Source: Pedobacter arcticus A12 (GTDB lineage: Bacteria > Bacteroidota > Bacteroidia > Sphingobacteriales > Sphingobacteriaceae). From it: a stretch of 64,000 nucleotides of DNA. The notes under the pieces are model-generated. The model worked only from the letters and a program-made list of their open reading frames with translations, did no database searches and had not been told where the DNA came from. A program made the position numbers and the translations under genes. Positions 1 through 64,000 of this stretch are shown here, piece by piece. The stretch spans positions 704,299 to 768,298 of the forward strand of contig NZ_JH947125.1 of the NCBI RefSeq assembly GCF_000302595.1, read 5' to 3'. Each line of letters begins with the position of its first letter. The first letter of the stretch is position 1.

Positions 1-199
1 TAGCAGATTGAGTACCTGATTTTGAAAACGTATTTGAGACACTGCCATTACCTGTAGTTACCGTCCAGCTATTTTGGCTAGCCAAATTTCCAATAATATA
101 GGAAGTAATTTCAAAGGAGGTATTTATTGCTGTTTGACTTCTGGCACCTAGCATAAAAAATATTACGCAGGCTAGCGATAATAGTAGATTTTTTTTCAT
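1..199 (-). CDS. Secreted protein, N-terminal part only (runs off the window)
   Basis: On the minus strand an ATG at 199-197 opens a frame with no stop to the window edge (66 codons visible). It begins with a clear signal peptide (MKKNLLLSLACVIFFMLGAR followed by SQ), then a Thr/Ser/Asn-rich stretch with TSFE and QNSWTV, the style of the first domain of large Bacteroidetes extracellular proteins. The divergent intergenic region carries two TTGGTTTACCAA palindromes 18-32 bp upstream of the start, the same operators found at gntR and susC, so it probably belongs to the alginate regulon. Catalytic class cannot be judged from this fragment. Confidence 0.75.
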   Translation of the reverse strand, partial: MKKNLLLSLACVIFFMLGARSQTAINTSFEITSYIIGNLASQNSWTVTTGNGSVSNTFSKSGTQSA

Positions 200-215
200 T
201 TAACACGTTGTTTAA

Positions 216-242
216 TTGGTTTACCAAAAATTGGTTTACCAA
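216..242. promoter_or_regulatory. Tandem GntR-type operators upstream of the leftmost gene
   Basis: TTGGTTTACCAA occurs at 216-227 and again at 231-242, 15 bp start to start. On the minus strand the sites read TTGGTAAACCAA, identical to those at susC. A near -7 element (TCTTTTTG, one mismatch to TAnnTTTG) overlaps the distal copy on the minus strand. FadR-subfamily GntR proteins bind short palindromes with GT...AC arms. Assignment to the regulator at 7165 is inference. Confidence 0.7.
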
Positions 243-543
243 AAAGACGCATTTATCTTGATATTTTAAAGAAATTAGGAAACTAAATTTTTGGTAACTA
301 AGACGTTAGCGGGGTTAATCAATTTGAAAGAGCTTCCAGTTAAGTTTAAAAAGTCAGATTTATTGACACGTCACGTGTTTTTATAGCTAAAAAACTGACT
401 TTAAAACTCTTTTGACCGCTTTTTAGGTAGCGTTTAATATTCTCCTCTATACATTTAAGAATATACCCTATGCTGAGTTAGTGCTTAGCGTAAATTGGTG
501 TGCACCAAACGTTTTTCTTGTAAAAAGATTTAAACGAATTTAT

Positions 544-598
544 TTGGTTAACCAGATTATATCATTACATTTGGTTAACCAATAAAATGGTTGACCAA
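544..598. promoter_or_regulatory. Promoter with three GntR-type operators ahead of the 620 gene
   Basis: Palindromes lie at 544-555 (TTGGTTAACCAG), 571-582 (TTGGTTAACCAA) and 587-598 (ATGGTTGACCAA). A Bacteroidetes-type promoter fits inside them: TTTG at 543-546, 19 bp, then TACATTTG at 566-573. The operators therefore cover both the -33 and -7 elements, as expected for repression. The third palindrome also contains an ATG in frame with the downstream gene, which is why that ATG is not taken as the start. Confidence 0.72.
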
Positions 599-619
599 TT
601 TAAATTTTCTTACACCGCA

Positions 620-1516
620 ATGAAAACAACAATACCTGTTTTGGTTATGCTATTAATTAGTAGCCTTTCGTGTAGTAAAAAAACAAGCAAGGAGGATTAT
701 GTTTCTCCTATTGTTAAAGTTGAAAATCCAATTGTTCCAGTTGAACCAGAAAAAACTAGCGGAGTTACGTTATCTGCTGACGGGCTCACCAATACTTATA
801 CTTTAATAAATAAATATTTTGGTGGCACTGGCGATGTTATAGAAACCCCAGATTGTGCACATTCTCCGGGTGCGCCACATATTACTCAGATTTATGATGA
901 GCTTTTGAAAAAGTATGTTTTTGCTTTTCAAATTCATGTAAGTCCTGATAATGATCGCTGTTTGCCTGCTACTGATAGGCAACGTAACGAGATCAAGACT
1001 TATGATAAATCTCCAGACTCGCTATTGGCATCCTTAAATGAAACGGTTAGATACAGTTGGAAATTTAAACTTGATAAAGATTTTAAACCTTCTCCAAACT
1101 TTACCCATATCCATCAAATAAAAGCTTTAGACGGCGATGATGATTTGCCTTTGATCACCTTTACAGCAAGGTATAAATCATCTGGTAATAAATTGGAGGT
1201 TATCCATACTGGCGGAACAGGAACGACCTCTTTAAAATATATAGCCAGTGTGCCACTTTCTGATTTTATGGGAGAATGGGTTGAAGTAAAAGAGGAAGTT
1301 AGTTTTTCTTTCGATGGAAAATATCAGGTTTTGATTAAGCGAATTTCTGACGGGAAAACACTTTTAGATTTAACCGTTAACAATATAGATCTATGGCGTG
1401 ACGCTACAACCTTATGCCGTCCAAAATGGGGGATATATAGGAGTTTATTGTCTCCAGAATATATACGAGATGAACAAATTAGGTTCAACGATTTTAACAT
1501 AACTGAAATTAAATAG
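620..1516 (+). CDS. Lipoprotein, candidate polysaccharide lyase or glycan-binding jelly-roll protein
   Basis: The start is set at ATG 620 because the upstream in-frame ATG at 587 lies inside an operator. From 620 the protein opens with a lipoprotein signal (MKTTIPVLVMLLISSLSC, then SKK), giving about 298 residues. The body has RQRNEIKTY, FTHIHQIK and a likely Cys pair. The Arg-x-x-Glu plus His-Gln-x-Lys pattern recalls beta-jelly-roll lyases (heparinase I, PL7, PL20 types), but I cannot assign a family. It is first in a probable three-gene secreted unit (620, 1522, 2374) under GntR-type operators. Alternatives are a lectin-like or laminin-G-like binding protein. Confidence 0.6.
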   Translation: MKTTIPVLVMLLISSLSCSKKTSKEDYVSPIVKVENPIVPVEPEKTSGVTLSADGLTNTYTLINKYFGGTGDVIETPDCAHSPGAPHITQIYDELLKKYVFAFQIHVSPDNDRCLPATDRQRNEIKTYDKSPDSLLASLNETVRYSWKFKLDKDFKPSPNFTHIHQIKALDGDDDLPLITFTARYKSSGNKLEVIHTGGTGTTSLKYIASVPLSDFMGEWVEVKEEVSFSFDGKYQVLIKRISDGKTLLDLTVNNIDLWRDATTLCRPKWGIYRSLLSPEYIRDEQIRFNDFNITEIK

Positions 1517-1521
1517 ATAAT

Positions 1522-2337
1522 ATGATCAAGCAAACTTTATTAGGTATCTGCCTTTTGGCTTCAACATCAGTTTTAGCACAAACTAGTCCTTTCAATTATG
1601 GTTTTGGGGATGCTAAGGCTTCATTCGCTCCAAATCCTGGTGCTTCTTCCACCAAGTTTTTGCTTAGGATAATGGGGTCGGTAAAAACAATTAAACCAGT
1701 TGTTAGGATACGTACTGCTTCAGACGGTTCGGGCGAGTTTAATTTGGTAACCGATGGAGCAAGTTTTATAAACGGTGCAGGATTAGAAGTAATTGCGGGA
1801 ACTACCACCAGCAAGCTTTCTATGTATGACTTGGAAATGAAAAAAACTACCAAAACGAGTTTCGATATCAAATTTGATGAAAGTAAGACTGGACAATGGA
1901 TTTTTGCTAATGGCAACTCTGCAAGTGAGGAGGATGTTTTCCAAGGAAACTCAAGTGTCAAAGAAACCAATACCGAGATTTTTGCGGGCTTACGTTGGGT
2001 GCTTTCTGAGAGTAATGAATTAAGTTTTTATGTGCGTGAAGGTGCTAAGTGGGAAAAAGTTAAAGTTCATCCTTTTGTAAAAGGAAAAGAATATCATTTG
2101 GATATTATAAGCAACAACGCTGCAACAGAACAAACTATTGAAAGTTATAAAGTTTCAGAAGGTACTTATCAGATTATGCTTAGCGGAAGTCAAATTGGGC
2201 GGGCGTACAAAAGTGGGGGCTTGCAATCTGACACAAATTTAAATGCTATCCTATTTTTAGGATACAAACCGAAAGATAGCAGCGAAAAGCCTAAAGCAAT
2301 ATTGGATAACATTTCTATAACAGATACTCCCAAGTAA
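1522..2337 (+). CDS. Secreted protein of unknown function
   Basis: A 271-residue protein with a signal peptide (MIKQTLLGICLLASTSVLAQ) and no recognised catalytic motif. The body is Ser/Thr/Lys-rich and looks all-beta, ending with LDNISIT, a phrase common at the end of jelly-roll or LamG-like domains. It starts 5 bp after the stop of the previous gene, so the two are almost certainly cotranscribed from the operator-controlled promoter at 544-598. A carbohydrate-binding role is the likeliest reading, but this is inference from context only. Confidence 0.6.
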   Translation: MIKQTLLGICLLASTSVLAQTSPFNYGFGDAKASFAPNPGASSTKFLLRIMGSVKTIKPVVRIRTASDGSGEFNLVTDGASFINGAGLEVIAGTTTSKLSMYDLEMKKTTKTSFDIKFDESKTGQWIFANGNSASEEDVFQGNSSVKETNTEIFAGLRWVLSESNELSFYVREGAKWEKVKVHPFVKGKEYHLDIISNNAATEQTIESYKVSEGTYQIMLSGSQIGRAYKSGGLQSDTNLNAILFLGYKPKDSSEKPKAILDNISITDTPK

Positions 2338-2373
2338 AGCCAAAATAAATTATAAACCAATTTTAAATTAAAT

Positions 2374-5079
2374 ATGATGAGAAAGTTACTTTTTACAACA
2401 GTGCTAATGGCATTTGCCATGTTGAGTTTTGGACAAACCACGTATTATTGGGTTGGGGGGACTACGGATGGTAATATTAATACTGCCGCTAAATGGAATA
2501 CGCAATTAGATGGTTTAGGAGCAACAAGAGCGTCAATTGCGGCAAGTGATATACTAATTATTGACGGGGCAAATATTGGAGGAAATATTCCTATTACTGG
2601 TGTCGCGTCTATTATTGTAAATACATCCACAACTGCTCAAGTAAAATTAAAAAATAACGCCTCTGTCGTTTTGCTAAGAGCTTCAAGTAGCGGATCTCTA
2701 ACGATTGCAAATAATACCCCAGGAGAAGCAGGACTAACAATAGATGCGAGCTCTTCTTTACAGTTAGGTAGACAGGAAAACCCTATAGTTAATACAGGTA
2801 GCGTTTATGTAGATTTCCCTGCTTCCACAGCTTCCATTTTAGGTAAAATAAAGATGGTGCAAGGAGGAGCAACGGGTTTTCAAAGAATAACTAGCCGTAC
2901 GGTTGGTGCGATAATTTTTGAGGATGGTTCAAGTTTAGAATATGATAACGTTTTAGGTTATCCCTTTGGAACTCCAGGGGGGGGGACAAGTAACTCGTCA
3001 AACTATGCTATTGTATTTAAATCAGGAGCAAGTTTAATCAACAACAGTATTTACAGTCCTTTTGGAAATAATTCGGCGAGTTCTATAGTGGATTTTAAAA
3101 GTGGTAGTAATTATTATGTAAGAAAAACTATTACAACGGGTTCTGTTACAAATTCTAAAACATTTGCTAACGTTTTTATAGAAAATGGTTCAACTTTAAC
3201 GACAGATGCCTCGATAATAAATAAAATAGAAAATCTTACTATTGATGCTGGTTCTAATTTCTCTGTGGGAGGAACTTCAAATACTCAGTTACCTATTACT
3301 GGAAATTTAATAGTAAATGGTGCTATTAATGTTGGAACTTATGGTGCTATTTTAGTAATGGGTGGTAGTGCACCTCAATCAATAAGCGGTACTGGATCTA
3401 TAAAAGTAGTGAATTTTGTGGTCGCGGATAAATCTAGCGTAACCTTAGATAATGATGTGGATGTAAGCGTAGCGGTAAACGTTTTCGGTAAATTAAATTT
3501 TAAACAAAATAGAATAAAAGGAGATGGAACATTTGCGTCGCGTGTAAACTTCGTGTCTTCAACTGGTGCTACACAAGCTGGCGCTATCCTAACAGAGGGT
3601 TCGTATCAAATCACTGTTCAGACAAATTTAGCTTTATCAGCTTTACAAGGTTTAGCTATATCTGGAACAGGTATTCCTGTAAATACGAATATCGTATCCT
3701 ATTCATCGGGTAATGGACAAATTAATTTGTCTAAGCCTGCTACTGTATCCGCAACAAATGTAACCTTAACATTTGGAAGCAATGTGGCTACTTTAACTAC
3801 ATCTAACACAAATGGTTTTGACGATGCTTTGGGTAGCGTGGTTGTAACAGGAACTAAAAATTATGAAGCTGGCACAAACTTCATTCTTAATGCCGCTACC
3901 AGTACTCCTTTTTCAATAATTAATTCAAACGATTTAGGCGATGTAACCTTTAACGCGGCAGCAACAACAAATAGAGACGTTACTATCAACGGAAAGTTAA
4001 CTTTAAACAATGCAAAATTAACTATCCGTAATGGCGATAATTTAACAATGGGTTCTTCTGCTACTTTTGATGGTACTTTTGGAAATATGGCTTACATCGC
4101 AACAGAAGCCAATACCTCAACAGGCATTGTAGGGACATTAAAATTATCGACAATAGCTTCTGTTACACAAATCCCAATAGGCACAACTTTAAACTACACA
4201 CCAATTAGTATAACGCCTGCTGAAGCGTCAGATTTTTCTATCAATGTTTTCCAAGGCGCAACAACAGATGCAACACCTAACGGAACCGCATTTACAGCAA
4301 CCCAAAAAAACGGTGCAGTTGATGCGATTTGGAACATTAACCGGACTTCAGGAACAGGTAATTGTGATTTAACTTTTGCTTGGAACGATGCTTTAGAAGG
4401 GTCTAGTTTTAGTGGAAGCGGTTTGGGAGTTGCCAATTATACTGGTGGTGCGTACGGCGCTTTTGCTGGAACAGCAAGTGAAACTACCAATACAGCAACT
4501 GTTTCATCTACCACATTAGGTCAATTTTTAGTAGGTAAACCGTCAGTTTTACCTGTTACTTTAATTTCATTCACTGCAAAAAATAACAATAACAACGTTG
4601 CACTAGCTTGGCAAGCAACAGCAGAAGTAAATTTATCACATTACATTGTTCAACGTTCTACAAACGGAGTTGATTTTACTGATTTAACTATTGTAGAAGC
4701 AAACAATACAACTGGCGTTTTTAATTATGCTTTTTTAGATAGAACTGCAAATTTCGGAACCAATTACTATCAATTAATAAGTGTTGATACCGACGGAAAA
4801 ACTCAAAAAAGCGAATTAAGATCTGCTACGTTGGGAGCGAGTGTAACAAGTGTAAAAGCGTATCCAAATCCAGCAATTAATCAGCTAAATGTTTCAGGTC
4901 TTGCGTTAGGAGATATTATTAAAATGTTCAACACTTCGGGGCAATTATTAATAAGTCAAAATGCGGAAAGCAATCAAGTAAATGCTGTAAATATGACTAC
5001 AGTAAAGCCAGGGATTTATATTTTGTCTATTGAAAATGCAGGTAAAGTAAGTTCAAGTTACCGAATTGTGAAACAGTAA
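2374..5079 (+). CDS. Large secreted beta-repeat protein with type IX secretion C-terminal domain
   Basis: A 901-residue protein with signal peptide (MMRKLLFTTVLMAFAMLSFG). It has a long Thr/Asn/Gly/Val-rich region of beta-solenoid or autotransporter-like character, with many NLTI, GNLIVNG and TLN strands. The last 75 or so residues form a Por secretion tail: VKAYPNPAINQLNVSG, then GIYILSI and a closing SYRIVKQ. This type A sorting signal sends proteins through the T9SS to the cell surface. It is 36 bp downstream of the 1522 gene, probably in the same transcript. Substrate adhesion or glycan display are likely jobs; no enzyme motif was seen. Confidence 0.7.
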   Translation: MMRKLLFTTVLMAFAMLSFGQTTYYWVGGTTDGNINTAAKWNTQLDGLGATRASIAASDILIIDGANIGGNIPITGVASIIVNTSTTAQVKLKNNASVVLLRASSSGSLTIANNTPGEAGLTIDASSSLQLGRQENPIVNTGSVYVDFPASTASILGKIKMVQGGATGFQRITSRTVGAIIFEDGSSLEYDNVLGYPFGTPGGGTSNSSNYAIVFKSGASLINNSIYSPFGNNSASSIVDFKSGSNYYVRKTITTGSVTNSKTFANVFIENGSTLTTDASIINKIENLTIDAGSNFSVGGTSNTQLPITGNLIVNGAINVGTYGAILVMGGSAPQSISGTGSIKVVNFVVADKSSVTLDNDVDVSVAVNVFGKLNFKQNRIKGDGTFASRVNFVSSTGATQAGAILTEGSYQITVQTNLALSALQGLAISGTGIPVNTNIVSYSSGNGQINLSKPATVSATNVTLTFGSNVATLTTSNTNGFDDALGSVVVTGTKNYEAGTNFILNAATSTPFSIINSNDLGDVTFNAAATTNRDVTINGKLTLNNAKLTIRNGDNLTMGSSATFDGTFGNMAYIATEANTSTGIVGTLKLSTIASVTQIPIGTTLNYTPISITPAEASDFSINVFQGATTDATPNGTAFTATQKNGAVDAIWNINRTSGTGNCDLTFAWNDALEGSSFSGSGLGVANYTGGAYGAFAGTASETTNTATVSSTTLGQFLVGKPSVLPVTLISFTAKNNNNNVALAWQATAEVNLSHYIVQRSTNGVDFTDLTIVEANNTTGVFNYAFLDRTANFGTNYYQLISVDTDGKTQKSELRSATLGASVTSVKAYPNPAINQLNVSGLALGDIIKMFNTSGQLLISQNAESNQVNAVNMTTVKPGIYILSIENAGKVSSSYRIVKQ

Positions 5080-5105
5080 ATTTTATAGAGTTAAAAATTG
5101 AATAA

Positions 5106-7061
5106 ATGAACCATCTATTTTCCATTTCCAAAACATTGTTTTGTGCCATTCTATTAATGGTTGCCAACACTGGTTTTGCCGAAGTAAAATTACCGCAGAT
5201 TTTCAGCAGTAACATGGTTCTACAGCGAGATAAGCCCATCCCCATTTGGGGCTGGGCAAATTCTGGCGAAGAAGTTAAAGTTAACTTTTTAGGGGATAAT
5301 TATTTAGCAAAAGCAGATGCAGACGGTAAATGGGAAATAACCATGAAAGCTGTCGTCTTTGGCGGACCCTATATTCTAAATGTAAATAATTTAGTATTGA
5401 CAAATATTTTAGTAGGGGATGTGTTTTTATGTAGCGGGCAAAGTAACATGGCTTTTATGTTACAGAATGCTGATGGGGGAGAAGAAGCCATAAAAAATTC
5501 GGAGAGCCAAAATATTAGGTTATTTACAGTTCCCAGAGCAATTGAATTTTATCCGTTAGATGATATTTCTGAACAAACAGATTGGCAGCTTTGTAATGCT
5601 GAAACAGTAAAAAAGTTTTCGGCTGTGGCTTATTTAATGGCCCGTAAGCTTCAGAAAGATTTAAACATACCCATTGGTGTGGTACATAGTAGTTACGGCG
5701 GAACCGTAATTGAACCCTTTATTAGCGCAGTGCCTTTAGATACCATTGCTCGTTTAAAACCCATTTTAGAAAAAATTGGAGATAAAAATGTAGAAAAGTT
5801 TATTGAAAGCAATGTTGCCGATTATCAAAAAAAGTACGGCAACGTAAATCAAGATTTAAGTGCTGAGGTATTGTGGGATACCATTAATCCTGTTTTGCCT
5901 AAATATGATAGCAGTTGGAGAATAATGAAATTACCCACTTTATGGGAAAAAGCAGGTTTACAAAATGTTGATGGTGTAATCTGGTTTTATAAAGAAATCA
6001 ATTTAAATAAAAAAGACTGTAGCAAAAATGCCTTTTTGAGTTTGGGAAGAATTGCCGATCAAAGTGTTGCCTACTTTAACGGTACAAAATTAGGTTCTTC
6101 TATAGATAGCCGTGATTTTGAGAGGACGTATAATATTCCAAAAAATATTTTGCAAGCTGGAACAAATACAATTATGGTAAGGGTTGCAAACAAGGGGCGA
6201 AATGGAGGTTTTTGGGGTCCAGAAGCGCTACTTTATTTTAAAAATGCTAATCAGAAAAAGCTAAGTCTTTCTGGTAACTGGAATTATAAGGTACAAGAGA
6301 TGAAGATTGCAGTTCATCCAAATGATGTTTCTTCTTCAATTTACAACGCCATGATCAATCCTTTAAAAAGTCTTCAATATAAAGGAGTAATATGGTATCA
6401 AGGCGAAAGCAGTGCAAATTGGGCAAATGAGTACGAAGAGTTACTGAAAATAATGATCAAAGATTGGCGTACGCAGTTTAATCAGCCAACGCTTCCGTTT
6501 GTCATCATCCAGCTCCCTAATTATAAAAAAATTCCACAGCAGCCTCAAGTTAATTCAACTTGGGCATTAATAAGAGAAGCTCAGGCAAATACAGCAAAAT
6601 TGCCAAACGTAGGTTTAGTAAGTATTATTGATTTAGGTCTGGCTGATGACATACATCCTACTAATAAAATACCTGTAGGAGACCGAACCGCATTGAAAGT
6701 TGAATCAATGCTATATGGGAAAAAGCTTATGGCAGATGGCCCAATTTTTTACATGGTAAGTTTTGAGAAAGGAAAAGGGGTTGTAACATTTAGCAGCGCA
6801 AAAAATTTGCATGAAAGTGGAAAAATCAATCATTCTTCTTTTATGATTGCTGGTGCAGACAAAAAATTTGTCTGGGCTCAAACTAAATTGATTGATGATA
6901 AAATAATAGTTTGGAATAACGCTATAAAAAATCCAGTTGCCATTAGATATGCTTGGGCAGATAACCCTGGCGATACTTATTTTTGGAATTCTGCTAATTT
7001 GCCTATGCAACCATTTAGAACAGATAACTGGAAAATTCAAATAGAAGAAATTCCTAGATAA
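5106..7061 (+). CDS. Sialate O-acetylesterase-like carbohydrate esterase
   Basis: A 651-residue secreted protein (signal MNHLFSISKTLFCAILLMV). It has the SGNH/SASA family nucleophile block CSGQSNMAF near residue 113 and the later GVIWYQGES motif, with an inserted beta-galactosidase-like jelly-roll segment in the middle (WFYKEINL through TIMVRVANKG). Family members remove O-acetyl groups from sugars. It is the last gene before gntR. Bacterial alginates can be O-acetylated, so it may deacetylate substrate before lyase attack; that role is inference. Length matches Bacteroidetes SASA proteins. Confidence 0.8.
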   Translation: MNHLFSISKTLFCAILLMVANTGFAEVKLPQIFSSNMVLQRDKPIPIWGWANSGEEVKVNFLGDNYLAKADADGKWEITMKAVVFGGPYILNVNNLVLTNILVGDVFLCSGQSNMAFMLQNADGGEEAIKNSESQNIRLFTVPRAIEFYPLDDISEQTDWQLCNAETVKKFSAVAYLMARKLQKDLNIPIGVVHSSYGGTVIEPFISAVPLDTIARLKPILEKIGDKNVEKFIESNVADYQKKYGNVNQDLSAEVLWDTINPVLPKYDSSWRIMKLPTLWEKAGLQNVDGVIWFYKEINLNKKDCSKNAFLSLGRIADQSVAYFNGTKLGSSIDSRDFERTYNIPKNILQAGTNTIMVRVANKGRNGGFWGPEALLYFKNANQKKLSLSGNWNYKVQEMKIAVHPNDVSSSIYNAMINPLKSLQYKGVIWYQGESSANWANEYEELLKIMIKDWRTQFNQPTLPFVIIQLPNYKKIPQQPQVNSTWALIREAQANTAKLPNVGLVSIIDLGLADDIHPTNKIPVGDRTALKVESMLYGKKLMADGPIFYMVSFEKGKGVVTFSSAKNLHESGKINHSSFMIAGADKKFVWAQTKLIDDKIIVWNNAIKNPVAIRYAWADNPGDTYFWNSANLPMQPFRTDNWKIQIEEIPR

Positions 7062-7114
7062 AAAATAAATTTATAATAATCAAAAATATGTTTTTACATT
7101 AACTGTCTTTATAG

Positions 7115-7147
7115 TATATTTGGTAAACCAATTAATTGGTTTACCAA
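7115..7147. promoter_or_regulatory. gntR promoter with two overlapping operators (autoregulation)
   Basis: TTGGTAAACCAA at 7120-7131 and TTGGTTTACCAA at 7136-7147, 16 bp start to start. TATATTTG at 7115-7122 matches the Bacteroidetes -7 consensus TAnnTTTG and shares three bases with the first operator. The second operator ends 17 bp before the gntR ATG. This layout predicts that the regulator represses itself; no good -33 TTG was found. Confidence 0.72.
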
Positions 7148-7164
7148 AATTTTAAAAATTTTGT

Positions 7165-7905
7165 ATGAAATCATTGATAGATACCATTACCGCAATACAA
7201 GTAGAGTCGCCGGTTGATAAGATAATTATTCAACTCAAGCAGCTTATTACCTCTGGTCAATTAAAACCAGGAGATCGGTTACCCGCAGAACGCGTTCTTT
7301 CAGAAAAATTTGGGGTTGGGCGTAGCTACATAAGAGAGGCGATTTTGAAATTGGAGTTTTATGGGCTTTTGAAAATTAATCCTCAGAGCGGTACCTATGT
7401 TGCTGGTTTAAGTATTAATGTGATTGATAGTATTATATCAGACATCATCAACTTTAATAAAGATGATTTTAACGCTTTAATAGAAGCTAGATGTTACTTG
7501 GAATTTAGTGCCGTTAAGTTAGCTGCTGAACGGAGAACTGAGGAAGATTTGGCAGCAATTAAGGAGGCATTAGTTAATTACGAAGACAAAATCAATAGCG
7601 GAGTTAATAACGCTGTTGAAGAGGATATGCTTTTTCATATTAAAATCGCTAAGGCATCAAAAAATTCAGTGATAGAATCTATGATTTTAATTTTGATCCC
7701 TGATTTGATTAAGAATATTGTTGACAATAAAGTGTGTGGCGAAAACAGAGGAAAATCTGCTATTCCAGAACATCGAGCGATCTTAAAAGCAATAGAAACT
7801 AAAGATGTTGCACTTGCCGAACAAGCAATGACAACCCATTTAAACGAAATTTGGCAGATAAGTAAAGCAGGTTTTGCCACAGAAAAAATTATAAGCGAAT
7901 TATAA
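7165..7905 (+). CDS. GntR-family (FadR subfamily) transcriptional regulator of the alginate locus
   Basis: A 246-residue protein. The N-terminal winged helix-turn-helix (about residues 15-85) has GDRLPAERVLSEKFGVGRS and YIREAILKLEFYGLL, typical of GntR. The C-terminal part is an all-helical FCD domain with FNALIEARCYLEFSA, EEDMLFHIKIAKAS and a closing EHRAILKAI, which in this family binds a small acidic ligand, often with a metal. Palindromes fitting the FadR-type pattern (GT/AC arms) lie immediately upstream and at three other promoters in the window. The inducer is likely an alginate-derived monomer such as DEH or KDG; that is inference. Confidence 0.88.
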   Translation: MKSLIDTITAIQVESPVDKIIIQLKQLITSGQLKPGDRLPAERVLSEKFGVGRSYIREAILKLEFYGLLKINPQSGTYVAGLSINVIDSIISDIINFNKDDFNALIEARCYLEFSAVKLAAERRTEEDLAAIKEALVNYEDKINSGVNNAVEEDMLFHIKIAKASKNSVIESMILILIPDLIKNIVDNKVCGENRGKSAIPEHRAILKAIETKDVALAEQAMTTHLNEIWQISKAGFATEKIISEL

Positions 7906-7962
7906 GATTTTGATCTAATAAATCCCAAGAGGAACACAGTTAAGATATTAATTTTAAAAAAA

Positions 7963-10137
7963 ATGAACTACTTAAAAACAGTGGTAATTGTATTGTTTTG
8001 CGCTTTATCGAGCGTTAATATGTATGCCCAAACTCATCCAAGTTTAATGCTTACTCAAGCAAAATTAGCCGAGGTACGTTTGGGTTCTCAAAATAGTGCG
8101 TTATTAAAATCCTCTTATCAAACAATTAAAAAAGATGCAGATCTCGCACTTAAACAACCTATTAACGTTCCAGTTCCTAAAGACGGTGGCGGTGGTTATA
8201 CGCATGAACAGCATAAACGAAATTATACAACCATGCTTAATTGTGCCACAGTTTATCAGATTACAAATGATGAAAAATACGCCAATTATGTAAAAGATAT
8301 ACTGTTAGCTTACGCCAGTCAGTACGAAAAATGGCCAGTTCATCCAAAAAGAAAAGACGACAAAGACGGTGGGCGTATTTTTTGGCAAAGCCTTAATGAT
8401 TTTGTTTGGCAGGTTTACACCATCCAAGCTTATGATTTAGTTTATAATGCCATTTCAAAGAAAGACAGAGCAACAATTGAACAGCATCTGTTTATGCCAA
8501 TCTTAAAGTTTTTCACAGTAGATCGGGTAGAGATTTTTGACCAGATCCATAACCACGGTACTTGGAATTTGGCAGCCGTAGGCATGACTGCTTACGTTTT
8601 AAATAAACCAGATTATGTGCAAATGGCTTTAAAAGGATCCAAGAAAGACGGTAAGTCGGGCTTTTTAGCACAGATCGACCAACTTTTTTCTCCAGACGGT
8701 TACTATATGGAAGGGCCTTACTATCAGCGTTATGCTTTATTGCCTTTCGTAATGCTCGCCAAAGCCATCAACAATTATCAGCCCGAGCTTAATATATTCG
8801 AGTACCGTAATAAATTATTGTCAAAAGCCATTCACACCGCTTTGCAGTTAACTTATACCAACAAAGCATTTTTTCCAATTAATGATGCCATTAAAGATAA
8901 AACTTATGAGTCTGTAGAGTTGGTTTACGGATTAGATATCGCTTACGCTGATATTGAGTCCGAAGCAGATTTGCTTGATATAGCACAGAAACAAGGTCGG
9001 GTTATAGTTTCAGATGCTGGTTTAAAGGTTTCAAAAGCCATCGACGAAGGAAAAATAGAACCTTTTAAGTATAAGTCTTTATGGGTTAAAGATGGTGCTA
9101 AAGGTGACGAAGGCGGTTTGGGTATTTTGAGATATGGACCAAATACAGATCAGCAATTGGTGCTGATGAAAGCGGCATCGCAAGGAATGGGACACGGGCA
9201 TTTTGATCGTTTAAATTTACTTTTTTACGATAACGGAGAAGAAATTTTTCCAGATTACGGTTCGGCCCGTTTCTTAAATATTGATACCAAACGTGGAGGA
9301 GGTTATTTGCCAGAGAATAACACTTGGGCAAAGCAAACCGTGGCGCACAACACGTTGGTGGTAGATCAGGTATCGCATTTTAAAGCAAATGTAAAAGCCG
9401 GTGATGCCAAACATCCAGATCTTTTGTTCTTTTCCGATAAACCCGGTTTACAGGTTGTAAGTGCAAAAGAAGATAACGCTTACGCCGATACTAAGCTGAT
9501 AAGAACAAGCGCTTTAATTAAAATTGAGGGTATTGATAAGCCAATTTTGGTAGATGTTTTTAGAGCAAGTTCTGCAAACACACATCAGTTTGATTTGCCT
9601 TTTTGGTACAAAGGGCAATTGGTAAATTCTTCTTTTAAAGTTGATGCTCAACGAAACAATTTACAAGCTTTAGGCAATAACTACGGCTACCAACACTTAT
9701 GGTTCAATGCACAAAACCAGTTAGATGAAAAAGGTGGTTTCGTATCTATCTTAAACAATAAACGGTTTTATACCACCACTTTTGTTGCAGAAAATCCTTT
9801 GCAGGTTAAATTGGTTTCTATCGGTGCAAACGATCCAGAAATGAACTTGGTTGATGGTAAAGCATTTATTTTGAGTCAGCCAAATGCAAAAAGCCAAACT
9901 TTTGTAAGCATTACCGAAACACATGGTGGTACAGATCCAATTAATGAAACAGTAGCCAGCGCCACTCAAAACATAAAAGACTTAAAAATAATCAGTTCTG
10001 ATGATCAGAAAGCGGTTGTTTCGTTTAAGATGAAAAATCAGCAATATCAATATTCAATAGATTATAATAAAAAGAAGGTTAGCCTCACCCCAGCCCTCTC
10101 CGAAGGAGAGGGAGCCACTACGAAGCCTAATAACTAA
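7963..10137 (+). CDS. PL17-type oligoalginate lyase (heparinase II/III fold)
   Basis: A 724-residue secreted protein (signal ends YAQ). The alpha/alpha-toroid domain shows DQIHNHGTWNLAA (the Asn-His pair, family active site) and EGPYYQRYAL (candidate catalytic Tyr). The heparinase II/III beta domain begins around GILRYGP and carries MGHGHFDRLNLLFYDNGEE with the conserved His. PL17 enzymes cut alginate oligomers exolytically to unsaturated monouronate, usually in the periplasm. The C-terminus (LTPALSEGEG) is translated from an inserted 35-bp repeat found again at 46446, so the native end was probably about 16 residues shorter. It follows gntR by 57 bp. Confidence 0.9.
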   Translation: MNYLKTVVIVLFCALSSVNMYAQTHPSLMLTQAKLAEVRLGSQNSALLKSSYQTIKKDADLALKQPINVPVPKDGGGGYTHEQHKRNYTTMLNCATVYQITNDEKYANYVKDILLAYASQYEKWPVHPKRKDDKDGGRIFWQSLNDFVWQVYTIQAYDLVYNAISKKDRATIEQHLFMPILKFFTVDRVEIFDQIHNHGTWNLAAVGMTAYVLNKPDYVQMALKGSKKDGKSGFLAQIDQLFSPDGYYMEGPYYQRYALLPFVMLAKAINNYQPELNIFEYRNKLLSKAIHTALQLTYTNKAFFPINDAIKDKTYESVELVYGLDIAYADIESEADLLDIAQKQGRVIVSDAGLKVSKAIDEGKIEPFKYKSLWVKDGAKGDEGGLGILRYGPNTDQQLVLMKAASQGMGHGHFDRLNLLFYDNGEEIFPDYGSARFLNIDTKRGGGYLPENNTWAKQTVAHNTLVVDQVSHFKANVKAGDAKHPDLLFFSDKPGLQVVSAKEDNAYADTKLIRTSALIKIEGIDKPILVDVFRASSANTHQFDLPFWYKGQLVNSSFKVDAQRNNLQALGNNYGYQHLWFNAQNQLDEKGGFVSILNNKRFYTTTFVAENPLQVKLVSIGANDPEMNLVDGKAFILSQPNAKSQTFVSITETHGGTDPINETVASATQNIKDLKIISSDDQKAVVSFKMKNQQYQYSIDYNKKKVSLTPALSEGEGATTKPNN
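10081..10115. repeat. 35-bp hairpin repeat, copy 1 (inside the 3' end of the PL17 gene)
   Basis: A 35-bp sequence starting AGCCTCACCCCAGCC and containing the hairpin CCCTCTCC-GAA-GGAGAGGG. It is identical by eye to 46446-46480. Here it overlaps the last codons of PL17 and moves the stop codon downstream. Confidence 0.85.
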
Positions 10138-10275
10138 GTGGGTTTGGTAAAAAAACTATATATCTAATAACAACTAATAAATTAAAAGCCATCAAAACAA
10201 GCCTAATGACTAATGAACTAAATGCACTTAATAAACCTAAAAAACTAACCGCTAACAAACTAACAACCTAAAAAG

Positions 10276-10611
10276 ATGCAGAGTAATTTATTTCAAATAG
10301 ACGCAGAAACACCTTGGCAAGACTTAGGTAATGGAATTAAAAGACAGATTTACGGATACGACGATGTGATTATGCTGGTAAAGGTAAAGTTCGAGGCTGA
10401 AGCTATAGGAACGTTGCATGAGCATCATCACTCGCAGGTAACCTACGTAGAAAGTGGTGTTTTTGAAACCAGCATTGATGGTAAAACGGAAACACTAAAA
10501 CAAGGCGACGGTTTTTACGCACCTCCACATAAACTTCATGGTGTAGTTTGCAAGGAAGCGGGCATGTTGGTAGATGTGTTTAGCCCGCATCGGGAAGACT
10601 TTTTGAGTTAA
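10276..10611 (+). CDS. kdgF: KdgF-like cupin, uronate linearisation
   Basis: A 111-residue single-domain cupin. HEHHHSQVTYVESG (residues about 48-61) supplies His and Gln metal ligands. The second cupin motif GDGFYAPPHKLHG and the ending DVFSPHREDFL match KdgF proteins. KdgF converts 4,5-unsaturated monouronates from lyases to the open-chain keto form (DEH) in the cytoplasm, joining PL17 to the SDR reductase at 13962. Length is that of the family. The 138 bp between PL17 and this gene is low-complexity AC/T-rich DNA, so transcription may continue from PL17. Confidence 0.88.
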   Translation: MQSNLFQIDAETPWQDLGNGIKRQIYGYDDVIMLVKVKFEAEAIGTLHEHHHSQVTYVESGVFETSIDGKTETLKQGDGFYAPPHKLHGVVCKEAGMLVDVFSPHREDFLS

Positions 10612-10642
10612 GCAATTTCGTCATGTTGAACAATAGCGAAAC

Positions 10643-10691
10643 ATCTCACAAATAGGTAGCGCATGCTATATGCAGACTCTGCTTGTGAGAT
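10643..10691. repeat. Imperfect palindromic element
   Basis: Perfect 9-bp arms ATCTCACAA (10643-10651) and TTGTGAGAT (10683-10691) enclose a 31-bp centre. The flanks TCATGTTGAACAATAGCGAA and CTCGTACCTCGAAATGA are in the style of dispersed Bacteroidetes intergenic repeats. It lies between kdgF and the alpha/beta hydrolase and could act as a hairpin in the mRNA. Confidence 0.5.
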
Positions 10692-10761
10692 TTCTCGTAC
10701 CTCGAAATGAAGTGAGAACAACAACCTAAAAACAGTATTAGATTTAAAAACGAAAAGAAAA

Positions 10762-11643
10762 ATGAAAAAGTTAATCGTAATTATTGGTTTTTTTGCACTC
10801 GCTTCTTGTAGCATTGCGCAAGAGAAAAAAGAATATAAACCAGTAGTTTATCCAGATGGATATAGCGCACAAATTGATGTGGTTTACACCAAAGTTGGCG
10901 ACTGGGATGGCAGGATGGATTTATACCTTCCGTCAAAAGACAAAGCACCTAGCCCGGTTGTGATCAACATCCACGGCGGTGGCTGGAATCACGGCGAAAA
11001 AGAATCGCAAACTGGTTTCAATACTTTCTTTAAGATGGGTTATGCGGTAGCAAATATCGAGTATCGTTTAACGCCACAAGCAACCGCACCCGCAGCAGTT
11101 GAGGATACACGTTGCGCATTAATATACCTTATCAAAAACGCAAAAGCATTAAATATCGATGTCAATAAAATTGTGATAATGGGCGGCTCTGCAGGTGGTC
11201 ATTTAGCTTTAATGGGCGGTTTGTTAGGTAACAATCCATTGTTTGACGGTAATTGTAAAGGTGTTAAAGATGTTAAAGTAGCTGCAATTATTGATAAATA
11301 TGGCATTACGGATGTTTGGGACTGGGGCTACGGTAAAAATATCACCAGTAAATCTGCTAGTCGTTGGTTAGGAGACAATGCCACTAACGCCGACTTTGCA
11401 AGGTCTGTTTCGCCAATCAATTGGGTTACAAAAAACAGTCCGCCAATATTTATAGCACACGGCGATGCTGACCCAACTGTTCCGTATGAGCAATCTGTAG
11501 AACTGCATAAAAAGTTAGACCAATTGGGTGTTAAAAATGAATTTGTAACCATTCCGGGTGGTAAACATGGCGGATTTGAAGCCGATGCAAACAGAGAACT
11601 TAATGCTAAAATTGTTGCTTTCTTAAAAAGTTTGGGATTATGA
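10762..11643 (+). CDS. Secreted alpha/beta-hydrolase (esterase/lipase, BD-FAE-like)
   Basis: A 293-residue protein with a lipoprotein-like or Sec signal (MKKLIVIIGFFALASCSIAQ). The oxyanion motif is NIHGGGWNHG, the nucleophile elbow MGGSAGGHLALMG (GxSxG), the acid Asp in HGDADPTVP, and the His in PGGKHGGF. This hormone-sensitive-lipase/BD-FAE type often removes acetyl or other acyl groups from plant or algal glycans. It overlaps the next gene by 4 bp (ATGA), so the two are translationally coupled. Substrate unknown; an acetyl-alginate role is a guess from context. Confidence 0.8.
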   Translation: MKKLIVIIGFFALASCSIAQEKKEYKPVVYPDGYSAQIDVVYTKVGDWDGRMDLYLPSKDKAPSPVVINIHGGGWNHGEKESQTGFNTFFKMGYAVANIEYRLTPQATAPAAVEDTRCALIYLIKNAKALNIDVNKIVIMGGSAGGHLALMGGLLGNNPLFDGNCKGVKDVKVAAIIDKYGITDVWDWGYGKNITSKSASRWLGDNATNADFARSVSPINWVTKNSPPIFIAHGDADPTVPYEQSVELHKKLDQLGVKNEFVTIPGGKHGGFEADANRELNAKIVAFLKSLGL

Positions 11644-12656
11644 GGAAGCTGAGCTTTTTAGCGCTACTTTTTGTACCTTTTTTTACACAGTCATGCAGTA
11701 AGAAAATCACGGAAACACAAGTAAAAGCAAAGCGTAATTTAATTATAGTTGCAAACAGCACCGAGCTAAAAAATGTATTGGCTGTTGCAAAAGCAGGCGA
11801 TTCCATTGTTTTAAAAGATGGAGTTTACGATGGCAAATTTGTGATAAAAGCGCTAAACAGCGGAACCGCAAAACAGCCAATTACTTTGGTTGGCTCAAAC
11901 AAAGCAGTGTTAGACGGCGGAAGCCTACAAACAGGTTATGTGCTAAGTCTGCAAGCTAATTATTGGCATATCAAAGGCATCACCATTACCAATGGCTTAA
12001 AAGGTTTGGTTGCTGATGGCGCAAATTATAATGTTTTTGATGATTTAACAATCTCTAAAATAGGGGAGGAAGCTATCCATCTACGTAAGTTCAGCAAACA
12101 TAATATTATCCAAAATTTGCAGATCAGTTATACCGGTTTAAAAACTCCCGATTACGGAGAAGGCATTTACATTGGGTCTGCATACAGCAACTGGGCCAAA
12201 TATAGTAACGGAGAACCCGATAGGTGCGATTCAAACCAAGTGCTAAACAATAAAATTGGACCGTACATAGCTGCCGAATGTATTGATATTAAAGAAGGCA
12301 CAACAGGTGGTGTTATTAGAGGGAATACTTTTGAAGCACAGGGAATAACTGGTGCAAACAGTGCCGATAGCTGGATAGATGTTAAGGGAAATGCTTATTT
12401 GATCGAGAATAATATCGGTAACAATGCACAGCCGTCGGTTTTAAAAGATGGCTACCAAGTGAACTGTGCTTATAAAGGTTGGGGAAGTCATAATGTTTTT
12501 AAAAATAATGTTTGCAATGTAAATGCATCCGGTTTTGGTTTTAATATTCGATTGAAAAGCAGCAAGGGAGAGGCTGTTGGCAACCAAGTTTATTCGAACA
12601 ATAAAGTAAATAATGCAGGGAGTGGAGTAGCAAATATTCCATTGATAACCAATTAA
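11640..12656 (+). CDS. Right-handed beta-helix lipoprotein, PL6/pectate-lyase-like
   Basis: A 338-residue lipoprotein (signal MRKLSFLALLFVPFFTQSC). It begins with the phrase STELKNVLAVAKAGDSIVL and VYDGKF, the same N-terminal capping pattern as PL6 and chondroitinase-B proteins, followed by GSNKAVLDGG and repeated Asn-ladder turns (NYNVFDDLTI, KHNIIQNLQI, NNIGNNA). I do not see the PL6 SIKSG/RHG catalytic pair; instead there is CIDIKEGTTGG and RGNTFEAQG. It may be another beta-helix lyase family or a binding protein. It shares a 4-bp overlap with the upstream esterase. Confidence 0.7.
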   Translation: MRKLSFLALLFVPFFTQSCSKKITETQVKAKRNLIIVANSTELKNVLAVAKAGDSIVLKDGVYDGKFVIKALNSGTAKQPITLVGSNKAVLDGGSLQTGYVLSLQANYWHIKGITITNGLKGLVADGANYNVFDDLTISKIGEEAIHLRKFSKHNIIQNLQISYTGLKTPDYGEGIYIGSAYSNWAKYSNGEPDRCDSNQVLNNKIGPYIAAECIDIKEGTTGGVIRGNTFEAQGITGANSADSWIDVKGNAYLIENNIGNNAQPSVLKDGYQVNCAYKGWGSHNVFKNNVCNVNASGFGFNIRLKSSKGEAVGNQVYSNNKVNNAGSGVANIPLITN

Positions 12657-12660
12657 GAAA

Positions 12661-13953
12661 ATGAAAGTAAAAGGATTAAGATGGTGGATTATAGCCTTAA
12701 TTGGCTTAGCAACAGTAATAAATTACATAGATAGAAGTGCAATAAATATTTTATGGCCTTACATCTATAAAGATTTTGGCATAGCTGATGCAGACAATAA
12801 AAATGCTTTGGCTTTGATTACCACTTTTTTTATGATTGCCTACGCTTTAGGGCAAACGTTTACAGGTAAGTTAATGGATGCCGTAGGTACTAGAATAGGG
12901 ATGACGATTTCCATTGTGGGATGGAGTATTTCTATTGCTTTACATGCTTTCGCAAAATCATTAATGTCTTTCAACATCTTTAGATTTATGTTAGGGTTTA
13001 GTGAGGCAGGTAACTGGCCTGGAGCAACAAAAAGTAATGCCGAATGGTTTCCGCCTCGGGAAAGAGCCATTGCGCAAGGAATTTTTGGTGCAGGTGCATC
13101 TTTGGGTTCTGTGGTTTCTGCACCAATTATTGCACTATTATTTATCGCTTTCGGTTGGAAGGTTACTTTTCTCTTGATCGCAGCATTGGGTCTAGTATGG
13201 ATTATTCCATGGTTGGTTGTCAATAAATCAACACCAGATAAACATCCTTGGTTAACAGAAGAAGAGCGTCAACATATTTTATCCCGCAGTCCTTTAGCAG
13301 AAGGGCAGGTAAGTGTTGACGACGCACCAGTTTTAACCTGGAAAGAGCTGTTAAAGTTCAGAAATACCTGGGGGATTATTATGGGTAGGTTTTTTATAGA
13401 TCCAGTTTGGTGGCTGTTTGTAACCTGGCTGCCTACTTTCTTAAAAGAATCTTTCGCTTTTGATATCAAGCAGATTGGTGCGTTTACATGGGTTCCGTAT
13501 TTATTTGCAGCCGTTGGTAGTTTGGCAGGCGGTTATTTCTCTTCCTTTTTAATTAAAAGAGGTAGCGGTGCAGAGCAAGCTCGTAAAACTGCAATTGCGG
13601 TAGGTTCGGCAATTATGTTGGTAGCGCTAATCGCAATTGTTTACCAATTAGATAGTTTAAAAGAAACGCCAATGTTTGCCATGGTGCTCATCGGAATTAC
13701 CCTTTTTGGCTTTCAGTTTTTAATCGGAAACATACAAACCTTACCATCCGATTATTTTAACGGTAAAAATGTTGGAACAGTAGCTGGTATGGCAGGCACC
13801 GCAGCAGTAGCGGGTACCTTGTTAACCACTTGGGCAGTACCAATAATTACCCAAACCAGCTACCAGTCTTTCTTTGTATTGGCGGCGGTTTTAGTGCCAC
13901 TATCGTGGTTGAGTGTGAAATATATAACAAGTAAAAAATTACAAATTAAATAA
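12661..13953 (+). CDS. MFS transporter, hexuronate-type (ACS family)
   Basis: A 430-residue inner-membrane protein with about 12 hydrophobic segments. It starts WWIIALIGLATVINYIDRSA, the hallmark of anion:cation symporters such as ExuT, with GKLMDAVGTRIG in loop 2-3 and GFSEAGNWPGATKS in helix 4. It starts 4 bp after the beta-helix gene and ends 8 bp before the SDR, so it is in the same operon. It probably carries the alginate monomer (unsaturated uronate or DEH) into the cytoplasm; the exact substrate is inference. Confidence 0.87.
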   Translation: MKVKGLRWWIIALIGLATVINYIDRSAINILWPYIYKDFGIADADNKNALALITTFFMIAYALGQTFTGKLMDAVGTRIGMTISIVGWSISIALHAFAKSLMSFNIFRFMLGFSEAGNWPGATKSNAEWFPPRERAIAQGIFGAGASLGSVVSAPIIALLFIAFGWKVTFLLIAALGLVWIIPWLVVNKSTPDKHPWLTEEERQHILSRSPLAEGQVSVDDAPVLTWKELLKFRNTWGIIMGRFFIDPVWWLFVTWLPTFLKESFAFDIKQIGAFTWVPYLFAAVGSLAGGYFSSFLIKRGSGAEQARKTAIAVGSAIMLVALIAIVYQLDSLKETPMFAMVLIGITLFGFQFLIGNIQTLPSDYFNGKNVGTVAGMAGTAAVAGTLLTTWAVPIITQTSYQSFFVLAAVLVPLSWLSVKYITSKKLQIK

Positions 13954-13961
13954 ATTAGATT

Positions 13962-14714
13962 ATGCGATTAAAAAACAAAGTAGCAGTAGTAACTGGTGGC
14001 TCTAGAGATATTGGTAGAGCAGTTTCTTTACAATTAGCCCTTGAAGGAGCTAAAGTAGTGGTTAACTATTTTGGCAACCAAGCCAATGCCGACGAAACTT
14101 TGAGATTAATAAAGGAAGCTGGCGGAGAAGCGATTATTGTGAAAGCTGATATGACCAAAGCAGCAGAAGTAGAGGCTTTGGTTGCCGAAACAAAAAAAGC
14201 ATTCGGAAACGAAGTCCACATTTTAGCAAACGTTGCCGGAGGCTTAGTTGCCCGTAAAACAACAGCAGAAATGGACGAAGAGTTTTTTGATTTAGTGATG
14301 GATATGAACTTGAAGTCTGTGTTTTTAGCAGTAAAAAACATTTCTCCTTTAATGCCTAAAGGCGGTTCTATCATTAACTTTACTTCACTTGCAGGCAGAG
14401 ATGGCGGTGGTCCAGGTGCAGCAATTTATGCAACTTCAAAAGGTGCTTTAATGACTTACACTAGAGGCTTGGCTAAAGAATTTGGTCCAAAAGGAATTAG
14501 GGTAAATGCAGTAGCGCCCGGAATGATCGCTACCGCTTTTCATGATACTTTTACAAAACCAGAAGTTCGCGGAAACGTAGCCAATGCAACTTGTTTAAAA
14601 AGAGAAGGCGAAGCTAAAGAAGTAGCTGATTTGGTTATTTACCTAGCTTCTGACGAATCAAGCTATATCACAGGAACCAATATTGATATTAACGGTGGTT
14701 TAAGTTTCTCTTAA
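13962..14714 (+). CDS. SDR oxidoreductase, probable DEH reductase
   Basis: A 250-residue classical short-chain dehydrogenase. The Rossmann motif is TGGSRDIGRA, with NVAGG for the NAG element, catalytic Ser in INFTSLAG, YATSK for YxxxK, and PGMIAT after strand 6. It has the length and C-terminal SYITGTNIDINGG of FabG-like enzymes. In alginate loci an SDR reduces DEH to 2-keto-3-deoxygluconate with NAD(P)H, and its position after kdgF and the transporter supports this. Residue choice at the cofactor loop (NYFGNQ) does not let me call NADH or NADPH. A strong terminator follows. Confidence 0.87.
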   Translation: MRLKNKVAVVTGGSRDIGRAVSLQLALEGAKVVVNYFGNQANADETLRLIKEAGGEAIIVKADMTKAAEVEALVAETKKAFGNEVHILANVAGGLVARKTTAEMDEEFFDLVMDMNLKSVFLAVKNISPLMPKGGSIINFTSLAGRDGGGPGAAIYATSKGALMTYTRGLAKEFGPKGIRVNAVAPGMIATAFHDTFTKPEVRGNVANATCLKREGEAKEVADLVIYLASDESSYITGTNIDINGGLSFS

Positions 14715-14734
14715 TAACCCGTCTTAATTTTTCT

Positions 14735-14770
14735 AAATCCGATAGTTCAAAAAGCTATCGGATTTTTTTT
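14735..14770 (+). terminator. Rho-independent terminator after the SDR gene
   Basis: Stem AAATCCGATAG (14735-14745) and CTATCGGATTT (14755-14765) with a 9-nt loop, followed by a run of T. It ends the gntR-PL17-kdgF-MFS-SDR segment. Confidence 0.88.
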
Positions 14771-14961
14771 GTTTGTAGAAATATCAACATCGTCTTGTAT
14801 ACATTTTGAAATACTTTGTTCACTAACAGGTGCCGTTTTATAATTTTAATTAGATAGGTGATTTTTGTAAAAGTAAACTTACAAACTAAAGCCATTGCGC
14901 TATCCCTTTATTAAGAAAAGATAAATATCTTTAACACTAACCACCGCTCACCAGCCAAAGT

Positions 14962-17900
14962 ATGCTATTTCAGAAATTAAGTTCCATTGCTGACGCCTTT
15001 ACAGATTACAGGCTTTTTTCAGGCTTTAGTAATCGAGTTTTAACAATTTACTTATTGTTAAGCTTTGGCTTTTATACAGCTATCGCTCAAACCGCTCAAA
15101 TTTCTTTTGATAAACTTACCGTAGAATCAGGATTATCGCAAAGTGGCGTAATCGCTATTGCGCAAGATAGTACTGGCTATATGTGGTTTGGTACAAAAGA
15201 TGGGCTCAATCGTTACGATTCAAAACAATTTGAAGTTTTTAGAAATAACAGTGCAGATAGCACATCCATCAGTAGCAGTCAAAATATAAATGCACTGCTA
15301 AAAGATAGTAAAGGCAATTTGTGGGTAGGTACGCAAGATGGTTTAAATAAATACCTTCCAGAAACCAAATCTTTCCAACGCTTTTTTAACAAGCCAAAAT
15401 CGCAATCGAGTTTAAGTAACAATACCATCCGGTGTTTGTACGAAGACAAGGAAGGTAACCTTTGGATAGGGACAGAAAACGGCTTAAATAGGCTGAATAA
15501 AAAAGGAGAATTCGATAGATTTTTTTGCAAAGGTTCTGTTGGTGCGGGTTTGGTTAATCCAATTGTGAAGGCAATTTACCAAGCGAACGATGGCGTTTTA
15601 TGGGCAGGTACGCAATACGGATTGGTTTCACTGACTAAAAAAGGAGAGGCTTATAGCTTCAAAACTTATTTTAATAACAGCAACAGTAACAGTATCTCGG
15701 ATAATGATATTACCGCAATTGCCGAGGATGAAGAACATAATTTATGGATTGGTACACACTTTAAAGGTGTTAATCAGCTAGCAAAAAACACCAATGGTTT
15801 CAAGCGCTTTAACACCGCAAACAGTGGACTTGTTAACAATGTTATCCGTAAAATAATGCTAGATAACCATGGGAAACTTTGGTTTGCAACGCTTAACGGA
15901 ATCAGTATTTACGATCCAGGAGCAAACAGTTTTCAAAACCAAACTCATAATCCAGAAACGCCGGGCAGCTTAAATCAGAATTCTATTTATGATATTTTTC
16001 AGGATAAAGCTGGTTCTGTTTGGGTAGGGACGTATTATGGCGGTGTAAACGTTTATCACCCAAACGCTATATCGTTTCAGATTTATAAACATTACTCCTA
16101 TAAAAATTCATTGAGTAGCAATATTATTAGTGCTTTGGCAGAAGATAAGGCTGGTAATCTTTGGATAGGCACAGAGGCCGAAGGACTGAATTTCTTACAC
16201 CGCAATACTGGTAAGTTTACGACCTTTAGGGTAGGGCAGGGCAAAACATCCCTAAGCTCAAATCTAATTAAAGCAATTAGTATTGATCAACAACAAAATC
16301 TTTGGATTGCAGCTTATGAAGGCGGAGTTGACTATTACAATACGAAAACACAGACCTTTAAAAACTACCAATTATCAATCAGCGAAAAGCGTATTACCTA
16401 TCTGCTTGCAGACCAACAAGGTGATATTTGGGTGGGCACAAAAGGTAAGGGGCTGTTTTTGTATAATCCGGCCGGCGATGCTTTCATTTCTTTAGCAGAA
16501 AATCGAAAAGCTGGTATTTATTTGCCAGCGTCAACAATTAACTGTTTGTTTCAGGATATAGGAGGGAATCTTTGGGTAGCTACAGATGCTGGCTTGTTTT
16601 ACAAGCGAAAAAATGCTGCTGTTTTTGTGCAGATAAAACTTAAAAACAGTAATTATTTTAGCCGAATTAGTGTGATTTCTCAAAACTATAATGGGAAACT
16701 GCTTTTTGGTAGTGATACCGAAGGACTAGCGTATTACAATCCGAAATCCAAAAAAGCAGTCATTTATAATAAAAAAAATGGGCTTCCTTCCAATGCCATT
16801 GCTGGAATTTTAGAAGATAATCAGCGTAGAATCTGGATAAGCACAGATAAGGGATTGGCGTTGTTAGATTCGGGCACTGTTAAAATTTACAATAACAACG
16901 ACGGTTTACCCGGCAATGTTTTTAATAAACACTCTGTTTTAAAAGATAGTAAGGGAGCCTTGTTTTTTGGCGGATATAATGGTTTGATTAGTTTTTACCC
17001 AAAAGATATTTTAGAGAATAATACAGCGCCCAAGGTTGTTTTTACGCAATTGAAGTTGTTTAATAACGAAGTTTCTATTAAAAAAGGTAGTGCCATTCTC
17101 CCAAGATCCTTAAACAGAATAGGCACTTTGGTACTCAACTACCAGCAGAATGTATTTAGTGTCAATTTTGCGGCGTTAAACTTTGTAAAGCCTAGAAAAA
17201 ATAGATACGCTTATAAATTACAAGGTGCTGAACATGAATGGAATGAGGTAAAAGAACCTATAGCTACGTTTACCAACTTACCTGATGGCGAATATACTTT
17301 ACTGGTTAAAGGCAGTAATAACGATGGCGTATTTAATACGTCGCCAGCAAGTTTAGAGATCATTATAAAACCGCCGTTTTGGCGTACTTGGTGGGCATAT
17401 TTGTTTTATACTTTGGCTTTTGTTGCGCTACTTTATTTGGTAATGAGGTTTTTATTGATTAGAGCCTTGTTAAAAAGAGAGCATGATGTGAACCAGATGA
17501 AGGTAGATTTTTTCACCAATGTGTCGCATGAGATACGTACACCACTTACTTTAATTTTGGGACCATTAGAAAAATTGATTCAAGAAACGGAAAACAGTTT
17601 TGCGGTTAACAAGCAGTTGCTGATAATTAACAGAAATGCTAAACGCCTTATGAATTTGGTGAATGAGCTGATGGATTTCCGTAAAATTGAAAGCCGGAAA
17701 ATGAAACTCAAGCTTTCTGCAAGCAATATTGTGAGTTTTGTAGGCGAAATTTATTCATCGTTTGAGCAACTAGCCTCGCAAAAGCAAATAGAATATACCT
17801 TTAAAGCAGATCAAGAGTATATAGAACTTTATTTCGACAAAACACAATTGGAAAAAGCCGTGTTTAACCTACTTTCAAATGCATTTAAATTTACGGCGGA

Positions 17901-19041
17901 AAAACATGCAAAAATAGCAATTGAGATTACCCAAGACCACCAACAGGTTTACATACGAATAAAAGACAATGGTGAGGGTATTGCCGAAGAAAATAAAGCG
18001 AAGCTTTTTACCGATTTTTATCAAGTACCTAATCACCAGCAACGTAATTTGGGTACTGGGATAGGTTTGACTTTATCAAAGAGTATTGCAAAGCTTCATC
18101 ATGGAGATTTGATTTTGGAGCAAGATGCTGCATGTACCAGTTTCTGTTTATCATTGATGATGGGGATTGCGCATTTCAAAGCCGAAGAAATAGCTAGTGC
18201 ACTGGTTATTGAGGATGGCAATTTGCATTCAATTAATTATTACCCAGAAGATTTAGCAGTTGCCGATCTGGATAAAAAAACTTCTATCGTAAGTAACATG
18301 CCCTTGGTTTTGGTGGTTGATGATAATTTGGAGATCAGAGCATTTATTGCAGACGCACTCAGTCCGTTTTATCCGGTAGTGCAGGCAGCTGATGGTAAAC
18401 AAGCACTGGTAATAGCTTTTGAAAAACTGCCAGACGTAATAGTGAGTGATGTGATGATGCCAGAAATGGACGGTTTTGAGCTATGTTCTTTGTTGAAAAC
18501 CGACATTAGAACACGCCATATACCTGTAGTGTTGCTTACGGCCAGAGCCAGCGAAGCACATGAATTAGAAGGTTTAAAAACCGGTGCAGATGTTTACCTT
18601 ACCAAGCCATTTAATACCACAAAACTTAAGCTTATTGTAGATAACCTGATTGCACTGCACCAAAATATGCGAGAAAAGTTTTCGCAACAATTTACATTGG
18701 AACCCAGCGTAGTGCAGATAGAATCTTCTGATGAAGAGTTTTTAAACAAAGTGATGCGTTTATTGGAAGACAATATCAGCAACTCAGATTTCAATGTAAA
18801 TCTTTTCGCATCAGAAATAGGAATGAGCACACCCGTATTCTATAAAAAGATTGATGCGCTTACAGGTTTAACCGTAAATAACTTTATAAAATCAGTCCGT
18901 TTAAAAAGAGCCCTTCAGTTGTTGCAGCAAAAAGCTGGTAACATATCCGAAATAGCGTATATGGTTGGTTTTAATGATGCCAAGTATTTCAGTAAAGAGT
19001 TTAAAAAACAATACGGAAAATCCCCTTCCACCTATATTTAG
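14962..19041 (+). CDS. Hybrid two-component system sensor/regulator (HTCS)
   Basis: A 1359-residue one-protein signalling system. It has an N-terminal signal/anchor, then two seven-bladed-type Reg_prop propellers with many NLWIGT and GVWVGT repeats to about residue 700, a Y_Y_Y domain (YKLQGAEHEWNEV) and a membrane helix near 810-835. The histidine kinase follows with phospho-acceptor His about 856 (NVSHEIRTPL), N box LLSNAFKF and G boxes DNGEGI and GTGIGL. The receiver has Asp about 1163 (VIVSDVMMPEMDG), and an AraC-type HTH closes the protein. HTCS proteins sense oligosaccharides in the periplasm and activate susCD genes. It lies directly upstream of susC, so alginate oligomers are the probable signal. 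Confidence 0.93.
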   Translation: MLFQKLSSIADAFTDYRLFSGFSNRVLTIYLLLSFGFYTAIAQTAQISFDKLTVESGLSQSGVIAIAQDSTGYMWFGTKDGLNRYDSKQFEVFRNNSADSTSISSSQNINALLKDSKGNLWVGTQDGLNKYLPETKSFQRFFNKPKSQSSLSNNTIRCLYEDKEGNLWIGTENGLNRLNKKGEFDRFFCKGSVGAGLVNPIVKAIYQANDGVLWAGTQYGLVSLTKKGEAYSFKTYFNNSNSNSISDNDITAIAEDEEHNLWIGTHFKGVNQLAKNTNGFKRFNTANSGLVNNVIRKIMLDNHGKLWFATLNGISIYDPGANSFQNQTHNPETPGSLNQNSIYDIFQDKAGSVWVGTYYGGVNVYHPNAISFQIYKHYSYKNSLSSNIISALAEDKAGNLWIGTEAEGLNFLHRNTGKFTTFRVGQGKTSLSSNLIKAISIDQQQNLWIAAYEGGVDYYNTKTQTFKNYQLSISEKRITYLLADQQGDIWVGTKGKGLFLYNPAGDAFISLAENRKAGIYLPASTINCLFQDIGGNLWVATDAGLFYKRKNAAVFVQIKLKNSNYFSRISVISQNYNGKLLFGSDTEGLAYYNPKSKKAVIYNKKNGLPSNAIAGILEDNQRRIWISTDKGLALLDSGTVKIYNNNDGLPGNVFNKHSVLKDSKGALFFGGYNGLISFYPKDILENNTAPKVVFTQLKLFNNEVSIKKGSAILPRSLNRIGTLVLNYQQNVFSVNFAALNFVKPRKNRYAYKLQGAEHEWNEVKEPIATFTNLPDGEYTLLVKGSNNDGVFNTSPASLEIIIKPPFWRTWWAYLFYTLAFVALLYLVMRFLLIRALLKREHDVNQMKVDFFTNVSHEIRTPLTLILGPLEKLIQETENSFAVNKQLLIINRNAKRLMNLVNELMDFRKIESRKMKLKLSASNIVSFVGEIYSSFEQLASQKQIEYTFKADQEYIELYFDKTQLEKAVFNLLSNAFKFTAEKHAKIAIEITQDHQQVYIRIKDNGEGIAEENKAKLFTDFYQVPNHQQRNLGTGIGLTLSKSIAKLHHGDLILEQDAACTSFCLSLMMGIAHFKAEEIASALVIEDGNLHSINYYPEDLAVADLDKKTSIVSNMPLVLVVDDNLEIRAFIADALSPFYPVVQAADGKQALVIAFEKLPDVIVSDVMMPEMDGFELCSLLKTDIRTRHIPVVLLTARASEAHELEGLKTGADVYLTKPFNTTKLKLIVDNLIALHQNMREKFSQQFTLEPSVVQIESSDEEFLNKVMRLLEDNISNSDFNVNLFASEIGMSTPVFYKKIDALTGLTVNNFIKSVRLKRALQLLQQKAGNISEIAYMVGFNDAKYFSKEFKKQYGKSPSTYI

Positions 19042-19203
19042 TTATGTATTTGATGACTTTTTAAGAAATCACCCTATTCCTTTAAGATTTTTGCCCCCTA
19101 AGATTATCAATAGGCTATAAATTAGCATCACCAATAATTTGAACCATTATATCTTATTTTCAGAATAAGTTTCGACCAATTTTTATAAAAGATGGGCTAA
19201 ACT

Positions 19204-19258
19204 TTTGTATTAGTGAAATAAAATGATATTTTTGGTAAACCAATTTTTGGTAAACCAA
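19204..19258 (+). promoter_or_regulatory. susC promoter with two GntR-type operators
   Basis: TTTG at 19204-19207, 19 bp, then TATTTTTG at 19227-19234 match the Bacteroidetes -33/-7 consensus. TTGGTAAACCAA at 19232-19243 overlaps the -7 element and a second copy sits at 19247-19258 (15 bp on). This predicts direct GntR repression of susC in addition to activation by the HTCS, whose site could lie in the 160 bp upstream. Confidence 0.75.
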
Positions 19259-19310
19259 TCAAGTGGCTTTTATAAGCCGGAGTAAACCAATTTATAACCA
19301 ATAGATAATT

Positions 19311-22300
19311 ATGAAATTTAAAGTCTACATTTCAGCTTTTACATTTTGCTTTGTGGTTTTTTTATGTTGCGGAGTAAGCAATGTGATGGCACAGAGTAAA
19401 GTAAAAGTTCAGGGCGTAATTAAAACGGAAACGGGAGAAACTTTGCCAGGGGTTTCTGTTACCGTTAAAGATTCTAACACTGGTGTGGTTTCAGATATGA
19501 ATGGTAAATACGCCATTAATCTTGAAAAAGGTAAGATTTTGGTATTTACCTTTTTAGGATATAAATCTTACGCCATAGGAATTACCGAAGCAAAAACGTT
19601 AAACGTAACGCTAGAGGAGCAAAGGAGCAAATTAGATGAAGTTGTTGTAATCGGTTACGGAACGCAAAAGAAGTCGTCGGTTACGGGTGCGGTTGCTAAA
19701 TTGGATAATAAAAATCTTGATGAACTTCCAACATCCCGATTGGATAATGCATTAATAGGTAAAATTGCGGGCTTATCTGTACAGATTAATAGTTCTGAAG
19801 CGGGTACAGAGCCTACGTTGCGTATCAGAGGTGCAACTTCTATTAATGCAAATGCAGATCCTTTGGTTGTGGTAGACGGGCATCCAATAGCAGATGGACT
19901 TTCTTTCATCAATCCGTCTGATGTTGAATCTATAGAAGTGCTTAAAGATGCTTCTTCAGCTGCTATTTATGGTTCTAGAGGTGCAAATGGTGTTATTTTG
20001 GTCACTACAAAAAAGGGTGTGATTGATAAGCCAAAATTTACTTTAAAAACCTATTATGGATTTAAAGAAGCTTATAGCGAGCATCCAATAATGTCTACGG
20101 CCGAGTACACAGAGTTGTTGTTTACAGAAGCTAAACTAAGAGAAAATGATCCAACAGTGGCAGTTGCTTCTCGTAATTTAATTACTGATAATGAAAGAGC
20201 GGCTTATATTATAGAAAACCAGATTAGTGGAGATGGTGTTAATTGGCAAGATGAAGCTTTGCGTAATGCAGGGATTTATAACATGCAACTGAGTGCTTCT
20301 GGAGGTAAAAAAGATATGAGGTATTATATCTCTGGAAACCTACAACAAGACCAAGGTGTGATGAAGTATAGTGAGAACAATAAAGGAAACTTCCGGGTTA
20401 AATTTGATGTTAATCTATCGCCTAAGCTTGCGCTGAACATTAACCTTAACCCAACTTATACCAAATTACAGAGACCAGCGGTGAATTTTACCGATTATTA
20501 TAGGTTTCCGTCGTTTATGCCAGCTAGGCATACCGACTTTACCGCTGCTTTTGTAGGTCAGAATGCACAATGGTCTTATCTTAAAGAAGGAGATTGGGCT
20601 CAAGCTCGCCATTTCACCAACTTAAACTACTACGGAAATATGCCTGATGGTACTTTCTGGAATAGTGGCGCAAGTGTTGCTCCGTTCTCGTCGCAAAATA
20701 ACTCGCCGCTTTCTATAGCAGATAGGGAAAATAGATTCACCACAACTTACCGCTTTCAAGGAGGTACAGACTTAACCTATAAATATTCTAAAGATTTATC
20801 TTTTAAAACTTCGCTTGGTACATATTATAGCACAAGAGAAGATCAAATTTTTACCAAAAGTAATGCTCGTAAAGATGGCGACGTAAACTCTGGCTCGATA
20901 ACAACAGGTAGAACGTTAGATATTTTGTGGGAAAACACCATGAATTATAACAAGAAAATCGGTAATCATAATTTTACAGGTTTACTTGGTTTTACTGCAC
21001 AAAACACCATGATGGATGGCACTCGTATAGTTGGATATAATTCTCCATCAGATGATTTTACCACCCTAAACCAGGCAGCATATTATGATCAAGCACCAGT
21101 TTTTCCAGTTAAAACCCAAGTAGGCTTGGTTTCTTACTTAGGTCGTGTTACTTATGATTATAAAAATAAGTACCTATTAGCTGGTAGCTTACGTACAGAT
21201 ATTAGCTCTAAGTTCAGGGATGGGCAGAAATCTGGTTGGTTTCCTTCTGTTTCTGCTGGTTGGAATGTTACCAACGAATCTTTTATGGAAAATACCCATG
21301 ACTGGTTAGAAAACTTGAAAATTAGAGCGAGTTACGGACAAACTGGTAATAACCGTATTCCAGATTTTTCTTATTTAGATTTACTATTTAGATCAAATTA
21401 TTCATTTGGCGAGGGCACTGGTCAGGTAAATCCCGGTCAATCACCTAACAACCCTGTTATTTTTGGACCTAATATTACTTGGGAAACTACAAAATCTACA
21501 AACTTAGGTTTGGATATGGGTTTTCTCAAAAATAGATTTCAATTAAGTGTTGACATTTATAGATCCGTTACCGATAATTTACTATTGCAACAAGCAACTC
21601 AAGGCTATTCCGGATCTGATTCTTACTGGAACAACAACGGAACCATTAGAAATAACGGGATAGAGCTTGAATTTAGTTCTAACAACATCAATAAGAAAAA
21701 CTTTTTGTGGTCAACCTCCTTTAATATTTCTGCAAATAGAAATAAGTTGTTGAAACTAGGAGGCGAGCCTTACCAATATAATTATGGAGAAAGAAACGAA
21801 ATCTATGCAGCTATTGTTGGTCAGCCGTATGTGCAGTTTTATGGCTACAAAACAGATGGTGTATGGCTTTCGCAAGCAGACATTGACGCTGCAATTGCAG
21901 ATGGACAAACTTCAATTCTTCAAAGTTATTTTGCACCCGGAGGTGTAAAATTGAAAGATTTAAATGATGATAAAAGGATAGATGTGCAAGACCGTACGGT
22001 TATCGGTTCTCCATTTCCGGATTTTATTTATGGTATAACCAACACCTTTAAGTATAAAAACTTTGATTTAAATGTGTTGATACAAGGATCGCAAGGTGGA
22101 CAACTTGTAAACGGCGATATCTATTATAATGAATCTAAGAAATTGAATAGAAACTTTACAGACAACCGTTGGGTAAGTGCTGCCAATCCAGGTGATGGTA
22201 AAACGCCTTATTATACCAATGGAATTGCTGCGGATATATTACTTACAGATTATGTAATTGAAGATGCTTCGTATGTTTTTTTAAGAAATATAATTTTAGG

Positions 22301-22526
22301 ATATACCATTCCAAAAAGCGCATTAAAGAAACTTAAAGTTAATAACCTGAGATTTTATGCAACAGGTGATAATTTATTCTTTATCACTGGAAAATCATAT
22401 AGAGGAATTAATCCAGAAGCTAGGTCAACTTCTTCTATGTATTCTTCTCCAGTTATTATGGGCTATCAGCGTGGTGGTTTCCCTGTAAACAGAACATTTA
22501 CTTTCGGGTTAGATGTTAATTTTTAA
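19311..22526 (+). CDS. SusC-like TonB-dependent outer-membrane transporter
   Basis: A 1071-residue protein with signal peptide ending VMAQ. A carboxypeptidase-D-like domain (about 30-115: GVSVTVKDSNTGVVSDMNGK) is followed by the TonB-box/plug LDEVVVIGYGTQKKSSVTGA, plug motifs DASSAAIYGSRGANGVILVT, and a long beta-barrel ending in VNRTFTFGLDVNF (terminal Phe). There is no extra STN signalling domain, so no sigma/anti-sigma pair is expected. It imports oligosaccharides across the outer membrane with the SusD partner just downstream. Substrate is inferred as alginate oligomers from the lyases in the same unit. Confidence 0.94.
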   Translation: MKFKVYISAFTFCFVVFLCCGVSNVMAQSKVKVQGVIKTETGETLPGVSVTVKDSNTGVVSDMNGKYAINLEKGKILVFTFLGYKSYAIGITEAKTLNVTLEEQRSKLDEVVVIGYGTQKKSSVTGAVAKLDNKNLDELPTSRLDNALIGKIAGLSVQINSSEAGTEPTLRIRGATSINANADPLVVVDGHPIADGLSFINPSDVESIEVLKDASSAAIYGSRGANGVILVTTKKGVIDKPKFTLKTYYGFKEAYSEHPIMSTAEYTELLFTEAKLRENDPTVAVASRNLITDNERAAYIIENQISGDGVNWQDEALRNAGIYNMQLSASGGKKDMRYYISGNLQQDQGVMKYSENNKGNFRVKFDVNLSPKLALNINLNPTYTKLQRPAVNFTDYYRFPSFMPARHTDFTAAFVGQNAQWSYLKEGDWAQARHFTNLNYYGNMPDGTFWNSGASVAPFSSQNNSPLSIADRENRFTTTYRFQGGTDLTYKYSKDLSFKTSLGTYYSTREDQIFTKSNARKDGDVNSGSITTGRTLDILWENTMNYNKKIGNHNFTGLLGFTAQNTMMDGTRIVGYNSPSDDFTTLNQAAYYDQAPVFPVKTQVGLVSYLGRVTYDYKNKYLLAGSLRTDISSKFRDGQKSGWFPSVSAGWNVTNESFMENTHDWLENLKIRASYGQTGNNRIPDFSYLDLLFRSNYSFGEGTGQVNPGQSPNNPVIFGPNITWETTKSTNLGLDMGFLKNRFQLSVDIYRSVTDNLLLQQATQGYSGSDSYWNNNGTIRNNGIELEFSSNNINKKNFLWSTSFNISANRNKLLKLGGEPYQYNYGERNEIYAAIVGQPYVQFYGYKTDGVWLSQADIDAAIADGQTSILQSYFAPGGVKLKDLNDDKRIDVQDRTVIGSPFPDFIYGITNTFKYKNFDLNVLIQGSQGGQLVNGDIYYNESKKLNRNFTDNRWVSAANPGDGKTPYYTNGIAADILLTDYVIEDASYVFLRNIILGYTIPKSALKKLKVNNLRFYATGDNLFFITGKSYRGINPEARSTSSMYSSPVIMGYQRGGFPVNRTFTFGLDVNF

Positions 22527-22548
22527 GATTTTAAAAAAGCAAAAAGAG

Positions 22549-24189
22549 ATGAAGAAACAATTTTTATATATAGCTAATAGATTTAGAAACACAAAATTAG
22601 CGACGCTCTCATTAGTCTTAGTGCTAGTAATGGGTGCATCTTCTTGTAAAAAATTAACAGACGTGGGTCCAATATCTAATGAGGACGCATCTAAATATTA
22701 CAAAGACTATAAAGAGGTTAATGTTGCGTTAGCAGGATGTTATAATGGAATGCAGGCTCCTTTGGTTACCGAATGGATGCTTACAGAATTAAGAAGCGAC
22801 AATGCAAAGCAAAGATCTACTGGTAGTACAACCAATACAAATCAGGAATTAAATGTACTTAACCTTTATACCGTTAGTCCGCAACACCAACAGGTATATA
22901 ATTACTGGTTAAATGTTTATAGCAACATCCGTAATATTAATTATGTACTCAGAAGCTTAGGTATAACTTATGATGGTAATGGACACTTGGTTTACGGAGA
23001 GCCAACTGCTAATGTAACAAATGCACAAAAAGCAGAACTTGCGGGTCAAGCGTTATTTCTTAGAGCGTACCATTATTTTAATATGGTAAGGCTGTTTGGG
23101 GGTGTGTTTTTGATAGCAGAACCAGTTACACCTACGCAAGTTAAAGGCATTAACAGATCTTCTGTACAAGATTGTTATAATTTTATTATTAGTGATTTGC
23201 AGGCAGCAAGTGAGCAGGCAGGCGCTAGTAAATACGCTCAAATTCCTGTCAATACTTTAGGAAAAGCTAATTCTTGGTCGGCAAAAGCATTGTTAGCTAA
23301 GGTTTATTTAACAATGCCTTCTCCACGTCCAGACCTTGCGCTTCCATTATTGGATGATGTAATTACTAATAGTGGTTATGGCTTAGAGTCTAGCTTTAGC
23401 CGAGTTTTTTCAGTAAACAACGAAATGAATCAAGAAATTCTTTTTGCTGTTCGTTACAAAGCTGGCTTGGTAGGTTTGGGGAACTTTATGGCCAACAGTT
23501 TTGCGCCAGCAAGTAGTGGAGATGCTGTCATTAATGGAGATGGTAGTGGTTTTAACTATCCAACTAGTAATATAAATGCTGCATTTTCTACCCCTGTAAC
23601 AGGCTTTAAAGATAGTCGTAAAGATGCTACCATAGCGGTGTATGCCAATAGTACAACTCCTTTGTATGTTAATAAATTTATGTCTAAGGTGGTTATAAAA
23701 GACGATGCCGAGAACGATTTTCCAGTGATTAGGTTTTCTGATGTATTGTTGATGAAAGCTGAAGCTTTAGGATACGATGGGGCCGCTGGTATTTCTGTTG
23801 GCTTAATTAATAGGATAAGAGAAAGAGCGGGAGCAGGCAATTACACAACAGGAACTTTTGGATCTGCTTTTTATAAATATCCAGCCACAGGAACGCCCGC
23901 TTTAACTAATGCTACTACTTTTAAGGCAGCTTTACTTAATGAACGCCGTTTAGAGTTAGCCTTCGAAAATCAGAGATTTTTTGATATGGTAAGATTTGGT
24001 GAGGCAGTTGATATTATGAAAAATTATTATTCTGCAGAATACAGCACACACTATGGCAAGTACAAACCGCAAATAGCTCTTGCAGATTTACAGGCAAATG
24101 TAACTACGCAGAAGTTGTTGTTACCTATACCACAGCGTGAGATAGATACAAATACACAGATTGAGATCGCTCAAAATTCAGGTTATTAA
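22549..24189 (+). CDS. SusD/RagB-like glycan-capture lipoprotein
   Basis: The start at 22549 (MKKQFLYIANRF) is preferred over an upstream in-frame ATG that would overlap susC; it gives 546 residues. Lipobox is GASSCKK. SusD features include the TPR-like N-terminal half (FLRAYHYFNMVRLFGG, VQDCYNFIISDL), WSAKALLAKVYLTM and the C-terminal NERRLELAFENQRFFDMVRFG. It forms the lid of the SusC barrel at the cell surface and binds glycan. It begins 22 bp after the susC stop. Confidence 0.94.
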   Translation: MKKQFLYIANRFRNTKLATLSLVLVLVMGASSCKKLTDVGPISNEDASKYYKDYKEVNVALAGCYNGMQAPLVTEWMLTELRSDNAKQRSTGSTTNTNQELNVLNLYTVSPQHQQVYNYWLNVYSNIRNINYVLRSLGITYDGNGHLVYGEPTANVTNAQKAELAGQALFLRAYHYFNMVRLFGGVFLIAEPVTPTQVKGINRSSVQDCYNFIISDLQAASEQAGASKYAQIPVNTLGKANSWSAKALLAKVYLTMPSPRPDLALPLLDDVITNSGYGLESSFSRVFSVNNEMNQEILFAVRYKAGLVGLGNFMANSFAPASSGDAVINGDGSGFNYPTSNINAAFSTPVTGFKDSRKDATIAVYANSTTPLYVNKFMSKVVIKDDAENDFPVIRFSDVLLMKAEALGYDGAAGISVGLINRIRERAGAGNYTTGTFGSAFYKYPATGTPALTNATTFKAALLNERRLELAFENQRFFDMVRFGEAVDIMKNYYSAEYSTHYGKYKPQIALADLQANVTTQKLLLPIPQREIDTNTQIEIAQNSGY

Positions 24190-24212
24190 ACAGTACAAAT
24201 AAAGATAAGAAG

Positions 24213-25790
24213 ATGAAAAGAATTTTAACATTATTGCTGCTTTTCGTAGTGTTTGCAGCGACCATATCTTCCTGTAAAAAAGATACAACAGGCATTAATG
24301 GTGGCGGGAAGTTTGAAGCAATAGATTACACATTTAATAAAGCTACGCGTTCTTTTGAACCAGTAGAAGCAGTTACTGCCCAAATAACTTCACCTAAGGG
24401 TATTAGGTTTGTTTATTGTTTTCTTATTAGAGAAGATCAAACTGACTCTTTAATTTATGTAAGTAACAATTCGGGAGAAAACCCTACTAGTTATGACTTA
24501 TCTATCCCTACAGAATCTTTCCCGGCTTACAACATGACTAAAGTTAAAGGGGTTAAGGTGTTGGTTAAACAAACGGATAATAGCTCTATAGAAGGATTTA
24601 TAAATGTTAATTTTTTCGATCCAGATTTACCTCAGTTGATAAACTTTCCAACTCAAATTACTGCGGATCTTACAGGAGGAAAAACAACAATTACAGGTAA
24701 AGTTACTTCCATTTACGGCTTAAAACGTGTTGATATTTATGATGATTACCAAACAGAAGACACTTATGTGCTGGTAAATAGTATTACTGAAGCCAATGGT
24801 TTAAAAGAGTATACGTTAAACTACGCTTATGGCTATCGTAAAGCAGCGCAACATATAAAAATTGTAGCGGTAGATATTTATAACCAGCCGAATGAAGTTA
24901 TAATTAACATGCCAGTTGATGTGGCTATTTTTAAACCTAAATTTGCAAATTTTGCAACTGCTATTACACCTATTCAAACAGGTGGAACTACTTCTGTAAC
25001 TGGTAAAATTACTGCTATAACAGGTTTAAAACGTGTAGATATTTATGACGATTATAAAGGTGCTTACGTTTTAGTTGGCACTGTAAATAACCTAAATGGT
25101 GTGTTAGATTATAATTTCAATTATGGCTACACCTTCCGTAAAAGAGCTGAGCATATAAAATTGGTTGCCATAGATCAGGAAGATTTACAGACCGAGTTAA
25201 TTATACCTTTAAATATAACTTATGGAAGTGTAGCTTATCGAGATATAGTGATGACCGCACAAAATGCTGGTACAGCAACTGCCTTATTAATGAATGGTAC
25301 TACTATAGGTAATTGTGAGTTGCTTGCAAACGAGGCTAATATAATCATGCTTTTTGGACAACAAAGTGCTGGTTTAACATTTTTTAATCCTGCTAGTCCT
25401 GGAAGTTTTCCAGCTAACTTAAAATGTAATAACGTAGGTTGGGTACCTAATAATACTGCGGTTATTCACAAAACCCAGTTTAGAGTGTTGGTTAAAGGTG
25501 TAACTGGGGTGAACAATATTTATACATTATTAGATAATAACGAAATAGACGATTTGAGTGATGCTTTCTTTACTGGCATTTCAGCTCCAACTTCTAATAC
25601 CCCTAGATATACCGCTACAGCTGCAGCAACTGCATCCTTGTTTAACTTGACCGATGGTAAGCTTGTGTATCTCAAAATAACAGATCCGCTAACATCCATT
25701 ACTAAAAATGCTTTAATATGTATAAAGGATGCGAAAGATGATGGAGCTGTTAATTCGACCATTAAATTCGATATCTACATCCAAAAGTAG
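24213..25790 (+). CDS. SusE/F-like surface glycan-binding lipoprotein with duplicated domain
   Basis: A 525-residue lipoprotein (lipobox ISSCKKD). Two adjacent repeats of about 95 residues are plain. The first holds TTITGKVTSIYGLKRVDIYDD, the second TSVTGKITAITGLKRVDIYDD (near residues 165 and 262), each followed by YVLV and a Lys/Arg-Ala-x-His-Ile-Lys segment. The C-terminal 180 residues form a separate domain. In PULs the gene after susD usually encodes a surface glycan-binding protein, and the internal duplication suggests two binding modules. Polysaccharide specificity is inferred from the neighbours only. Confidence 0.8.
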   Translation: MKRILTLLLLFVVFAATISSCKKDTTGINGGGKFEAIDYTFNKATRSFEPVEAVTAQITSPKGIRFVYCFLIREDQTDSLIYVSNNSGENPTSYDLSIPTESFPAYNMTKVKGVKVLVKQTDNSSIEGFINVNFFDPDLPQLINFPTQITADLTGGKTTITGKVTSIYGLKRVDIYDDYQTEDTYVLVNSITEANGLKEYTLNYAYGYRKAAQHIKIVAVDIYNQPNEVIINMPVDVAIFKPKFANFATAITPIQTGGTTSVTGKITAITGLKRVDIYDDYKGAYVLVGTVNNLNGVLDYNFNYGYTFRKRAEHIKLVAIDQEDLQTELIIPLNITYGSVAYRDIVMTAQNAGTATALLMNGTTIGNCELLANEANIIMLFGQQSAGLTFFNPASPGSFPANLKCNNVGWVPNNTAVIHKTQFRVLVKGVTGVNNIYTLLDNNEIDDLSDAFFTGISAPTSNTPRYTATAAATASLFNLTDGKLVYLKITDPLTSITKNALICIKDAKDDGAVNSTIKFDIYIQK

Positions 25791-25820
25791 AATCAGTTTT
25801 TTTCTTAAATAATAATTAAT

Positions 25821-25855
25821 CAAACATCCTGTTTTAAGCAGGATGTTTGGTTTTA
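25821..25855 (+). terminator. Hairpin between the SusE-like gene and PL6
   Basis: Perfect 11-bp stem CAAACATCCTG (25821-25831) / CAGGATGTTTG (25839-25849), loop TTTTAAG, followed by a weak T stretch (GTTTTAC). It may be a partial terminator or mRNA stabiliser that lowers lyase expression relative to susCD. Confidence 0.65.
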
Positions 25856-25868
25856 CAATGTCTTTAAT

Positions 25869-28202
25869 ATGTTGAAATTCAAATTATTTTTAGCCTTTTT
25901 ATTGATAGGCCCAAGCATAAAAGCATCAGTTATAGTTACCAACCCAAAAGAATTAAAAACCGCAGTAGCTAATGCTAAACCCGGCGACACCATTTTTTTG
26001 CAAAACAAAGAATGGAGCAATGTACAACTACAGGTAAAGGGAAATGGAACTGCACAAAAGCCAATTGTAATTATGCCCGAAAATAAAATATCGGTTTTAA
26101 TTACTGGTCAATCCGATTTGAAAATTGGTGGTGAGTACTTAATCATTAAGGGATTCCATTTTAAAAATGGTTATTCGCCAAAAGCAGATGTAATAACCTT
26201 CCGTATCAATAATGATAATTTGGCCAATAACTGCCGGGTTACAGAATGTGTGATTGAGGATTTTAGTCAGCCAGATCGTTTTAAAAGTGATAATTGGGTG
26301 GTTTTCTGGGGAAAGAATAATCGGTTAGATCATACAACCTTAGTGAATAAATTGAATGCAGGCCCAACTGTTATTGCGGAGCTGAATGACGAACGCAGCC
26401 AGGAGAATTACCACAGCATTGACCATAACTATTTCAAAGTTCGAGAAAGGTTTGGTTCTAACGGTGGCGAAACCATGCGCATTGGTGTTTCTAGATATTC
26501 GTTAACAGCGTCAAGAACGCAGATAAAAAACAACTATTTTGAACGTTGCAATGGCGAGGTGGAGATTATCTCCATTAAATCTGGCGAGAACAATGTTAGT
26601 GGGAACACTTTTGTTGAATGTGAAGGTGGTTTGGTATTGCGCCATGGCTCCAAAAATGTGGTTTCCGGGAATCTTTTTTTAGGTAATAACAAACCTTTTA
26701 CGGGAGGTGTAAGGGTAATTAATCCTGGTCATCAAGTGTTTAATAATGTGTTCAAAGATTTGCAAGGCACTGGCTTCCGCTCACCTTTGTCGGTATTAAA
26801 TGGAGTTCCAAATTCTTTAATCAACAGGTATTATCAAGTAACAGACGCTACCATCAACAACAATACATTTATCAATTGTGCGCCCGTATTATTTGGTGGA
26901 GGTAAAGATGCGGAGCGTACCTTATCGCCTCAGAATGTTTTGTTTGCCAATAATTTATTTACAAATACGCCTTCAGCATTTTATCAAGATGAAAATAAAG
27001 ATGGTGGTATTATTTTTAAAAATAACGGTGTGATAGGTGAAGTTAAAGGTGTTTTGCCTGCTAATTTTTCATCAGCGAGAGCGACAGAAATAAAAAATGG
27101 AGCATTTACATTTCCTTTCAATAAAAGCATGGGTGCTGATGTTAAAAAGCTAACCTTTGTAACCAAACAGAAAACAGGAGCAAAATGGTATCAACCTCAG
27201 GTTCAAAACGCCGAAAGATCCAATAAAAGTTTCGAACTTAAATCAGCGCAAAGCGATAAAATAGCAGATGTTTTACAGAAAATGATTGCTGGAGATACCT
27301 TAATCATAAGTGATGAAGGTTACGTAAAGCTCAATGAAAGTTTGGTGATTGATAAACCAATTACCATTATGGCTAAGCTAGGTTTAAAAACCAAACCTAT
27401 TTTTGTAAATACCAGTTTTAAATCTTTACCAGCCTTTATCATTATTAAAAACGGTGGCGAATTAAATGTTAAAGGTTTGGCGTTTAAAGGTGCTTTTGAA
27501 AGTTTTGGAGATACCAAAGCAGGAATTGCATCAACAGAAGAACCCATGAATAAGCATTACAAGGTTAAAATTGACCATTGCGAATTCTACGATTATAACG
27601 AAGGGTCTTTCTCTGGGTTTAAGGGTTCAAAATCTACTTTGGCAGATAGTTTAATTATCACCAATTCACTATTTCGCAATATTTCGGGCAGTGGAATCAA
27701 TTTAGGAGAAGAAAGAGACGATAAAGGAATATACGGCGCCGAATACACTATCGTGAAAAACTGTGTTTTTACCAATGTTTTAGGCAGTGCCATTAATGTT
27801 TACCGTGGTGGAAACGATGAAAGTACTTTAGGCCCGTTTGTTACCATTGACCATTGCACTTTTAACGAGGTGGAAAACAGAGAACAAGGCACAGTAGTAC
27901 GCTTAGTTGGTGCACAATACGCCAGTATTACCAATTCGCTTTTTTCTAACAGCGGGCAAGGTGGTCGTTCTATTGAATTTAAAGAATACCGTTGGGACGA
28001 AATCAAAGTTGATTACTGCAACTTTTACCAATCGGGTAAAGTAGCTTCTTTTTATGATAAAGTTTTGGGTGCACATAATTACCAGGTTAAGCCCACTTAT
28101 CAGAATAGCAACCAGTTTAATTTTAACCTCAGTAACTATTCTGAGTTAAAGAAAGGTAATGATGGAAAAGCAATAGGTGCCGAAATTAATAATGACTATT
28201 AA
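25869..28202 (+). CDS. PL6 alginate lyase, two beta-helix domains
   Basis: A 777-residue secreted protein (signal MLKFKLFLAFLLIGPSIKAS). The N-terminal right-handed beta-helix starts with the PL6/chondroitinase-B cap (TNPKELKTAVANAKPGDTIF). The catalytic pair is visible as Lys237 in IISIKSG and Arg258 in LVLRHG, with conserved GGETMRIG near 200 and metal-site residues around ECEGG. A second beta-helix domain covers roughly residues 440-770. This two-domain build resembles AlyGC-type PL6 enzymes, which can act exolytically. Expected product is unsaturated alginate oligomers or monomer. It ends inside the PL7 start region (translational coupling). Confidence 0.92.
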   Translation: MLKFKLFLAFLLIGPSIKASVIVTNPKELKTAVANAKPGDTIFLQNKEWSNVQLQVKGNGTAQKPIVIMPENKISVLITGQSDLKIGGEYLIIKGFHFKNGYSPKADVITFRINNDNLANNCRVTECVIEDFSQPDRFKSDNWVVFWGKNNRLDHTTLVNKLNAGPTVIAELNDERSQENYHSIDHNYFKVRERFGSNGGETMRIGVSRYSLTASRTQIKNNYFERCNGEVEIISIKSGENNVSGNTFVECEGGLVLRHGSKNVVSGNLFLGNNKPFTGGVRVINPGHQVFNNVFKDLQGTGFRSPLSVLNGVPNSLINRYYQVTDATINNNTFINCAPVLFGGGKDAERTLSPQNVLFANNLFTNTPSAFYQDENKDGGIIFKNNGVIGEVKGVLPANFSSARATEIKNGAFTFPFNKSMGADVKKLTFVTKQKTGAKWYQPQVQNAERSNKSFELKSAQSDKIADVLQKMIAGDTLIISDEGYVKLNESLVIDKPITIMAKLGLKTKPIFVNTSFKSLPAFIIIKNGGELNVKGLAFKGAFESFGDTKAGIASTEEPMNKHYKVKIDHCEFYDYNEGSFSGFKGSKSTLADSLIITNSLFRNISGSGINLGEERDDKGIYGAEYTIVKNCVFTNVLGSAINVYRGGNDESTLGPFVTIDHCTFNEVENREQGTVVRLVGAQYASITNSLFSNSGQGGRSIEFKEYRWDEIKVDYCNFYQSGKVASFYDKVLGAHNYQVKPTYQNSNQFNFNLSNYSELKKGNDGKAIGAEINNDY

Positions 28203-29010
28203 AAACAACCTACTCAGCATGCAAAATTTATCTTTAGCGTTGTTATTGATGTCATCATGTGCAACACAGCAAGTCCCCGAAAAAACGCCCACTCCACCGG
28301 TTGCCATTCTTCCGATAGAAGTCGTTGCGGATAAAAAATACCCTGCAGAGCTCATAGATTTAAGCAATTGGAAATTGAACACGCCAACAGATACACAAAC
28401 ACCCGGTAAAGTTGATGAGTATAAACAGCCAACATTAAATACTTTTATTGATGCCAACTGGTTTCATTTAAATGCCAATAAAAATGGAGTAGTTTTTAAA
28501 GCCAACGCGGGTGGCGTAACAACTTCGGGTTCGGGTTACCCGCGTAGCGAGTTAAGAGAGATGACCGATAAAGGTGCTGCCAATGCTTCTTGGGGTTCAT
28601 CTTCTGGAGTTCATACGCTATTTATTGAGCAAGCTATTGTTCATTTACCAACCGTTAAACCCCATATTGTTATTGGTCAAATTCATGATGCTAATGATGA
28701 TGTGATTGTTTTTAGGTTAGAAAAGCAAAAGCTATTTATTGATTTAAACGGCAAAAACGGTCCTACTTTAGATAATAATTACACGTTAGGTAAGCGCTTT
28801 ACAGTGATGTTTAAAGTACATAATGATCAGGTAGAGTGTTATTACAACGATGTTTTGGTCTACACTTATCAGGTTAAATTCTCTGGTGCCTATTTTAAAG
28901 CTGGTGCATATGTACAATCATCCTGTCAAGGAAATAAAAAGGTAACAGGTGAAAGTTGTGATGCTTACGGCGAAGTGGAAATTTATAAGCTTTGGGTAAA
29001 GCATGAGTAA
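28192..29010 (+). CDS. PL7 alginate lyase, lipoprotein
   Basis: The start at ATG 28192 is preferred: it overlaps the PL6 stop by 11 bp and gives a charged n-region before the lipobox (MTIKNNLLSMQNLSL, then MSSC). A GTG at 28177 and an ATG at 28219 are alternatives. About 272 residues carry the three PL7 signatures: RSELREM (catalytic Arg), QIHDAND (Gln-Ile-His) and YFKAGAYVQ (catalytic Tyr). PL7 enzymes are endolytic jelly-roll lyases; QIH enzymes usually prefer guluronate-containing blocks. As a lipoprotein it probably sits on the cell surface and makes oligomers for SusCD. Confidence 0.93.
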   Translation: MTIKNNLLSMQNLSLALLLMSSCATQQVPEKTPTPPVAILPIEVVADKKYPAELIDLSNWKLNTPTDTQTPGKVDEYKQPTLNTFIDANWFHLNANKNGVVFKANAGGVTTSGSGYPRSELREMTDKGAANASWGSSSGVHTLFIEQAIVHLPTVKPHIVIGQIHDANDDVIVFRLEKQKLFIDLNGKNGPTLDNNYTLGKRFTVMFKVHNDQVECYYNDVLVYTYQVKFSGAYFKAGAYVQSSCQGNKKVTGESCDAYGEVEIYKLWVKHE

Positions 29011-29148
29011 GGAGATATATATGTTGATTTTTTCAATCAAAAATCCATAAATATTAAGATTCTACATCTCTTATTTAAGATATTCCCTAACATAATTGCT
29101 TACAAGCTATATTTTAGCGATATCAATTACAAGAAAAACCCTATTCAA

Positions 29149-31611
29149 ATGAATCGATTTAAGATTGTTTTAGCCCTAGCCCTATTTTTGTTTCCTTATA
29201 TAACCACCTATGGCCAACAGAGCGAACGGCTCAGGCAGGGCTGGGAGTTCTTGAGGAGCGACCTTGGCGGGATCTGGGAGGCGAACCGCGATGCAAAGGC
29301 GGGGAGTTCGGAGACAGTTCCGATCTGGACAGGAGTAACCCTTCCGCACTGCTTCAACGCCACAGACGCGGTAGACCCAGACGTAAATTATTATCAGGGA
29401 CCCGGCTGGTACCGCAGTAATCTAAAAATTGAGAATCCATATAAGAACGGTAGAACCCTACTGCATTTTGAAGGTGCCGGGCAGAAGACACAGGTGTATG
29501 TGTACAATACCAAGGTAGGCGAACACGTAGGTGGATACGATGAATGGACTGTCGACATCACGGATGCGGTTGCATCTTTCAGAAAAGACAGCGTGTTCAG
29601 CGGTAGGTTCAGGGGCAGAATCCCCATTTCCATCCGTTGCGACAATACGCGAGATTTAGAGATGATGCCTTCGGATCTTTCCGATTTCAACGTTTATGGC
29701 GGACTTTACCGTTACCTTAACCTCGTCTACGCTCCACAGCTGTCAATAGATAAAGTTTTTGCTTTGTCAGAAGTTGATGCAAAAGGCAGACAGGGAATCT
29801 TGAAGATATCATCACGTTTCTACAACCCGCTGAACATCACAAAGGCCAGTGTCAATATCAAAGTAACCGACCCGAAAGGAAAGACCATCAGCAACAGCCA
29901 GAAAGAAATTAAAGGCTTAAAGTCTGAAGAAGCGCTTTCGCTGATGAATATCAAAAAACCGATCTTATGGTCTCCAGAGACACCCAATCTCTACACCGTA
30001 GAGATCAGTGTGGAACAGAATGGCGAGAAAGCAGTACACACAGAAAAAGTAGGGTTCCGGAACTTTGAGTTCGTAAAGAAAGGACCCTTCATGCTGAACG
30101 GAAAGCGCCTGCTGTTGAGAGGGACCCACCGCCATGAAGACCATGCCGGTGTAGCGCAGGCCATGACAGAAGATATGATCCGCACCGAGATGAAGCTGAT
30201 GAAAGGTATGGGCGTGAACTTTATCCGGTTGGGGCATTACCAGCAGTCACGCATCGTACTAAACCTTTGCGATAGTCTAGGGATTATGGTGTGGGAAGAA
30301 ATTCCATGGTGCCGTGGCGGTCTGGGAGGCGAAGTCTACCAGGCGCAGGGCAAGCGGATGCTGACCAACATGATCGAACAGCACTACAACCATCCATCGG
30401 TCATCATCTGGGGGCTGGGCAACGAGAACGACTGGCCCAACGATTTCACCACCTTTGACCAAGGAAAGATCAGAACCTACATGAGCGAACTGAACAGCCT
30501 GAGCCATAAGCTGGACCATACCCGGCTGACCGCGATCAGACGCTGTGACTTCTGTAAGGATATCGTAGATGTGTACTCACCATCCATCTGGGCAGGCTGG
30601 TACCGCGGGATCTATACCGATTACAAAGAAGTATCCAAGAAAGAGTTCGACACGGTCGACCGCTTTATACACGTAGAATGGGGAGGCGACAGCCATGCAG
30701 GGCGCCATTCAGAATCCCCGGACGATGCACTGAGCAAGGTAAGGAAAGCAGACAGTGCAGGCGAGCGGGCAGGAGATGCCTCGCTCTACGGCGGGAGCGC
30801 AAGAGTATCCAAAGATGGCGACTGGAGCGAATCCTATATCGTGAACCTGATCGACTGGCATCTGAAAGAACAGGAGACCATGCCTTGGCTGAGCGGTGCT
30901 GCTTATTGGCCTTTCAAAGATTTCTCTACACCTGTACGTCCGGAGAATCCCGTTCCATACATGAACCAGAAGGGAGTAGTGGAAAGAGATTTTACCAGGA
31001 AAGAAGCATACTACGTATTCCAGTCGTACTGGACAGAAGGACTGATGGCACACATCTACGGGCACAGCTGGCCGGTACGCTGGGGCGATAAGGGACATAA
31101 GCGGATGGTAAAAGTGTATTCCAATGCCGATGAGGCAGAGCTTTTCGTGAACGGAAAAAGCCAGGGCGTTAAAAAACGGAATAGCCAAGACTTTCCAGCT
31201 TCTGGTTTACGCTGGATGGTGAACTACCAAGAAGGGAACAACGAGATCAGGGTTGTGGCCAAAAGAGGAAAACAGACCGTAACCGATGAGATAAGACAAG
31301 AGTACCAGACCGCCAAATGGGGCAAGCCCGCAAAGCTGACCTTGACAAAGCTACAAGAGGCCGATGGGAAGATCACGATAGAGGCAAAACTGCTGGATAC
31401 CAATGGTGTCTTATGTTTGGATGCGAAAGAATACGTTTATTTCGGGCTGACCGGAGACGGGAAACTGATCGATGATCAGGGAACCTCCTCAGGCTCACGC
31501 AAAGTACAGCTGTACAACGGAAGAGCAGTAATCAGTTTATATACAAACAAGGGGAAAAGCATTGCCTCTGTAAAGTCAGATAGTATCCCGACCCAGTTCT
31601 TAAACTTGTAA
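29149..31611 (+). CDS. GH2-family glycoside hydrolase
   Basis: An 820-residue secreted protein. It has a sugar-binding N-terminal domain (GPGWYRSNLKI, HFEGAGQKTQVYVYN, GGYDEWTVDITDA), an immunoglobulin-like domain, and a TIM barrel with acid/base Glu426 (IIWGLGNEND) and nucleophile Glu510 (FIHVEWGGD), then a C-terminal DUF4982-like domain (VYSNADEAELFVNGKSQG). GH2 covers beta-galactosidase, beta-glucuronidase and beta-mannosidase activity; which one applies cannot be told here. The signal peptide has the AT-rich local style, while from about 29218 the codons become GC-rich, suggesting an exchanged body. It starts 138 bp after PL7. Confidence 0.85.
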   Translation: MNRFKIVLALALFLFPYITTYGQQSERLRQGWEFLRSDLGGIWEANRDAKAGSSETVPIWTGVTLPHCFNATDAVDPDVNYYQGPGWYRSNLKIENPYKNGRTLLHFEGAGQKTQVYVYNTKVGEHVGGYDEWTVDITDAVASFRKDSVFSGRFRGRIPISIRCDNTRDLEMMPSDLSDFNVYGGLYRYLNLVYAPQLSIDKVFALSEVDAKGRQGILKISSRFYNPLNITKASVNIKVTDPKGKTISNSQKEIKGLKSEEALSLMNIKKPILWSPETPNLYTVEISVEQNGEKAVHTEKVGFRNFEFVKKGPFMLNGKRLLLRGTHRHEDHAGVAQAMTEDMIRTEMKLMKGMGVNFIRLGHYQQSRIVLNLCDSLGIMVWEEIPWCRGGLGGEVYQAQGKRMLTNMIEQHYNHPSVIIWGLGNENDWPNDFTTFDQGKIRTYMSELNSLSHKLDHTRLTAIRRCDFCKDIVDVYSPSIWAGWYRGIYTDYKEVSKKEFDTVDRFIHVEWGGDSHAGRHSESPDDALSKVRKADSAGERAGDASLYGGSARVSKDGDWSESYIVNLIDWHLKEQETMPWLSGAAYWPFKDFSTPVRPENPVPYMNQKGVVERDFTRKEAYYVFQSYWTEGLMAHIYGHSWPVRWGDKGHKRMVKVYSNADEAELFVNGKSQGVKKRNSQDFPASGLRWMVNYQEGNNEIRVVAKRGKQTVTDEIRQEYQTAKWGKPAKLTLTKLQEADGKITIEAKLLDTNGVLCLDAKEYVYFGLTGDGKLIDDQGTSSGSRKVQLYNGRAVISLYTNKGKSIASVKSDSIPTQFLNL

Positions 31612-31614
31612 AAA

Positions 31615-32778
31615 ATGAAGAGATTCTTAAGTATTATCGGAGTGTTGTTTTTTGTGGGATGTTCGCCCAAACTGGACAAGAAAACCAATATAGCACAGCA
31701 GGCAGAAGAAGTTCTGAAACAACAGACCCTGGCCGAGGCAGACTGGGCCATGCAACAGCAACCGGTCACCGTCACCGCAGAAACATCAACAAGAAGTGCG
31801 GGCGGGAAGCATGATTTCTTTTCGGAGGGAGACTACTGGTGGCCGGATCCAAAAGACGCCAGTGCGCCCTATATCCAGAAAGACGGGCTGACCAATCCGG
31901 ACAACTTTGTTGCACACCGGCTGGCGATGATCCGTCTGAACAGGATCGTGGGTGCTCTGGCATCAGCATATAAGATCACGGGAGAGGAAAAGTATGTAAA
32001 GCAGGCAGTTCTTCATCTGAAAGCCTGGTTTGTAAACGCCAGCACCAAGATGAACCCAGACCTGGAATACGCACAGGCCATTACCGGAAGGTTCAAAGGC
32101 AGGGGTATCGGTATCATCGATACCATCCATCTGCTGGATGTTGCACAGGGAGCTTTGGTGATGTCAGATAAAATCAGTCCTGCCGATCTGAAAGCCATCA
32201 AGAGCTGGTTCTCCAGCTATACCAAATGGCTGATGACCAGCAAGAACGGTATCGAGGAGATGAACGCAAAGAACAATCACGGAACCTGTTTTACTTTACA
32301 GATAGCCGGTTTTGCAAAGCTTACGGGCAATGGGGAACTGCTTAAGTTTGCCTCAGACCGTTACAAAACTGTTCTACTACCCAGCCAGATGGCAACAGAC
32401 GGAAGCTTCCCCCTAGAGATGGCCCGTACCAAACCTTACGGTTATTCTATTTTTAACCTGGATGCGATGACTGTGCTCTGCCAGATACTTTCAACACCAG
32501 AAGACAAGCTCTTTACTTACACCACAGCTGATGGAAAATCGATCAAAAAAGGAATCGAGTTTTTGTACCCTTTTATCGCAGATAAAAGCAGATGGACCTT
32601 GAGACCCGATGTGATGTACTGGAAAGAGTGGCCAGTGGCACAGCCGTTCCTGATCTTCGGGGCAACTGCGTACCAGGACCAAACGTGGTTCAGCACCTGG
32701 AAAAGTCTGGAACACCGACCCAAAGTAGAAGAAGTTATCCGCAACTTACCGATCAAATATCCGTTACTATATTTGTAA
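31615..32778 (+). CDS. PF05426-type alginate lyase family protein (PL5/PL38-like), lipoprotein
   Basis: A 387-residue lipoprotein (lipobox FFVGCSPK) with an alpha/alpha-toroid lyase look: EGDYWWPDP near residue 70, NAKNNHGTCFTLQIAGFAK (the Asn-His of the family) near 220, and FPLEMARTKPYGYSIFNLDA (Arg and Tyr) near 265. This pattern fits the alginate-lyase superfamily that includes PL5 and PL38, whose members cut polyuronates such as mannuronan or glucuronan. It begins 3 bp after the GH2 stop, and both lie in the GC-rich island with a GH88-like hydrolase, so they may act together. Confidence 0.78.
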   Translation: MKRFLSIIGVLFFVGCSPKLDKKTNIAQQAEEVLKQQTLAEADWAMQQQPVTVTAETSTRSAGGKHDFFSEGDYWWPDPKDASAPYIQKDGLTNPDNFVAHRLAMIRLNRIVGALASAYKITGEEKYVKQAVLHLKAWFVNASTKMNPDLEYAQAITGRFKGRGIGIIDTIHLLDVAQGALVMSDKISPADLKAIKSWFSSYTKWLMTSKNGIEEMNAKNNHGTCFTLQIAGFAKLTGNGELLKFASDRYKTVLLPSQMATDGSFPLEMARTKPYGYSIFNLDAMTVLCQILSTPEDKLFTYTTADGKSIKKGIEFLYPFIADKSRWTLRPDVMYWKEWPVAQPFLIFGATAYQDQTWFSTWKSLEHRPKVEEVIRNLPIKYPLLYL

Positions 32779-32799
32779 ACTTAACGCAATATCAGCCAC

Positions 32800-32860
32800 A
32801 AAGCACACAAATAATCAAATTAGCTCTGTGGCCTCCGCGTCCTCTGCGGTTAAAAAAAAC
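32800..32860. repeat. Likely dispersed repeat in the leader of the GH88 gene
   Basis: The stretch with GCTCTGTGGCCTCCGCGTCC followed by TCTGCGGTTAAAAAA resembles a dispersed intergenic phrase known from many bacterial genomes. Only one copy is in this window, so repeat status rests on recall. It can be read in frame with the gene, which is why a start upstream of 32867 is not accepted. Confidence 0.4.
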
Positions 32861-32866
32861 AATACT

Positions 32867-34066
32867 ATGAGAAATACAATCCTATCCTTACTAACATTAA
32901 CAGCAATAACCCTCAGCAGTTGCTCCCAAAAACTCCACTTCAAAAAAGAAGTAAACCAGGCAGAAAAACAGACCACGCTGATGCTCCAGGAAATTGCAAA
33001 AGCCAACAACAAAAACGGCACCTTGGTTTCTCCACGGACTTTAGAAGATGGTAAACTAAAACTGGTTGCGTCCACCGACTGGACCAGCGGTTTCTTTCCC
33101 GGCGAGCTCTGGTGCCTGTACGAGCTCACCAAGAACGAGAAGTGGAAACAGCAGGCCATCAAGTTCACCGCTCCCATAGAGCAGGAAAAGCTGAACGGAA
33201 AGACCCACGATATGGGCTTTAAGGTGTACTGCAGTTTCGGCAATGCCTACCGCCTGAACAAAAACCAGCATGACAAAGCAGTGGTTATACAGGCTGCAAG
33301 AACACTGTCAACACGGTTCAGCCCAAAGGTAGGAGCGATCCGCAGCTGGGACCACAACAGTGATAAATGGGATTTTCCGGTGATCATCGACAATATGCTG
33401 AACCTGGAACTGCTGTTTGAGGCCACAAAACTGTCCGGTGATTCCAGTTTCTACAAAATAGCCGTTGCACATGCGAACACCACCATGAAGAACCACTTCC
33501 GAAAAGATTTCAGTACCTGGCATGTGGTAGATTATGACCCGGAAACCGGTGCGGTGGAAAAGAAGAATACCCATCAGGGCTATAGCGATGCATCTGCCTG
33601 GGCAAGGGGACAGGCCTGGGCAATTTATGGCTATACCATGTGCTACCGCGAGACAAAAGATCCAAAGTACCTTCTGCAGGCGCAGAATATTGCTAAATTT
33701 CTGTTCAATAACAGAAATATGCCATCAGACTTAGTACCCTACTGGGATTTTGATGCGCCGAACATTCCAGACGAGCCCCGTGATGCATCCGCGGCAGCGC
33801 TGATTTCGTCAGCCCTGTTTGAGCTGAGCACCTACACAGAAGAGAAGAACGATTATCTTGAAAAAGCAGAGAAAATCCTGTATAGCCTGAGTACATCCTA
33901 TACCTCGCCGATAGGAGCGAACAGAGGCTTTATCCTGTTGCACAGCACCGGTTCCAAACCTCATAATTCCGAAGTTGACGAGCCGTTGAGCTATGCTGAT
34001 TACTATTATCTGGAAGCATTAACAAGGTCAAACCGTTTACGAAACAACCAACCCGTAATCCAATAG
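32867..34066 (+). CDS. GH88/GH105-type unsaturated glucuronyl hydrolase, lipoprotein
   Basis: The start is set at ATG 32867, giving a lipoprotein signal ([19 protein letters not shown]). The 399-residue alpha/alpha-barrel matches unsaturated glucuronyl hydrolases: [30 protein letters not shown] with the first candidate Asp, [15 protein letters not shown] with the catalytic Asp, [16 protein letters not shown] and [13 protein letters not shown]. These enzymes hydrate the 4,5-double bond of unsaturated uronic acids at the non-reducing end of lyase products. Typical GH88 substrates carry glucuronate linked to another sugar, which hints that the island serves a substrate other than pure alginate. 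Confidence 0.87.
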
Positions 34067-34071
34067 AAAAT

Positions 34072-35385
34072 ATGAAACACTTTTTTCAAAAAACAAAACT
34101 TACAGCCTTAGGTATGCTGTTTGTAATCAGTGCAAACGCCAAAGATTACAGGGTTGCAAGCGCACAGGAAATCTCGGCCCTAAAGCTTGTTCCGGGTGAT
34201 AAGGTGATTATGAAAGCAGGTGACTGGAAGAACCAGCAGATCGTTTTCAGGGGAAAAGGAACAGCACAACAACCGATCACGCTGACTACAGAAAATCCCG
34301 GTAAGGTGATTTCTTCCGGAAATTCTACGCTCAAGATCGACGGTGATTATCTGATAGTGGACGGCCTGGCCTTTGCCGATGGTTATTCTGAGAAGGATGC
34401 AGTCGTTACGTTTACAAAAACCTCCAATAACTGCAGGCTCACCAATTCCAGTATTATTGATTATAATCATCCTGATAAAACTTTTGACTATAAGTGGGTT
34501 TCAGTTTTTGGTTTAAACAACAGGGTAGACCATAGCAGATTTTCTGGCAAAACTCACCAAGGAACCACTTTGGTGGTTTGGTTGTCTGACAAACCAAATT
34601 ACACGCAGATAGACCATAATTATTTTGGTCCACGCCCAGATTTAGGCGTTAACGGAGGAGAAACTATACGTATCGGGACAAGCGAATGGTCTATGTTTGA
34701 TTCTTACACCAAAGTAGAGAATAATATTTTTGATAAATGTAACGGCGAAATGGAAATTATTTCCATCAAATCCGGACATAATTCCATTTTAAATAACCTT
34801 TTTTACGAATGTGTAGGTACGCTAACCTTCCGCCACGGCAATAATTCTGAAGTTGCTGGAAACTATTTTATAGGAAATAATATAAAGGACACTGGTGGCA
34901 TTAGGTTAATTGGCGAGAATCAAAGTGTACATGATAACTATTTACAAGGATTAACGGGGACGAATTTACGAGCGGCAATTTCGGTAATGAATGCTTTGGA
35001 GACTCCAAAACCCAATGAATATTTTCAGGTAAAAAATGCGTCCATTAAAAATAATATAATTGTTAATTGTAAAGAAGCAATCGTTTTAGGTTCTGGAAAA
35101 AACGAAAAAAGAATGATGCCTCCAACTAATTTAGTGTTGGAAAATAATGTGGTGATAAATCCGTCGAAATTGATTGTTTATAATGAGGATTTAAAAGATG
35201 CTTTTATTAAAGGAAACCTAGTAAAAGGTGCGTCTACAGTACCTGGTTTCGAACTATTAAAAACCAGCTTAGTACAGTCAAACGGAATTACACAATTACT
35301 CGGAAATGAGAAAACGCCATTTTGGCTAAGCGAAAAAATTGGTCCAACATGGAGCAAAGAAATTTTTAAAGCGCAAATTAAATAA
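34072..35385 (+). CDS. PL6 alginate lyase, single domain, mosaic gene
   Basis: A 437-residue secreted beta-helix lyase (signal ends ISANA). Catalytic Lys233 (EIISIKSG) and Arg254 (LTFRHG) are present, with GGETIRIG near 195 as in the larger PL6 at 25869. It is shorter than that paralogue and lacks the second helix domain. Roughly the first 125 residues are encoded by GC-rich DNA and the rest by typical AT-rich DNA, so the coding frame crosses a recombination junction yet stays intact. It begins 5 bp after the GH88 stop and ends the locus. Confidence 0.92.
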
Positions 35386-35400
35386 GCGTTTAAAACAACA

Positions 35401-35440
35401 AAAGAAGCCCACGATTTAAATCAAAACGTGGGCTTCTTTT
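35401..35440. terminator. Bidirectional terminator closing the alginate locus
   Basis: Stem AAAGAAGCCCACG (35401-35413) / CGTGGGCTTCTTT (35427-35439) with a 13-nt loop and T-rich 3' side. The A-run on the other side suits the convergent gene at 35457. Confidence 0.88.
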
Positions 35441-35456
35441 GTATTTGTGGTACACA

Positions 35457-36044
35457 TCATCTAATATTGTATTCGGCTAATCTGTTTCTTTCATCTTGCA
35501 AAGCTCTGGCCAATTTCTTTTCATTTTCATTGGCTTTTGCTTTGTAAACTTTATACTCTTCCTGCACTTCTTCAAAAAGCTTGATCCGGTACTTTGCTTC
35601 TTTACGGGCAGCAAATGAAGAGAAGTAAAATACGCCGACCAGAATTGCTAAAATCAACACCAAACTCCACATTAACAATTTATAGCTTCCTTTCTCAAGG
35701 GTAAAAATCCCTAAAAGAGAGATTTCGTTAACACTGTTCAGCGTTTCCTGTAAGCTGTTTTCTTTGTTCGCTAAATCCGTTTTTTGTTTCTGTATAGCCG
35801 TTTTCTGATTGCTTATTTGCTGGCTAATTTCTAAATATTTAGCATCTTTTCGTTTTAAACTATCAACCGCATTACTCCACAACTGTTTAATCTGTGCTTG
35901 TTTAATTACCTTATATTCCTGATAATTATTTGAGCCGTCAACAACGGTTTTAAATTGTTCGTTGATGGATTGAGCTTGTACAGCAAAACCAAAAAATAGG
36001 CAAACTGCTAATGATAAAATCGGTAGAAATTGATTTTTGTGCAT
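35457..36044 (-). CDS. Membrane protein with coiled coil, unknown function
   Basis: A 195-residue protein with a signal peptide (ends AVQAQ), a long Lys/Gln/Glu-rich helix likely to form a coiled coil (about residues 60-105), one membrane helix (LLMWSLVLILAILVGVFYF) and a second charged helix to the C-terminus. No catalytic motif. The layout is that of an envelope protein with coiled coils on both sides of the membrane. Homologues I recall are mostly unnamed in Sphingobacteriaceae. Confidence 0.7.
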   Translation of the reverse strand: MHKNQFLPILSLAVCLFFGFAVQAQSINEQFKTVVDGSNNYQEYKVIKQAQIKQLWSNAVDSLKRKDAKYLEISQQISNQKTAIQKQKTDLANKENSLQETLNSVNEISLLGIFTLEKGSYKLLMWSLVLILAILVGVFYFSSFAARKEAKYRIKLFEEVQEEYKVYKAKANENEKKLARALQDERNRLAEYNIR

Positions 36045-36181
36045 GAGAATTTAATTTTGTTATCAGAATTAAACCCCGTTTTGCACCTTTTTATTGTACC
36101 TAATCTAAAATCAGCGTACAAAAACTATAAACGAATTGTGTTTTTACCTATAAAAAAGTGGAAAATATAACTGTTTATGTG

Positions 36182-36379
36182 TTATTCCCTGACAAAGAGA
36201 TAGACAATTAAAAGTAGTACCAAACATATCGGAATAATCCATTTTAACGCTAAGCCACCACCATTTTCGTTCTTTTCTGTCACGGCTTCTTCTGATGGAG
36301 CTGGATTTTCTTGGTGTTTGTTATAATCGTGTTCAATCCCTTCCGGCGATTTCCTAATTTCTTCTTCTCTGTTTTCCAT
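36182..36379 (-). CDS. Small tail-anchored membrane protein
   Basis: 65 residues from ATG 36379 (MENREEEIRKSPEG); an upstream in-frame ATG at 36418 would add 13 residues and is less likely. A charged, disordered N-terminal half is followed by a single C-terminal membrane helix (WIIPICLVLLLIVYLFV). Function unknown. It is divergent from the M20 peptidase gene, with which it shares a 95-bp upstream region. Confidence 0.6.
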   Translation of the reverse strand: MENREEEIRKSPEGIEHDYNKHQENPAPSEEAVTEKNENGGGLALKWIIPICLVLLLIVYLFVRE

Positions 36380-36474
36380 GATGATGTTTTCCTGATTATT
36401 AAACAATTTTATTGCCAAAAAACTTTCTTAATGACCTTGCTGTTTTTGTAATTCATTTTGTAAATTGAGCAATA

Positions 36475-37914
36475 ATGAAAAATCTGCTGAAAATTATTGG
36501 AGCCATGTTGCTGTTGCTTATTGTAACAGTGCTTGTCAAAACTTTTCTGTTTAAAAGTAAACAGGTAAGCGTACAGCCCTATAAACCACTTCTGTTAAAT
36601 GATTCATGCGTTGCAAACCTTCAAAAAGCAATAAGTTTTAAAACGATTTCTTATGATGATGCTGCAAAAATGGATAGCAGTGCATTCTACGGATTTCAAG
36701 CTTTTTTAGTCGAAAATTATCCTTTGGTTTTTAGTAAAATGGAAGTAGAGAAAGTAAATATCTTTAGCTTGATTTTACATTGGAAAGGAAAATCTGCAAC
36801 TGCAAAACCGGTAATTTTAATGGCCCATCAAGACGTGGTGCCAATTGAAGAAGCAACTAAAGAACAATGGGAGGTTAATCCTTTTTCTGGAGAGGTAAAA
36901 GATGGATTTGTTTACGGACGTGGCGCAATTGATGATAAAGGAAGTTTGATTGCAATTTTAGAAGGAGCGGAACATTTACTTAAACAAGGCTTTATTCCCC
37001 AAGCCGATATTTATTTTGTTTTTGGGCATGATGAGGAGATAATGGGTTTAAAAGGGGCTAAAACCATGGCTCAGCTCTTCAAAGATCGTAAAGTTGACCC
37101 CGCTTTTGTTTTGGATGAGGGTGGAATTGTTACCGAATTTAAAGTGCCTGGATTAAATAAAACCGCAGCTGTGGTTGGTATTGCTGAAAAAGGTTATCAG
37201 ACTTTGAAATTAAAGATTAGTATCCCAGGTGGGCATTCGTCTATGCCTGAATCTAAAACAGCTATTGATGAGCTTGCCAGAGCGATTGTCGCTTTGAAAG
37301 ATAATCCCTTTGAAGCATCTTTAGGCACAACGGTGAAGCGGTTTTTAGATTATATTGGACCAGAAATGCCTTTTGTAAGTAAAATGGCCATGGCTAATCA
37401 ATGGTTGTTTACGCCCATGATTAAAAATATCTATTCAAAAACACCAACTGGTAATGCTACCATTAGAACAACAACTGCCACCACAATTTTTAACGCAGGA
37501 ATTAAGGAGAATTTAATTCCCGGGGAGGCCGAAGCCATTGTGAACTTTAGAACACAGCCGGGCGTTACAAGGGCTCATGTAATAGCACACGTTAAAAAAG
37601 TGATTGCGAATGAAAGTATAGAAATTGAGCCACAGGGAGATGGAAACGAACCTACTCAGGTTGCTGATGTAAAAGATGAAAGCTTTAAATACCTTCAGAA
37701 AACCATTAGCGCCTACAAGAAAGATATTGTTGTTGCACCCTATTTGGTTTTAGGTGCAACAGACGGCAGGTATTTTGCAAACATTAGTTCTCAGGTTTTT
37801 AGGTTTATTCCTTTTACAGACCCCGAAGGTTTCCATGGTGTAAACGAACGGATAAAAATAACGGAATTTAAAAAAGGTATCGGTTTTTATTACGAGCTGA
37901 TGAAAGGGATCTAA
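36475..37914 (+). CDS. M20-family metallopeptidase (carboxypeptidase-like)
   Basis: A 479-residue protein with an N-terminal membrane anchor (LLKIIGAMLLLLIVTVLV). M20 metal motifs are clear: LMAHQDVVP (first His and general-base Asp region), YGRGAIDDKGSL (bridging Asp) and FGHDEEIMG (Glu-Glu); the dimerisation domain follows. Closest in style to CPS1/PM20D1 carboxypeptidases, which hydrolyse peptides or N-acyl amino acids. It probably faces the periplasm through its anchor. Substrate cannot be told from the sequence. Confidence 0.87.
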   Translation: MKNLLKIIGAMLLLLIVTVLVKTFLFKSKQVSVQPYKPLLLNDSCVANLQKAISFKTISYDDAAKMDSSAFYGFQAFLVENYPLVFSKMEVEKVNIFSLILHWKGKSATAKPVILMAHQDVVPIEEATKEQWEVNPFSGEVKDGFVYGRGAIDDKGSLIAILEGAEHLLKQGFIPQADIYFVFGHDEEIMGLKGAKTMAQLFKDRKVDPAFVLDEGGIVTEFKVPGLNKTAAVVGIAEKGYQTLKLKISIPGGHSSMPESKTAIDELARAIVALKDNPFEASLGTTVKRFLDYIGPEMPFVSKMAMANQWLFTPMIKNIYSKTPTGNATIRTTTATTIFNAGIKENLIPGEAEAIVNFRTQPGVTRAHVIAHVKKVIANESIEIEPQGDGNEPTQVADVKDESFKYLQKTISAYKKDIVVAPYLVLGATDGRYFANISSQVFRFIPFTDPEGFHGVNERIKITEFKKGIGFYYELMKGI

Positions 37915-37984
37915 CCACCTAGAAACCCAAATCCAACAACCCAATAATCTAACCACCTAACAAACGAACCACCTAACCACCTAG
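37915..37984. repeat. Low-complexity AACCACCTAA tract between convergent genes
   Basis: The top strand is made almost only of A, C and T with recurring CTAACCA, CCACCTA and ACAAC units; the bottom strand is therefore GGTTAG/GGTGG-rich. Similar tracts are at 10142-10275, 46545-46600 and 61382-61443. This one separates the convergent M20 and MATE genes and slightly overlaps the MATE stop. Confidence 0.7.
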
Positions 37985-39319
37985 CTTTCTAACCATGTTT
38001 CTAAACCGGTAATACAGCAAAATAGCGGCAAGTGTAAGTGCAAAAGATAAGGAAATCCATATACCTAAAGCACCCATTTTAAATGTGAAGCCCAATAGAT
38101 AGCCAAAAGGTAAACCAATTACCCAATATGCAATTAAAGTGATAATAGTGGGGATTTTGACATCTGATAAACCTCGTAAAATACCAACACCAACAACTTG
38201 TATCCCATCAGAAATCTGAAAAAACGCCGCAACAATCAGCAGTTGCGAGGCAATTAAAATCACCTCTTCGTTTCTGATATAAATCCAAGGGAGCAATTTG
38301 TTACAGGTTAAAAATATAACCGCGGTAATGCACATGTAAAAAATAACCAGGTGGTAAGAGGTAATTGCCGAAAGTTTAATTTCTTTAAAATTATTTTTCC
38401 CTAATGCATTTGCAGCTCTTATTGTAGCGGCAACGCCAATGCCACTTGCACCCATATACGTAAACGCAGCCAGGTTTAATGCAATTTGGTGCGCTGCCAG
38501 TTCTTGTGCGCCAATCCAGCCCACCATAATTGCGGCGCCAGAAAAAGCACCAACCTCAAAAAAATACTGTAATGAGATAGGGAATCCCAGTTTGATGATT
38601 TTTTTAAGCTTTCCAAAATCTGGCTGGCGTAACGTAAACTTTGCCAAATAGGGTGTGAAAAGACTAGATTTTATCACAAACCATCCCATAAAAATGGCCA
38701 TAAAAACACGGGAGATAAATGTGCCTAAACCTGCGCCATATAAGCCCATAGCAGGGAAGCCTAGCCAACCGTAAATTAATAGAAAGTTGAAAATGATGTT
38801 GATGATGTTTCCTATAACAGAAATATACATGGCCTGTTTGGTATAGCCTAAGCCTTCTGCAAATTGTCTAAAGCTTTGGAACGCCATTAAAGGGATTACT
38901 GATGCGCCGATAATCAAAAGGTAATCTTTTGCGGCAACGGCCACTGCTTCTGATTGCCCTAGCAATGATAGTTTTTGTGCAATTATGGCTACCAACCCAA
39001 ATAATAAAACTCCGGTAACTAAACTTATAATTACGCCTTGTTCCAAATATTGGCCGCAAATGGTTTTATTGTTTTTTCCGTCTTCTTGTGCCACCAAAGG
39101 CGTAACACCTTGTGATATTCCAATACCACTCACCATAAAAATTCCAAAAATACTGTTACCCAAAGCACAAGCAGCTAGTGGAATTGTACCCAGCTGCCCA
39201 ACCATCACACTATCGGCAACCATGGTAAACATGTGGCCCAACTGTGAAATTACCACAGGGTAAGCCAATAAGAAATTGCTTTTGTAATACGGTCGGTATT
39301 TGTTAAATCTGCCAAACAT
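37973..39319 (-). CDS. MATE-family efflux transporter
   Basis: A 448-residue inner-membrane protein with about 12 hydrophobic helices in two similar halves. It starts with YKSNFLLAYPVVISQLG and MVADSVMVGQLG, typical of the NorM-type MATE family; later GASGIGVAATIRAANALG is the matching half-two motif. It exports cationic compounds in exchange for Na+ or H+. Start at 39319 (MFGRFNKYRPYY) fits, with no good alternative upstream. Convergent with the M20 gene. Confidence 0.9.
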   Translation of the reverse strand: MFGRFNKYRPYYKSNFLLAYPVVISQLGHMFTMVADSVMVGQLGTIPLAACALGNSIFGIFMVSGIGISQGVTPLVAQEDGKNNKTICGQYLEQGVIISLVTGVLLFGLVAIIAQKLSLLGQSEAVAVAAKDYLLIIGASVIPLMAFQSFRQFAEGLGYTKQAMYISVIGNIINIIFNFLLIYGWLGFPAMGLYGAGLGTFISRVFMAIFMGWFVIKSSLFTPYLAKFTLRQPDFGKLKKIIKLGFPISLQYFFEVGAFSGAAIMVGWIGAQELAAHQIALNLAAFTYMGASGIGVAATIRAANALGKNNFKEIKLSAITSYHLVIFYMCITAVIFLTCNKLLPWIYIRNEEVILIASQLLIVAAFFQISDGIQVVGVGILRGLSDVKIPTIITLIAYWVIGLPFGYLLGFTFKMGALGIWISLSFALTLAAILLYYRFRNMVRKLGG

Positions 39320-39392
39320 GGTTCAAATAATTTGACCTGCAAAGGACGTGATAATAAAGCTTATTATTTTACAGTCCTTTGTAAAATATTGA

Positions 39393-39857
39393 TTAGTTTT
39401 CTGAACTGTAAGGCTTAAGAATTTGCATAAAACGCTCGGGGTTGTTCAGCTTTTCGAAACCGAATTGAGCATATAATTCTTGTGCATCTGCGGTAGCTAA
39501 CATCCAACGTCTTAGGTCTTTGTATTTCGGCTGGTTTAAAACTGTTTGCAACAACCATTTTGATAAACCCAGTTTTCGATAATCGCTAGCTATAAAAACA
39601 TCTGCTAGGTAAGCAAAGCTGCTTTTGTCAGAAATTATACGAGCAAAGCCAACTTGTTTTTGATTGTGATAAACACCAAAACAATCCGAATTTTCAATGG
39701 AGATCTTAAATCGATCAAAAGGTAGATTTTTAGCCCAATATGATTCTTGAGTCAAAAAACTGTAAACGTAATCAAGATTGAGTAATGCTTTATCTGCGCT
39801 GATTGTAAAGCCTTTTACGGTGAAATGATTGTCGTTAATGATAACTTTAGTAAACAT
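39393..39857 (-). CDS. GNAT-family N-acetyltransferase
   Basis: 154 residues with the GNAT core: VGFARIISDKSSFAYLADVF (beta4-beta5) and the acetyl-CoA loop DYRKLGLSKWLLQTVL (R-x-x-G-x-[GS]-type). Length fits a single GNAT domain. It probably acetylates a small molecule or protein N-terminus; substrate unknown. It begins 2 bp after the DUF4442 gene upstream on the minus strand, so the two are one operon. Confidence 0.85.
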   Translation of the reverse strand: MFTKVIINDNHFTVKGFTISADKALLNLDYVYSFLTQESYWAKNLPFDRFKISIENSDCFGVYHNQKQVGFARIISDKSSFAYLADVFIASDYRKLGLSKWLLQTVLNQPKYKDLRRWMLATADAQELYAQFGFEKLNNPERFMQILKPYSSEN

Positions 39858-39859
39858 TG

Positions 39860-40345
39860 TTAATACGCTATACTTTGTTTTTCGCCTATATGTAAGTTTC
39901 TAACATAAACTTCATTCTGTACAACAGCACATAAAACGCCCGCCTCATTGTACATCTCAATAGGGTAAGTTTTTATAAACTTTTCGCCAGCTTTTAGCTG
40001 TTGTTCTGCCTCAAATATATCTTCGGGAACAATGTTTATTTTAAAACGTAGTGTGGTGTTTCCCGGTTTAAGGTATCGTATATGGGCGCTTTTTAACCAA
40101 ACCTTCGTTTTAAAGCCCCGTTTTTGTAAAATCTGATCAAACAATATCGCGTAAAATGGGTCTGAGGCGCTAAATATAGTTCCGCCAAACAGCGTTTTAT
40201 TATAATTTATGTTGAGTATGCTTTTGTTGATTTTTACTTCTACCGACCTAAAGTCTTCTCCAAACTTTACCACCCAAATTCTTTGGAAAAAAAGTGGTGG
40301 ATAAAACCGAAGTAACCATTTTAAGGTGTTTGGACTAACATTCAT
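39860..40345 (-). CDS. DUF4442 hotdog-fold thioesterase-like protein
   Basis: A 161-residue protein of the DUF4442 type: NPTLKW-like opening (MNVSPNTLKWLLRFYPPLFF), NINYNKTLFGGTIFSASDPF (the GG and following helix of the hotdog fold) and VWLKSAHIRYLKPGNTTL. Members are related to YiiD C-terminal thioesterases and are thought to act on acyl-CoA or acyl carrier substrates; no activity is proven for this type. It is first in a two-gene minus-strand unit with the GNAT. Confidence 0.75.
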   Translation of the reverse strand: MNVSPNTLKWLLRFYPPLFFQRIWVVKFGEDFRSVEVKINKSILNINYNKTLFGGTIFSASDPFYAILFDQILQKRGFKTKVWLKSAHIRYLKPGNTTLRFKINIVPEDIFEAEQQLKAGEKFIKTYPIEMYNEAGVLCAVVQNEVYVRNLHIGEKQSIAY

Positions 40346-40592
40346 GACTGGTAAATATCGAGATTTACACCATCAAACACCAAATCGTGTGTTAAATAAA
40401 TGCTAAAAACATGTAATTTGTTACTTTAACAATTTGCGTAAACGGATACGCAAAGTTAATTTATTAATAATCTGTGTTTTAAGTGGGTTTAAATCATCAG
40501 GAAATATGTTAGGAAAAAATCGGGTTTTCAACATACATTTTTTTTCTAATCAAAGGATATTAAGCATCTTAGCAGATTAATTGTATAAAAGC

Positions 40593-43085
40593 ATGGAAGA
40601 AGCAAGAAGGCCAGAAGAGGAATTAGATAAAAAAGATACATCAGAACATATAGAAGTTAGCACAGACGAGTTAGATCAAGAGGATATTCAACACGTTAAT
40701 AACCCTATAGTAGGCATAAAACCTATTGAAAAGGAGTTTTTAGGTGCAGTTAAAGAAGTTCGGCAAGAAAACAATAAATTTATTTTTACGGATGGATCTG
40801 CATCGGTAGAAATAAGAGTGGTAAGCGACGAGATTATTCGCGTTCGTTTAGCGCCCCATAGCGTTTTCTTGGAAGAGTTCTCATACGCTGTTCCCTCCTT
40901 AGATCAAAAAGTTGCAGTTTTTAACTTTACAGAGGATGAAACACATTATGCTGTTTCTACAAACACAGTTTCCTGCTTAATCAACAAGTCTAATTTCCAT
41001 ATCTCTTTTAGAGATAACGATAGCAAAATAATCAACGAAGATTATTTGGCCATGCACTGGGAAGAAAACGACCAATTTGGCGGTTATTACGTTTATTGTA
41101 CCAAAAAGTGTTATCCAGAAGAAGCATATTTTGGTTTAGGCGATAAGCCAACTGATTTGAATTTGCGAGGTAAAAGGTTACAGAACTGGAACTCTGACAC
41201 TTACTCTTTTGCAAAACATCAGGATCCACTTTATAGAAGTATTCCGTTTTTTATCAGTTTAAACGAAAACATTGCCCATGGTATTTTCTTGGATAATACC
41301 TTTAAAACGCATTTCGATTTTGCACAGGAAGATAATAATAAATTAAGTTTTTGGGCAGACGGTGGTGAGTTACAGTACTATTATATCCATGGTCCAAATA
41401 TGATGGATGTGGTGAAACGCTACAACTCATTGACGGGGACTCATAAATTGCCTCCAATTTGGGCTTTAGGCTACCATCAATGTCGTTGGAGTTACTACCC
41501 AGAATCAAAGGTTAAAGATTTGGCTGATAATTTTAGAAAACGAAAAATCCCTTGTGATGCCTTGTATCTGGATATTGATTACATGGACGGTTACAGGTGT
41601 TTTACGTGGAATAAAAAATACTTCCCAAATCCTAAAAAGATGATAAAAGAACTGTCTGACGATGGTTTTAAAACAGTGGTAATTATTGATCCGGGAATTA
41701 AAGTGGATGATAATTACTGGGTTTTTAAGGAAGGAAAAGAAAATAAATATTTCTGTCGCCGTAGCGATGACTACTTTATGGAAGGCCATGTATGGCCAGG
41801 CCGTTGCCAGTTCCCAGATTTTACCAATCCAGAAGTTAGAACTTGGTGGGGCGGTCTGTTTAAGGAATTGGTAGAAGTAGGCGTAGCTGGCGTTTGGAAT
41901 GATATGAACGAGCCAGCCGTTTTTGGTAAAGGAACTTTTCCAGATGATGTCCGTCATAACTATGATGGATTTAGAGGTTCTCACCGTAAAGCGCACAACG
42001 TTTACGGAATGCAAATGGTAAGGGCAACTTATGATGGATTAAAGAAAATCCAGAAAAATAAACGTCCGTTTACCATTACTAGAGCAGGATACGCAGGTGT
42101 GCAACGTTACAGCTCATGCTGGACAGGTGATAACGTAGCAAGTTGGGAACATTTAAAAATTGGAAGTTTGCAGATGCAGAGACTTTCTATGTCGGGTTTG
42201 CCATTTGCTGGAACAGATATCGGCGGATTTAGTGGCGAGCCAACGGGCGAATTATTTACCCGTTGGATTCAGCTAGGCGTTTTTTCTCCATTTATGAGAG
42301 CACACTCTGCTGGAGATACTGCAGAACGTGAGCCTTGGAGTTTTGGTCAGGAGTTGGAAGATATCAACCGTAAATTTATTGAATTACGTTACAAATTACT
42401 TCCATATATCTACTCTACTTTTTGGGAGCATCACCGTTACGGTTTCCCAATTTTACGTCCGGTAGTTATGTTAGAGCAAGATAATCCAACCAACAGGTAT
42501 CGCGAAGATGAATTCACGTTTGGAGATAAAATTTTGGTTTGCCCAGTTTTAGAAGAAGGCGCTACATCACGAAAAGTTTATTTACCAGGCGGAGGTAATT
42601 GGTTTAACTACTGGACTCACGAAGTTTTAGAAGGCGGTACAGAGCATGTGATTGATGCACCTTTGGATTCGATGCCGATTTTTGTAAAAGCAGGATCGGT
42701 AATTCCAGAATATCCGGTAATGCAGTATACGAGTGAGTTTGAAGTGGAGGAAATGATGTTTCAGATATTCTACTCAGACCAAGAAGTAAACTCTTTCTAT
42801 TTTGAAGACCATGGTGATACTTTTGCTTACGAGCAAGATATTTACATGGAAAAAAAGTTTGTAGTTAACGGCGATAAAAAATCATTAACCATTACACAAA
42901 GTATCGAAGGCTTATTTACACCTCGTTACGAAACTTATGAGCTTAAAATTAACGGTCTGCCGTTTAAGCCTTCAAAAGTTTTAATTGATGGTAAAACGTA
43001 CGCAGGAGATTTAATATTTGACGAAGTTAAGAGCTTAGTAATTAAAACACCAAAGCACTTTAAACAGATACAAGTGGTTAAATAA
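40593..43085 (+). CDS. GH31-family alpha-glucosidase
   Basis: Start at ATG 40593 (MEEARRPEEELDKK); an upstream TTG at 40581 is possible but weaker. The 830-residue protein has no signal peptide, so it is cytoplasmic. GH31 features: N-terminal beta-sandwich, barrel start WALGYHQCRWSYYPE, nucleophile Asp in GVWNDMNEPAVF, acid/base Asp in RAHSAGDTAEREPW and C-terminal DUF5110-like beta domains. An acidic 50-residue N-terminal extension is extra to the family core. Next to glgB it probably trims glycogen- or starch-derived alpha-glucans. Confidence 0.92.
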   Translation: MEEARRPEEELDKKDTSEHIEVSTDELDQEDIQHVNNPIVGIKPIEKEFLGAVKEVRQENNKFIFTDGSASVEIRVVSDEIIRVRLAPHSVFLEEFSYAVPSLDQKVAVFNFTEDETHYAVSTNTVSCLINKSNFHISFRDNDSKIINEDYLAMHWEENDQFGGYYVYCTKKCYPEEAYFGLGDKPTDLNLRGKRLQNWNSDTYSFAKHQDPLYRSIPFFISLNENIAHGIFLDNTFKTHFDFAQEDNNKLSFWADGGELQYYYIHGPNMMDVVKRYNSLTGTHKLPPIWALGYHQCRWSYYPESKVKDLADNFRKRKIPCDALYLDIDYMDGYRCFTWNKKYFPNPKKMIKELSDDGFKTVVIIDPGIKVDDNYWVFKEGKENKYFCRRSDDYFMEGHVWPGRCQFPDFTNPEVRTWWGGLFKELVEVGVAGVWNDMNEPAVFGKGTFPDDVRHNYDGFRGSHRKAHNVYGMQMVRATYDGLKKIQKNKRPFTITRAGYAGVQRYSSCWTGDNVASWEHLKIGSLQMQRLSMSGLPFAGTDIGGFSGEPTGELFTRWIQLGVFSPFMRAHSAGDTAEREPWSFGQELEDINRKFIELRYKLLPYIYSTFWEHHRYGFPILRPVVMLEQDNPTNRYREDEFTFGDKILVCPVLEEGATSRKVYLPGGGNWFNYWTHEVLEGGTEHVIDAPLDSMPIFVKAGSVIPEYPVMQYTSEFEVEEMMFQIFYSDQEVNSFYFEDHGDTFAYEQDIYMEKKFVVNGDKKSLTITQSIEGLFTPRYETYELKINGLPFKPSKVLIDGKTYAGDLIFDEVKSLVIKTPKHFKQIQVVK

Positions 43086-43102
43086 TGCGTTTTAAAGCAC
43101 AG

Positions 43103-43140
43103 AAGGGTTATTTCTTATCAAGGAGTAACCCTTTTTTTTG
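43103..43140 (+). terminator. Terminator after the GH31 gene
   Basis: Stem AAGGGTTA (43103-43110) / TAACCCTT (43126-43133) with a 15-nt loop, followed by eight T. Confidence 0.8.
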
Positions 43141-43274
43141 TTGAAATATTCGTCAGCGATATTTTAAAATTAAATAGCTGAAAATTCAACATTATATGTA
43201 AATTGTAAATCATATAAAATTCCAAATCTTATTATTCGGCAAATTTGCAGGTAAAGATTTCTCAATAAACTATT

Positions 43275-45473
43275 ATGGCCAAAAAGATAAAAGAACCCGC
43301 TCCAGAAGCCGACTTGAATAAAAAGGAACAAAAGGCTAAAGCAACTGAAAAAAAGGTAGCTGTAAAAAAGGTGGCCGTAGATAAGAAGACGGATGATTCT
43401 GTAAAGAAAAGTGCTGTGAAAACTGTAACTGAGAAAAAAGTTACAAAACCAGTAGCTGATAAAGCACCTAAGCAAACAAATACGAGAGCTACAGCAAAAA
43501 AGTCGGCTTTAAGCGCTTCTTCAGCTACAGCAGAGTTGCATTTATCTTCTGTTGAAGGAGAGCCTACTTACGCAAGTGTGTATCACTATTCTAAACTAAC
43601 AGATTTTGATATTTTGCTCTTTAAGTCGGGCAAACATTTTAAACTGTATGAAAAATTAGGTTCACATGTGGTAGAACATAATGGAGTTGTAGGTACTTAC
43701 TTTGCTGTTTGGGCGCCCAATGCGCATTATGTATCTGTAATCGGAAACTTTAATTATTGGGATAAAGGCTCGCATCCTTTGTACGTTCGTTGGGATGAAA
43801 CCGGAATTTGGGAAGGATTTATCCCGCATGTTGGTAACGGCGAATCGTACAAATATTTCATCAATGCCACTAGTGGGGAAGATTTGGAGAAAGCAGATCC
43901 TTTTGCTTTGCGTAGTGAAGAACCACCTCGTACGGCTTCCATAGTTTGGGATACTTGGTACGAGTGGAAAGATAAGGATTGGATGATGAACCGTCATCAG
44001 AAGAACGCGTTGAATAAGCCAATGTCTGTTTATGAAGTGCATTTCGGTTCTTGGGGTAGAAGCCCAGAAACGCCAGATCTGTTCTTATCATACCGAGACA
44101 TGGCGGACAAACTTATTCCATATGTTAAGGAAATGGGCTTTACGCATGTAGAGTTTATGCCTTTAATGGAGCATCCTTATTATCCGAGTTGGGGTTACCA
44201 GATTACAGGTTATTTCGCCGCAACTTGCCGATACGGAACGCCACAAGATTTAATGTATTTGATTGAGGAATTCCATAAAGAGGGGGTAGGTGTAATTATG
44301 GACTGGGTTCCATCGCATTTCCCCGGGGATGCGCATGGACTATATAACTTTGATGGCTCGCACCTTTACGAACATGCAGATGTACGCAAAGGCTTTCATC
44401 CAGATTGGAAATCGTATATATTCAACTATGGAAGAAATGAAGTAAGGGCATTTTTGATTTCAAATGCAATTTTCTGGCTGGAGCGTTTCCATATCGACGG
44501 CTTAAGAGTTGATGCTGTTGCTTCGATGCTATATCTGGATTATTCGCGTAAGCATAATGAGTGGATTCCGAATGAATATGGCGGAAGAGAAAACACAGAA
44601 GCCATTTCTTTCTTAAAAGACTTTAATGAAGCCGTTTATTCTATGTTTCCAGATGTGCAGACCATTGCCGAAGAATCAACTTCCTTTAGCGGTGTAAGTC
44701 ATCCAACTTACGGTGGTGGTTTAGGTTTTGGACAGAAGTGGATGATGGGTTGGATGAACGATACGCTTAAGTATTTTGCAGAAGATCCGGTAAACCGAAA
44801 GCATCACCACGCTGGTTTAACTTTCAGCACCATTTATGCGTTTACGGAGAACTTTATGTTGCCGCTTTCGCATGATGAAGTAGTGCATGGTAAAAAATCA
44901 ATGATTTATAAAATGCCCGGAGACGAATGGCAACAATTTGCGAATCTAAGGGCGTTATACGGTTATATGTGGACTCACCCTGGCACTAAATTGCTTTTTA
45001 TGGGTTGCGAGTTTGCGCAAACGGGGGAATGGAACCCAACGTATTCTTTAGATTGGCACTTGTTAGAACATGCGCCACACCAAGGAATGAAGCAAACCGT
45101 TATGGCTTTAAACAAGTTGTACAAGGAAGAACCTGCTTTATACGAACGCAGTTTTGATTCTGGAGGCTTTGAGTGGATTGTTAATGATGATGCAGATAAT
45201 TCTGTACTGGTTTACGCTCGTAAGGGTTTAAATCCAAAAGACGATCTAATAGTTGCATTAAATTTAACGCCAATACCGCGAGAAAACTATCGTTTTGGTG
45301 TTCATAAATCTGGCAAATGGAAAGAGATTTTTAATTCGGATGATAAGAAATATTGGGGTAGCGGAATTAGAAATTTGGATAAACAATCAGAAACCATAAC
45401 CAGTCATTGGAAATCAAATTCCATAGAAGTTAATTTGCCACCATTGGCAATGGTTGTTTTTAAAGCCATTTAG
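43275..45473 (+). CDS. glgB: 1,4-alpha-glucan branching enzyme with Lys/Ala-rich N-terminal tail
   Basis: A 732-residue protein. From about residue 115 it is a GH13 branching enzyme: CBM48 domain (YFAVWAPNAHYVSVIGNFN), nucleophile Asp in GLRVDAVASMLYLDY, acid/base Glu in TIAEEST, and LPLSHDEVVHGKKSM for the transition-state Asp. It makes alpha-1,6 branches in glycogen. The first 85 or so residues are unusual: a Lys/Ala/Val/Thr-rich, repeat-like tail (KKVAVKKVAVDKK, KPVADKAPKQTN) resembling histone-H1-like proteins. Start at 43275 is the only good ATG; a later start would lose the tail but none is obvious. Confidence 0.93.
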   Translation: MAKKIKEPAPEADLNKKEQKAKATEKKVAVKKVAVDKKTDDSVKKSAVKTVTEKKVTKPVADKAPKQTNTRATAKKSALSASSATAELHLSSVEGEPTYASVYHYSKLTDFDILLFKSGKHFKLYEKLGSHVVEHNGVVGTYFAVWAPNAHYVSVIGNFNYWDKGSHPLYVRWDETGIWEGFIPHVGNGESYKYFINATSGEDLEKADPFALRSEEPPRTASIVWDTWYEWKDKDWMMNRHQKNALNKPMSVYEVHFGSWGRSPETPDLFLSYRDMADKLIPYVKEMGFTHVEFMPLMEHPYYPSWGYQITGYFAATCRYGTPQDLMYLIEEFHKEGVGVIMDWVPSHFPGDAHGLYNFDGSHLYEHADVRKGFHPDWKSYIFNYGRNEVRAFLISNAIFWLERFHIDGLRVDAVASMLYLDYSRKHNEWIPNEYGGRENTEAISFLKDFNEAVYSMFPDVQTIAEESTSFSGVSHPTYGGGLGFGQKWMMGWMNDTLKYFAEDPVNRKHHHAGLTFSTIYAFTENFMLPLSHDEVVHGKKSMIYKMPGDEWQQFANLRALYGYMWTHPGTKLLFMGCEFAQTGEWNPTYSLDWHLLEHAPHQGMKQTVMALNKLYKEEPALYERSFDSGGFEWIVNDDADNSVLVYARKGLNPKDDLIVALNLTPIPRENYRFGVHKSGKWKEIFNSDDKKYWGSGIRNLDKQSETITSHWKSNSIEVNLPPLAMVVFKAI

Positions 45474-45483
45474 CTTTTTCATT

Positions 45484-45520
45484 AAAAAGCCGAACATTTT
45501 TTATGATGTTCGGCTTTTTT
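45484..45520. terminator. Terminator between glgB and the convergent esterase
   Basis: Stem AGCCGAACAT (45488-45497) / ATGTTCGGCT (45506-45515), flanked by A-run and T-run, so it can work in both directions. Confidence 0.88.
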
Positions 45521-45544
45521 TATGGACTAAAGTTCGAGTCCTTT

Positions 45545-46375
45545 TTATTTCGCTGATTTGAAGTGGTTTTGGATGTAAAGTAGCTGATATTGAATAGCCT
45601 CTCCCCAATAATCCCAGTTGTGTTTTCCCGGATTGGTTATAAAAGTATGCGGAATGTTGTTAAACAGCAGTTTCTCATGTAGCTTGACATTTACGTTGTA
45701 AAAAAAATCTTCGGTTCCACATTGAATAATTAACGCTAGGGACTTTGGTGTCAATAAGTTCGTAAGCTCCATAACCGTATTATTGTCCCAATTCTCTTTA
45801 TTGTCTGCATAAGTGCCTAAAGACTTTGCGATATCCCAGTTCAACGGAAAAGGTCTAAAATCTACTCCACCACTCATACTCCCAGCAACGCTGTACACAT
45901 CCTGATGTTTAAATGCTAAATATAAAGCACCGTGTCCGCCCATACTTAGACCGGTAATGGCCCTATTGTTTTTATTTGCTATGGTTTTGTAGGTTTTATC
46001 AATCCATTCTACCAGTTCTTTAGCAACGTAAGTTTCGTATTTGCTTTCAGGTGCTTTTGGAGCGTCAAAATACCAACTTCCGTAGTTCCCATCCGGGCAA
46101 ACAATCATCAACTGATATTCGTCAACTAAATTTTTTATTGCCGGGACTTTATTTGCCCAATTACTGTAATTTCCAGAATAGCCATGCAAAAGATAAACCA
46201 CGGGGAAAGTTTTTTTGTTATCGTAGCTATCCGGTTTTAAAACCACAGCTTTAATCTGTTTGTTCATTGAAGGACTAAAAGTATTCACCGTATCAACGGT
46301 TGCGCCGAAAGATTTGAAACTTATGAATAGGATTAAAAAAAAGATGATTTTGTTTAATGAGAGATTGGTTTTCAT
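45545..46375 (-). CDS. Secreted esterase (putative esterase / feruloyl-esterase D-like)
   Basis: 276 residues with signal peptide (SLNKIIFFLILFISFKSFG). The alpha/beta-hydrolase core has VVYLLHGYSGNYSNW (oxyanion), the nucleophile GLSMGGHGALYLA (GxSxG), Asp in QCGTEDFFYNVN and His in NPGKHNWDYWGEA. The family includes S-formylglutathione hydrolase and the Ig-free feruloyl/acetyl esterases found in glycan-degrading Bacteroidetes. Secretion and motif spacing favour a carbohydrate-ester substrate, but none can be named. Confidence 0.83.
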   Translation of the reverse strand: MKTNLSLNKIIFFLILFISFKSFGATVDTVNTFSPSMNKQIKAVVLKPDSYDNKKTFPVVYLLHGYSGNYSNWANKVPAIKNLVDEYQLMIVCPDGNYGSWYFDAPKAPESKYETYVAKELVEWIDKTYKTIANKNNRAITGLSMGGHGALYLAFKHQDVYSVAGSMSGGVDFRPFPLNWDIAKSLGTYADNKENWDNNTVMELTNLLTPKSLALIIQCGTEDFFYNVNVKLHEKLLFNNIPHTFITNPGKHNWDYWGEAIQYQLLYIQNHFKSAK

Positions 46376-46445
46376 TTTTTGGAAAGTATTGATTTTTTAT
46401 TAGACGAGTCAATTTATAAAAAATATCAATGGGAGCAAAAAAAGA

Positions 46446-46480
46446 AGCCTCACCCCAGCCCTCTCCGAAGGAGAGGGAGC
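46446..46480. repeat. 35-bp hairpin repeat, copy 2 (intergenic)
   Basis: Same 35-bp sequence by eye as 10081-10115, with the hairpin CCCTCTCC-GAA-GGAGAGGG. Here it lies between two minus-strand genes and is followed after some 60 bp by an AAC/CTAA-rich tract. Confidence 0.85.
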
Positions 46481-46579
46481 TATTTGCTAACGTTAATACT
46501 AATTGAAAATAGATTTTATCAAAGCTAATTAACTAATTCAACTTTGAACTAATTAACAAATCCCTAAAAAACGAACAAC

Positions 46580-47557
46580 CTAATCAACTAACCAACTATT
46601 ATACAAACTCCCTTGCACCACACCTTTTCTCTCAATCTCATTATCAATAAAAGTCTGGATTTCCGATTTTCTTAGGCCCCACTTTGGTGCAATCAACATG
46701 TCTAAATCCGATATCCCAAATAAGCGTTGGATAACTACATCAGGACGAAGTCTTGGTAAAAGTTCACATAAAAAGTCGGCGTATTCTTGCAGAGTGAAAA
46801 GCTTAAACGGATCTTTTTTATACTTAGCACCCATTATCGAGCCCTCCACAATGTGTAAATGGTGGAATTTTACAAAATTAATCTGTGGGTATTTATTGAT
46901 TTCATCGGCGTAAGCCAGCATCATTTCATGTGTTTCGCCGGGTAAACCAAAAATCGTGTGCACACAAATATCTAATTTACTTTTTGTCAGTAAAGCCATT
47001 ACATCTACAAACTCATCATGCGAGCAACCACGGTTAATCTGCGCTAAAGTTTCGTTGTAGATAGACTCCATGCCCATTTCTAAATCCACATCAACTCTAT
47101 TGGTATAACTTTCTAAAAGTGCTATTTTCTCTGCATCAATACAATCGGGTCTGGTTCCTACAGATAAACCTACAACATTGGTCATATCTACACTCAAAGC
47201 CTCATCGTACATTGTTTTTAAGTAATGTGCGGGAGCATAAGTATTGGTGTTCGGCTGAAAATAGATGATAAATTTTTCTGCTTTATAATGTTTCCACGCC
47301 CTTTCCATCCCAAACTCAATCTGCTGTTTCATGGTTTCCATGGTTCTTGAGGTTGGCGTAAAGGAATCTACATTGCAATAAGTGCAACCGCCATAGCCTT
47401 TAGAGCCATCTCTGTTAGGGCAGGTAAATCCACCATCCACAATTACTTTATACACCCTTTTCACCTTATACTTGTTTTTAAGGTGGGCGCTGTAATAATT
47501 ATAATTCTTTTCTCCGAAGGCTAGGGCTTTTTCCAATGTCAAATGATATTTTTGCAA
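46580..47557 (-). CDS. TIGR01212-family (YhcC-like) radical SAM protein
   Basis: 325 residues with the cluster-binding CPNRDGSKGYGGCTYCNVDS (Cys-x10-Cys-x2-Cys, the wide spacing of the TIGR01212/YhcC group), GLSVGTRPDC, and EMGMESI near the middle. Function in this family is not established. The only available start for the full N-terminus is TTG at 47557, because the next ATG falls beyond the metal motif. That TTG coincides with a -7-like element on the minus strand (see the divergent promoter), so the true start may be a few codons inside. Confidence 0.87.
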   Translation of the reverse strand: MQKYHLTLEKALAFGEKNYNYYSAHLKNKYKVKRVYKVIVDGGFTCPNRDGSKGYGGCTYCNVDSFTPTSRTMETMKQQIEFGMERAWKHYKAEKFIIYFQPNTNTYAPAHYLKTMYDEALSVDMTNVVGLSVGTRPDCIDAEKIALLESYTNRVDVDLEMGMESIYNETLAQINRGCSHDEFVDVMALLTKSKLDICVHTIFGLPGETHEMMLAYADEINKYPQINFVKFHHLHIVEGSIMGAKYKKDPFKLFTLQEYADFLCELLPRLRPDVVIQRLFGISDLDMLIAPKWGLRKSEIQTFIDNEIERKGVVQGSLYNSWLVD

Positions 47558-47562
47558 AGATA
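47547..47562. promoter_or_regulatory. Back-to-back divergent -7 elements
   Basis: TATTTTTG (47547-47554, plus) directly abuts CAAAGATA (47555-47562), whose complement is TATCTTTG on the minus strand. Both match TAnnTTTG. The plus element would serve corA with a leader of about 35 nt. The minus element overlaps the TTG start of the radical SAM gene. No clear TTG -33 boxes were seen. Confidence 0.5.
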
Positions 47563-47594
47563 CGAATTGAAAATTAATGTTATCTTGATGCCAA

Positions 47595-48548
47595 ATGCTT
47601 AGAATATATTACAAAAAGAACACTCGCTTAGCAAAAGAATCAGATGTTGAACTCTTGAGAGAGATTCCGATAGAGAGCTTGGTATGGGTTGATTTACAGA
47701 ATCCAACGATACAGGAAAAAGTGACGATAGAAACTTATTTCGATATCAAATATTCTTCAGAAGAAGAGTCTCAAGAGATTGAAAGTTCATCTCGCTTTAG
47801 CGAAATGGACAATGAAATTATAATTAACTCCAATTTTTTGTCAATTACGGCAGATGGATTTGCCTATAATCCGGTATCTATTATCTTAGAAAAAGGCATT
47901 CTTTTCACTTATCGCGATGATGATATTAAAACTTTTAGCGAATCTGTAAAAAAAATAAAAGCTAATCCAACCCTTTACATCAACGGTTACCAGATTTTGT
48001 CAACTGTTTTAGAAACCTGTATTGATCAAGATGCAGATTTAATCGAAAACATTGCAAAAGAAATCGCTGATTTAAACCGAAGTTTAAAAGCAACAAACGA
48101 GCGAGTAGATGAGGATGATTTATTGAAAATATCATCTTTGCAAAGTGATAATATGATGCTTCGTGAAAATATCATCGATAAACAGCGTTTGCTATCCTCA
48201 TTAATTAAATCATCTATTTTTCCGCAAGAGTTTATGGGTGTCTTGAAAATTATGATCAAGGATATCAGTTCGCTTTTAGAACACAATAAATTTGCTTTTG
48301 AGCGCTTGGAGTATCTACAAGATACTTTTATGGGTTTAATCAATATCGAACAAAACCGAATTATAAAAATTTTTACAGTTGCTACGGTTGCGTTTATGCC
48401 ACCAACTTTGATTGCCAGTATTTACGGAATGAACTTTGAAGGAATGCCCGAACTACATTGGCAATACGGTTATGTAGCGGCTATCTTCTTTATGATCATA
48501 TCTTCATTAGGAACACTGTTTTATTTTAGGAAAAAGAACTGGCTTTAA
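47595..48548 (+). CDS. corA: CorA-family magnesium/cobalt transporter
   Basis: 317 residues. A long acidic cytoplasmic funnel domain (ESLVWVDLQNPT, helical ILSTVLETCIDQDADLIENI) is followed by two C-terminal membrane helices, with the signature GMN in IYGMNFEGMPELHW between them and a basic tail (YFRKKNWL). CorA pentamers admit Mg2+, Co2+ or Ni2+. The EGMPEL loop is the usual one for the family. Divergent from the radical SAM gene with 37 bp between starts. Confidence 0.92.
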   Translation: MLRIYYKKNTRLAKESDVELLREIPIESLVWVDLQNPTIQEKVTIETYFDIKYSSEEESQEIESSSRFSEMDNEIIINSNFLSITADGFAYNPVSIILEKGILFTYRDDDIKTFSESVKKIKANPTLYINGYQILSTVLETCIDQDADLIENIAKEIADLNRSLKATNERVDEDDLLKISSLQSDNMMLRENIIDKQRLLSSLIKSSIFPQEFMGVLKIMIKDISSLLEHNKFAFERLEYLQDTFMGLINIEQNRIIKIFTVATVAFMPPTLIASIYGMNFEGMPELHWQYGYVAAIFFMIISSLGTLFYFRKKNWL

Positions 48549-48656
48549 TAAATAGCTATATCTTTTGATTGAGATTTTAGCCGAAATTTGCTTTTTCGCT
48601 TGAAATTTAAATGGATAAAACCTTATATTGGTTGCCTAAACTAATATAAACCTTTT

Positions 48657-48941
48657 ATGAATCACGGACCCGCGGCTGAGCTCGGCGTCGATAATGCTTC
48701 CGCTAAGAAAGCAAAATTGGGCGTTTGGTTTTTCCTAATCTACTCTTTTTTTTATGCCGGCTTTGTTGTTATTGGCGTTGTTAACTACGAATTATTAAGT
48801 CACGAAGTTGCTTTTGGATTAAATCTTGCCCTTTTCTACGGGATGGGATTAATTGTATTTGCAGTGCTTTTAGGCATATTATATAACTTTTTGTGCACCC
48901 GGTACGAAGACGAATTAAATAAGGAGGAACCTACAGCATGA
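48657..48941 (+). CDS. DUF485 membrane protein, partner of the symporter
   Basis: 94 residues with two membrane helices (GVWFFLIYSFFYAGFVVIGV and GLNLALFYGMGLIVFAVLL) and the DUF485 ending YNFLCTRYEDELN. DUF485 (YjcH-like) proteins are encoded just before acetate/monocarboxylate SSS symporters. It overlaps the next gene by 4 bp (ATGA), showing translational coupling; the downstream gene has its RBS AAGGAGG within this coding end. Confidence 0.88.
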   Translation: MNHGPAAELGVDNASAKKAKLGVWFFLIYSFFYAGFVVIGVVNYELLSHEVAFGLNLALFYGMGLIVFAVLLGILYNFLCTRYEDELNKEEPTA

Positions 48942-50851
48942 TCTACGAAGTTTCTTATCCCGCACTTTTTTTCTTTGTATTATTTGTCGGCTTTGTGCTC
49001 TGGCTTTCATTTTATTTTGCTCGTAAAACTAAATCAGCTTCCTCATATTACGCTGCCGGTGGCCAAATCCATTGGGCGGTAAACGGTGTGGCATTTGCCG
49101 GCGATTACCTTTCCGCTGCTTCTTTTTTAGGTATCTGCGGAATGATTGCAACCGTTGGTTTCGATGGTTTTTTATACTCTATAGGCTTTTTAGCTGGCTG
49201 GATTGTCGCACTATTTTTAATTGCCGAACCGCTAAAAAGATTAGGGAAGTATACATTTACAGATGCTTTAAATTCTACTTTTAAATCTCGGGCAATCACG
49301 CTTACAGCAGCAGTTAGTACATTAATTGTTTCTATGTTTTATCTAATCCCACAGATGGTGGGTGCAGGTGATTTAGTGACACCACTGCTTGGCTTGCCAC
49401 ATTGGGTGGGTGTTGTTTTAGTTGGTGTTGTCGTAATTGTAATTGTGGCTAGTGCCGGGATGACTTCTACCACGTATGTACAGTTTTTGAAAGGTGGTTT
49501 ATTGATTATTCTTTCTACCGTTTTAACCGTTTACATTCTTAAAAATGGATTTACATTAACACCAGATCACGAAGGTCAGCCTTATCATAAATTTATGACC
49601 ATTACGCCAGAAGTGGAAAACGGAAAGGTGTTGAAGGCAGATGATTGGAAAGTTTTAGGACAGCAAGTTGTAAAAGAAAAGACCTACGTCAATCTGGAAA
49701 AAGATAACATCTCGAGGTGGTTTTCACTAGCAGAAAAAGAAGGTAATTACACTTTAAAAGAAGCATTATCTATTGAAGAAACTGCCAATGGAAAGCTTTA
49801 TAACGGAGAGCCCGCTGCCAATAGAAAGTTTTACCAAGTAGGTAATATGAATAAAATTGTGGTTGATGGTAAAGAAGTTGAAAAAACTGGTCCGGTTGGT
49901 CCAGCAGAGTTTTTATCAACCATCGAAAAAAGTGAGTTGACACGCTTTGCAAAAGTTGATGTAAAAGACGGAGACCGTAACATTACGCTTTACGTCCAGA
50001 ACATAACACAAGGGAAAAGCTTTATGCTTCCAGGCTTAAAATATAAAATAGGCAAAGGTTCTAGTGTTTGGAGCAAAATGGATTTCATCTCTTTAATGCT
50101 TGCATTATTTTTAGGAACAGCTTCATTACCGCATATTTTAATTAGATATTATACGGTAAAATCACAGCGTGATGCTAGAAAATCGACAATTCTAGCGATT
50201 GGTGCAATTGGTGCTTTCTACGTACTTACCCTTTTTATGGGTTTGGGCGCAGCAGTAAATGGAGTAATGGATGTTGAATCCAGTAATATGGCGGCACCAC
50301 TTTTAGCAAAAGCTTTTGGTGTGGTCTTATTCTCTATCATTTCTGCGGTTGCCTTCGCCACCATTTTAGGTACGGTTGCGGGTTTAATTATAGCGTCTTC
50401 AGGTGCAATTGCACATGATTTGATTGAAAACTATTTCAAAATTAATCTAGAAGAAGACAAAAAAGTAAAAGCAGGTAAAATTGCCGCTTTTGGGGTGGGT
50501 GCGCTCGCAATCTGTTTAGGTATCGCTTTTAAAGGAATGAATGTTTCTTTTCTAGTAGGTTGGGCATTTTCTGTTGCTGCTTCGGCTAATTTACCTGCAA
50601 TTTTGTTTCTTTTATTTTGGAAAAAAACAACTGCAAATGGTATAGCATCTTCTATTGTGGTAGGTATTGTATCGTCATTGGCGATTATTTTAACGTCGCC
50701 TACCATGTGGGAGCGATATGGACTAGCTCCAGCAACAGCCCTGCATCAATTAGATAATCCTGCTATCATTTCGTTTCCATTGGCGGTACTAACAGTTTGG
50801 TTGGTGTCTTTGTTGGGGAAAAAGAAAGCAGTTAAAAGTGTTTTGGCTTAA
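48938..50851 (+). CDS. Sodium:solute symporter, acetate/monocarboxylate type
   Basis: 637 residues with about 13 membrane helices: SASSYYAAGGQIHWAVNGVA and FAGDYLSAASFLGICGMIA (SSS signature), MFYLIPQMVGAGDLV and TASLPHILIRYYTV. Pairing with DUF485 points to the ActP/VC_2705 group that takes up acetate or similar acids with Na+ or H+. A hydrophilic insert of about 165 residues (roughly 205-370, with a repeated Glu/Lys-rich section) sits between helices 6 and 7 and makes the protein longer than E. coli ActP. It ends with a strong terminator. Confidence 0.9.
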   Translation: MIYEVSYPALFFFVLFVGFVLWLSFYFARKTKSASSYYAAGGQIHWAVNGVAFAGDYLSAASFLGICGMIATVGFDGFLYSIGFLAGWIVALFLIAEPLKRLGKYTFTDALNSTFKSRAITLTAAVSTLIVSMFYLIPQMVGAGDLVTPLLGLPHWVGVVLVGVVVIVIVASAGMTSTTYVQFLKGGLLIILSTVLTVYILKNGFTLTPDHEGQPYHKFMTITPEVENGKVLKADDWKVLGQQVVKEKTYVNLEKDNISRWFSLAEKEGNYTLKEALSIEETANGKLYNGEPAANRKFYQVGNMNKIVVDGKEVEKTGPVGPAEFLSTIEKSELTRFAKVDVKDGDRNITLYVQNITQGKSFMLPGLKYKIGKGSSVWSKMDFISLMLALFLGTASLPHILIRYYTVKSQRDARKSTILAIGAIGAFYVLTLFMGLGAAVNGVMDVESSNMAAPLLAKAFGVVLFSIISAVAFATILGTVAGLIIASSGAIAHDLIENYFKINLEEDKKVKAGKIAAFGVGALAICLGIAFKGMNVSFLVGWAFSVAASANLPAILFLLFWKKTTANGIASSIVVGIVSSLAIILTSPTMWERYGLAPATALHQLDNPAIISFPLAVLTVWLVSLLGKKKAVKSVLA

Positions 50852-50871
50852 CCTAAACATATAAAAAGATT

Positions 50872-50918
50872 AAATGCTTCCTATCAAAGTTGTTTTGATA
50901 GGAAGCATTTTTTTTTGG
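50872..50918. terminator. Strong terminator after the symporter gene
   Basis: A perfect 17-bp stem AAATGCTTCCTATCAAA (50872-50888) / TTTGATAGGAAGCATTT (50894-50910) with loop GTTGT and eight further T. The A-side can serve the convergent M28 gene weakly. Confidence 0.92.
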
Positions 50919-50970
50919 TTCATTCGAGCTCTTTATTGCTCGGATGGTTTTTTCCAGGCGGTTTTGGTTT

Positions 50971-52266
50971 TTAAAACGTTTGTATAAATTTCACCATGAG
51001 CTTGAAATAATTTTCAAATGCGGTGAGCGGTAAGTTTTCGGGTCTGTCGTAAATATCATGATAGGCTGGTGTACCGCCTAACGTGTAGATGAAAAACGCA
51101 GGTACACCTACTTCATAAAAAGGGCAATGGTCACTTTTGCATGCTTCTCCTCTTATGTCTACTTTCGGTACAAGTTTATAAATATCATTTAGTTTTACCA
51201 GCTGGTCAAATTGCGGACGAAATATCTTCCCGTTTACAACCTTAATCCCGTCTTCTCCGGTGCCTGCTAAATCAAAATTCAGCATGAATTTAATTTTAGA
51301 TAAATCAATTAGCGGTTGTTTTACAAAAGCTTTCGATCCTAAAAGCCCAATTTCTTCTCCAGAGAATGCAATGAATACCGTATTGTACTTTGGTGCATTT
51401 TTAGCATAATAACGTACCAAATTAAGCATGAAAGTGGTTCCGCTGGCATTGTCGTTAGCGCCAGGAAAGTAAACCTTTTTACCAAGCAATCCAAGATGAT
51501 CAAAGTGAGCGCTGATTAGGATCGTAGAGTCTGATGCAGAAGTTCCTTTCACCATCCCTACAACATTTCGGGTGCGGTAATTGGGAATTAATTTAGCTTC
51601 AATATTTACGGTAAGTGTACGAACAGTAGCCGGATCAAGGCCTTTTTTATTAACGTGTAGGACTGGTCTTGGGTTTTGATAAGTTAGTGAGGTCCAAGTC
51701 AGCTTATCTTCACTAAATAAAATAAGCCCTTTAAAGTCAAAGCTGGCGTTCGTTTTAAGTTTAATGATGTTGTCTGAGACCACTTGTTTTAAATCGGCAC
51801 TTTCCCCGCTAGGGATTCTATTATCTAATAAAATAAAGGCTCCTTTAGCTCGGTTAACCAATGTCATTAGTTTTTCTGGCGTATTGATGGCTATCCGAGT
51901 GACAGGAATTACAGGATAGGTTCCTTTTACAGACGGACTTGTAGCATCTACCAAGTAGTCTACAGCGGTTTGGAGTAATTGACCATCTAATTTTACTTCT
52001 ACTTTCCCTGGGAATGTATTTGCTGATAGTTCAAAATCTTGGAAATAGGAGTTTCTGTTTAAGGGTATAAGTCCTGATTTTTTAAATTCAGACGCAATAA
52101 ATGCCGAAGCAATTTTATCACCATTAGCTTCATAACCTCTACCTTTAAATGCAGGGCTAGCTAGCTTTTTGATTACTTTTTTGGAATACTCCATATCTTG
52201 GGCCTTAACCGTAATACTCATTACAATTAAGACGAAACAGAGGAGAGAAGTTGTGATTTTTTTCAT
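50971..52266 (-). CDS. M28-family metallopeptidase, secreted
   Basis: 431 residues with signal peptide (TSLLCFVLIVMSITVKAQ). A PA-like middle segment is followed by the M28 zinc motifs: ISAHFDHLG (His), GANDNASGT (bridging Asp), FSGEEIGLLGS (Glu-Glu) and, near the end, VPAFFIYTLGGTPAYHDIYD (His). These are co-catalytic zinc aminopeptidases acting outside the cytoplasm. Cys in KSDHCPFYEVG is typical. Substrate peptide unknown. Confidence 0.9.
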   Translation of the reverse strand: MKKITTSLLCFVLIVMSITVKAQDMEYSKKVIKKLASPAFKGRGYEANGDKIASAFIASEFKKSGLIPLNRNSYFQDFELSANTFPGKVEVKLDGQLLQTAVDYLVDATSPSVKGTYPVIPVTRIAINTPEKLMTLVNRAKGAFILLDNRIPSGESADLKQVVSDNIIKLKTNASFDFKGLILFSEDKLTWTSLTYQNPRPVLHVNKKGLDPATVRTLTVNIEAKLIPNYRTRNVVGMVKGTSASDSTILISAHFDHLGLLGKKVYFPGANDNASGTTFMLNLVRYYAKNAPKYNTVFIAFSGEEIGLLGSKAFVKQPLIDLSKIKFMLNFDLAGTGEDGIKVVNGKIFRPQFDQLVKLNDIYKLVPKVDIRGEACKSDHCPFYEVGVPAFFIYTLGGTPAYHDIYDRPENLPLTAFENYFKLMVKFIQTF

Positions 52267-52676
52267 TTTTAGTGGGTGTTTGTTTTTTGGAAAAGCCGAT
52301 ATTTTAAAGCTATATTTTTTGGTGTTCCGGTATATAAAAATAGTTCAAATAACTACGCTCGTTGTTTTACTTTAAATAAAAGAGCTACTCGTTATTGACC
52401 AACTCTTCAAAAGTTAGTTTGTCAGAATATTTAATTTTAAACCGGGTTATAATTCAATTATATGCTACGTTTGCGCACACGAATGTACATTTATTTTTTT
52501 AATTCGATTATCTTGATTGATTTCGAGCGTTTTAGATTCTGTTAACCATATTTCATTTAAGCTTCTGAGTTGCTAAATACTTGACTTCCCGTCTCAGCAT
52601 TTTTTAAAATAAATATGGTTTTATAGATTTCTTATATTTAAATTTAGCTTGGCTAAATTAATCGAAGGTTAAATCA
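52267..52676. other. 410-bp AT-rich intergenic region without a gene
   Basis: It separates two divergently read genes (M28 on minus, 52677 on plus). I see no ORF with coding character, no RNA fold and no repeat. It must hold both promoters; no convincing TTG/TAnnTTTG pair was found. Confidence 0.6.
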
Positions 52677-53807
52677 ATGGTTGCAACAATTTCGTTAAGG
52701 AAACTATTATTAATCTCGTTTATTTTTGTTCAAATGGTTATCTCCTGTAAAAAGGATGAACGTGGAGCTGTTAAACCACCTAAGCAAGATGATACCGCGG
52801 TGCTAGAATCCTATCTAACCTACGTTCCAAGTACCAAGAAAATTTCGCTAATGGCTACTGCAGAAGGACGTGTGTTGCCAGACGGAAGTGCCAATATCAG
52901 GCAGTTGACAGATGTGGGCTGGACCCATCCTTCGGTAATGTATTTCGAGAACGGCTGGAATAATTATAAATATTGGATGGCGATCACCCCTTACCCCTCC
53001 ACAATCAACGAATTTGAAAACCCAACAATCTTCTGTTCTAACAACGGTAAGGATTGGAAAGAACCTTTAGGTATTTTAAATCCGATTGAGAAAGCACCAG
53101 TAAACCCCGGTTATAATTCAGACGTTAATCTGTTTTTTGAAAATGGTGTGATGTATTGCTTTTGGCGAGGCACTTATATTCAAGATCCGATCTTAAATAA
53201 AATGGTAGACGGAAGGAGTTTACTTTACCGCACCTCCACTGATGGTGTACACTGGTCGCAAAAGAAACTGATCAATAGCTGGAATCTTCAAGGTGTGGAT
53301 TTAATTGCCCCAAGTGTTTTAAAAGAAGCCGATAAATACTATTGCTATGGTGTTTCTACTGGAGAAACAATGCCAGGGACGTATTACACAAATTATGCTA
53401 TCCGAAAAATGATTCATCATGATATCCATGATTTTAAAGTGGATAAAACGAAAGGTTATGAGCTGGTGAATGTTGAAAACCGACCTTGGGGGCAAGATCA
53501 GGAACCTTGGCACCTAGAGGTGAAGAGGTTTAAAAATCTGTGGTTTATGTTAATTTCAACCACTTCAAATAATAGCTATGGTAGTGGCGGACGTTTATTT
53601 TTAGGGTACAGTAAGGACGGTACAAACTTTAAATTTGGAAATCGGCCTTTGGTAAATGTTACTTACGCTTATAAATCCTCTTTTGAACTGTATGAAGGGA
53701 AAGAAAATAAATTTCTAAACATCAAATTATGGAGGGCATCCAGCCTTGGCTGGGTTATTTTCTACGATGAGTTTTCTATAGAAGGCTATTTTGGCGAAAA
53801 AGTATAG
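52677..53807 (+). CDS. Lipoprotein with beta-propeller glycosidase-like fold
   Basis: 376 residues, lipobox MVISCKKD. The body looks like a five-bladed propeller of the GH43/GH32/GH130-like class: TDVGWTHPSVMYFENGWNNY, PTIFCSNNGKDW, SDVNLFFENGVMYCFWRG, DGVHWSQK and IAPSVLKEADKYYCYGVS. Blades carry NGKDW/DGVHW turns. The catalytic acids cannot be assigned, so it may be an enzyme or a binding protein. It stands alone and no PUL genes flank it. Confidence 0.68.
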   Translation: MVATISLRKLLLISFIFVQMVISCKKDERGAVKPPKQDDTAVLESYLTYVPSTKKISLMATAEGRVLPDGSANIRQLTDVGWTHPSVMYFENGWNNYKYWMAITPYPSTINEFENPTIFCSNNGKDWKEPLGILNPIEKAPVNPGYNSDVNLFFENGVMYCFWRGTYIQDPILNKMVDGRSLLYRTSTDGVHWSQKKLINSWNLQGVDLIAPSVLKEADKYYCYGVSTGETMPGTYYTNYAIRKMIHHDIHDFKVDKTKGYELVNVENRPWGQDQEPWHLEVKRFKNLWFMLISTTSNNSYGSGGRLFLGYSKDGTNFKFGNRPLVNVTYAYKSSFELYEGKENKFLNIKLWRASSLGWVIFYDEFSIEGYFGEKV

Positions 53808-53853
53808 GTTTTCAACTTGTTTTTATCAGCATTCTTAATCTAACTAGCTTAGT

Positions 53854-54327
53854 TTAAGCGCCACCACCAGCTATAAGACTAAATAAAAACGCAAAAAAGT
53901 AAAAACCGATCGCAACCAAAGCAAGCATCCCAATAAATTTGAACAAGGCCCGTAACCTATCAAAACTGTAATCAATAGATTCCTGATCGTTGTGCTCAAT
54001 AGCTTGCTTCATATAAACTGAAAAATCATAGATGTATTTAGACGGAAAGTAATACAACACGCCCATAATTGCGTAAGCAACTGCCATGGTGTTATTCGCC
54101 ATAGGTACTGATTGTCCGGCTGCGGCTAGTTGTTTTGCAATTTCATCGCCCATAAATGCCATTGCAAATGCAACAATCAGCAAAATACCACAAACAGAAA
54201 AGCCAACTATTCCTACAAATCTTGCCCACTTCGCGATTTCAGCAAATAGGTTTTTAGTTTTAGGCGTAAAATTTAAAGGCTTATCATTTTCCGTCTCAAA
54301 CGATGGTTTAACTTCTTCTTCTTGCAT
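53854..54327 (-). CDS. DUF5362-like membrane protein
   Basis: 157 residues with a soluble N-terminal part and three to four hydrophobic segments (VGIVGFSVCGILLIVAFAMA, AVAYAIMGVLYYFPSKYIYD, FIGMLALVAIGFYFFAFLF). The phrase YDFSVYMKQAIEHNDQESID between helices is typical of the small Bacteroidetes family often called DUF5362. No known function. It is divergent from ychF with 150 bp between. Confidence 0.7.
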   Translation of the reverse strand: MQEEEVKPSFETENDKPLNFTPKTKNLFAEIAKWARFVGIVGFSVCGILLIVAFAMAFMGDEIAKQLAAAGQSVPMANNTMAVAYAIMGVLYYFPSKYIYDFSVYMKQAIEHNDQESIDYSFDRLRALFKFIGMLALVAIGFYFFAFLFSLIAGGGA

Positions 54328-54410
54328 AGCTACTAAATTTAACAGATGTTGATGTTTTAACGCTGTTTATAAAACTCTTGCGAAACTAAAAAAATATACG
54401 CTTATTCTAT

Positions 54411-54418
54411 TATCTTTG
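54411..54418 (+). promoter_or_regulatory. -7 promoter element of ychF
   Basis: TATCTTTG, an exact TAnnTTTG match, followed by GCGCCC. It would give a leader of roughly 55 nt before the ychF ATG. No TTG at the expected -33 distance, so the call rests on the -7 element. Confidence 0.55.
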
Positions 54419-54477
54419 CGCCCAAATTGCGTGATTTTACGTGGTTTATGCAAATAAGAATATTCAAATAAAAAGAT

Positions 54478-55578
54478 ATGGCTTTACAGTGCGGAATAGT
54501 TGGGCTACCTAACGTCGGAAAATCAACCTTGTTTAATTGTTTGTCTAATGCAAAAGCACAAGCGGCAAATTTTCCTTTTTGTACCATCGAACCTAATATT
54601 GGGGTAATTACAGTTCCAGATGATCGATTGACTAAATTAACCGAATTAGTTAAACCTCAGCGTATTGTGCCAAATACTATTGAAATTGTTGATATTGCGG
54701 GTTTGGTAAAAGGCGCTTCAAAAGGAGAGGGCTTAGGAAACCAGTTTTTAGGAAATATTAGAGCCACAAACGCAATTATACATGTTTTAAGATGCTTTGA
54801 GGATGATAACGTAATCCATGTTGATGGTTCTGTTGATCCAATTAGAGATAAAGAAATTATCGATACGGAATTGCAATTGAAAGATTTGGATACGGTTAGT
54901 AAGCGAATCCAAAAAGTGGAAAAAATGGCAAAAACAGGTAATGATAAAGATGCTAAACGCACTTTTGAGATTTTGTCTGTCGTTAAAAACCATTTAGAAA
55001 GCGGAAAATCTGCTCGTACAGCTCCAATAACTGTTGATGATTTCGAGTTTATTGAAGATTTAAGTCTGCTTACCGTAAAGCCGGTTTTATATGTTTGTAA
55101 CGTAGACGAGGCATCTGTAAATACAGGAAACAAGTATGTTGATCTGGTAAAAGAGGCAGTTAAAGATGAAGACGCTGAGGTGTTGATTATTTCTGCTAAA
55201 ATCGAGTCTGAAATTGCCGAACTAGAAGATTACGAAGAGCGTACGATGTTTTTAGATGATTTAGGCTTAAAAGAATCTGGTGTTGCAAAGTTGATCAGAG
55301 CGGCTTACCGTCTTTTAGATTTATATACTTATTTTACAGCAGGAGTACAGGAGGTTAGAGCCTGGACAATTACCAAAGGCTTCACCGCACCACAGGCAGC
55401 AGGTGTAATTCACTCCGATTTTGAAAAAGGATTTATTAGAGCAGAGGTAATTAAATATAACGACTTTGTAACTTTAGGTTCGGAAAACGCATGTAAAGAT
55501 GCTGGTAAACTAGGTGTAGAAGGTAAAACTTATGTAGTTGAAGATGGTGATATTATGCATTTTAGATTTAACGTATAA
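54478..55578 (+). CDS. ychF: Ribosome-binding GTPase/ATPase YchF (OLA1 family)
   Basis: 366 residues, full length for the family. G1 motif GLPNVGKSTLFNCLS, G2 region ANFPFCTIEPNIG, G3 DIAGLVKGASKGEGLGNQF, and the altered G4 VCNVDEAS that favours ATP over GTP in YchF. A coiled-coil insert and a C-terminal TGS domain (AWTITKGFTAPQAAGVIHSD) follow. It binds ribosomes and affects translation and stress responses. Housekeeping gene; start at 54478 follows a usual AT-rich leader. Confidence 0.97.
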   Translation: MALQCGIVGLPNVGKSTLFNCLSNAKAQAANFPFCTIEPNIGVITVPDDRLTKLTELVKPQRIVPNTIEIVDIAGLVKGASKGEGLGNQFLGNIRATNAIIHVLRCFEDDNVIHVDGSVDPIRDKEIIDTELQLKDLDTVSKRIQKVEKMAKTGNDKDAKRTFEILSVVKNHLESGKSARTAPITVDDFEFIEDLSLLTVKPVLYVCNVDEASVNTGNKYVDLVKEAVKDEDAEVLIISAKIESEIAELEDYEERTMFLDDLGLKESGVAKLIRAAYRLLDLYTYFTAGVQEVRAWTITKGFTAPQAAGVIHSDFEKGFIRAEVIKYNDFVTLGSENACKDAGKLGVEGKTYVVEDGDIMHFRFNV

Positions 55579-55631
55579 TTTTTAATGCAGAGCTTGCGAA
55601 ATTTTTGCAATTTCGCCATCAGATAAATATT

Positions 55632-55703
55632 GCATCCGTAGTTTAATGGATAGAATGTAAGATTCCGGTTCTTACGGTACAGGTTCGATTCCTGTCGGGT
55701 GCA
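55632..55703 (+). tRNA. tRNA-Arg, anticodon CCG
   Basis: 72 nt folding as a tRNA. Acceptor GCATCCG pairs CGGGTGC with one G-T pair. The D arm holds AATGGATAG. Anticodon stem TAAGA/TCTTA has loop TTCCGGT (anticodon CCG, reads CGG). The T arm is CAGGTTCGATTCCTG. The discriminator is A and CCA is not encoded. The next 3.5 kb is mobile or repeat DNA, so its 3' end is a plausible insertion point, though no direct repeat of it was found downstream. Confidence 0.95.
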
Positions 55704-55707
55704 CAAG

Positions 55708-55735
55708 CCTCTTCGTTAATCGGAGAGGTTTTTTT
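55708..55735 (+). terminator. Terminator after tRNA-Arg
   Basis: Stem CCTCTTCG (55708-55715) / CGGAGAGG (55721-55728) with loop TTAAT, followed by seven T. Confidence 0.88.
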
Positions 55736-55757
55736 ATTAAGCTAGTTTTTTAAAAGC

Positions 55758-56051
55758 CTCCGCTAGTGCGAGCTTGTAGCTCGTTCTTTTTTACTTCTTA
55801 GACCAAGTCTATCTCTAAAACTCCCTTTCCTCCGCTAGTGCGAGCTTGTAGCTCGTTCTTTTTTATTTCTTAGACCAAGTCTATCTCAAAATCTCCGCTA
55901 GTGCGAGCTTGTAGCTCGTTCTCTTTTACTTCTTAGACCAAGTCTATCTCTAAAAGTCCTCCGCTAGTGCGAGCTTGTAGCTCGTTTACTTTTACTTCTT
56001 AGACCAAGTCTATCTTCTAAAACTCCGCTAGTGCGAGCTTGTAGCTCGTTC
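55758..56051 (+). repeat. Array of five REP hairpins fused to transposase 3'-end fragments
   Basis: Five copies of a 28-29-bp unit (CTCCGCTAGTGCGAGC followed by TTGTAGCTCGTTC) start near 55758, 55830, 55893, 55958 and 56023. Each holds the hairpin CGAGCT-TGT-AGCTCG. The 34-44-bp linkers are also repeated (TTCTTAGACCAAGTCTATCT) and match the complement of the last codons of the adjacent transposase (VLEIDL then stop). So the repeat unit is the transposase tail plus its REP, amplified in tandem. Confidence 0.9.
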
Positions 56052-56062
56052 TTTTTTATTTC

Positions 56063-56608
56063 TTAGATCAAGTCTATCTCTAAAACACCCTTTCCTCCAC
56101 TGTAATCAATTGCACTACTGTATTTCCAATGATGTGCCTCGGTAACGAAACCGGATATTACTGGGTTCTGATGAATATAATCTACTTTCTGGTCGATCAC
56201 TTCTGCACTCCATAACTCTATGGGATGGTTGTCTTGTTGCCAGAATTGTCGTCTCTTTACATTGCTGTTTTTTAAACCTGCCCGTTCCATTAGCCATAAC
56301 ATCCATTCCTTTCTGCTTTCCTGCGTATTGTTTTCAATTTCATGCTGTAAAGCCTTTGAAGTAAATGTTTTTAGACTCTTCATTAATTCTCCAGGATTAT
56401 TATCTTTTGCCCTAAATATTAAATGCACATGGCTTGGCATTATACACCAGCAGTACAGCTCCAGGCCTTTCTCTTTTCTGCAATAGTCCAAGCTTTCAAT
56501 TATTTTAATAAAATATAAATCCCTTACAAAAACATCCATCCAGTAAACTGTGGCGAAGCTCACAAAGTACAACCCTTCTTTATTATGAAATTTATATTTT
56601 CTGCTCAT
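56063..56608 (-). CDS. REP-associated tyrosine transposase (RAYT, TnpA_REP)
   Basis: 181 residues of the IS200-like Y1 superfamily. It has SRKYKFHNKEGLYFVSFATVY at the start (family strand 1; here given from residue 2), the HUH motif as His60-Val-His62 in WCIMPSHVHLIF, and the catalytic Tyr144 in QKVDYIHQNPV. RAYTs nick and rejoin single-stranded REP hairpins and are thought to spread them without full transposition. REP hairpins flank it in opposite orientation: five copies after the 3' end and one inverted copy at 56623 before the 5' end. The gene appears intact. Confidence 0.92.
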   Translation of the reverse strand: MSRKYKFHNKEGLYFVSFATVYWMDVFVRDLYFIKIIESLDYCRKEKGLELYCWCIMPSHVHLIFRAKDNNPGELMKSLKTFTSKALQHEIENNTQESRKEWMLWLMERAGLKNSNVKRRQFWQQDNHPIELWSAEVIDQKVDYIHQNPVISGFVTEAHHWKYSSAIDYSGGKGVLEIDLI

Positions 56609-56622
56609 TTATTGTTGTTGAA

Positions 56623-56645
56623 GGAACGAGCTACAAGCTCGCACC
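56623..56645 (-). repeat. Inverted REP hairpin at the transposase 5' side
   Basis: GGAACGAGCTACAAGCTCGC followed by ACC, the complement of the REP in the array at 55758. Further inverted copies are at 56964-56986 and 57297-57319, each just upstream of a transposase start, so every full or partial transposase copy has a REP in the same relative place. Confidence 0.88.
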
Positions 56646-56832
56646 AGCTTGGGGAGTTCCATCAATTTCATCAATTTTCGTCTTCATTTGTTTCAATTTC
56701 TGATTTCGGTTAAAATTACCGCCAACTTACATATGTGCAACACTCCGCTAGTGCGAGCTTGTAGCTCGTTCTCTTTATTTCTTAGACCAAGTTTATCTCT
56801 AGAACTCTCTTTCTCCGTTAGTACGAGCTTGT

Positions 56833-56949
56833 AGCTTTCAATTATTTTGATAAAATATAAATCCCTTACAAAAACATCCATCCAGTAAAAGTGGCGAAGC
56901 TCACAAAGTACAACCCTTTTTTGTTATGAAATTTACATTTTCTGCTCAT
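56833..56949 (-). pseudogene. Truncated RAYT copy 1 (5' part only, frameshifted)
   Basis: From the ATG at 56949 it matches the first 38 or so codons of the transposase at 56608, then runs into a REP. Compared with the intact gene it lacks one base near 56890 (CAGTAAAAGTGG against CAGTAAACTGTGG), which breaks the frame. No HUH or Tyr motif remains. Confidence 0.85.
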
Positions 56950-57164
56950 TTATTGTTGTTGAAAGAACGAGCTACAAGCTCGCACCAGCTTGGGAGTTCC
57001 ATCAATTTTCGTCTTTTTTTGTTTCAATTTCTGATTTCGGTTAAAATTACCGCCAACTTACATATGTGCAACACTCCGCTAGTGCGAGCTTGTAGCTCGT
57101 TCTTTTTTATTTCTTAGACCAAGTCTATCTCTAGAACTCTCTTTCTCCGTTAGTGCGAGCTTGT

Positions 57165-57282
57165 AGCTTTCAATTATTTTAATAAAATATAAATCCCTTA
57201 CAAAAACATCCATCCAGTAAACTGTGGCGAAGCTCACAAAGTACAATCCTTCTTTATTATGAAATTTATATTTTCTGCTCAT
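57165..57282 (-). pseudogene. Truncated RAYT copy 2 (5' part only)
   Basis: From the ATG at 57282 the frame matches residues 1-39 of the intact transposase (MSRKYKFHNKEGLYFVSF onward to KIIES), then reads through REP sequence as YKLALTEKESSRDR. The catalytic parts are absent. The reading frame is intact over the matching part, unlike copy 1. Confidence 0.87.
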
Positions 57283-57383
57283 TTATTGTTGTTGAAGGAA
57301 CGAGCTACAAGCTCGCACCAGCTTGGGGAATTGGGATACAAACTGGTCTAAATACTATTTAGATTTTATCGACTGTATAACAA

Positions 57384-57459
57384 GAGCCGTATGAATTGAG
57401 AGGTTCACGTACGGGTCTGTGAGAGGTTTAGGGGTGAAATCCCCCTTTGCCTACTCGAC
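57384..57459 (+). mobile_element. Orphan 3' end (domains V and VI) of a group II intron
   Basis: 57384-57417 is a 34-nt domain V: GAGCCGTATG opens the stem, GAATT and GGTTC pair around a GAGA tetraloop, and ACG forms the two-base bulge side. 57418-57459 is a domain VI-like hairpin (GAGAGGTTTAGGGG ... CCCCC) ending CTACTCGAC, the usual bacterial intron 3' terminus (AY). No reverse transcriptase or 5' GUGYG end is in the window. In the base stem one consensus G-U pair of the AGC triad is a G-G mismatch, so splicing is doubtful. It lies between the last REP and the DUF262 gene. Confidence 0.85.
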
Positions 57460-57476
57460 TAGATGCAGTTTGTTTT

Positions 57477-59228
57477 TTAGATTGTCTTTCCAATAATTTT
57501 TGTGTAATATATTTTGCTTAATTCTTCAGCTCTTAAAATTATAGACTCTTTATCCCAATCATCGTTAGAATTAGTAAATTCTTTAATCCATTTATAAGAA
57601 GATTTTAAATATATTTCTTTTTTGTCCTTAAACGATTTATCTCCAGCTTGATTATTTAATTTTTCTTCCAACAATATTAGATTACCGATATTTAAAGACT
57701 CGCTATCAACTTTTTCAGATCTTATATGTTCAATTGTTCCATTGTCAGAAAAGACATCAACATTCTCATAATAAGAGTTTATCTTATTTATAATATACTT
57801 TGATTTTATATTATTTGGATGGTCTTTCTTTGAAAATGTAAGTTCAATAAATTTCTTTGAGAATTCTGAGTAATTGGGAAATAAGTTATCTAAAGGTGCT
57901 ATTAAATTTTCATCAATAATGTCATTTGCATTAGTCTTGTTTTTTGCTGAATTTAAGCCTATTGCAAATTTTGAATATGTGTTCTCAAACCTGTTTGCTC
58001 TTCCAGAAAAAATTGAGCTGTATGCGAAATGAAAATTTTCCAAAAATGTAATTGTATTTTTGAATTTTGCAGTAGAGATTAAATCTTTATCTTTTGCTTT
58101 ATATAAAGAAAGAATAGCGATTCTGACTTGAACTATATTGAAATAATTCATTAAAACATTTAAACTTTGAACTAGCCAAAAATATTCTTTTCTATTTCCG
58201 TAATCTTCACGGTTAGGGTTTAATATTTTTATATATGTAGTTGAATCGCTTTCTATTTCCCTCAGGAAATTTTTATATCTTTCTTTTGTTTTTGGTTTAA
58301 TCTCTTTTTGAAAATCATCGTATAGTTTTGATCCAGAAGTTTTTTTATAATTACTGATCCAAAAATGTCTATAAAATGTAGCTAATCCTATTGTTTCCTT
58401 TCCAGAAATTAAATTTTGTTTAATAACATTCCATTTTATTTCTGCAAAGTCAGCAGATCCTTTATCATCAACTATTTCAAATATTTTATTTTTAATTAGA
58501 TCAACATGGGATAGTTTTTTTCCTTTTGCGTTTAAAATTTCAAATATCATATTAGCATTCTCTTTATCGAATGTTGATATTGAAATAAAAATCGTATTTA
58601 AAATTTGATCACGTATAGCTTTTAAAATGTCAATATAAGATAGATCGTCTACATCTTTACTACCTAATTTTTTTTTAAGATGAATTCTTAACTTTTTCTC
58701 TTCAAGATTTTCAAACAAATATTGGAAGGATTCTTTGATACATTCTTCTTCTTCTGTTGTTGTAGGTTGAGTGTCGATTTTATCACGATCTTGAATGTAA
58801 AATGAAAAATATGGATAATGAGTTTTGCTTTCTAAAACTCGAACTTCATTTCCATCGTCATCTTCATTCATAATATATTTAAATATCTGAGTACTTAATT
58901 TTTCTTCTCCAAGTATTTTAAATCTATCAGATAATGCAGAAAATATTATGGTTATCGTTGTAATTCTTTGTTGTCCATCAACAACTAATATTGATTTTGA
59001 CTCATCAGTATTTTCAGAATAATCACCAATAAATAACATAGTGCCTAAAAAATAACTTGAAGTTTCTAATTTTCCTTCTTTTATATCTAAACAACTAATC
59101 ATGTCATCAAGGAACTCTTGATAATTTTTTTTATCCCAAGAATACTCTCTTTGAAATCTTGGAATAGAAAATTGTTTGCCTGAATTTAGAAGTTCTCTAA
59201 TTGTTTTATCTATTGGTTTAATATTCAT
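57477..59228 (-). CDS. DUF262/DUF1524 protein (GmrSD-like, possible type IV restriction)
   Basis: 583 residues. N-terminal DUF262 (ParB-like nucleotide-using fold): IPRFQREYSW at 22-31, FLGTMLFIGDY near 60 and DGQQRIT at 84-90. C-terminal DUF1524 (His-Me/HNH-like nuclease): GTIEHIRSE with His501, then LNIGNLILLEEKLNNQAG and FKDKKEIYLKSS. The two together are the GmrS+GmrD layout in one chain, known for cutting modified phage DNA. The coding region is markedly AT-rich even for this genome and is surrounded by mobile remnants, so it is probably acquired. No partner gene is adjacent. Confidence 0.85.
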   Translation of the reverse strand: MNIKPIDKTIRELLNSGKQFSIPRFQREYSWDKKNYQEFLDDMISCLDIKEGKLETSSYFLGTMLFIGDYSENTDESKSILVVDGQQRITTITIIFSALSDRFKILGEEKLSTQIFKYIMNEDDDGNEVRVLESKTHYPYFSFYIQDRDKIDTQPTTTEEEECIKESFQYLFENLEEKKLRIHLKKKLGSKDVDDLSYIDILKAIRDQILNTIFISISTFDKENANMIFEILNAKGKKLSHVDLIKNKIFEIVDDKGSADFAEIKWNVIKQNLISGKETIGLATFYRHFWISNYKKTSGSKLYDDFQKEIKPKTKERYKNFLREIESDSTTYIKILNPNREDYGNRKEYFWLVQSLNVLMNYFNIVQVRIAILSLYKAKDKDLISTAKFKNTITFLENFHFAYSSIFSGRANRFENTYSKFAIGLNSAKNKTNANDIIDENLIAPLDNLFPNYSEFSKKFIELTFSKKDHPNNIKSKYIINKINSYYENVDVFSDNGTIEHIRSEKVDSESLNIGNLILLEEKLNNQAGDKSFKDKKEIYLKSSYKWIKEFTNSNDDWDKESIILRAEELSKIYYTKIIGKTI

Positions 59229-59685
59229 AATTAAATATTTGTTATTTTATTGGTCTGGTCACTTTTTCAAATTGCATCTAACTTACATATATGTGCAACA
59301 CACCCCCCCCACATATACAACTCACATCAGCTAAACACACTCAACTCCTCATCACACAAATACATTATTAAATCTACGAAAATAAAATACACAATAAAAC
59401 ATAATTATTCTCATAACTTCATTCATGTGCAACAATATTGTTTATAAGGAAAGCTATAGGCTAAATAGAGAAAGTGTATGAAAGCATCTATCTTCTACAG
59501 AAATCAATAACGATTTAAAAGCCGTCTGTGGCAAAAAAGAGGCTTCTATTTTAAAGAGCGGATTAGAAATATAAACCAATAAAAATTTTTATTAAAAAAA
59601 ACGAAACTTTTTTAAAATCGCATACGTTAAAATTTACAGCTTAATATAATTAATTATTACCTACTGATTAAAACAGATTTCATTT
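59229..59685. other. 457-bp AT-rich intergenic region with a copy of the ACTTACATAT...GTGCAAC element
   Basis: AACTTACATATATGTGCAAC at 59280-59299 repeats, with two extra bases, the element found in both truncated RAYT modules (56725, 57057). It is followed by a run of eight C (59303-59310). The rest shows no coding frame of substance and no RNA fold that I can see. It must contain the promoter of the HTH gene at 59686. Confidence 0.55.
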
Positions 59686-59889
59686 ATGCAAGAACCTTTT
59701 AATAGAAGGCTGGTATTCACTGTTAAAGATTTGCAGGATATAACAGGTTTTGGCTTAGTAAAGTGTCGTGAGATCATGAAAGATATGCGAACAACCTATA
59801 AGCTACCCAAACATCAGTTCTTGCTGGTGTACCACGCCAGTAAATACCTTAGGGTGCCTACAAAAGAACTATTGTTGCGGATGCGCTAA
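59686..59889 (+). CDS. Small helix-turn-helix-like protein
   Basis: 67 residues: FTVKDLQDITGFGLVKCREIMK looks like a winged or excisionase-like HTH (helix, ITG turn, recognition helix), with a basic C-terminal part (ASKYLRVPTKELLLRMR). Similar short proteins in Bacteroidetes are annotated as DNA-binding or DUF3853-like. No partner integrase is visible. The stop codon is followed at once by the 21-bp repeat array, so the two may be functionally linked. Confidence 0.65.
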   Translation: MQEPFNRRLVFTVKDLQDITGFGLVKCREIMKDMRTTYKLPKHQFLLVYHASKYLRVPTKELLLRMR

Positions 59890-59917
59890 AAACAATGGAG
59901 TATTTTAGGTGTTGCTA

Positions 59918-60318
59918 AAGCTGGCAATTTGGTTTTACAGCTCATGTTTTGCAAAGCAAAGGGCTTTTTCTTCTTTCTTAAAAGCCAAAATAAGCTATAC
60001 GTATACCCCCTGTGATGGATTAGAGCTTGTGTTTTTATCCATTGCTGCTTATCATCAAAGGTTGCAAGAACGATTGCGTTCAAAACAAAACTTCATATGT
60101 TCGGTACATGGCCTCTTTTTTTACACACAAAGCTGTATGTTTTCAATCCGAGCTTGATGTATTTAAAACAAAGCTCTGTGTATTTAAGATAAACCTCTGA
60201 GTTTTTAATACAGCGTTTCGTGTTTCCAGAGGAAACCTTCCTGTTATTAATACCTGGCCTTATGTTTTTAAAATAAATGCCGATGTATTCTTTAAGGAGG
60301 TAATGTCTCCTCCGTCTA
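59918..60318. repeat. Array of degenerate 21-bp tandem repeats
   Basis: The region can be cut into units of 21 bp (a few of 20, 23 or 24) with a loose pattern A-G-C-T-T-x-x-T-G-T-x-T-T-T-x-A-A-A-x-A-A. The best series is 60089, 60110, 60131 (20 bp), 60151, 60172, 60193, 60214, 60235, 60256, 60277, 60298. Examples: AGCTTGATGTATTTAAAACA and AGCTCTGTGTATTTAAGATA. Weaker units run back to about 59918. Because 21 is a multiple of three, a 106-codon minus-strand frame stays open across it with a seven-residue period; I do not call that a gene. No spacers, so it is not CRISPR. Confidence 0.75.
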
Positions 60319-60555
60319 ATTGGTTTCTTGAATACCAATGTTGGAATAAGGCGTTTTTGCGTTTGAAATTTTGCCAATTGCTGGCTTAAACAAGTGAAAC
60401 GAGCTGAAAGCAATGCGGGAAATAGCTATAATTTAAAACAAAAAAGAACATATTGTATCCTATTGTGTTTTTTCCGATGGTGGCTATTGTATTGTTTTTT
60501 AATGTCTTACTAAATTTAATATGCAGGAACTAATTCCTGCCCTAAATCATTTTTT

Positions 60556-61176
60556 ATGAAGACACCATCTTTAGTTACAGATTACTCTAGATTATCAGAT
60601 GCTAACTTAGAGTTTAAAGGACAATCAATTATCCTATCACTTACCGGCAACCCTACATTTCCGGTAACAACGCCTACACTTGCCGACTTTACCGCCTTGA
60701 AAGTTGCATTTTCTACTTCGCTAGCCAATGCGTTGGATGGTGGGCGCACAAACATTGCAATAAAAAATACAGACCGTTTGGCTTTAATTAACAGCATGCG
60801 TTTTTTGGCCGCTAACATTGAGTCTTTGGCGCAGGGTGATAAAGCCAAATTGCTAAGCAGTGGTTTTGACTTGTCTGCTACCGGTGAAACCGTTCCACCA
60901 CTCTCGGCACCTGTGGAGTTTAAACTTGTGGACGGGATTAATCCTGGCGAAATCAGTTCGGTAGTTAAACCAGTAGCACAAGCAGTGGCTTACAGTCACG
61001 AGTACACCTTCACGGCGCCAGACGAAGCTACTGTATGGTCTGTTAAATCTGGCACTAGCCGAAAAATTTTGCTGTCGGGTTTACCTAGCGGACAAAGAAT
61101 ATTTGTACGAGTGGCCGCTATTGGCCGGAAAGGGCAGGAGGCTTATACCAATACCCTTTCTAGGGTGGTACAGTAG
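60556..61176 (+). CDS. Conserved hypothetical protein with FN3-like C-terminal half
   Basis: 206 residues without signal peptide. The N-terminal half is helical (LADFTALKVAFSTSLANALD, TDRLALINSMRFLAANIESLA). The C-terminal half, after a Pro-rich linker (VPPLSAPVEF), has the pattern of a fibronectin type III domain: VAYSHEYTFTAPDEATVW, LLSGLPSGQRIFVRVAAIG, KGQEAYTN. I recall similar unnamed proteins in many Bacteroidetes, but no function. It sits 240 bp downstream of the 21-bp repeat array and ends with a terminator. Confidence 0.72.
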   Translation: MKTPSLVTDYSRLSDANLEFKGQSIILSLTGNPTFPVTTPTLADFTALKVAFSTSLANALDGGRTNIAIKNTDRLALINSMRFLAANIESLAQGDKAKLLSSGFDLSATGETVPPLSAPVEFKLVDGINPGEISSVVKPVAQAVAYSHEYTFTAPDEATVWSVKSGTSRKILLSGLPSGQRIFVRVAAIGRKGQEAYTNTLSRVVQ

Positions 61177-61187
61177 TGGTAAATACA

Positions 61188-61232
61188 ATCCGTTTGCTAA
61201 AAAGCTTAAAATTTTTTGGCAAACGGTTTTTG
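61188..61232 (+). terminator. Terminator after the 206-aa gene
   Basis: Stem CCGTTTGC (near 61190) / GCAAACGG with an A/T-rich extension of the stem and a following T run. Confidence 0.75.
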
Positions 61233-61381
61233 TTGATCTATTAACGTTTTATGGGGTACAGATTTTAAAGCGAAACCAATTGCGTCGGGCTTTATCCCGA
61301 TGATCAGTTAGATTTAAAAATGCTTTACCCAAAACAAATGATTCCATTATAACAAGGGGAAAGCCCGTTTCGAGTGATATT

Positions 61382-61443
61382 AACCCCCAACAACCCAACC
61401 AACTAACCACCCAACCAACTAACCACCTAACCACCAACATAAC
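61382..61443. repeat. Low-complexity CCAACCAACTAACCACC tract
   Basis: Sixty bases of A, C and T with repeated CCAACCAACTAACCACC-type units, G-free until the ATAACG that begins the convergent coding end. Same character as 37915-37984. It lies at the 3' ends of two convergent genes and runs into the SRPBCC stop region. Confidence 0.7.
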
Positions 61444-61903
61444 GCCCAAAAAGCTCCTCCACCGCCTTCTCTCTATAATTAAAAATCTCTTGAGTTTGCT
61501 TAGCTACAATAATAGCGTTTGCAATTTGCCCGATAAATCCAAACGGAATACCATAAGTTAATCGGTCTTTCATCAATACGCCACCATCAATTTCTTCAAA
61601 ATGATGCTCGTGGTGCCAGAATTTGAACGGACCAAAACGTTGCTCATCAATAAAGTATTTGTTTTCCTTAACCGTGGTAATCTCCGTCATCCAATCCATT
61701 TTAATGCCTAGCAAAGGCGAAACTTTATAGGTGATGATCATACCTTCGTACATCTTGGTTTTCTCCGTATAATCGGAAGTGACCACAAAACTCATACTAG
61801 GCGGCGTAATTTTAGATAGGTTTAGCGGAGAAGAGAAAAAATCCCAAGCTTCTTGCAAGGTAATAGGCAGTTTCTGTTCAAAAAATTGATGATAAGTTTT
61901 CAT
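61427..61903 (-). CDS. SRPBCC-family ligand-binding protein
   Basis: 158 residues opening YHQFFEQKLPITLQEAWDFFSSPLNLSKITPP, shown here as the typical SRPBCC start (QEAWDFFSSP then LSKITPP), with GIKMDWMTEI, FKFWHHEHHFEEID and VLMKDRLTYGIPFG. Such proteins have a helix-grip fold with a hydrophobic pocket; many Bacteroidetes homologues are simply called SRPBCC or cell-division-inhibitor-like. Function unknown. Stop lies in the CCACC tract. Confidence 0.82.
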   Translation of the reverse strand: MKTYHQFFEQKLPITLQEAWDFFSSPLNLSKITPPSMSFVVTSDYTEKTKMYEGMIITYKVSPLLGIKMDWMTEITTVKENKYFIDEQRFGPFKFWHHEHHFEEIDGGVLMKDRLTYGIPFGFIGQIANAIIVAKQTQEIFNYREKAVEELFGRYVGG

Positions 61904-62017
61904 ATCAGCTTAAACAGTTGATTTAAGAAAAGGTTTGTACAAACGCTCTATTTATAATTCAAACTATGCTACTGGGTTTGAAGGTGTATTTCGCCTGTTT
62001 TTGCGATATAGGCCACG

Positions 62018-62491
62018 TTACTGCACCATTTTATTAGCACAATATGAACTTGCAAAAGCTTCTGGTTTAGCTTTAAACACAAATCCCATCCCTAAAATAT
62101 AACCCATCGCTTCATGCAGTGCTACGTTCGACTTAAAACTCGGACTCGTATTAATATCTGCATGTACTTCTAAATCTACATGGTATAAATCCAATAACGG
62201 GCAAATAGCATAAGCGCATTCAATAGATTTTTGTACTTCAGAAAGCATACGTTCCTTAATTGTCATCTTTTGCGAAGTTCTTTCTTGGTTGATGTACATA
62301 AATCCGCCACGGTGCTCTCTTAAAAATACAATTACGGTTGCAAAATCAGTTACGGAGCCTTTTACCTGCGAGTCGGTACCAATACAAACCTTTAGTCGGT
62401 TACCTTGCAGGTACTCCCGCTCAATCGTACTTTCAACTTCTTTTAAAATAGGGTTATGGAGGATTTCCCCGCTAAATTTTTTCCAAGACAT
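62018..62491 (-). CDS. YkuK-like ribonuclease-H-fold protein (DUF458)
   Basis: 157 residues with KVCIGTDSQVKGSVTDFATV (RNase H-like strand with acidic residue), EVQKSIECAYAI, LYHVDLEVHADINTS and HEAMGYILGMGFVFKAKPEA. This is the DUF458/YkuK pattern. The fold suggests a nuclease or nucleic-acid binding role, but no biochemical function is known to me. It is divergent from gpsA with about 235 bp between starts. Confidence 0.83.
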   Translation of the reverse strand: MSWKKFSGEILHNPILKEVESTIEREYLQGNRLKVCIGTDSQVKGSVTDFATVIVFLREHRGGFMYINQERTSQKMTIKERMLSEVQKSIECAYAICPLLDLYHVDLEVHADINTSPSFKSNVALHEAMGYILGMGFVFKAKPEAFASSYCANKMVQ

Positions 62492-62728
62492 AATGGTAGA
62501 TTTATCTGACCCATTGTTGAGACTTATAAAAATAACTGATTTTTATTTTAAAATTTGTTAGATCATAGTAATTTAATTCTTAACATCTTTCTTGTTATCA
62601 ACTATTTACGGATATTTAAACTAAAATTCAACCATTGTAGTGGATAACAAGCTAGTCAATTGTCGGAAAGATTTATTTAATTTGTGACTATTAGCGTTTT
62701 TGAGCTGGTTTTTATTTTTGATGTAGGA

Positions 62729-63739
62729 ATGACTGATAAGAAAGAAAATAAGATTGCAATAATTGGGGGAGGAAGTTGGGCGACTGCCATTGTAAAAATG
62801 CTTTCTGATAATATTGAACAGAAAGAGATTTTTTGGTGGCTTCGCGATGAGGATGCAGTAGCTCATATTTCAAAATACAAGCACAACCCTACTTATCTTT
62901 CATCAGTTGAACTTAAAGTAGATGCAAAAAATGTATCTACAGATATTAAGCACATCATCTCTTCTGTTGATACTGTGGTGTTGGCAGTTCCTGCGGCTTT
63001 TTTAAAGTCGGCTTTGGCAGGATTAAGCGTGGCAGATTTTAAAGACAAAAAAATTGTTTCTGCCATAAAAGGAATTGTGCCAGATAGCAATCAGATTATT
63101 GGAGATTTTATCCATCAAGAATACCATATTCCTTTAAAAGACGTAGCGGTAATCAGCGGACCCTGCCATGCCGAAGAAGTTGCGCTCGAAAAACTGAGCT
63201 ACTTAACCATTGCTAGTCAGGATGTGGATTTGGCAACTTATTTTGCTGCTTTAATAAACACGCGTTATATCAAAACCAATGTCTCTAATGATATTTATGG
63301 TACAGAATATAGCGCTGTTTTAAAAAATATATACGCTGTGGCTAGTGGTATTTGCCATGGTGTAGGCTTTGGCGATAATTTTCAGGCTGTTTTGGTTTCA
63401 AACGCAGTGCAAGAAATGAGCCGTTTTGTAGATGCCGTACATCCGATAGATCGGGATATTAAAGAGTCGGCTTATTTAGGCGATCTTTTGGTTACTGCCT
63501 ATTCGCAGTTTAGTCGGAACAGAACTTTTGGCAACATGATAGGGAAGGGATATACGGTAAAATCAGCGCAGTTAGAGATGAACATGGTTGCTGAGGGTTA
63601 TTATGCGGTAAACTGTATCCATCAGATTAATAAGATATATAAGGTAAATATGCCGATTGCTAGGGCGGTTTACGCAGTGCTTTATGAAAGGCATGCGCCA
63701 CATACAGAGATGAAGCTTTTGGCAGAAGAAATTTCTTAA
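62729..63739 (+). CDS. gpsA: Glycerol-3-phosphate dehydrogenase [NAD(P)+]
   Basis: Start at ATG 62729 (MTDKKENKIAIIGGGSW) is preferred to an upstream GTG at 62684, because the Rossmann strand then begins near residue 8 as in the family. 336 residues. NAD(P) motif GGGSWATA, ISGPCHAEEVA, the substrate/catalytic region YGTEYSAVLKNIYAVASGI (catalytic Lys) and a C-terminal helical domain with SRNRTFGNMIGKGY. The enzyme reduces dihydroxyacetone phosphate to sn-glycerol 3-phosphate for phospholipids. Normal length, cytoplasmic. Confidence 0.95.
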   Translation: MTDKKENKIAIIGGGSWATAIVKMLSDNIEQKEIFWWLRDEDAVAHISKYKHNPTYLSSVELKVDAKNVSTDIKHIISSVDTVVLAVPAAFLKSALAGLSVADFKDKKIVSAIKGIVPDSNQIIGDFIHQEYHIPLKDVAVISGPCHAEEVALEKLSYLTIASQDVDLATYFAALINTRYIKTNVSNDIYGTEYSAVLKNIYAVASGICHGVGFGDNFQAVLVSNAVQEMSRFVDAVHPIDRDIKESAYLGDLLVTAYSQFSRNRTFGNMIGKGYTVKSAQLEMNMVAEGYYAVNCIHQINKIYKVNMPIARAVYAVLYERHAPHTEMKLLAEEIS

Positions 63740-63745
63740 GCTTTA

Positions 63746-63776
63746 TTTGGATTTAATCTAAATTGCCTTATTTTTG
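63746..63776 (+). promoter_or_regulatory. Promoter with leaderless geometry for the last gene
   Basis: TTTG at 63746-63749, 19 bp, then TATTTTTG at 63769-63776: a full Bacteroidetes consensus pair. The next ATG is at 63781, four bases after the -7 element, where transcription would be expected to begin. Confidence 0.6.
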
Positions 63777-63780
63777 CAAT

Positions 63781-64000
63781 ATGGATTGCACATCGTTTAT
63801 AGAAGTTTTTAGCAATAATTCTGGCGTTGTATACCAGTGCGATAATGAATTGTGCTTTTACGTAGAATTTGAAGGCAGAAGAGCGAAGTACAGCGTTAGA
63901 AACTTAAAGCAGTTAAAAGTTAAACTGAATAACTTCAAAATCGAAGAAATTTTTGCTGTTGATTCGCTAAACCCAAGCGGAACCGAGATTGTAACCATTT
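63781..64000 (+). CDS. Small conserved protein, 5' part only
   Basis: An open frame of 73 codons to the window end, starting MDCTSFIEVFSNNSGVVYQC and continuing with ELCFYVEFEGRRAKY and LKQLKVKLNNFKI. Cys residues near 3 and 20 are placed as in short Bacteroidetes proteins of unknown function. No other Met occurs in the visible part, so the ATG at 63781 is the best start. It is 41 bp from the gpsA stop but has its own promoter. Confidence 0.65.
   Translation, partial: MDCTSFIEVFSNNSGVVYQCDNELCFYVEFEGRRAKYSVRNLKQLKVKLNNFKIEEIFAVDSLNPSGTEIVTI

Follow-up and report, generated by a model that had tools for sequence, protein, structure and literature searches.

A short palindrome, TTGGTNNACCAA, recurs in closely spaced copies at several promoters of Pedobacter arcticus A12, and the locus raises two questions: which protein reads this element, and what the regular spacing of the copies means. 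In the window (the whole stretch of 64,000 nucleotides that was analysed), the motif scan located sites at 216, 231, 544, 571, 587, 7120, 7136, 19232 and 19247. Seven of the nine are exact (216, 231, 571, 7120, 7136, 19232 and 19247), and those at 544 and 587 carry one mismatch each. A pair on the minus strand (216..242, spacing 15 bp start to start) lies upstream of a minus-strand gene starting at 199. The second group, on the plus strand, is a triple consisting of operator 0 (544..555, one mismatch), operator 1 (571..582, exact) and operator 2 (587..598, one mismatch), in which operator 1 starts 27 bp after operator 0 and operator 2 starts 16 bp after operator 1. Two further plus-strand pairs are found 17 bp upstream of the start of a gntR gene (7120..7147, spacing 16 bp) and upstream of a SusC/SusD operon (19232..19258, spacing 15 bp). 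The original prediction, made from the letters of this DNA, had described nine sites at four promoters, in pairs or a triple with spacings of 15–16 bp and one of 27 bp, and all of its coordinates were recovered by the scan.

When up to two mismatches were allowed, the window held 68 matches to TTGGTNNACCAA versus 44.2 ± 6.7 expected (largest shuffle 62). The pairing, and not the number of single sites, is the telling signal. Another palindrome-like element, TTGGTGTGCACCAA, perfect over 14 bp, has the arms of the operator around a centre of 4 nt and lies at 495–508, 49 bp upstream of the triple. Elsewhere in the window, TTCTTAGACCAA occurs six times in 1.3 kb (55795–57122), which suggests a repeat array unrelated to the operators. 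A search of window positions 1–36000 against Rfam at the gathering score gave no match.

The genes behind these promoters belong to alginate use, and their operons were assigned by adjacency. The minus-strand gene starting at 199 encodes a secreted lyase with a Chondroitinas_B/PL6-type domain (1083 aa, running past the window start). The first gene after the triple (620..1516, plus strand) encodes a Polysacc_lyase protein (PF14099); the ORF program puts its start at 587, within operator 2, and judged by eye translation more likely begins at the in-frame ATG at 620. The gntR gene (7165..7905, plus strand) encodes a 246-aa regulator of the FadR/FCD subfamily, the predicted binder of all pairs. 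It is followed by an alginate lyase of PL17 type with Hepar_II_III_C and Alginate_lyase domains (7963..10137, plus strand), an esterase, a short Chondroitinas_B-like protein, and, by their domain matches, an MFS transporter and an SDR reductase (12661..14714, plus strand), which are likely to serve uptake and reduction of the alginate monomer. A hybrid two-component regulator, extending from a propeller sensor to an AraC-type HTH (14962–19041), stands directly upstream of the 19232 pair, so that the locus holds a two-component as well as a GntR regulator, and the pathway may be controlled in two layers. Behind the 19232 pair, genes for SusC, SusD, an unknown protein, a Chondroitinas_B protein (PL6 type) and an Alginate_lyase2 protein (PL7 type) form one operon by adjacency (19311..29010, plus strand). 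The PL numbers used here (PL6, PL7 and PL17 of CAZy) are those which we take to correspond to the Pfam families of the lyases.

A FadR-type GntR gene beside one of the pairs had been predicted, and the domain search agrees: the 7165 protein matches PF00392 (66 bits) and PF07729 (86 bits), both over the cut-off, and so combines a GntR winged helix with an FCD domain. In its own genome only one other match was found at E up to 0.001, and it is 25% identical. About 17 residues precede the GntR domain. Four residues, D136, H140, H185 and H207, are invariant in 13 aligned orthologs and presumably are the metal/effector residues (D, H, H, H) of the FCD domain. None of the 25 NCBIfam models listed reached its cut-off; NanR was the best (130 bits versus 260), and assignment of the protein to UxuR or ExuR was rejected at 83 and 76 bits versus cut-offs of 442 and 396. 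Operators of the FadR subfamily are described, in the available part of the survey of that subfamily, as palindromes with TKGT/ACMA boxes, that is, GT/AC arms (PMC4494728). TTGGTNNACCAA fits this consensus with a gap of 2 nt, as would be expected if the 7165 protein binds it.

The whole genome (4,228,921 bases in 16 contigs) was scanned with the reversed motif as control. Exact single TTGGTNNACCAA sites numbered 19, and the reversed control gave 11. Nine of the 19 lie in five promoters within 27.6 kb that hold alginate-use genes (C1:695980-723556); the remaining ten are solitary and all fall within ORFs of at least 60 aa, one of them among the last codons of its ORF. With 3 or 4 bp between the sites and as many as three mismatches allowed, pairs were found five times at the alginate locus and once more as a three-mismatch match within an ORF, and never in the reversed control. 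The fifth pair of the locus lies outside the window, 8.3 kb before it, ahead of a SusC/SusD operon (L018:11681-11707). The five promoters, four with pairs and one with the triple, serve the PL6-type secreted lyase, the Polysacc_lyase gene and its followers, gntR and its followers, and two SusC/SusD operons. The original prediction had named frequent occurrence of the pair at unrelated genes as the observation that would speak against it; in its own genome the pair is limited to alginate-use promoters.

The spacing of the sites was analysed in 301 genomes of the family, in which an exact doublet was defined as two exact sites with 0–30 bp between them, so that start-to-start distances of 12–42 bp were allowed. 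Among the 50 distinct exact doublets, only four of the 31 allowed spacings are used, namely 13 (2 doublets), 15 (33), 16 (12) and 27 bp (3). Nine exact doublets from outside the family are spaced by 13 (5), 15 (3) and 27 bp (1), and all five from Flavobacteriaceae are of the 13-bp kind. The strict spacing of 13, 15 or 16 bp suggests that the dimers bind cooperatively. At 10.5 bp per turn, 15 bp corresponds to 154 degrees, 16 bp to 189 degrees and 13 bp to 86 degrees. The idea, put forward with the original prediction, that the dimers cooperate or sit on opposite faces of the helix therefore fits the 15- and 16-bp spacings, as a matter of geometry only. At the 13 bp seen in other lineages the dimers would not face opposite sides, so that this arrangement cannot hold throughout. 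A preference for 16 bp at the regulator's own promoter was also considered (12/20 versus 0/27 exact doublets, with the 27-bp cases excluded). The case for it is weakened because other promoters too have pairs spaced by 16 bp, in which one site carries one mismatch (571/587 in the window and 1573/1589 in L203), and because on a Bacteroides plasmid such a pair lies between SusC and GntR genes that diverge from each other.

The same spacings could also have arisen without cooperativity, if two dimers independently occupy the −7 box and the start region at a distance that is inherited. Related genomes do share promoters by descent, and the uniform 13 bp of the Flavobacteriaceae-type doublets (5/5) indicates that spacing follows lineage. 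However, the SusC, PL6-type and Polysacc_lyase promoters of one genome share the 15-bp spacing despite different linkers, and so few of the allowed spacings are in use that we regard this explanation as rather unlikely, though not negligible.

The promoter context of the sites was then compared with the Bacteroidota consensus. Promoters of this phylum carry TTTG near −33 and TAnnTTTG at −7, according to the available text of two studies (PMC7366714, PMC6847099); in the part available of the latter, the −7 box extends from T at −12 to G at −5, and the −33 box is weak in Flavobacterium johnsoniae (PMC6847099). In the window, a −7 box is fused to operator 1 at the triple (TACATTTG, 566..573), at the gntR promoter (TATATTTG, 7115..7122) and at the SusC/SusD promoter (TATTTTTG, 19227..19234), all on the plus strand, which are the three overlaps with TAnnTTTG foreseen from the sequence. 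At the fourth promoter (216/231, minus strand) the box is imperfect (TCTTTTTG). A −33-type TTTG is fused to operator 0 of the triple (543..546, plus strand), 27 bp ahead of the TTTG of the −7 box.

The same arrangement prevails in the family. The operator is fused to the −7 box, as TAnnTTTG|GTnnACCAA, in 44 of the 49 oriented exact doublets, and the fused operator, which is the first one in 41 cases and the second one in the three 27-bp doublets, starts exactly in the TTG of TAnnTTTG. At the place expected for the −33 box, 28 to 26 bp ahead of operator 1, T occurs in 79, 91 and 89% of the 49 doublets, and G occupies the next two places in 38 and 36%. Five 27-bp cases were seen (L030, L031, L035, L082 and the triple of the window), and in them the upstream operator starts in a TTTG at about −35 to −32. 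The TTTG elements of the −33 and −7 boxes lie 27 bp apart, so that one operator on each box is a simpler explanation of the 27-bp spacing than the original prediction had offered, the operators being as far apart as the two sigma contacts. When read in the opposite direction as a control, fusion was found in 14 of 49 doublets (13 of them fused at both ends), a consequence of partial symmetry in the outer flanks, and this weakens the reading that the operator is moulded onto the promoter. That both operators of one doublet are never fused to a −7 box at spacings of 13, 15 and 16 bp is no evidence either way, since the letters of the first operator forbid a double fusion. One gntR ortholog (L187) has a different promoter layout, with the operator pair ahead of the TATATTTG box and not on it. 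Taken together, it is an even call whether the operator has been shaped to the Bacteroidota promoter, with its TTTGG start serving also as the last part of the −7 box or, in triples, as the −33 box, with 27 bp as the distance between sigma contacts, and with 13, 15 or 16 bp held for cooperative assembly of the dimers.

The identity of the binding protein was addressed by the co-occurrence of the doublet with the gntR gene. With orthologs defined by E up to 1e-40, the GntR ortholog is present in 32 of the 301 family genomes (33 gene copies). The exact doublet was found in 24 of these 32 genomes, and the 269 genomes lacking the ortholog had none (Fisher 5e-29). In a sample of 395 genomes from the phylum (ortholog at E up to 1e-30), the corresponding numbers were 6/13 and 0/382 (Fisher 3e-10); both Fisher values are overstated, as related genomes are not independent. 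The pair thus occurs only in genomes with the GntR ortholog in both samples, and the observation that would have spoken against the original prediction was not made across genomes either. The reversed control doublet occurred 25 times, in 24 of the 301 family genomes, and showed no tie to the ortholog (2/32 with it, G006 and G085, and 22/269 without it).

Within the family, 29 of 30 gntR loci, the window included, have two or more sites with no more than one mismatch in the 120 bp upstream of the gene. Control stretches from 29 of these loci contained at least two sites in 20 of 5800 cases; extra pairs away from gntR are present in some of the loci. In the exceptional locus (L048), the pair is upstream of the gene preceding gntR. 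The remaining three of the 33 gntR copies have a pair (L202), two single sites 164 bp apart (L201, in G238) or none (L200, in G277, in which no site of up to one mismatch lies within the 1.4 kb examined). In one genome, two gntR orthologs, each with an operator pair ahead of it, lie about 6 kb from one another on a single contig (G020:C72).

The targets of the 50 family doublets, assigned by blastp against the proteins of the window and L018, were GntR in 23 cases, SusC in 10, the PL6-type secreted lyase in 8, Polysacc_lyase in 5 and other genes or nothing similar in 3, and one doublet could not be oriented. In G108, 654 kb of the same contig separate the pair at SusC from that at gntR, and the PL6-type target and gntR are on different contigs in G110, G274 and G105. 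As these targets are far from gntR, linkage alone does not explain the shared operator.

These results bear on the alternative that the palindromes bind another regulator, for example the AraC-type hybrid two-component protein at 14962, and that gntR merely travels with the locus. The position of that regulator directly upstream of the 19232 pair would agree with such a role. In contrast, the pairs precede gntR itself in nearly all family loci, and palindromes with GT/AC arms are the pattern of the FadR subfamily, as far as the available part of the survey goes (PMC4494728), which makes the alternative very improbable. The TTGGTNNACCAA pairs are very probably operators of the 7165-type GntR protein. 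A chance origin from promoter composition, in which the TTTG of Bacteroidota promoters yields TTGG-like matches, has next to no chance of being right and is taken as refuted for the pairs, because exact doublets are confined to genomes with the ortholog and control doublets are not, even though the latter do occur in the family and single operators fused to a −7 box (up to two mismatches, genome-wide) were not commoner than in the reversed control (188/195 versus 227/212 among the matches listed). For this last reason, no further single-site targets are claimed. Exact fusions of operator and −7 box listed genome-wide numbered five, four in the alginate locus and one at C3:914686, the coding end of an ORF.

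The operator can be followed beyond the family. Of 12 gntR loci outside it (43–48% identical), ten have at least one site of up to two mismatches in the 120 bp upstream, three have at least two such sites, and two have none. In a scan of named genomes, the best 80 of 559 relatives were kept, most of them from Flavobacteriaceae. A site of up to one mismatch was present within 260 bp upstream in 60 of these 80, compared with 1 of 80 for the reversed control. At up to two mismatches, 72 of the 80 had a site and 8 had none, a tolerance at which the control is uninformative (52/80, and 9/80 away from motif matches). CTGGTTAACCAA is the consensus of the best 80 relatives, and 13 bp ahead of it stands a second, degenerate site. 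In Zobellia uliginosa (L093/L094), three exact TTGGTNNACCAA doublets lie within 25 kb of gntR; they precede a SusC relative, a PL17 relative and a third gene, and by eye all three are fused to the −7 box. Plasmid records with a relative at E up to 1e-20 numbered 30, of which six were inspected. One of them, from the gut bacterium Bacteroides finegoldii (L204; NZ_OY725910.1, 101 kb), carries an alginate-type locus with a 16-bp pair between divergent genes for GntR (40% identical) and for SusC/SusD and a PL6-type protein. The other five had single sites or none near gntR.

From these data a mechanism can be proposed. The sequences themselves show the sites, their spacing and targets, the co-occurrence with gntR and the fusion to the −7 box; binding by this protein, repression, cooperativity, start points and effector are predictions. 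It is highly likely that TTGGTNNACCAA is the operator of the 7165 FadR-type GntR repressor, that this protein corresponds to Zobellia AusR, as its ortholog or as a close counterpart in function, and that it acts as follows. Without alginate, repressor dimers would occupy two operators 15–16 bp apart. The first dimer, at a predicted −7 to +5, would lie over the start point and the −7 box; the second would sit on the first transcribed bases, at +9 to +20 for the 15-bp spacing or +10 to +21 for the 16-bp spacing. At the triple, an extra dimer would cover the −33 box (about −34 to −23). The sigma factor would then be denied access to the promoters of gntR itself and of the SusC/D and lyase operons, until a breakdown product of alginate, perhaps of the DEH/KDG type, releases the repressor.

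Several known systems resemble parts of this arrangement. The UxuR/ExuR motif of E. coli is TTGGTATACCAA. A literature search for these letters returned unrelated papers only, and one for TTGGTNNACCAA as text returned no paper. UxuR and ExuR are, like the 7165 protein, FadR-subfamily regulators, there of uronate use, and in the available part of the survey UxuR sites share the 2-nt gap between GT and AC, whereas ExuR sites have a gap of 3 nt (PMC4494728); among the motifs in that part of the survey, none is listed from Bacteroidetes (PMC4494728). The alginolytic cluster of Flavobacterium sp. UMI-01 similarly combines alginate operons, GntR genes and predicted −33/−7 promoters, but the available text describes no operator (PMC4306948). 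In E. coli NanR, as described in the accessible part of the report, three dimers bind a repeated operator cooperatively and the spacing is required; unlike here, the repeats are GGTATA, and cooperativity needs an N-terminal extension of 32 residues, compared with the roughly 17 residues of the 7165 protein (PMC8012715). The related NanR is thus a precedent for spaced cooperative binding by several dimers.

The closest system is the AusR regulon of Zobellia galactanivorans, reportedly described by Dudek et al. in 2020 in NAR. The Z. uliginosa GntR protein, from another Bacteroidota family, is 43% identical to the 7165 protein, and its genome has the same palindrome in doublets, although the spacing is 13 bp there and 15 or 16 bp here. 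According to the available portions of reviews, AusR is a GntR repressor of alginate use with single, double and triple operators, and metabolic intermediates release it (PMC8286568, PMC7874173, PMC8073546). In line with a regulon of this type, the GntR gene here lies among alginate-use genes (for proteins with alginate lyase domains and for SusC/D, MFS and SDR proteins), and its predicted operators stand at five promoters, as four pairs and one triple. Judged from sequence, the Pedobacter arcticus system fits best among the AusR-type regulons, a kind already known, as a member from a different family. With the sharply defined operator, the targets and the promoter register that this locus provides, alginate regulons can be searched for across the phylum, including the one on the plasmid of a gut Bacteroides; the locus also offers a simple setting in which to ask if operator spacing sets cooperativity.
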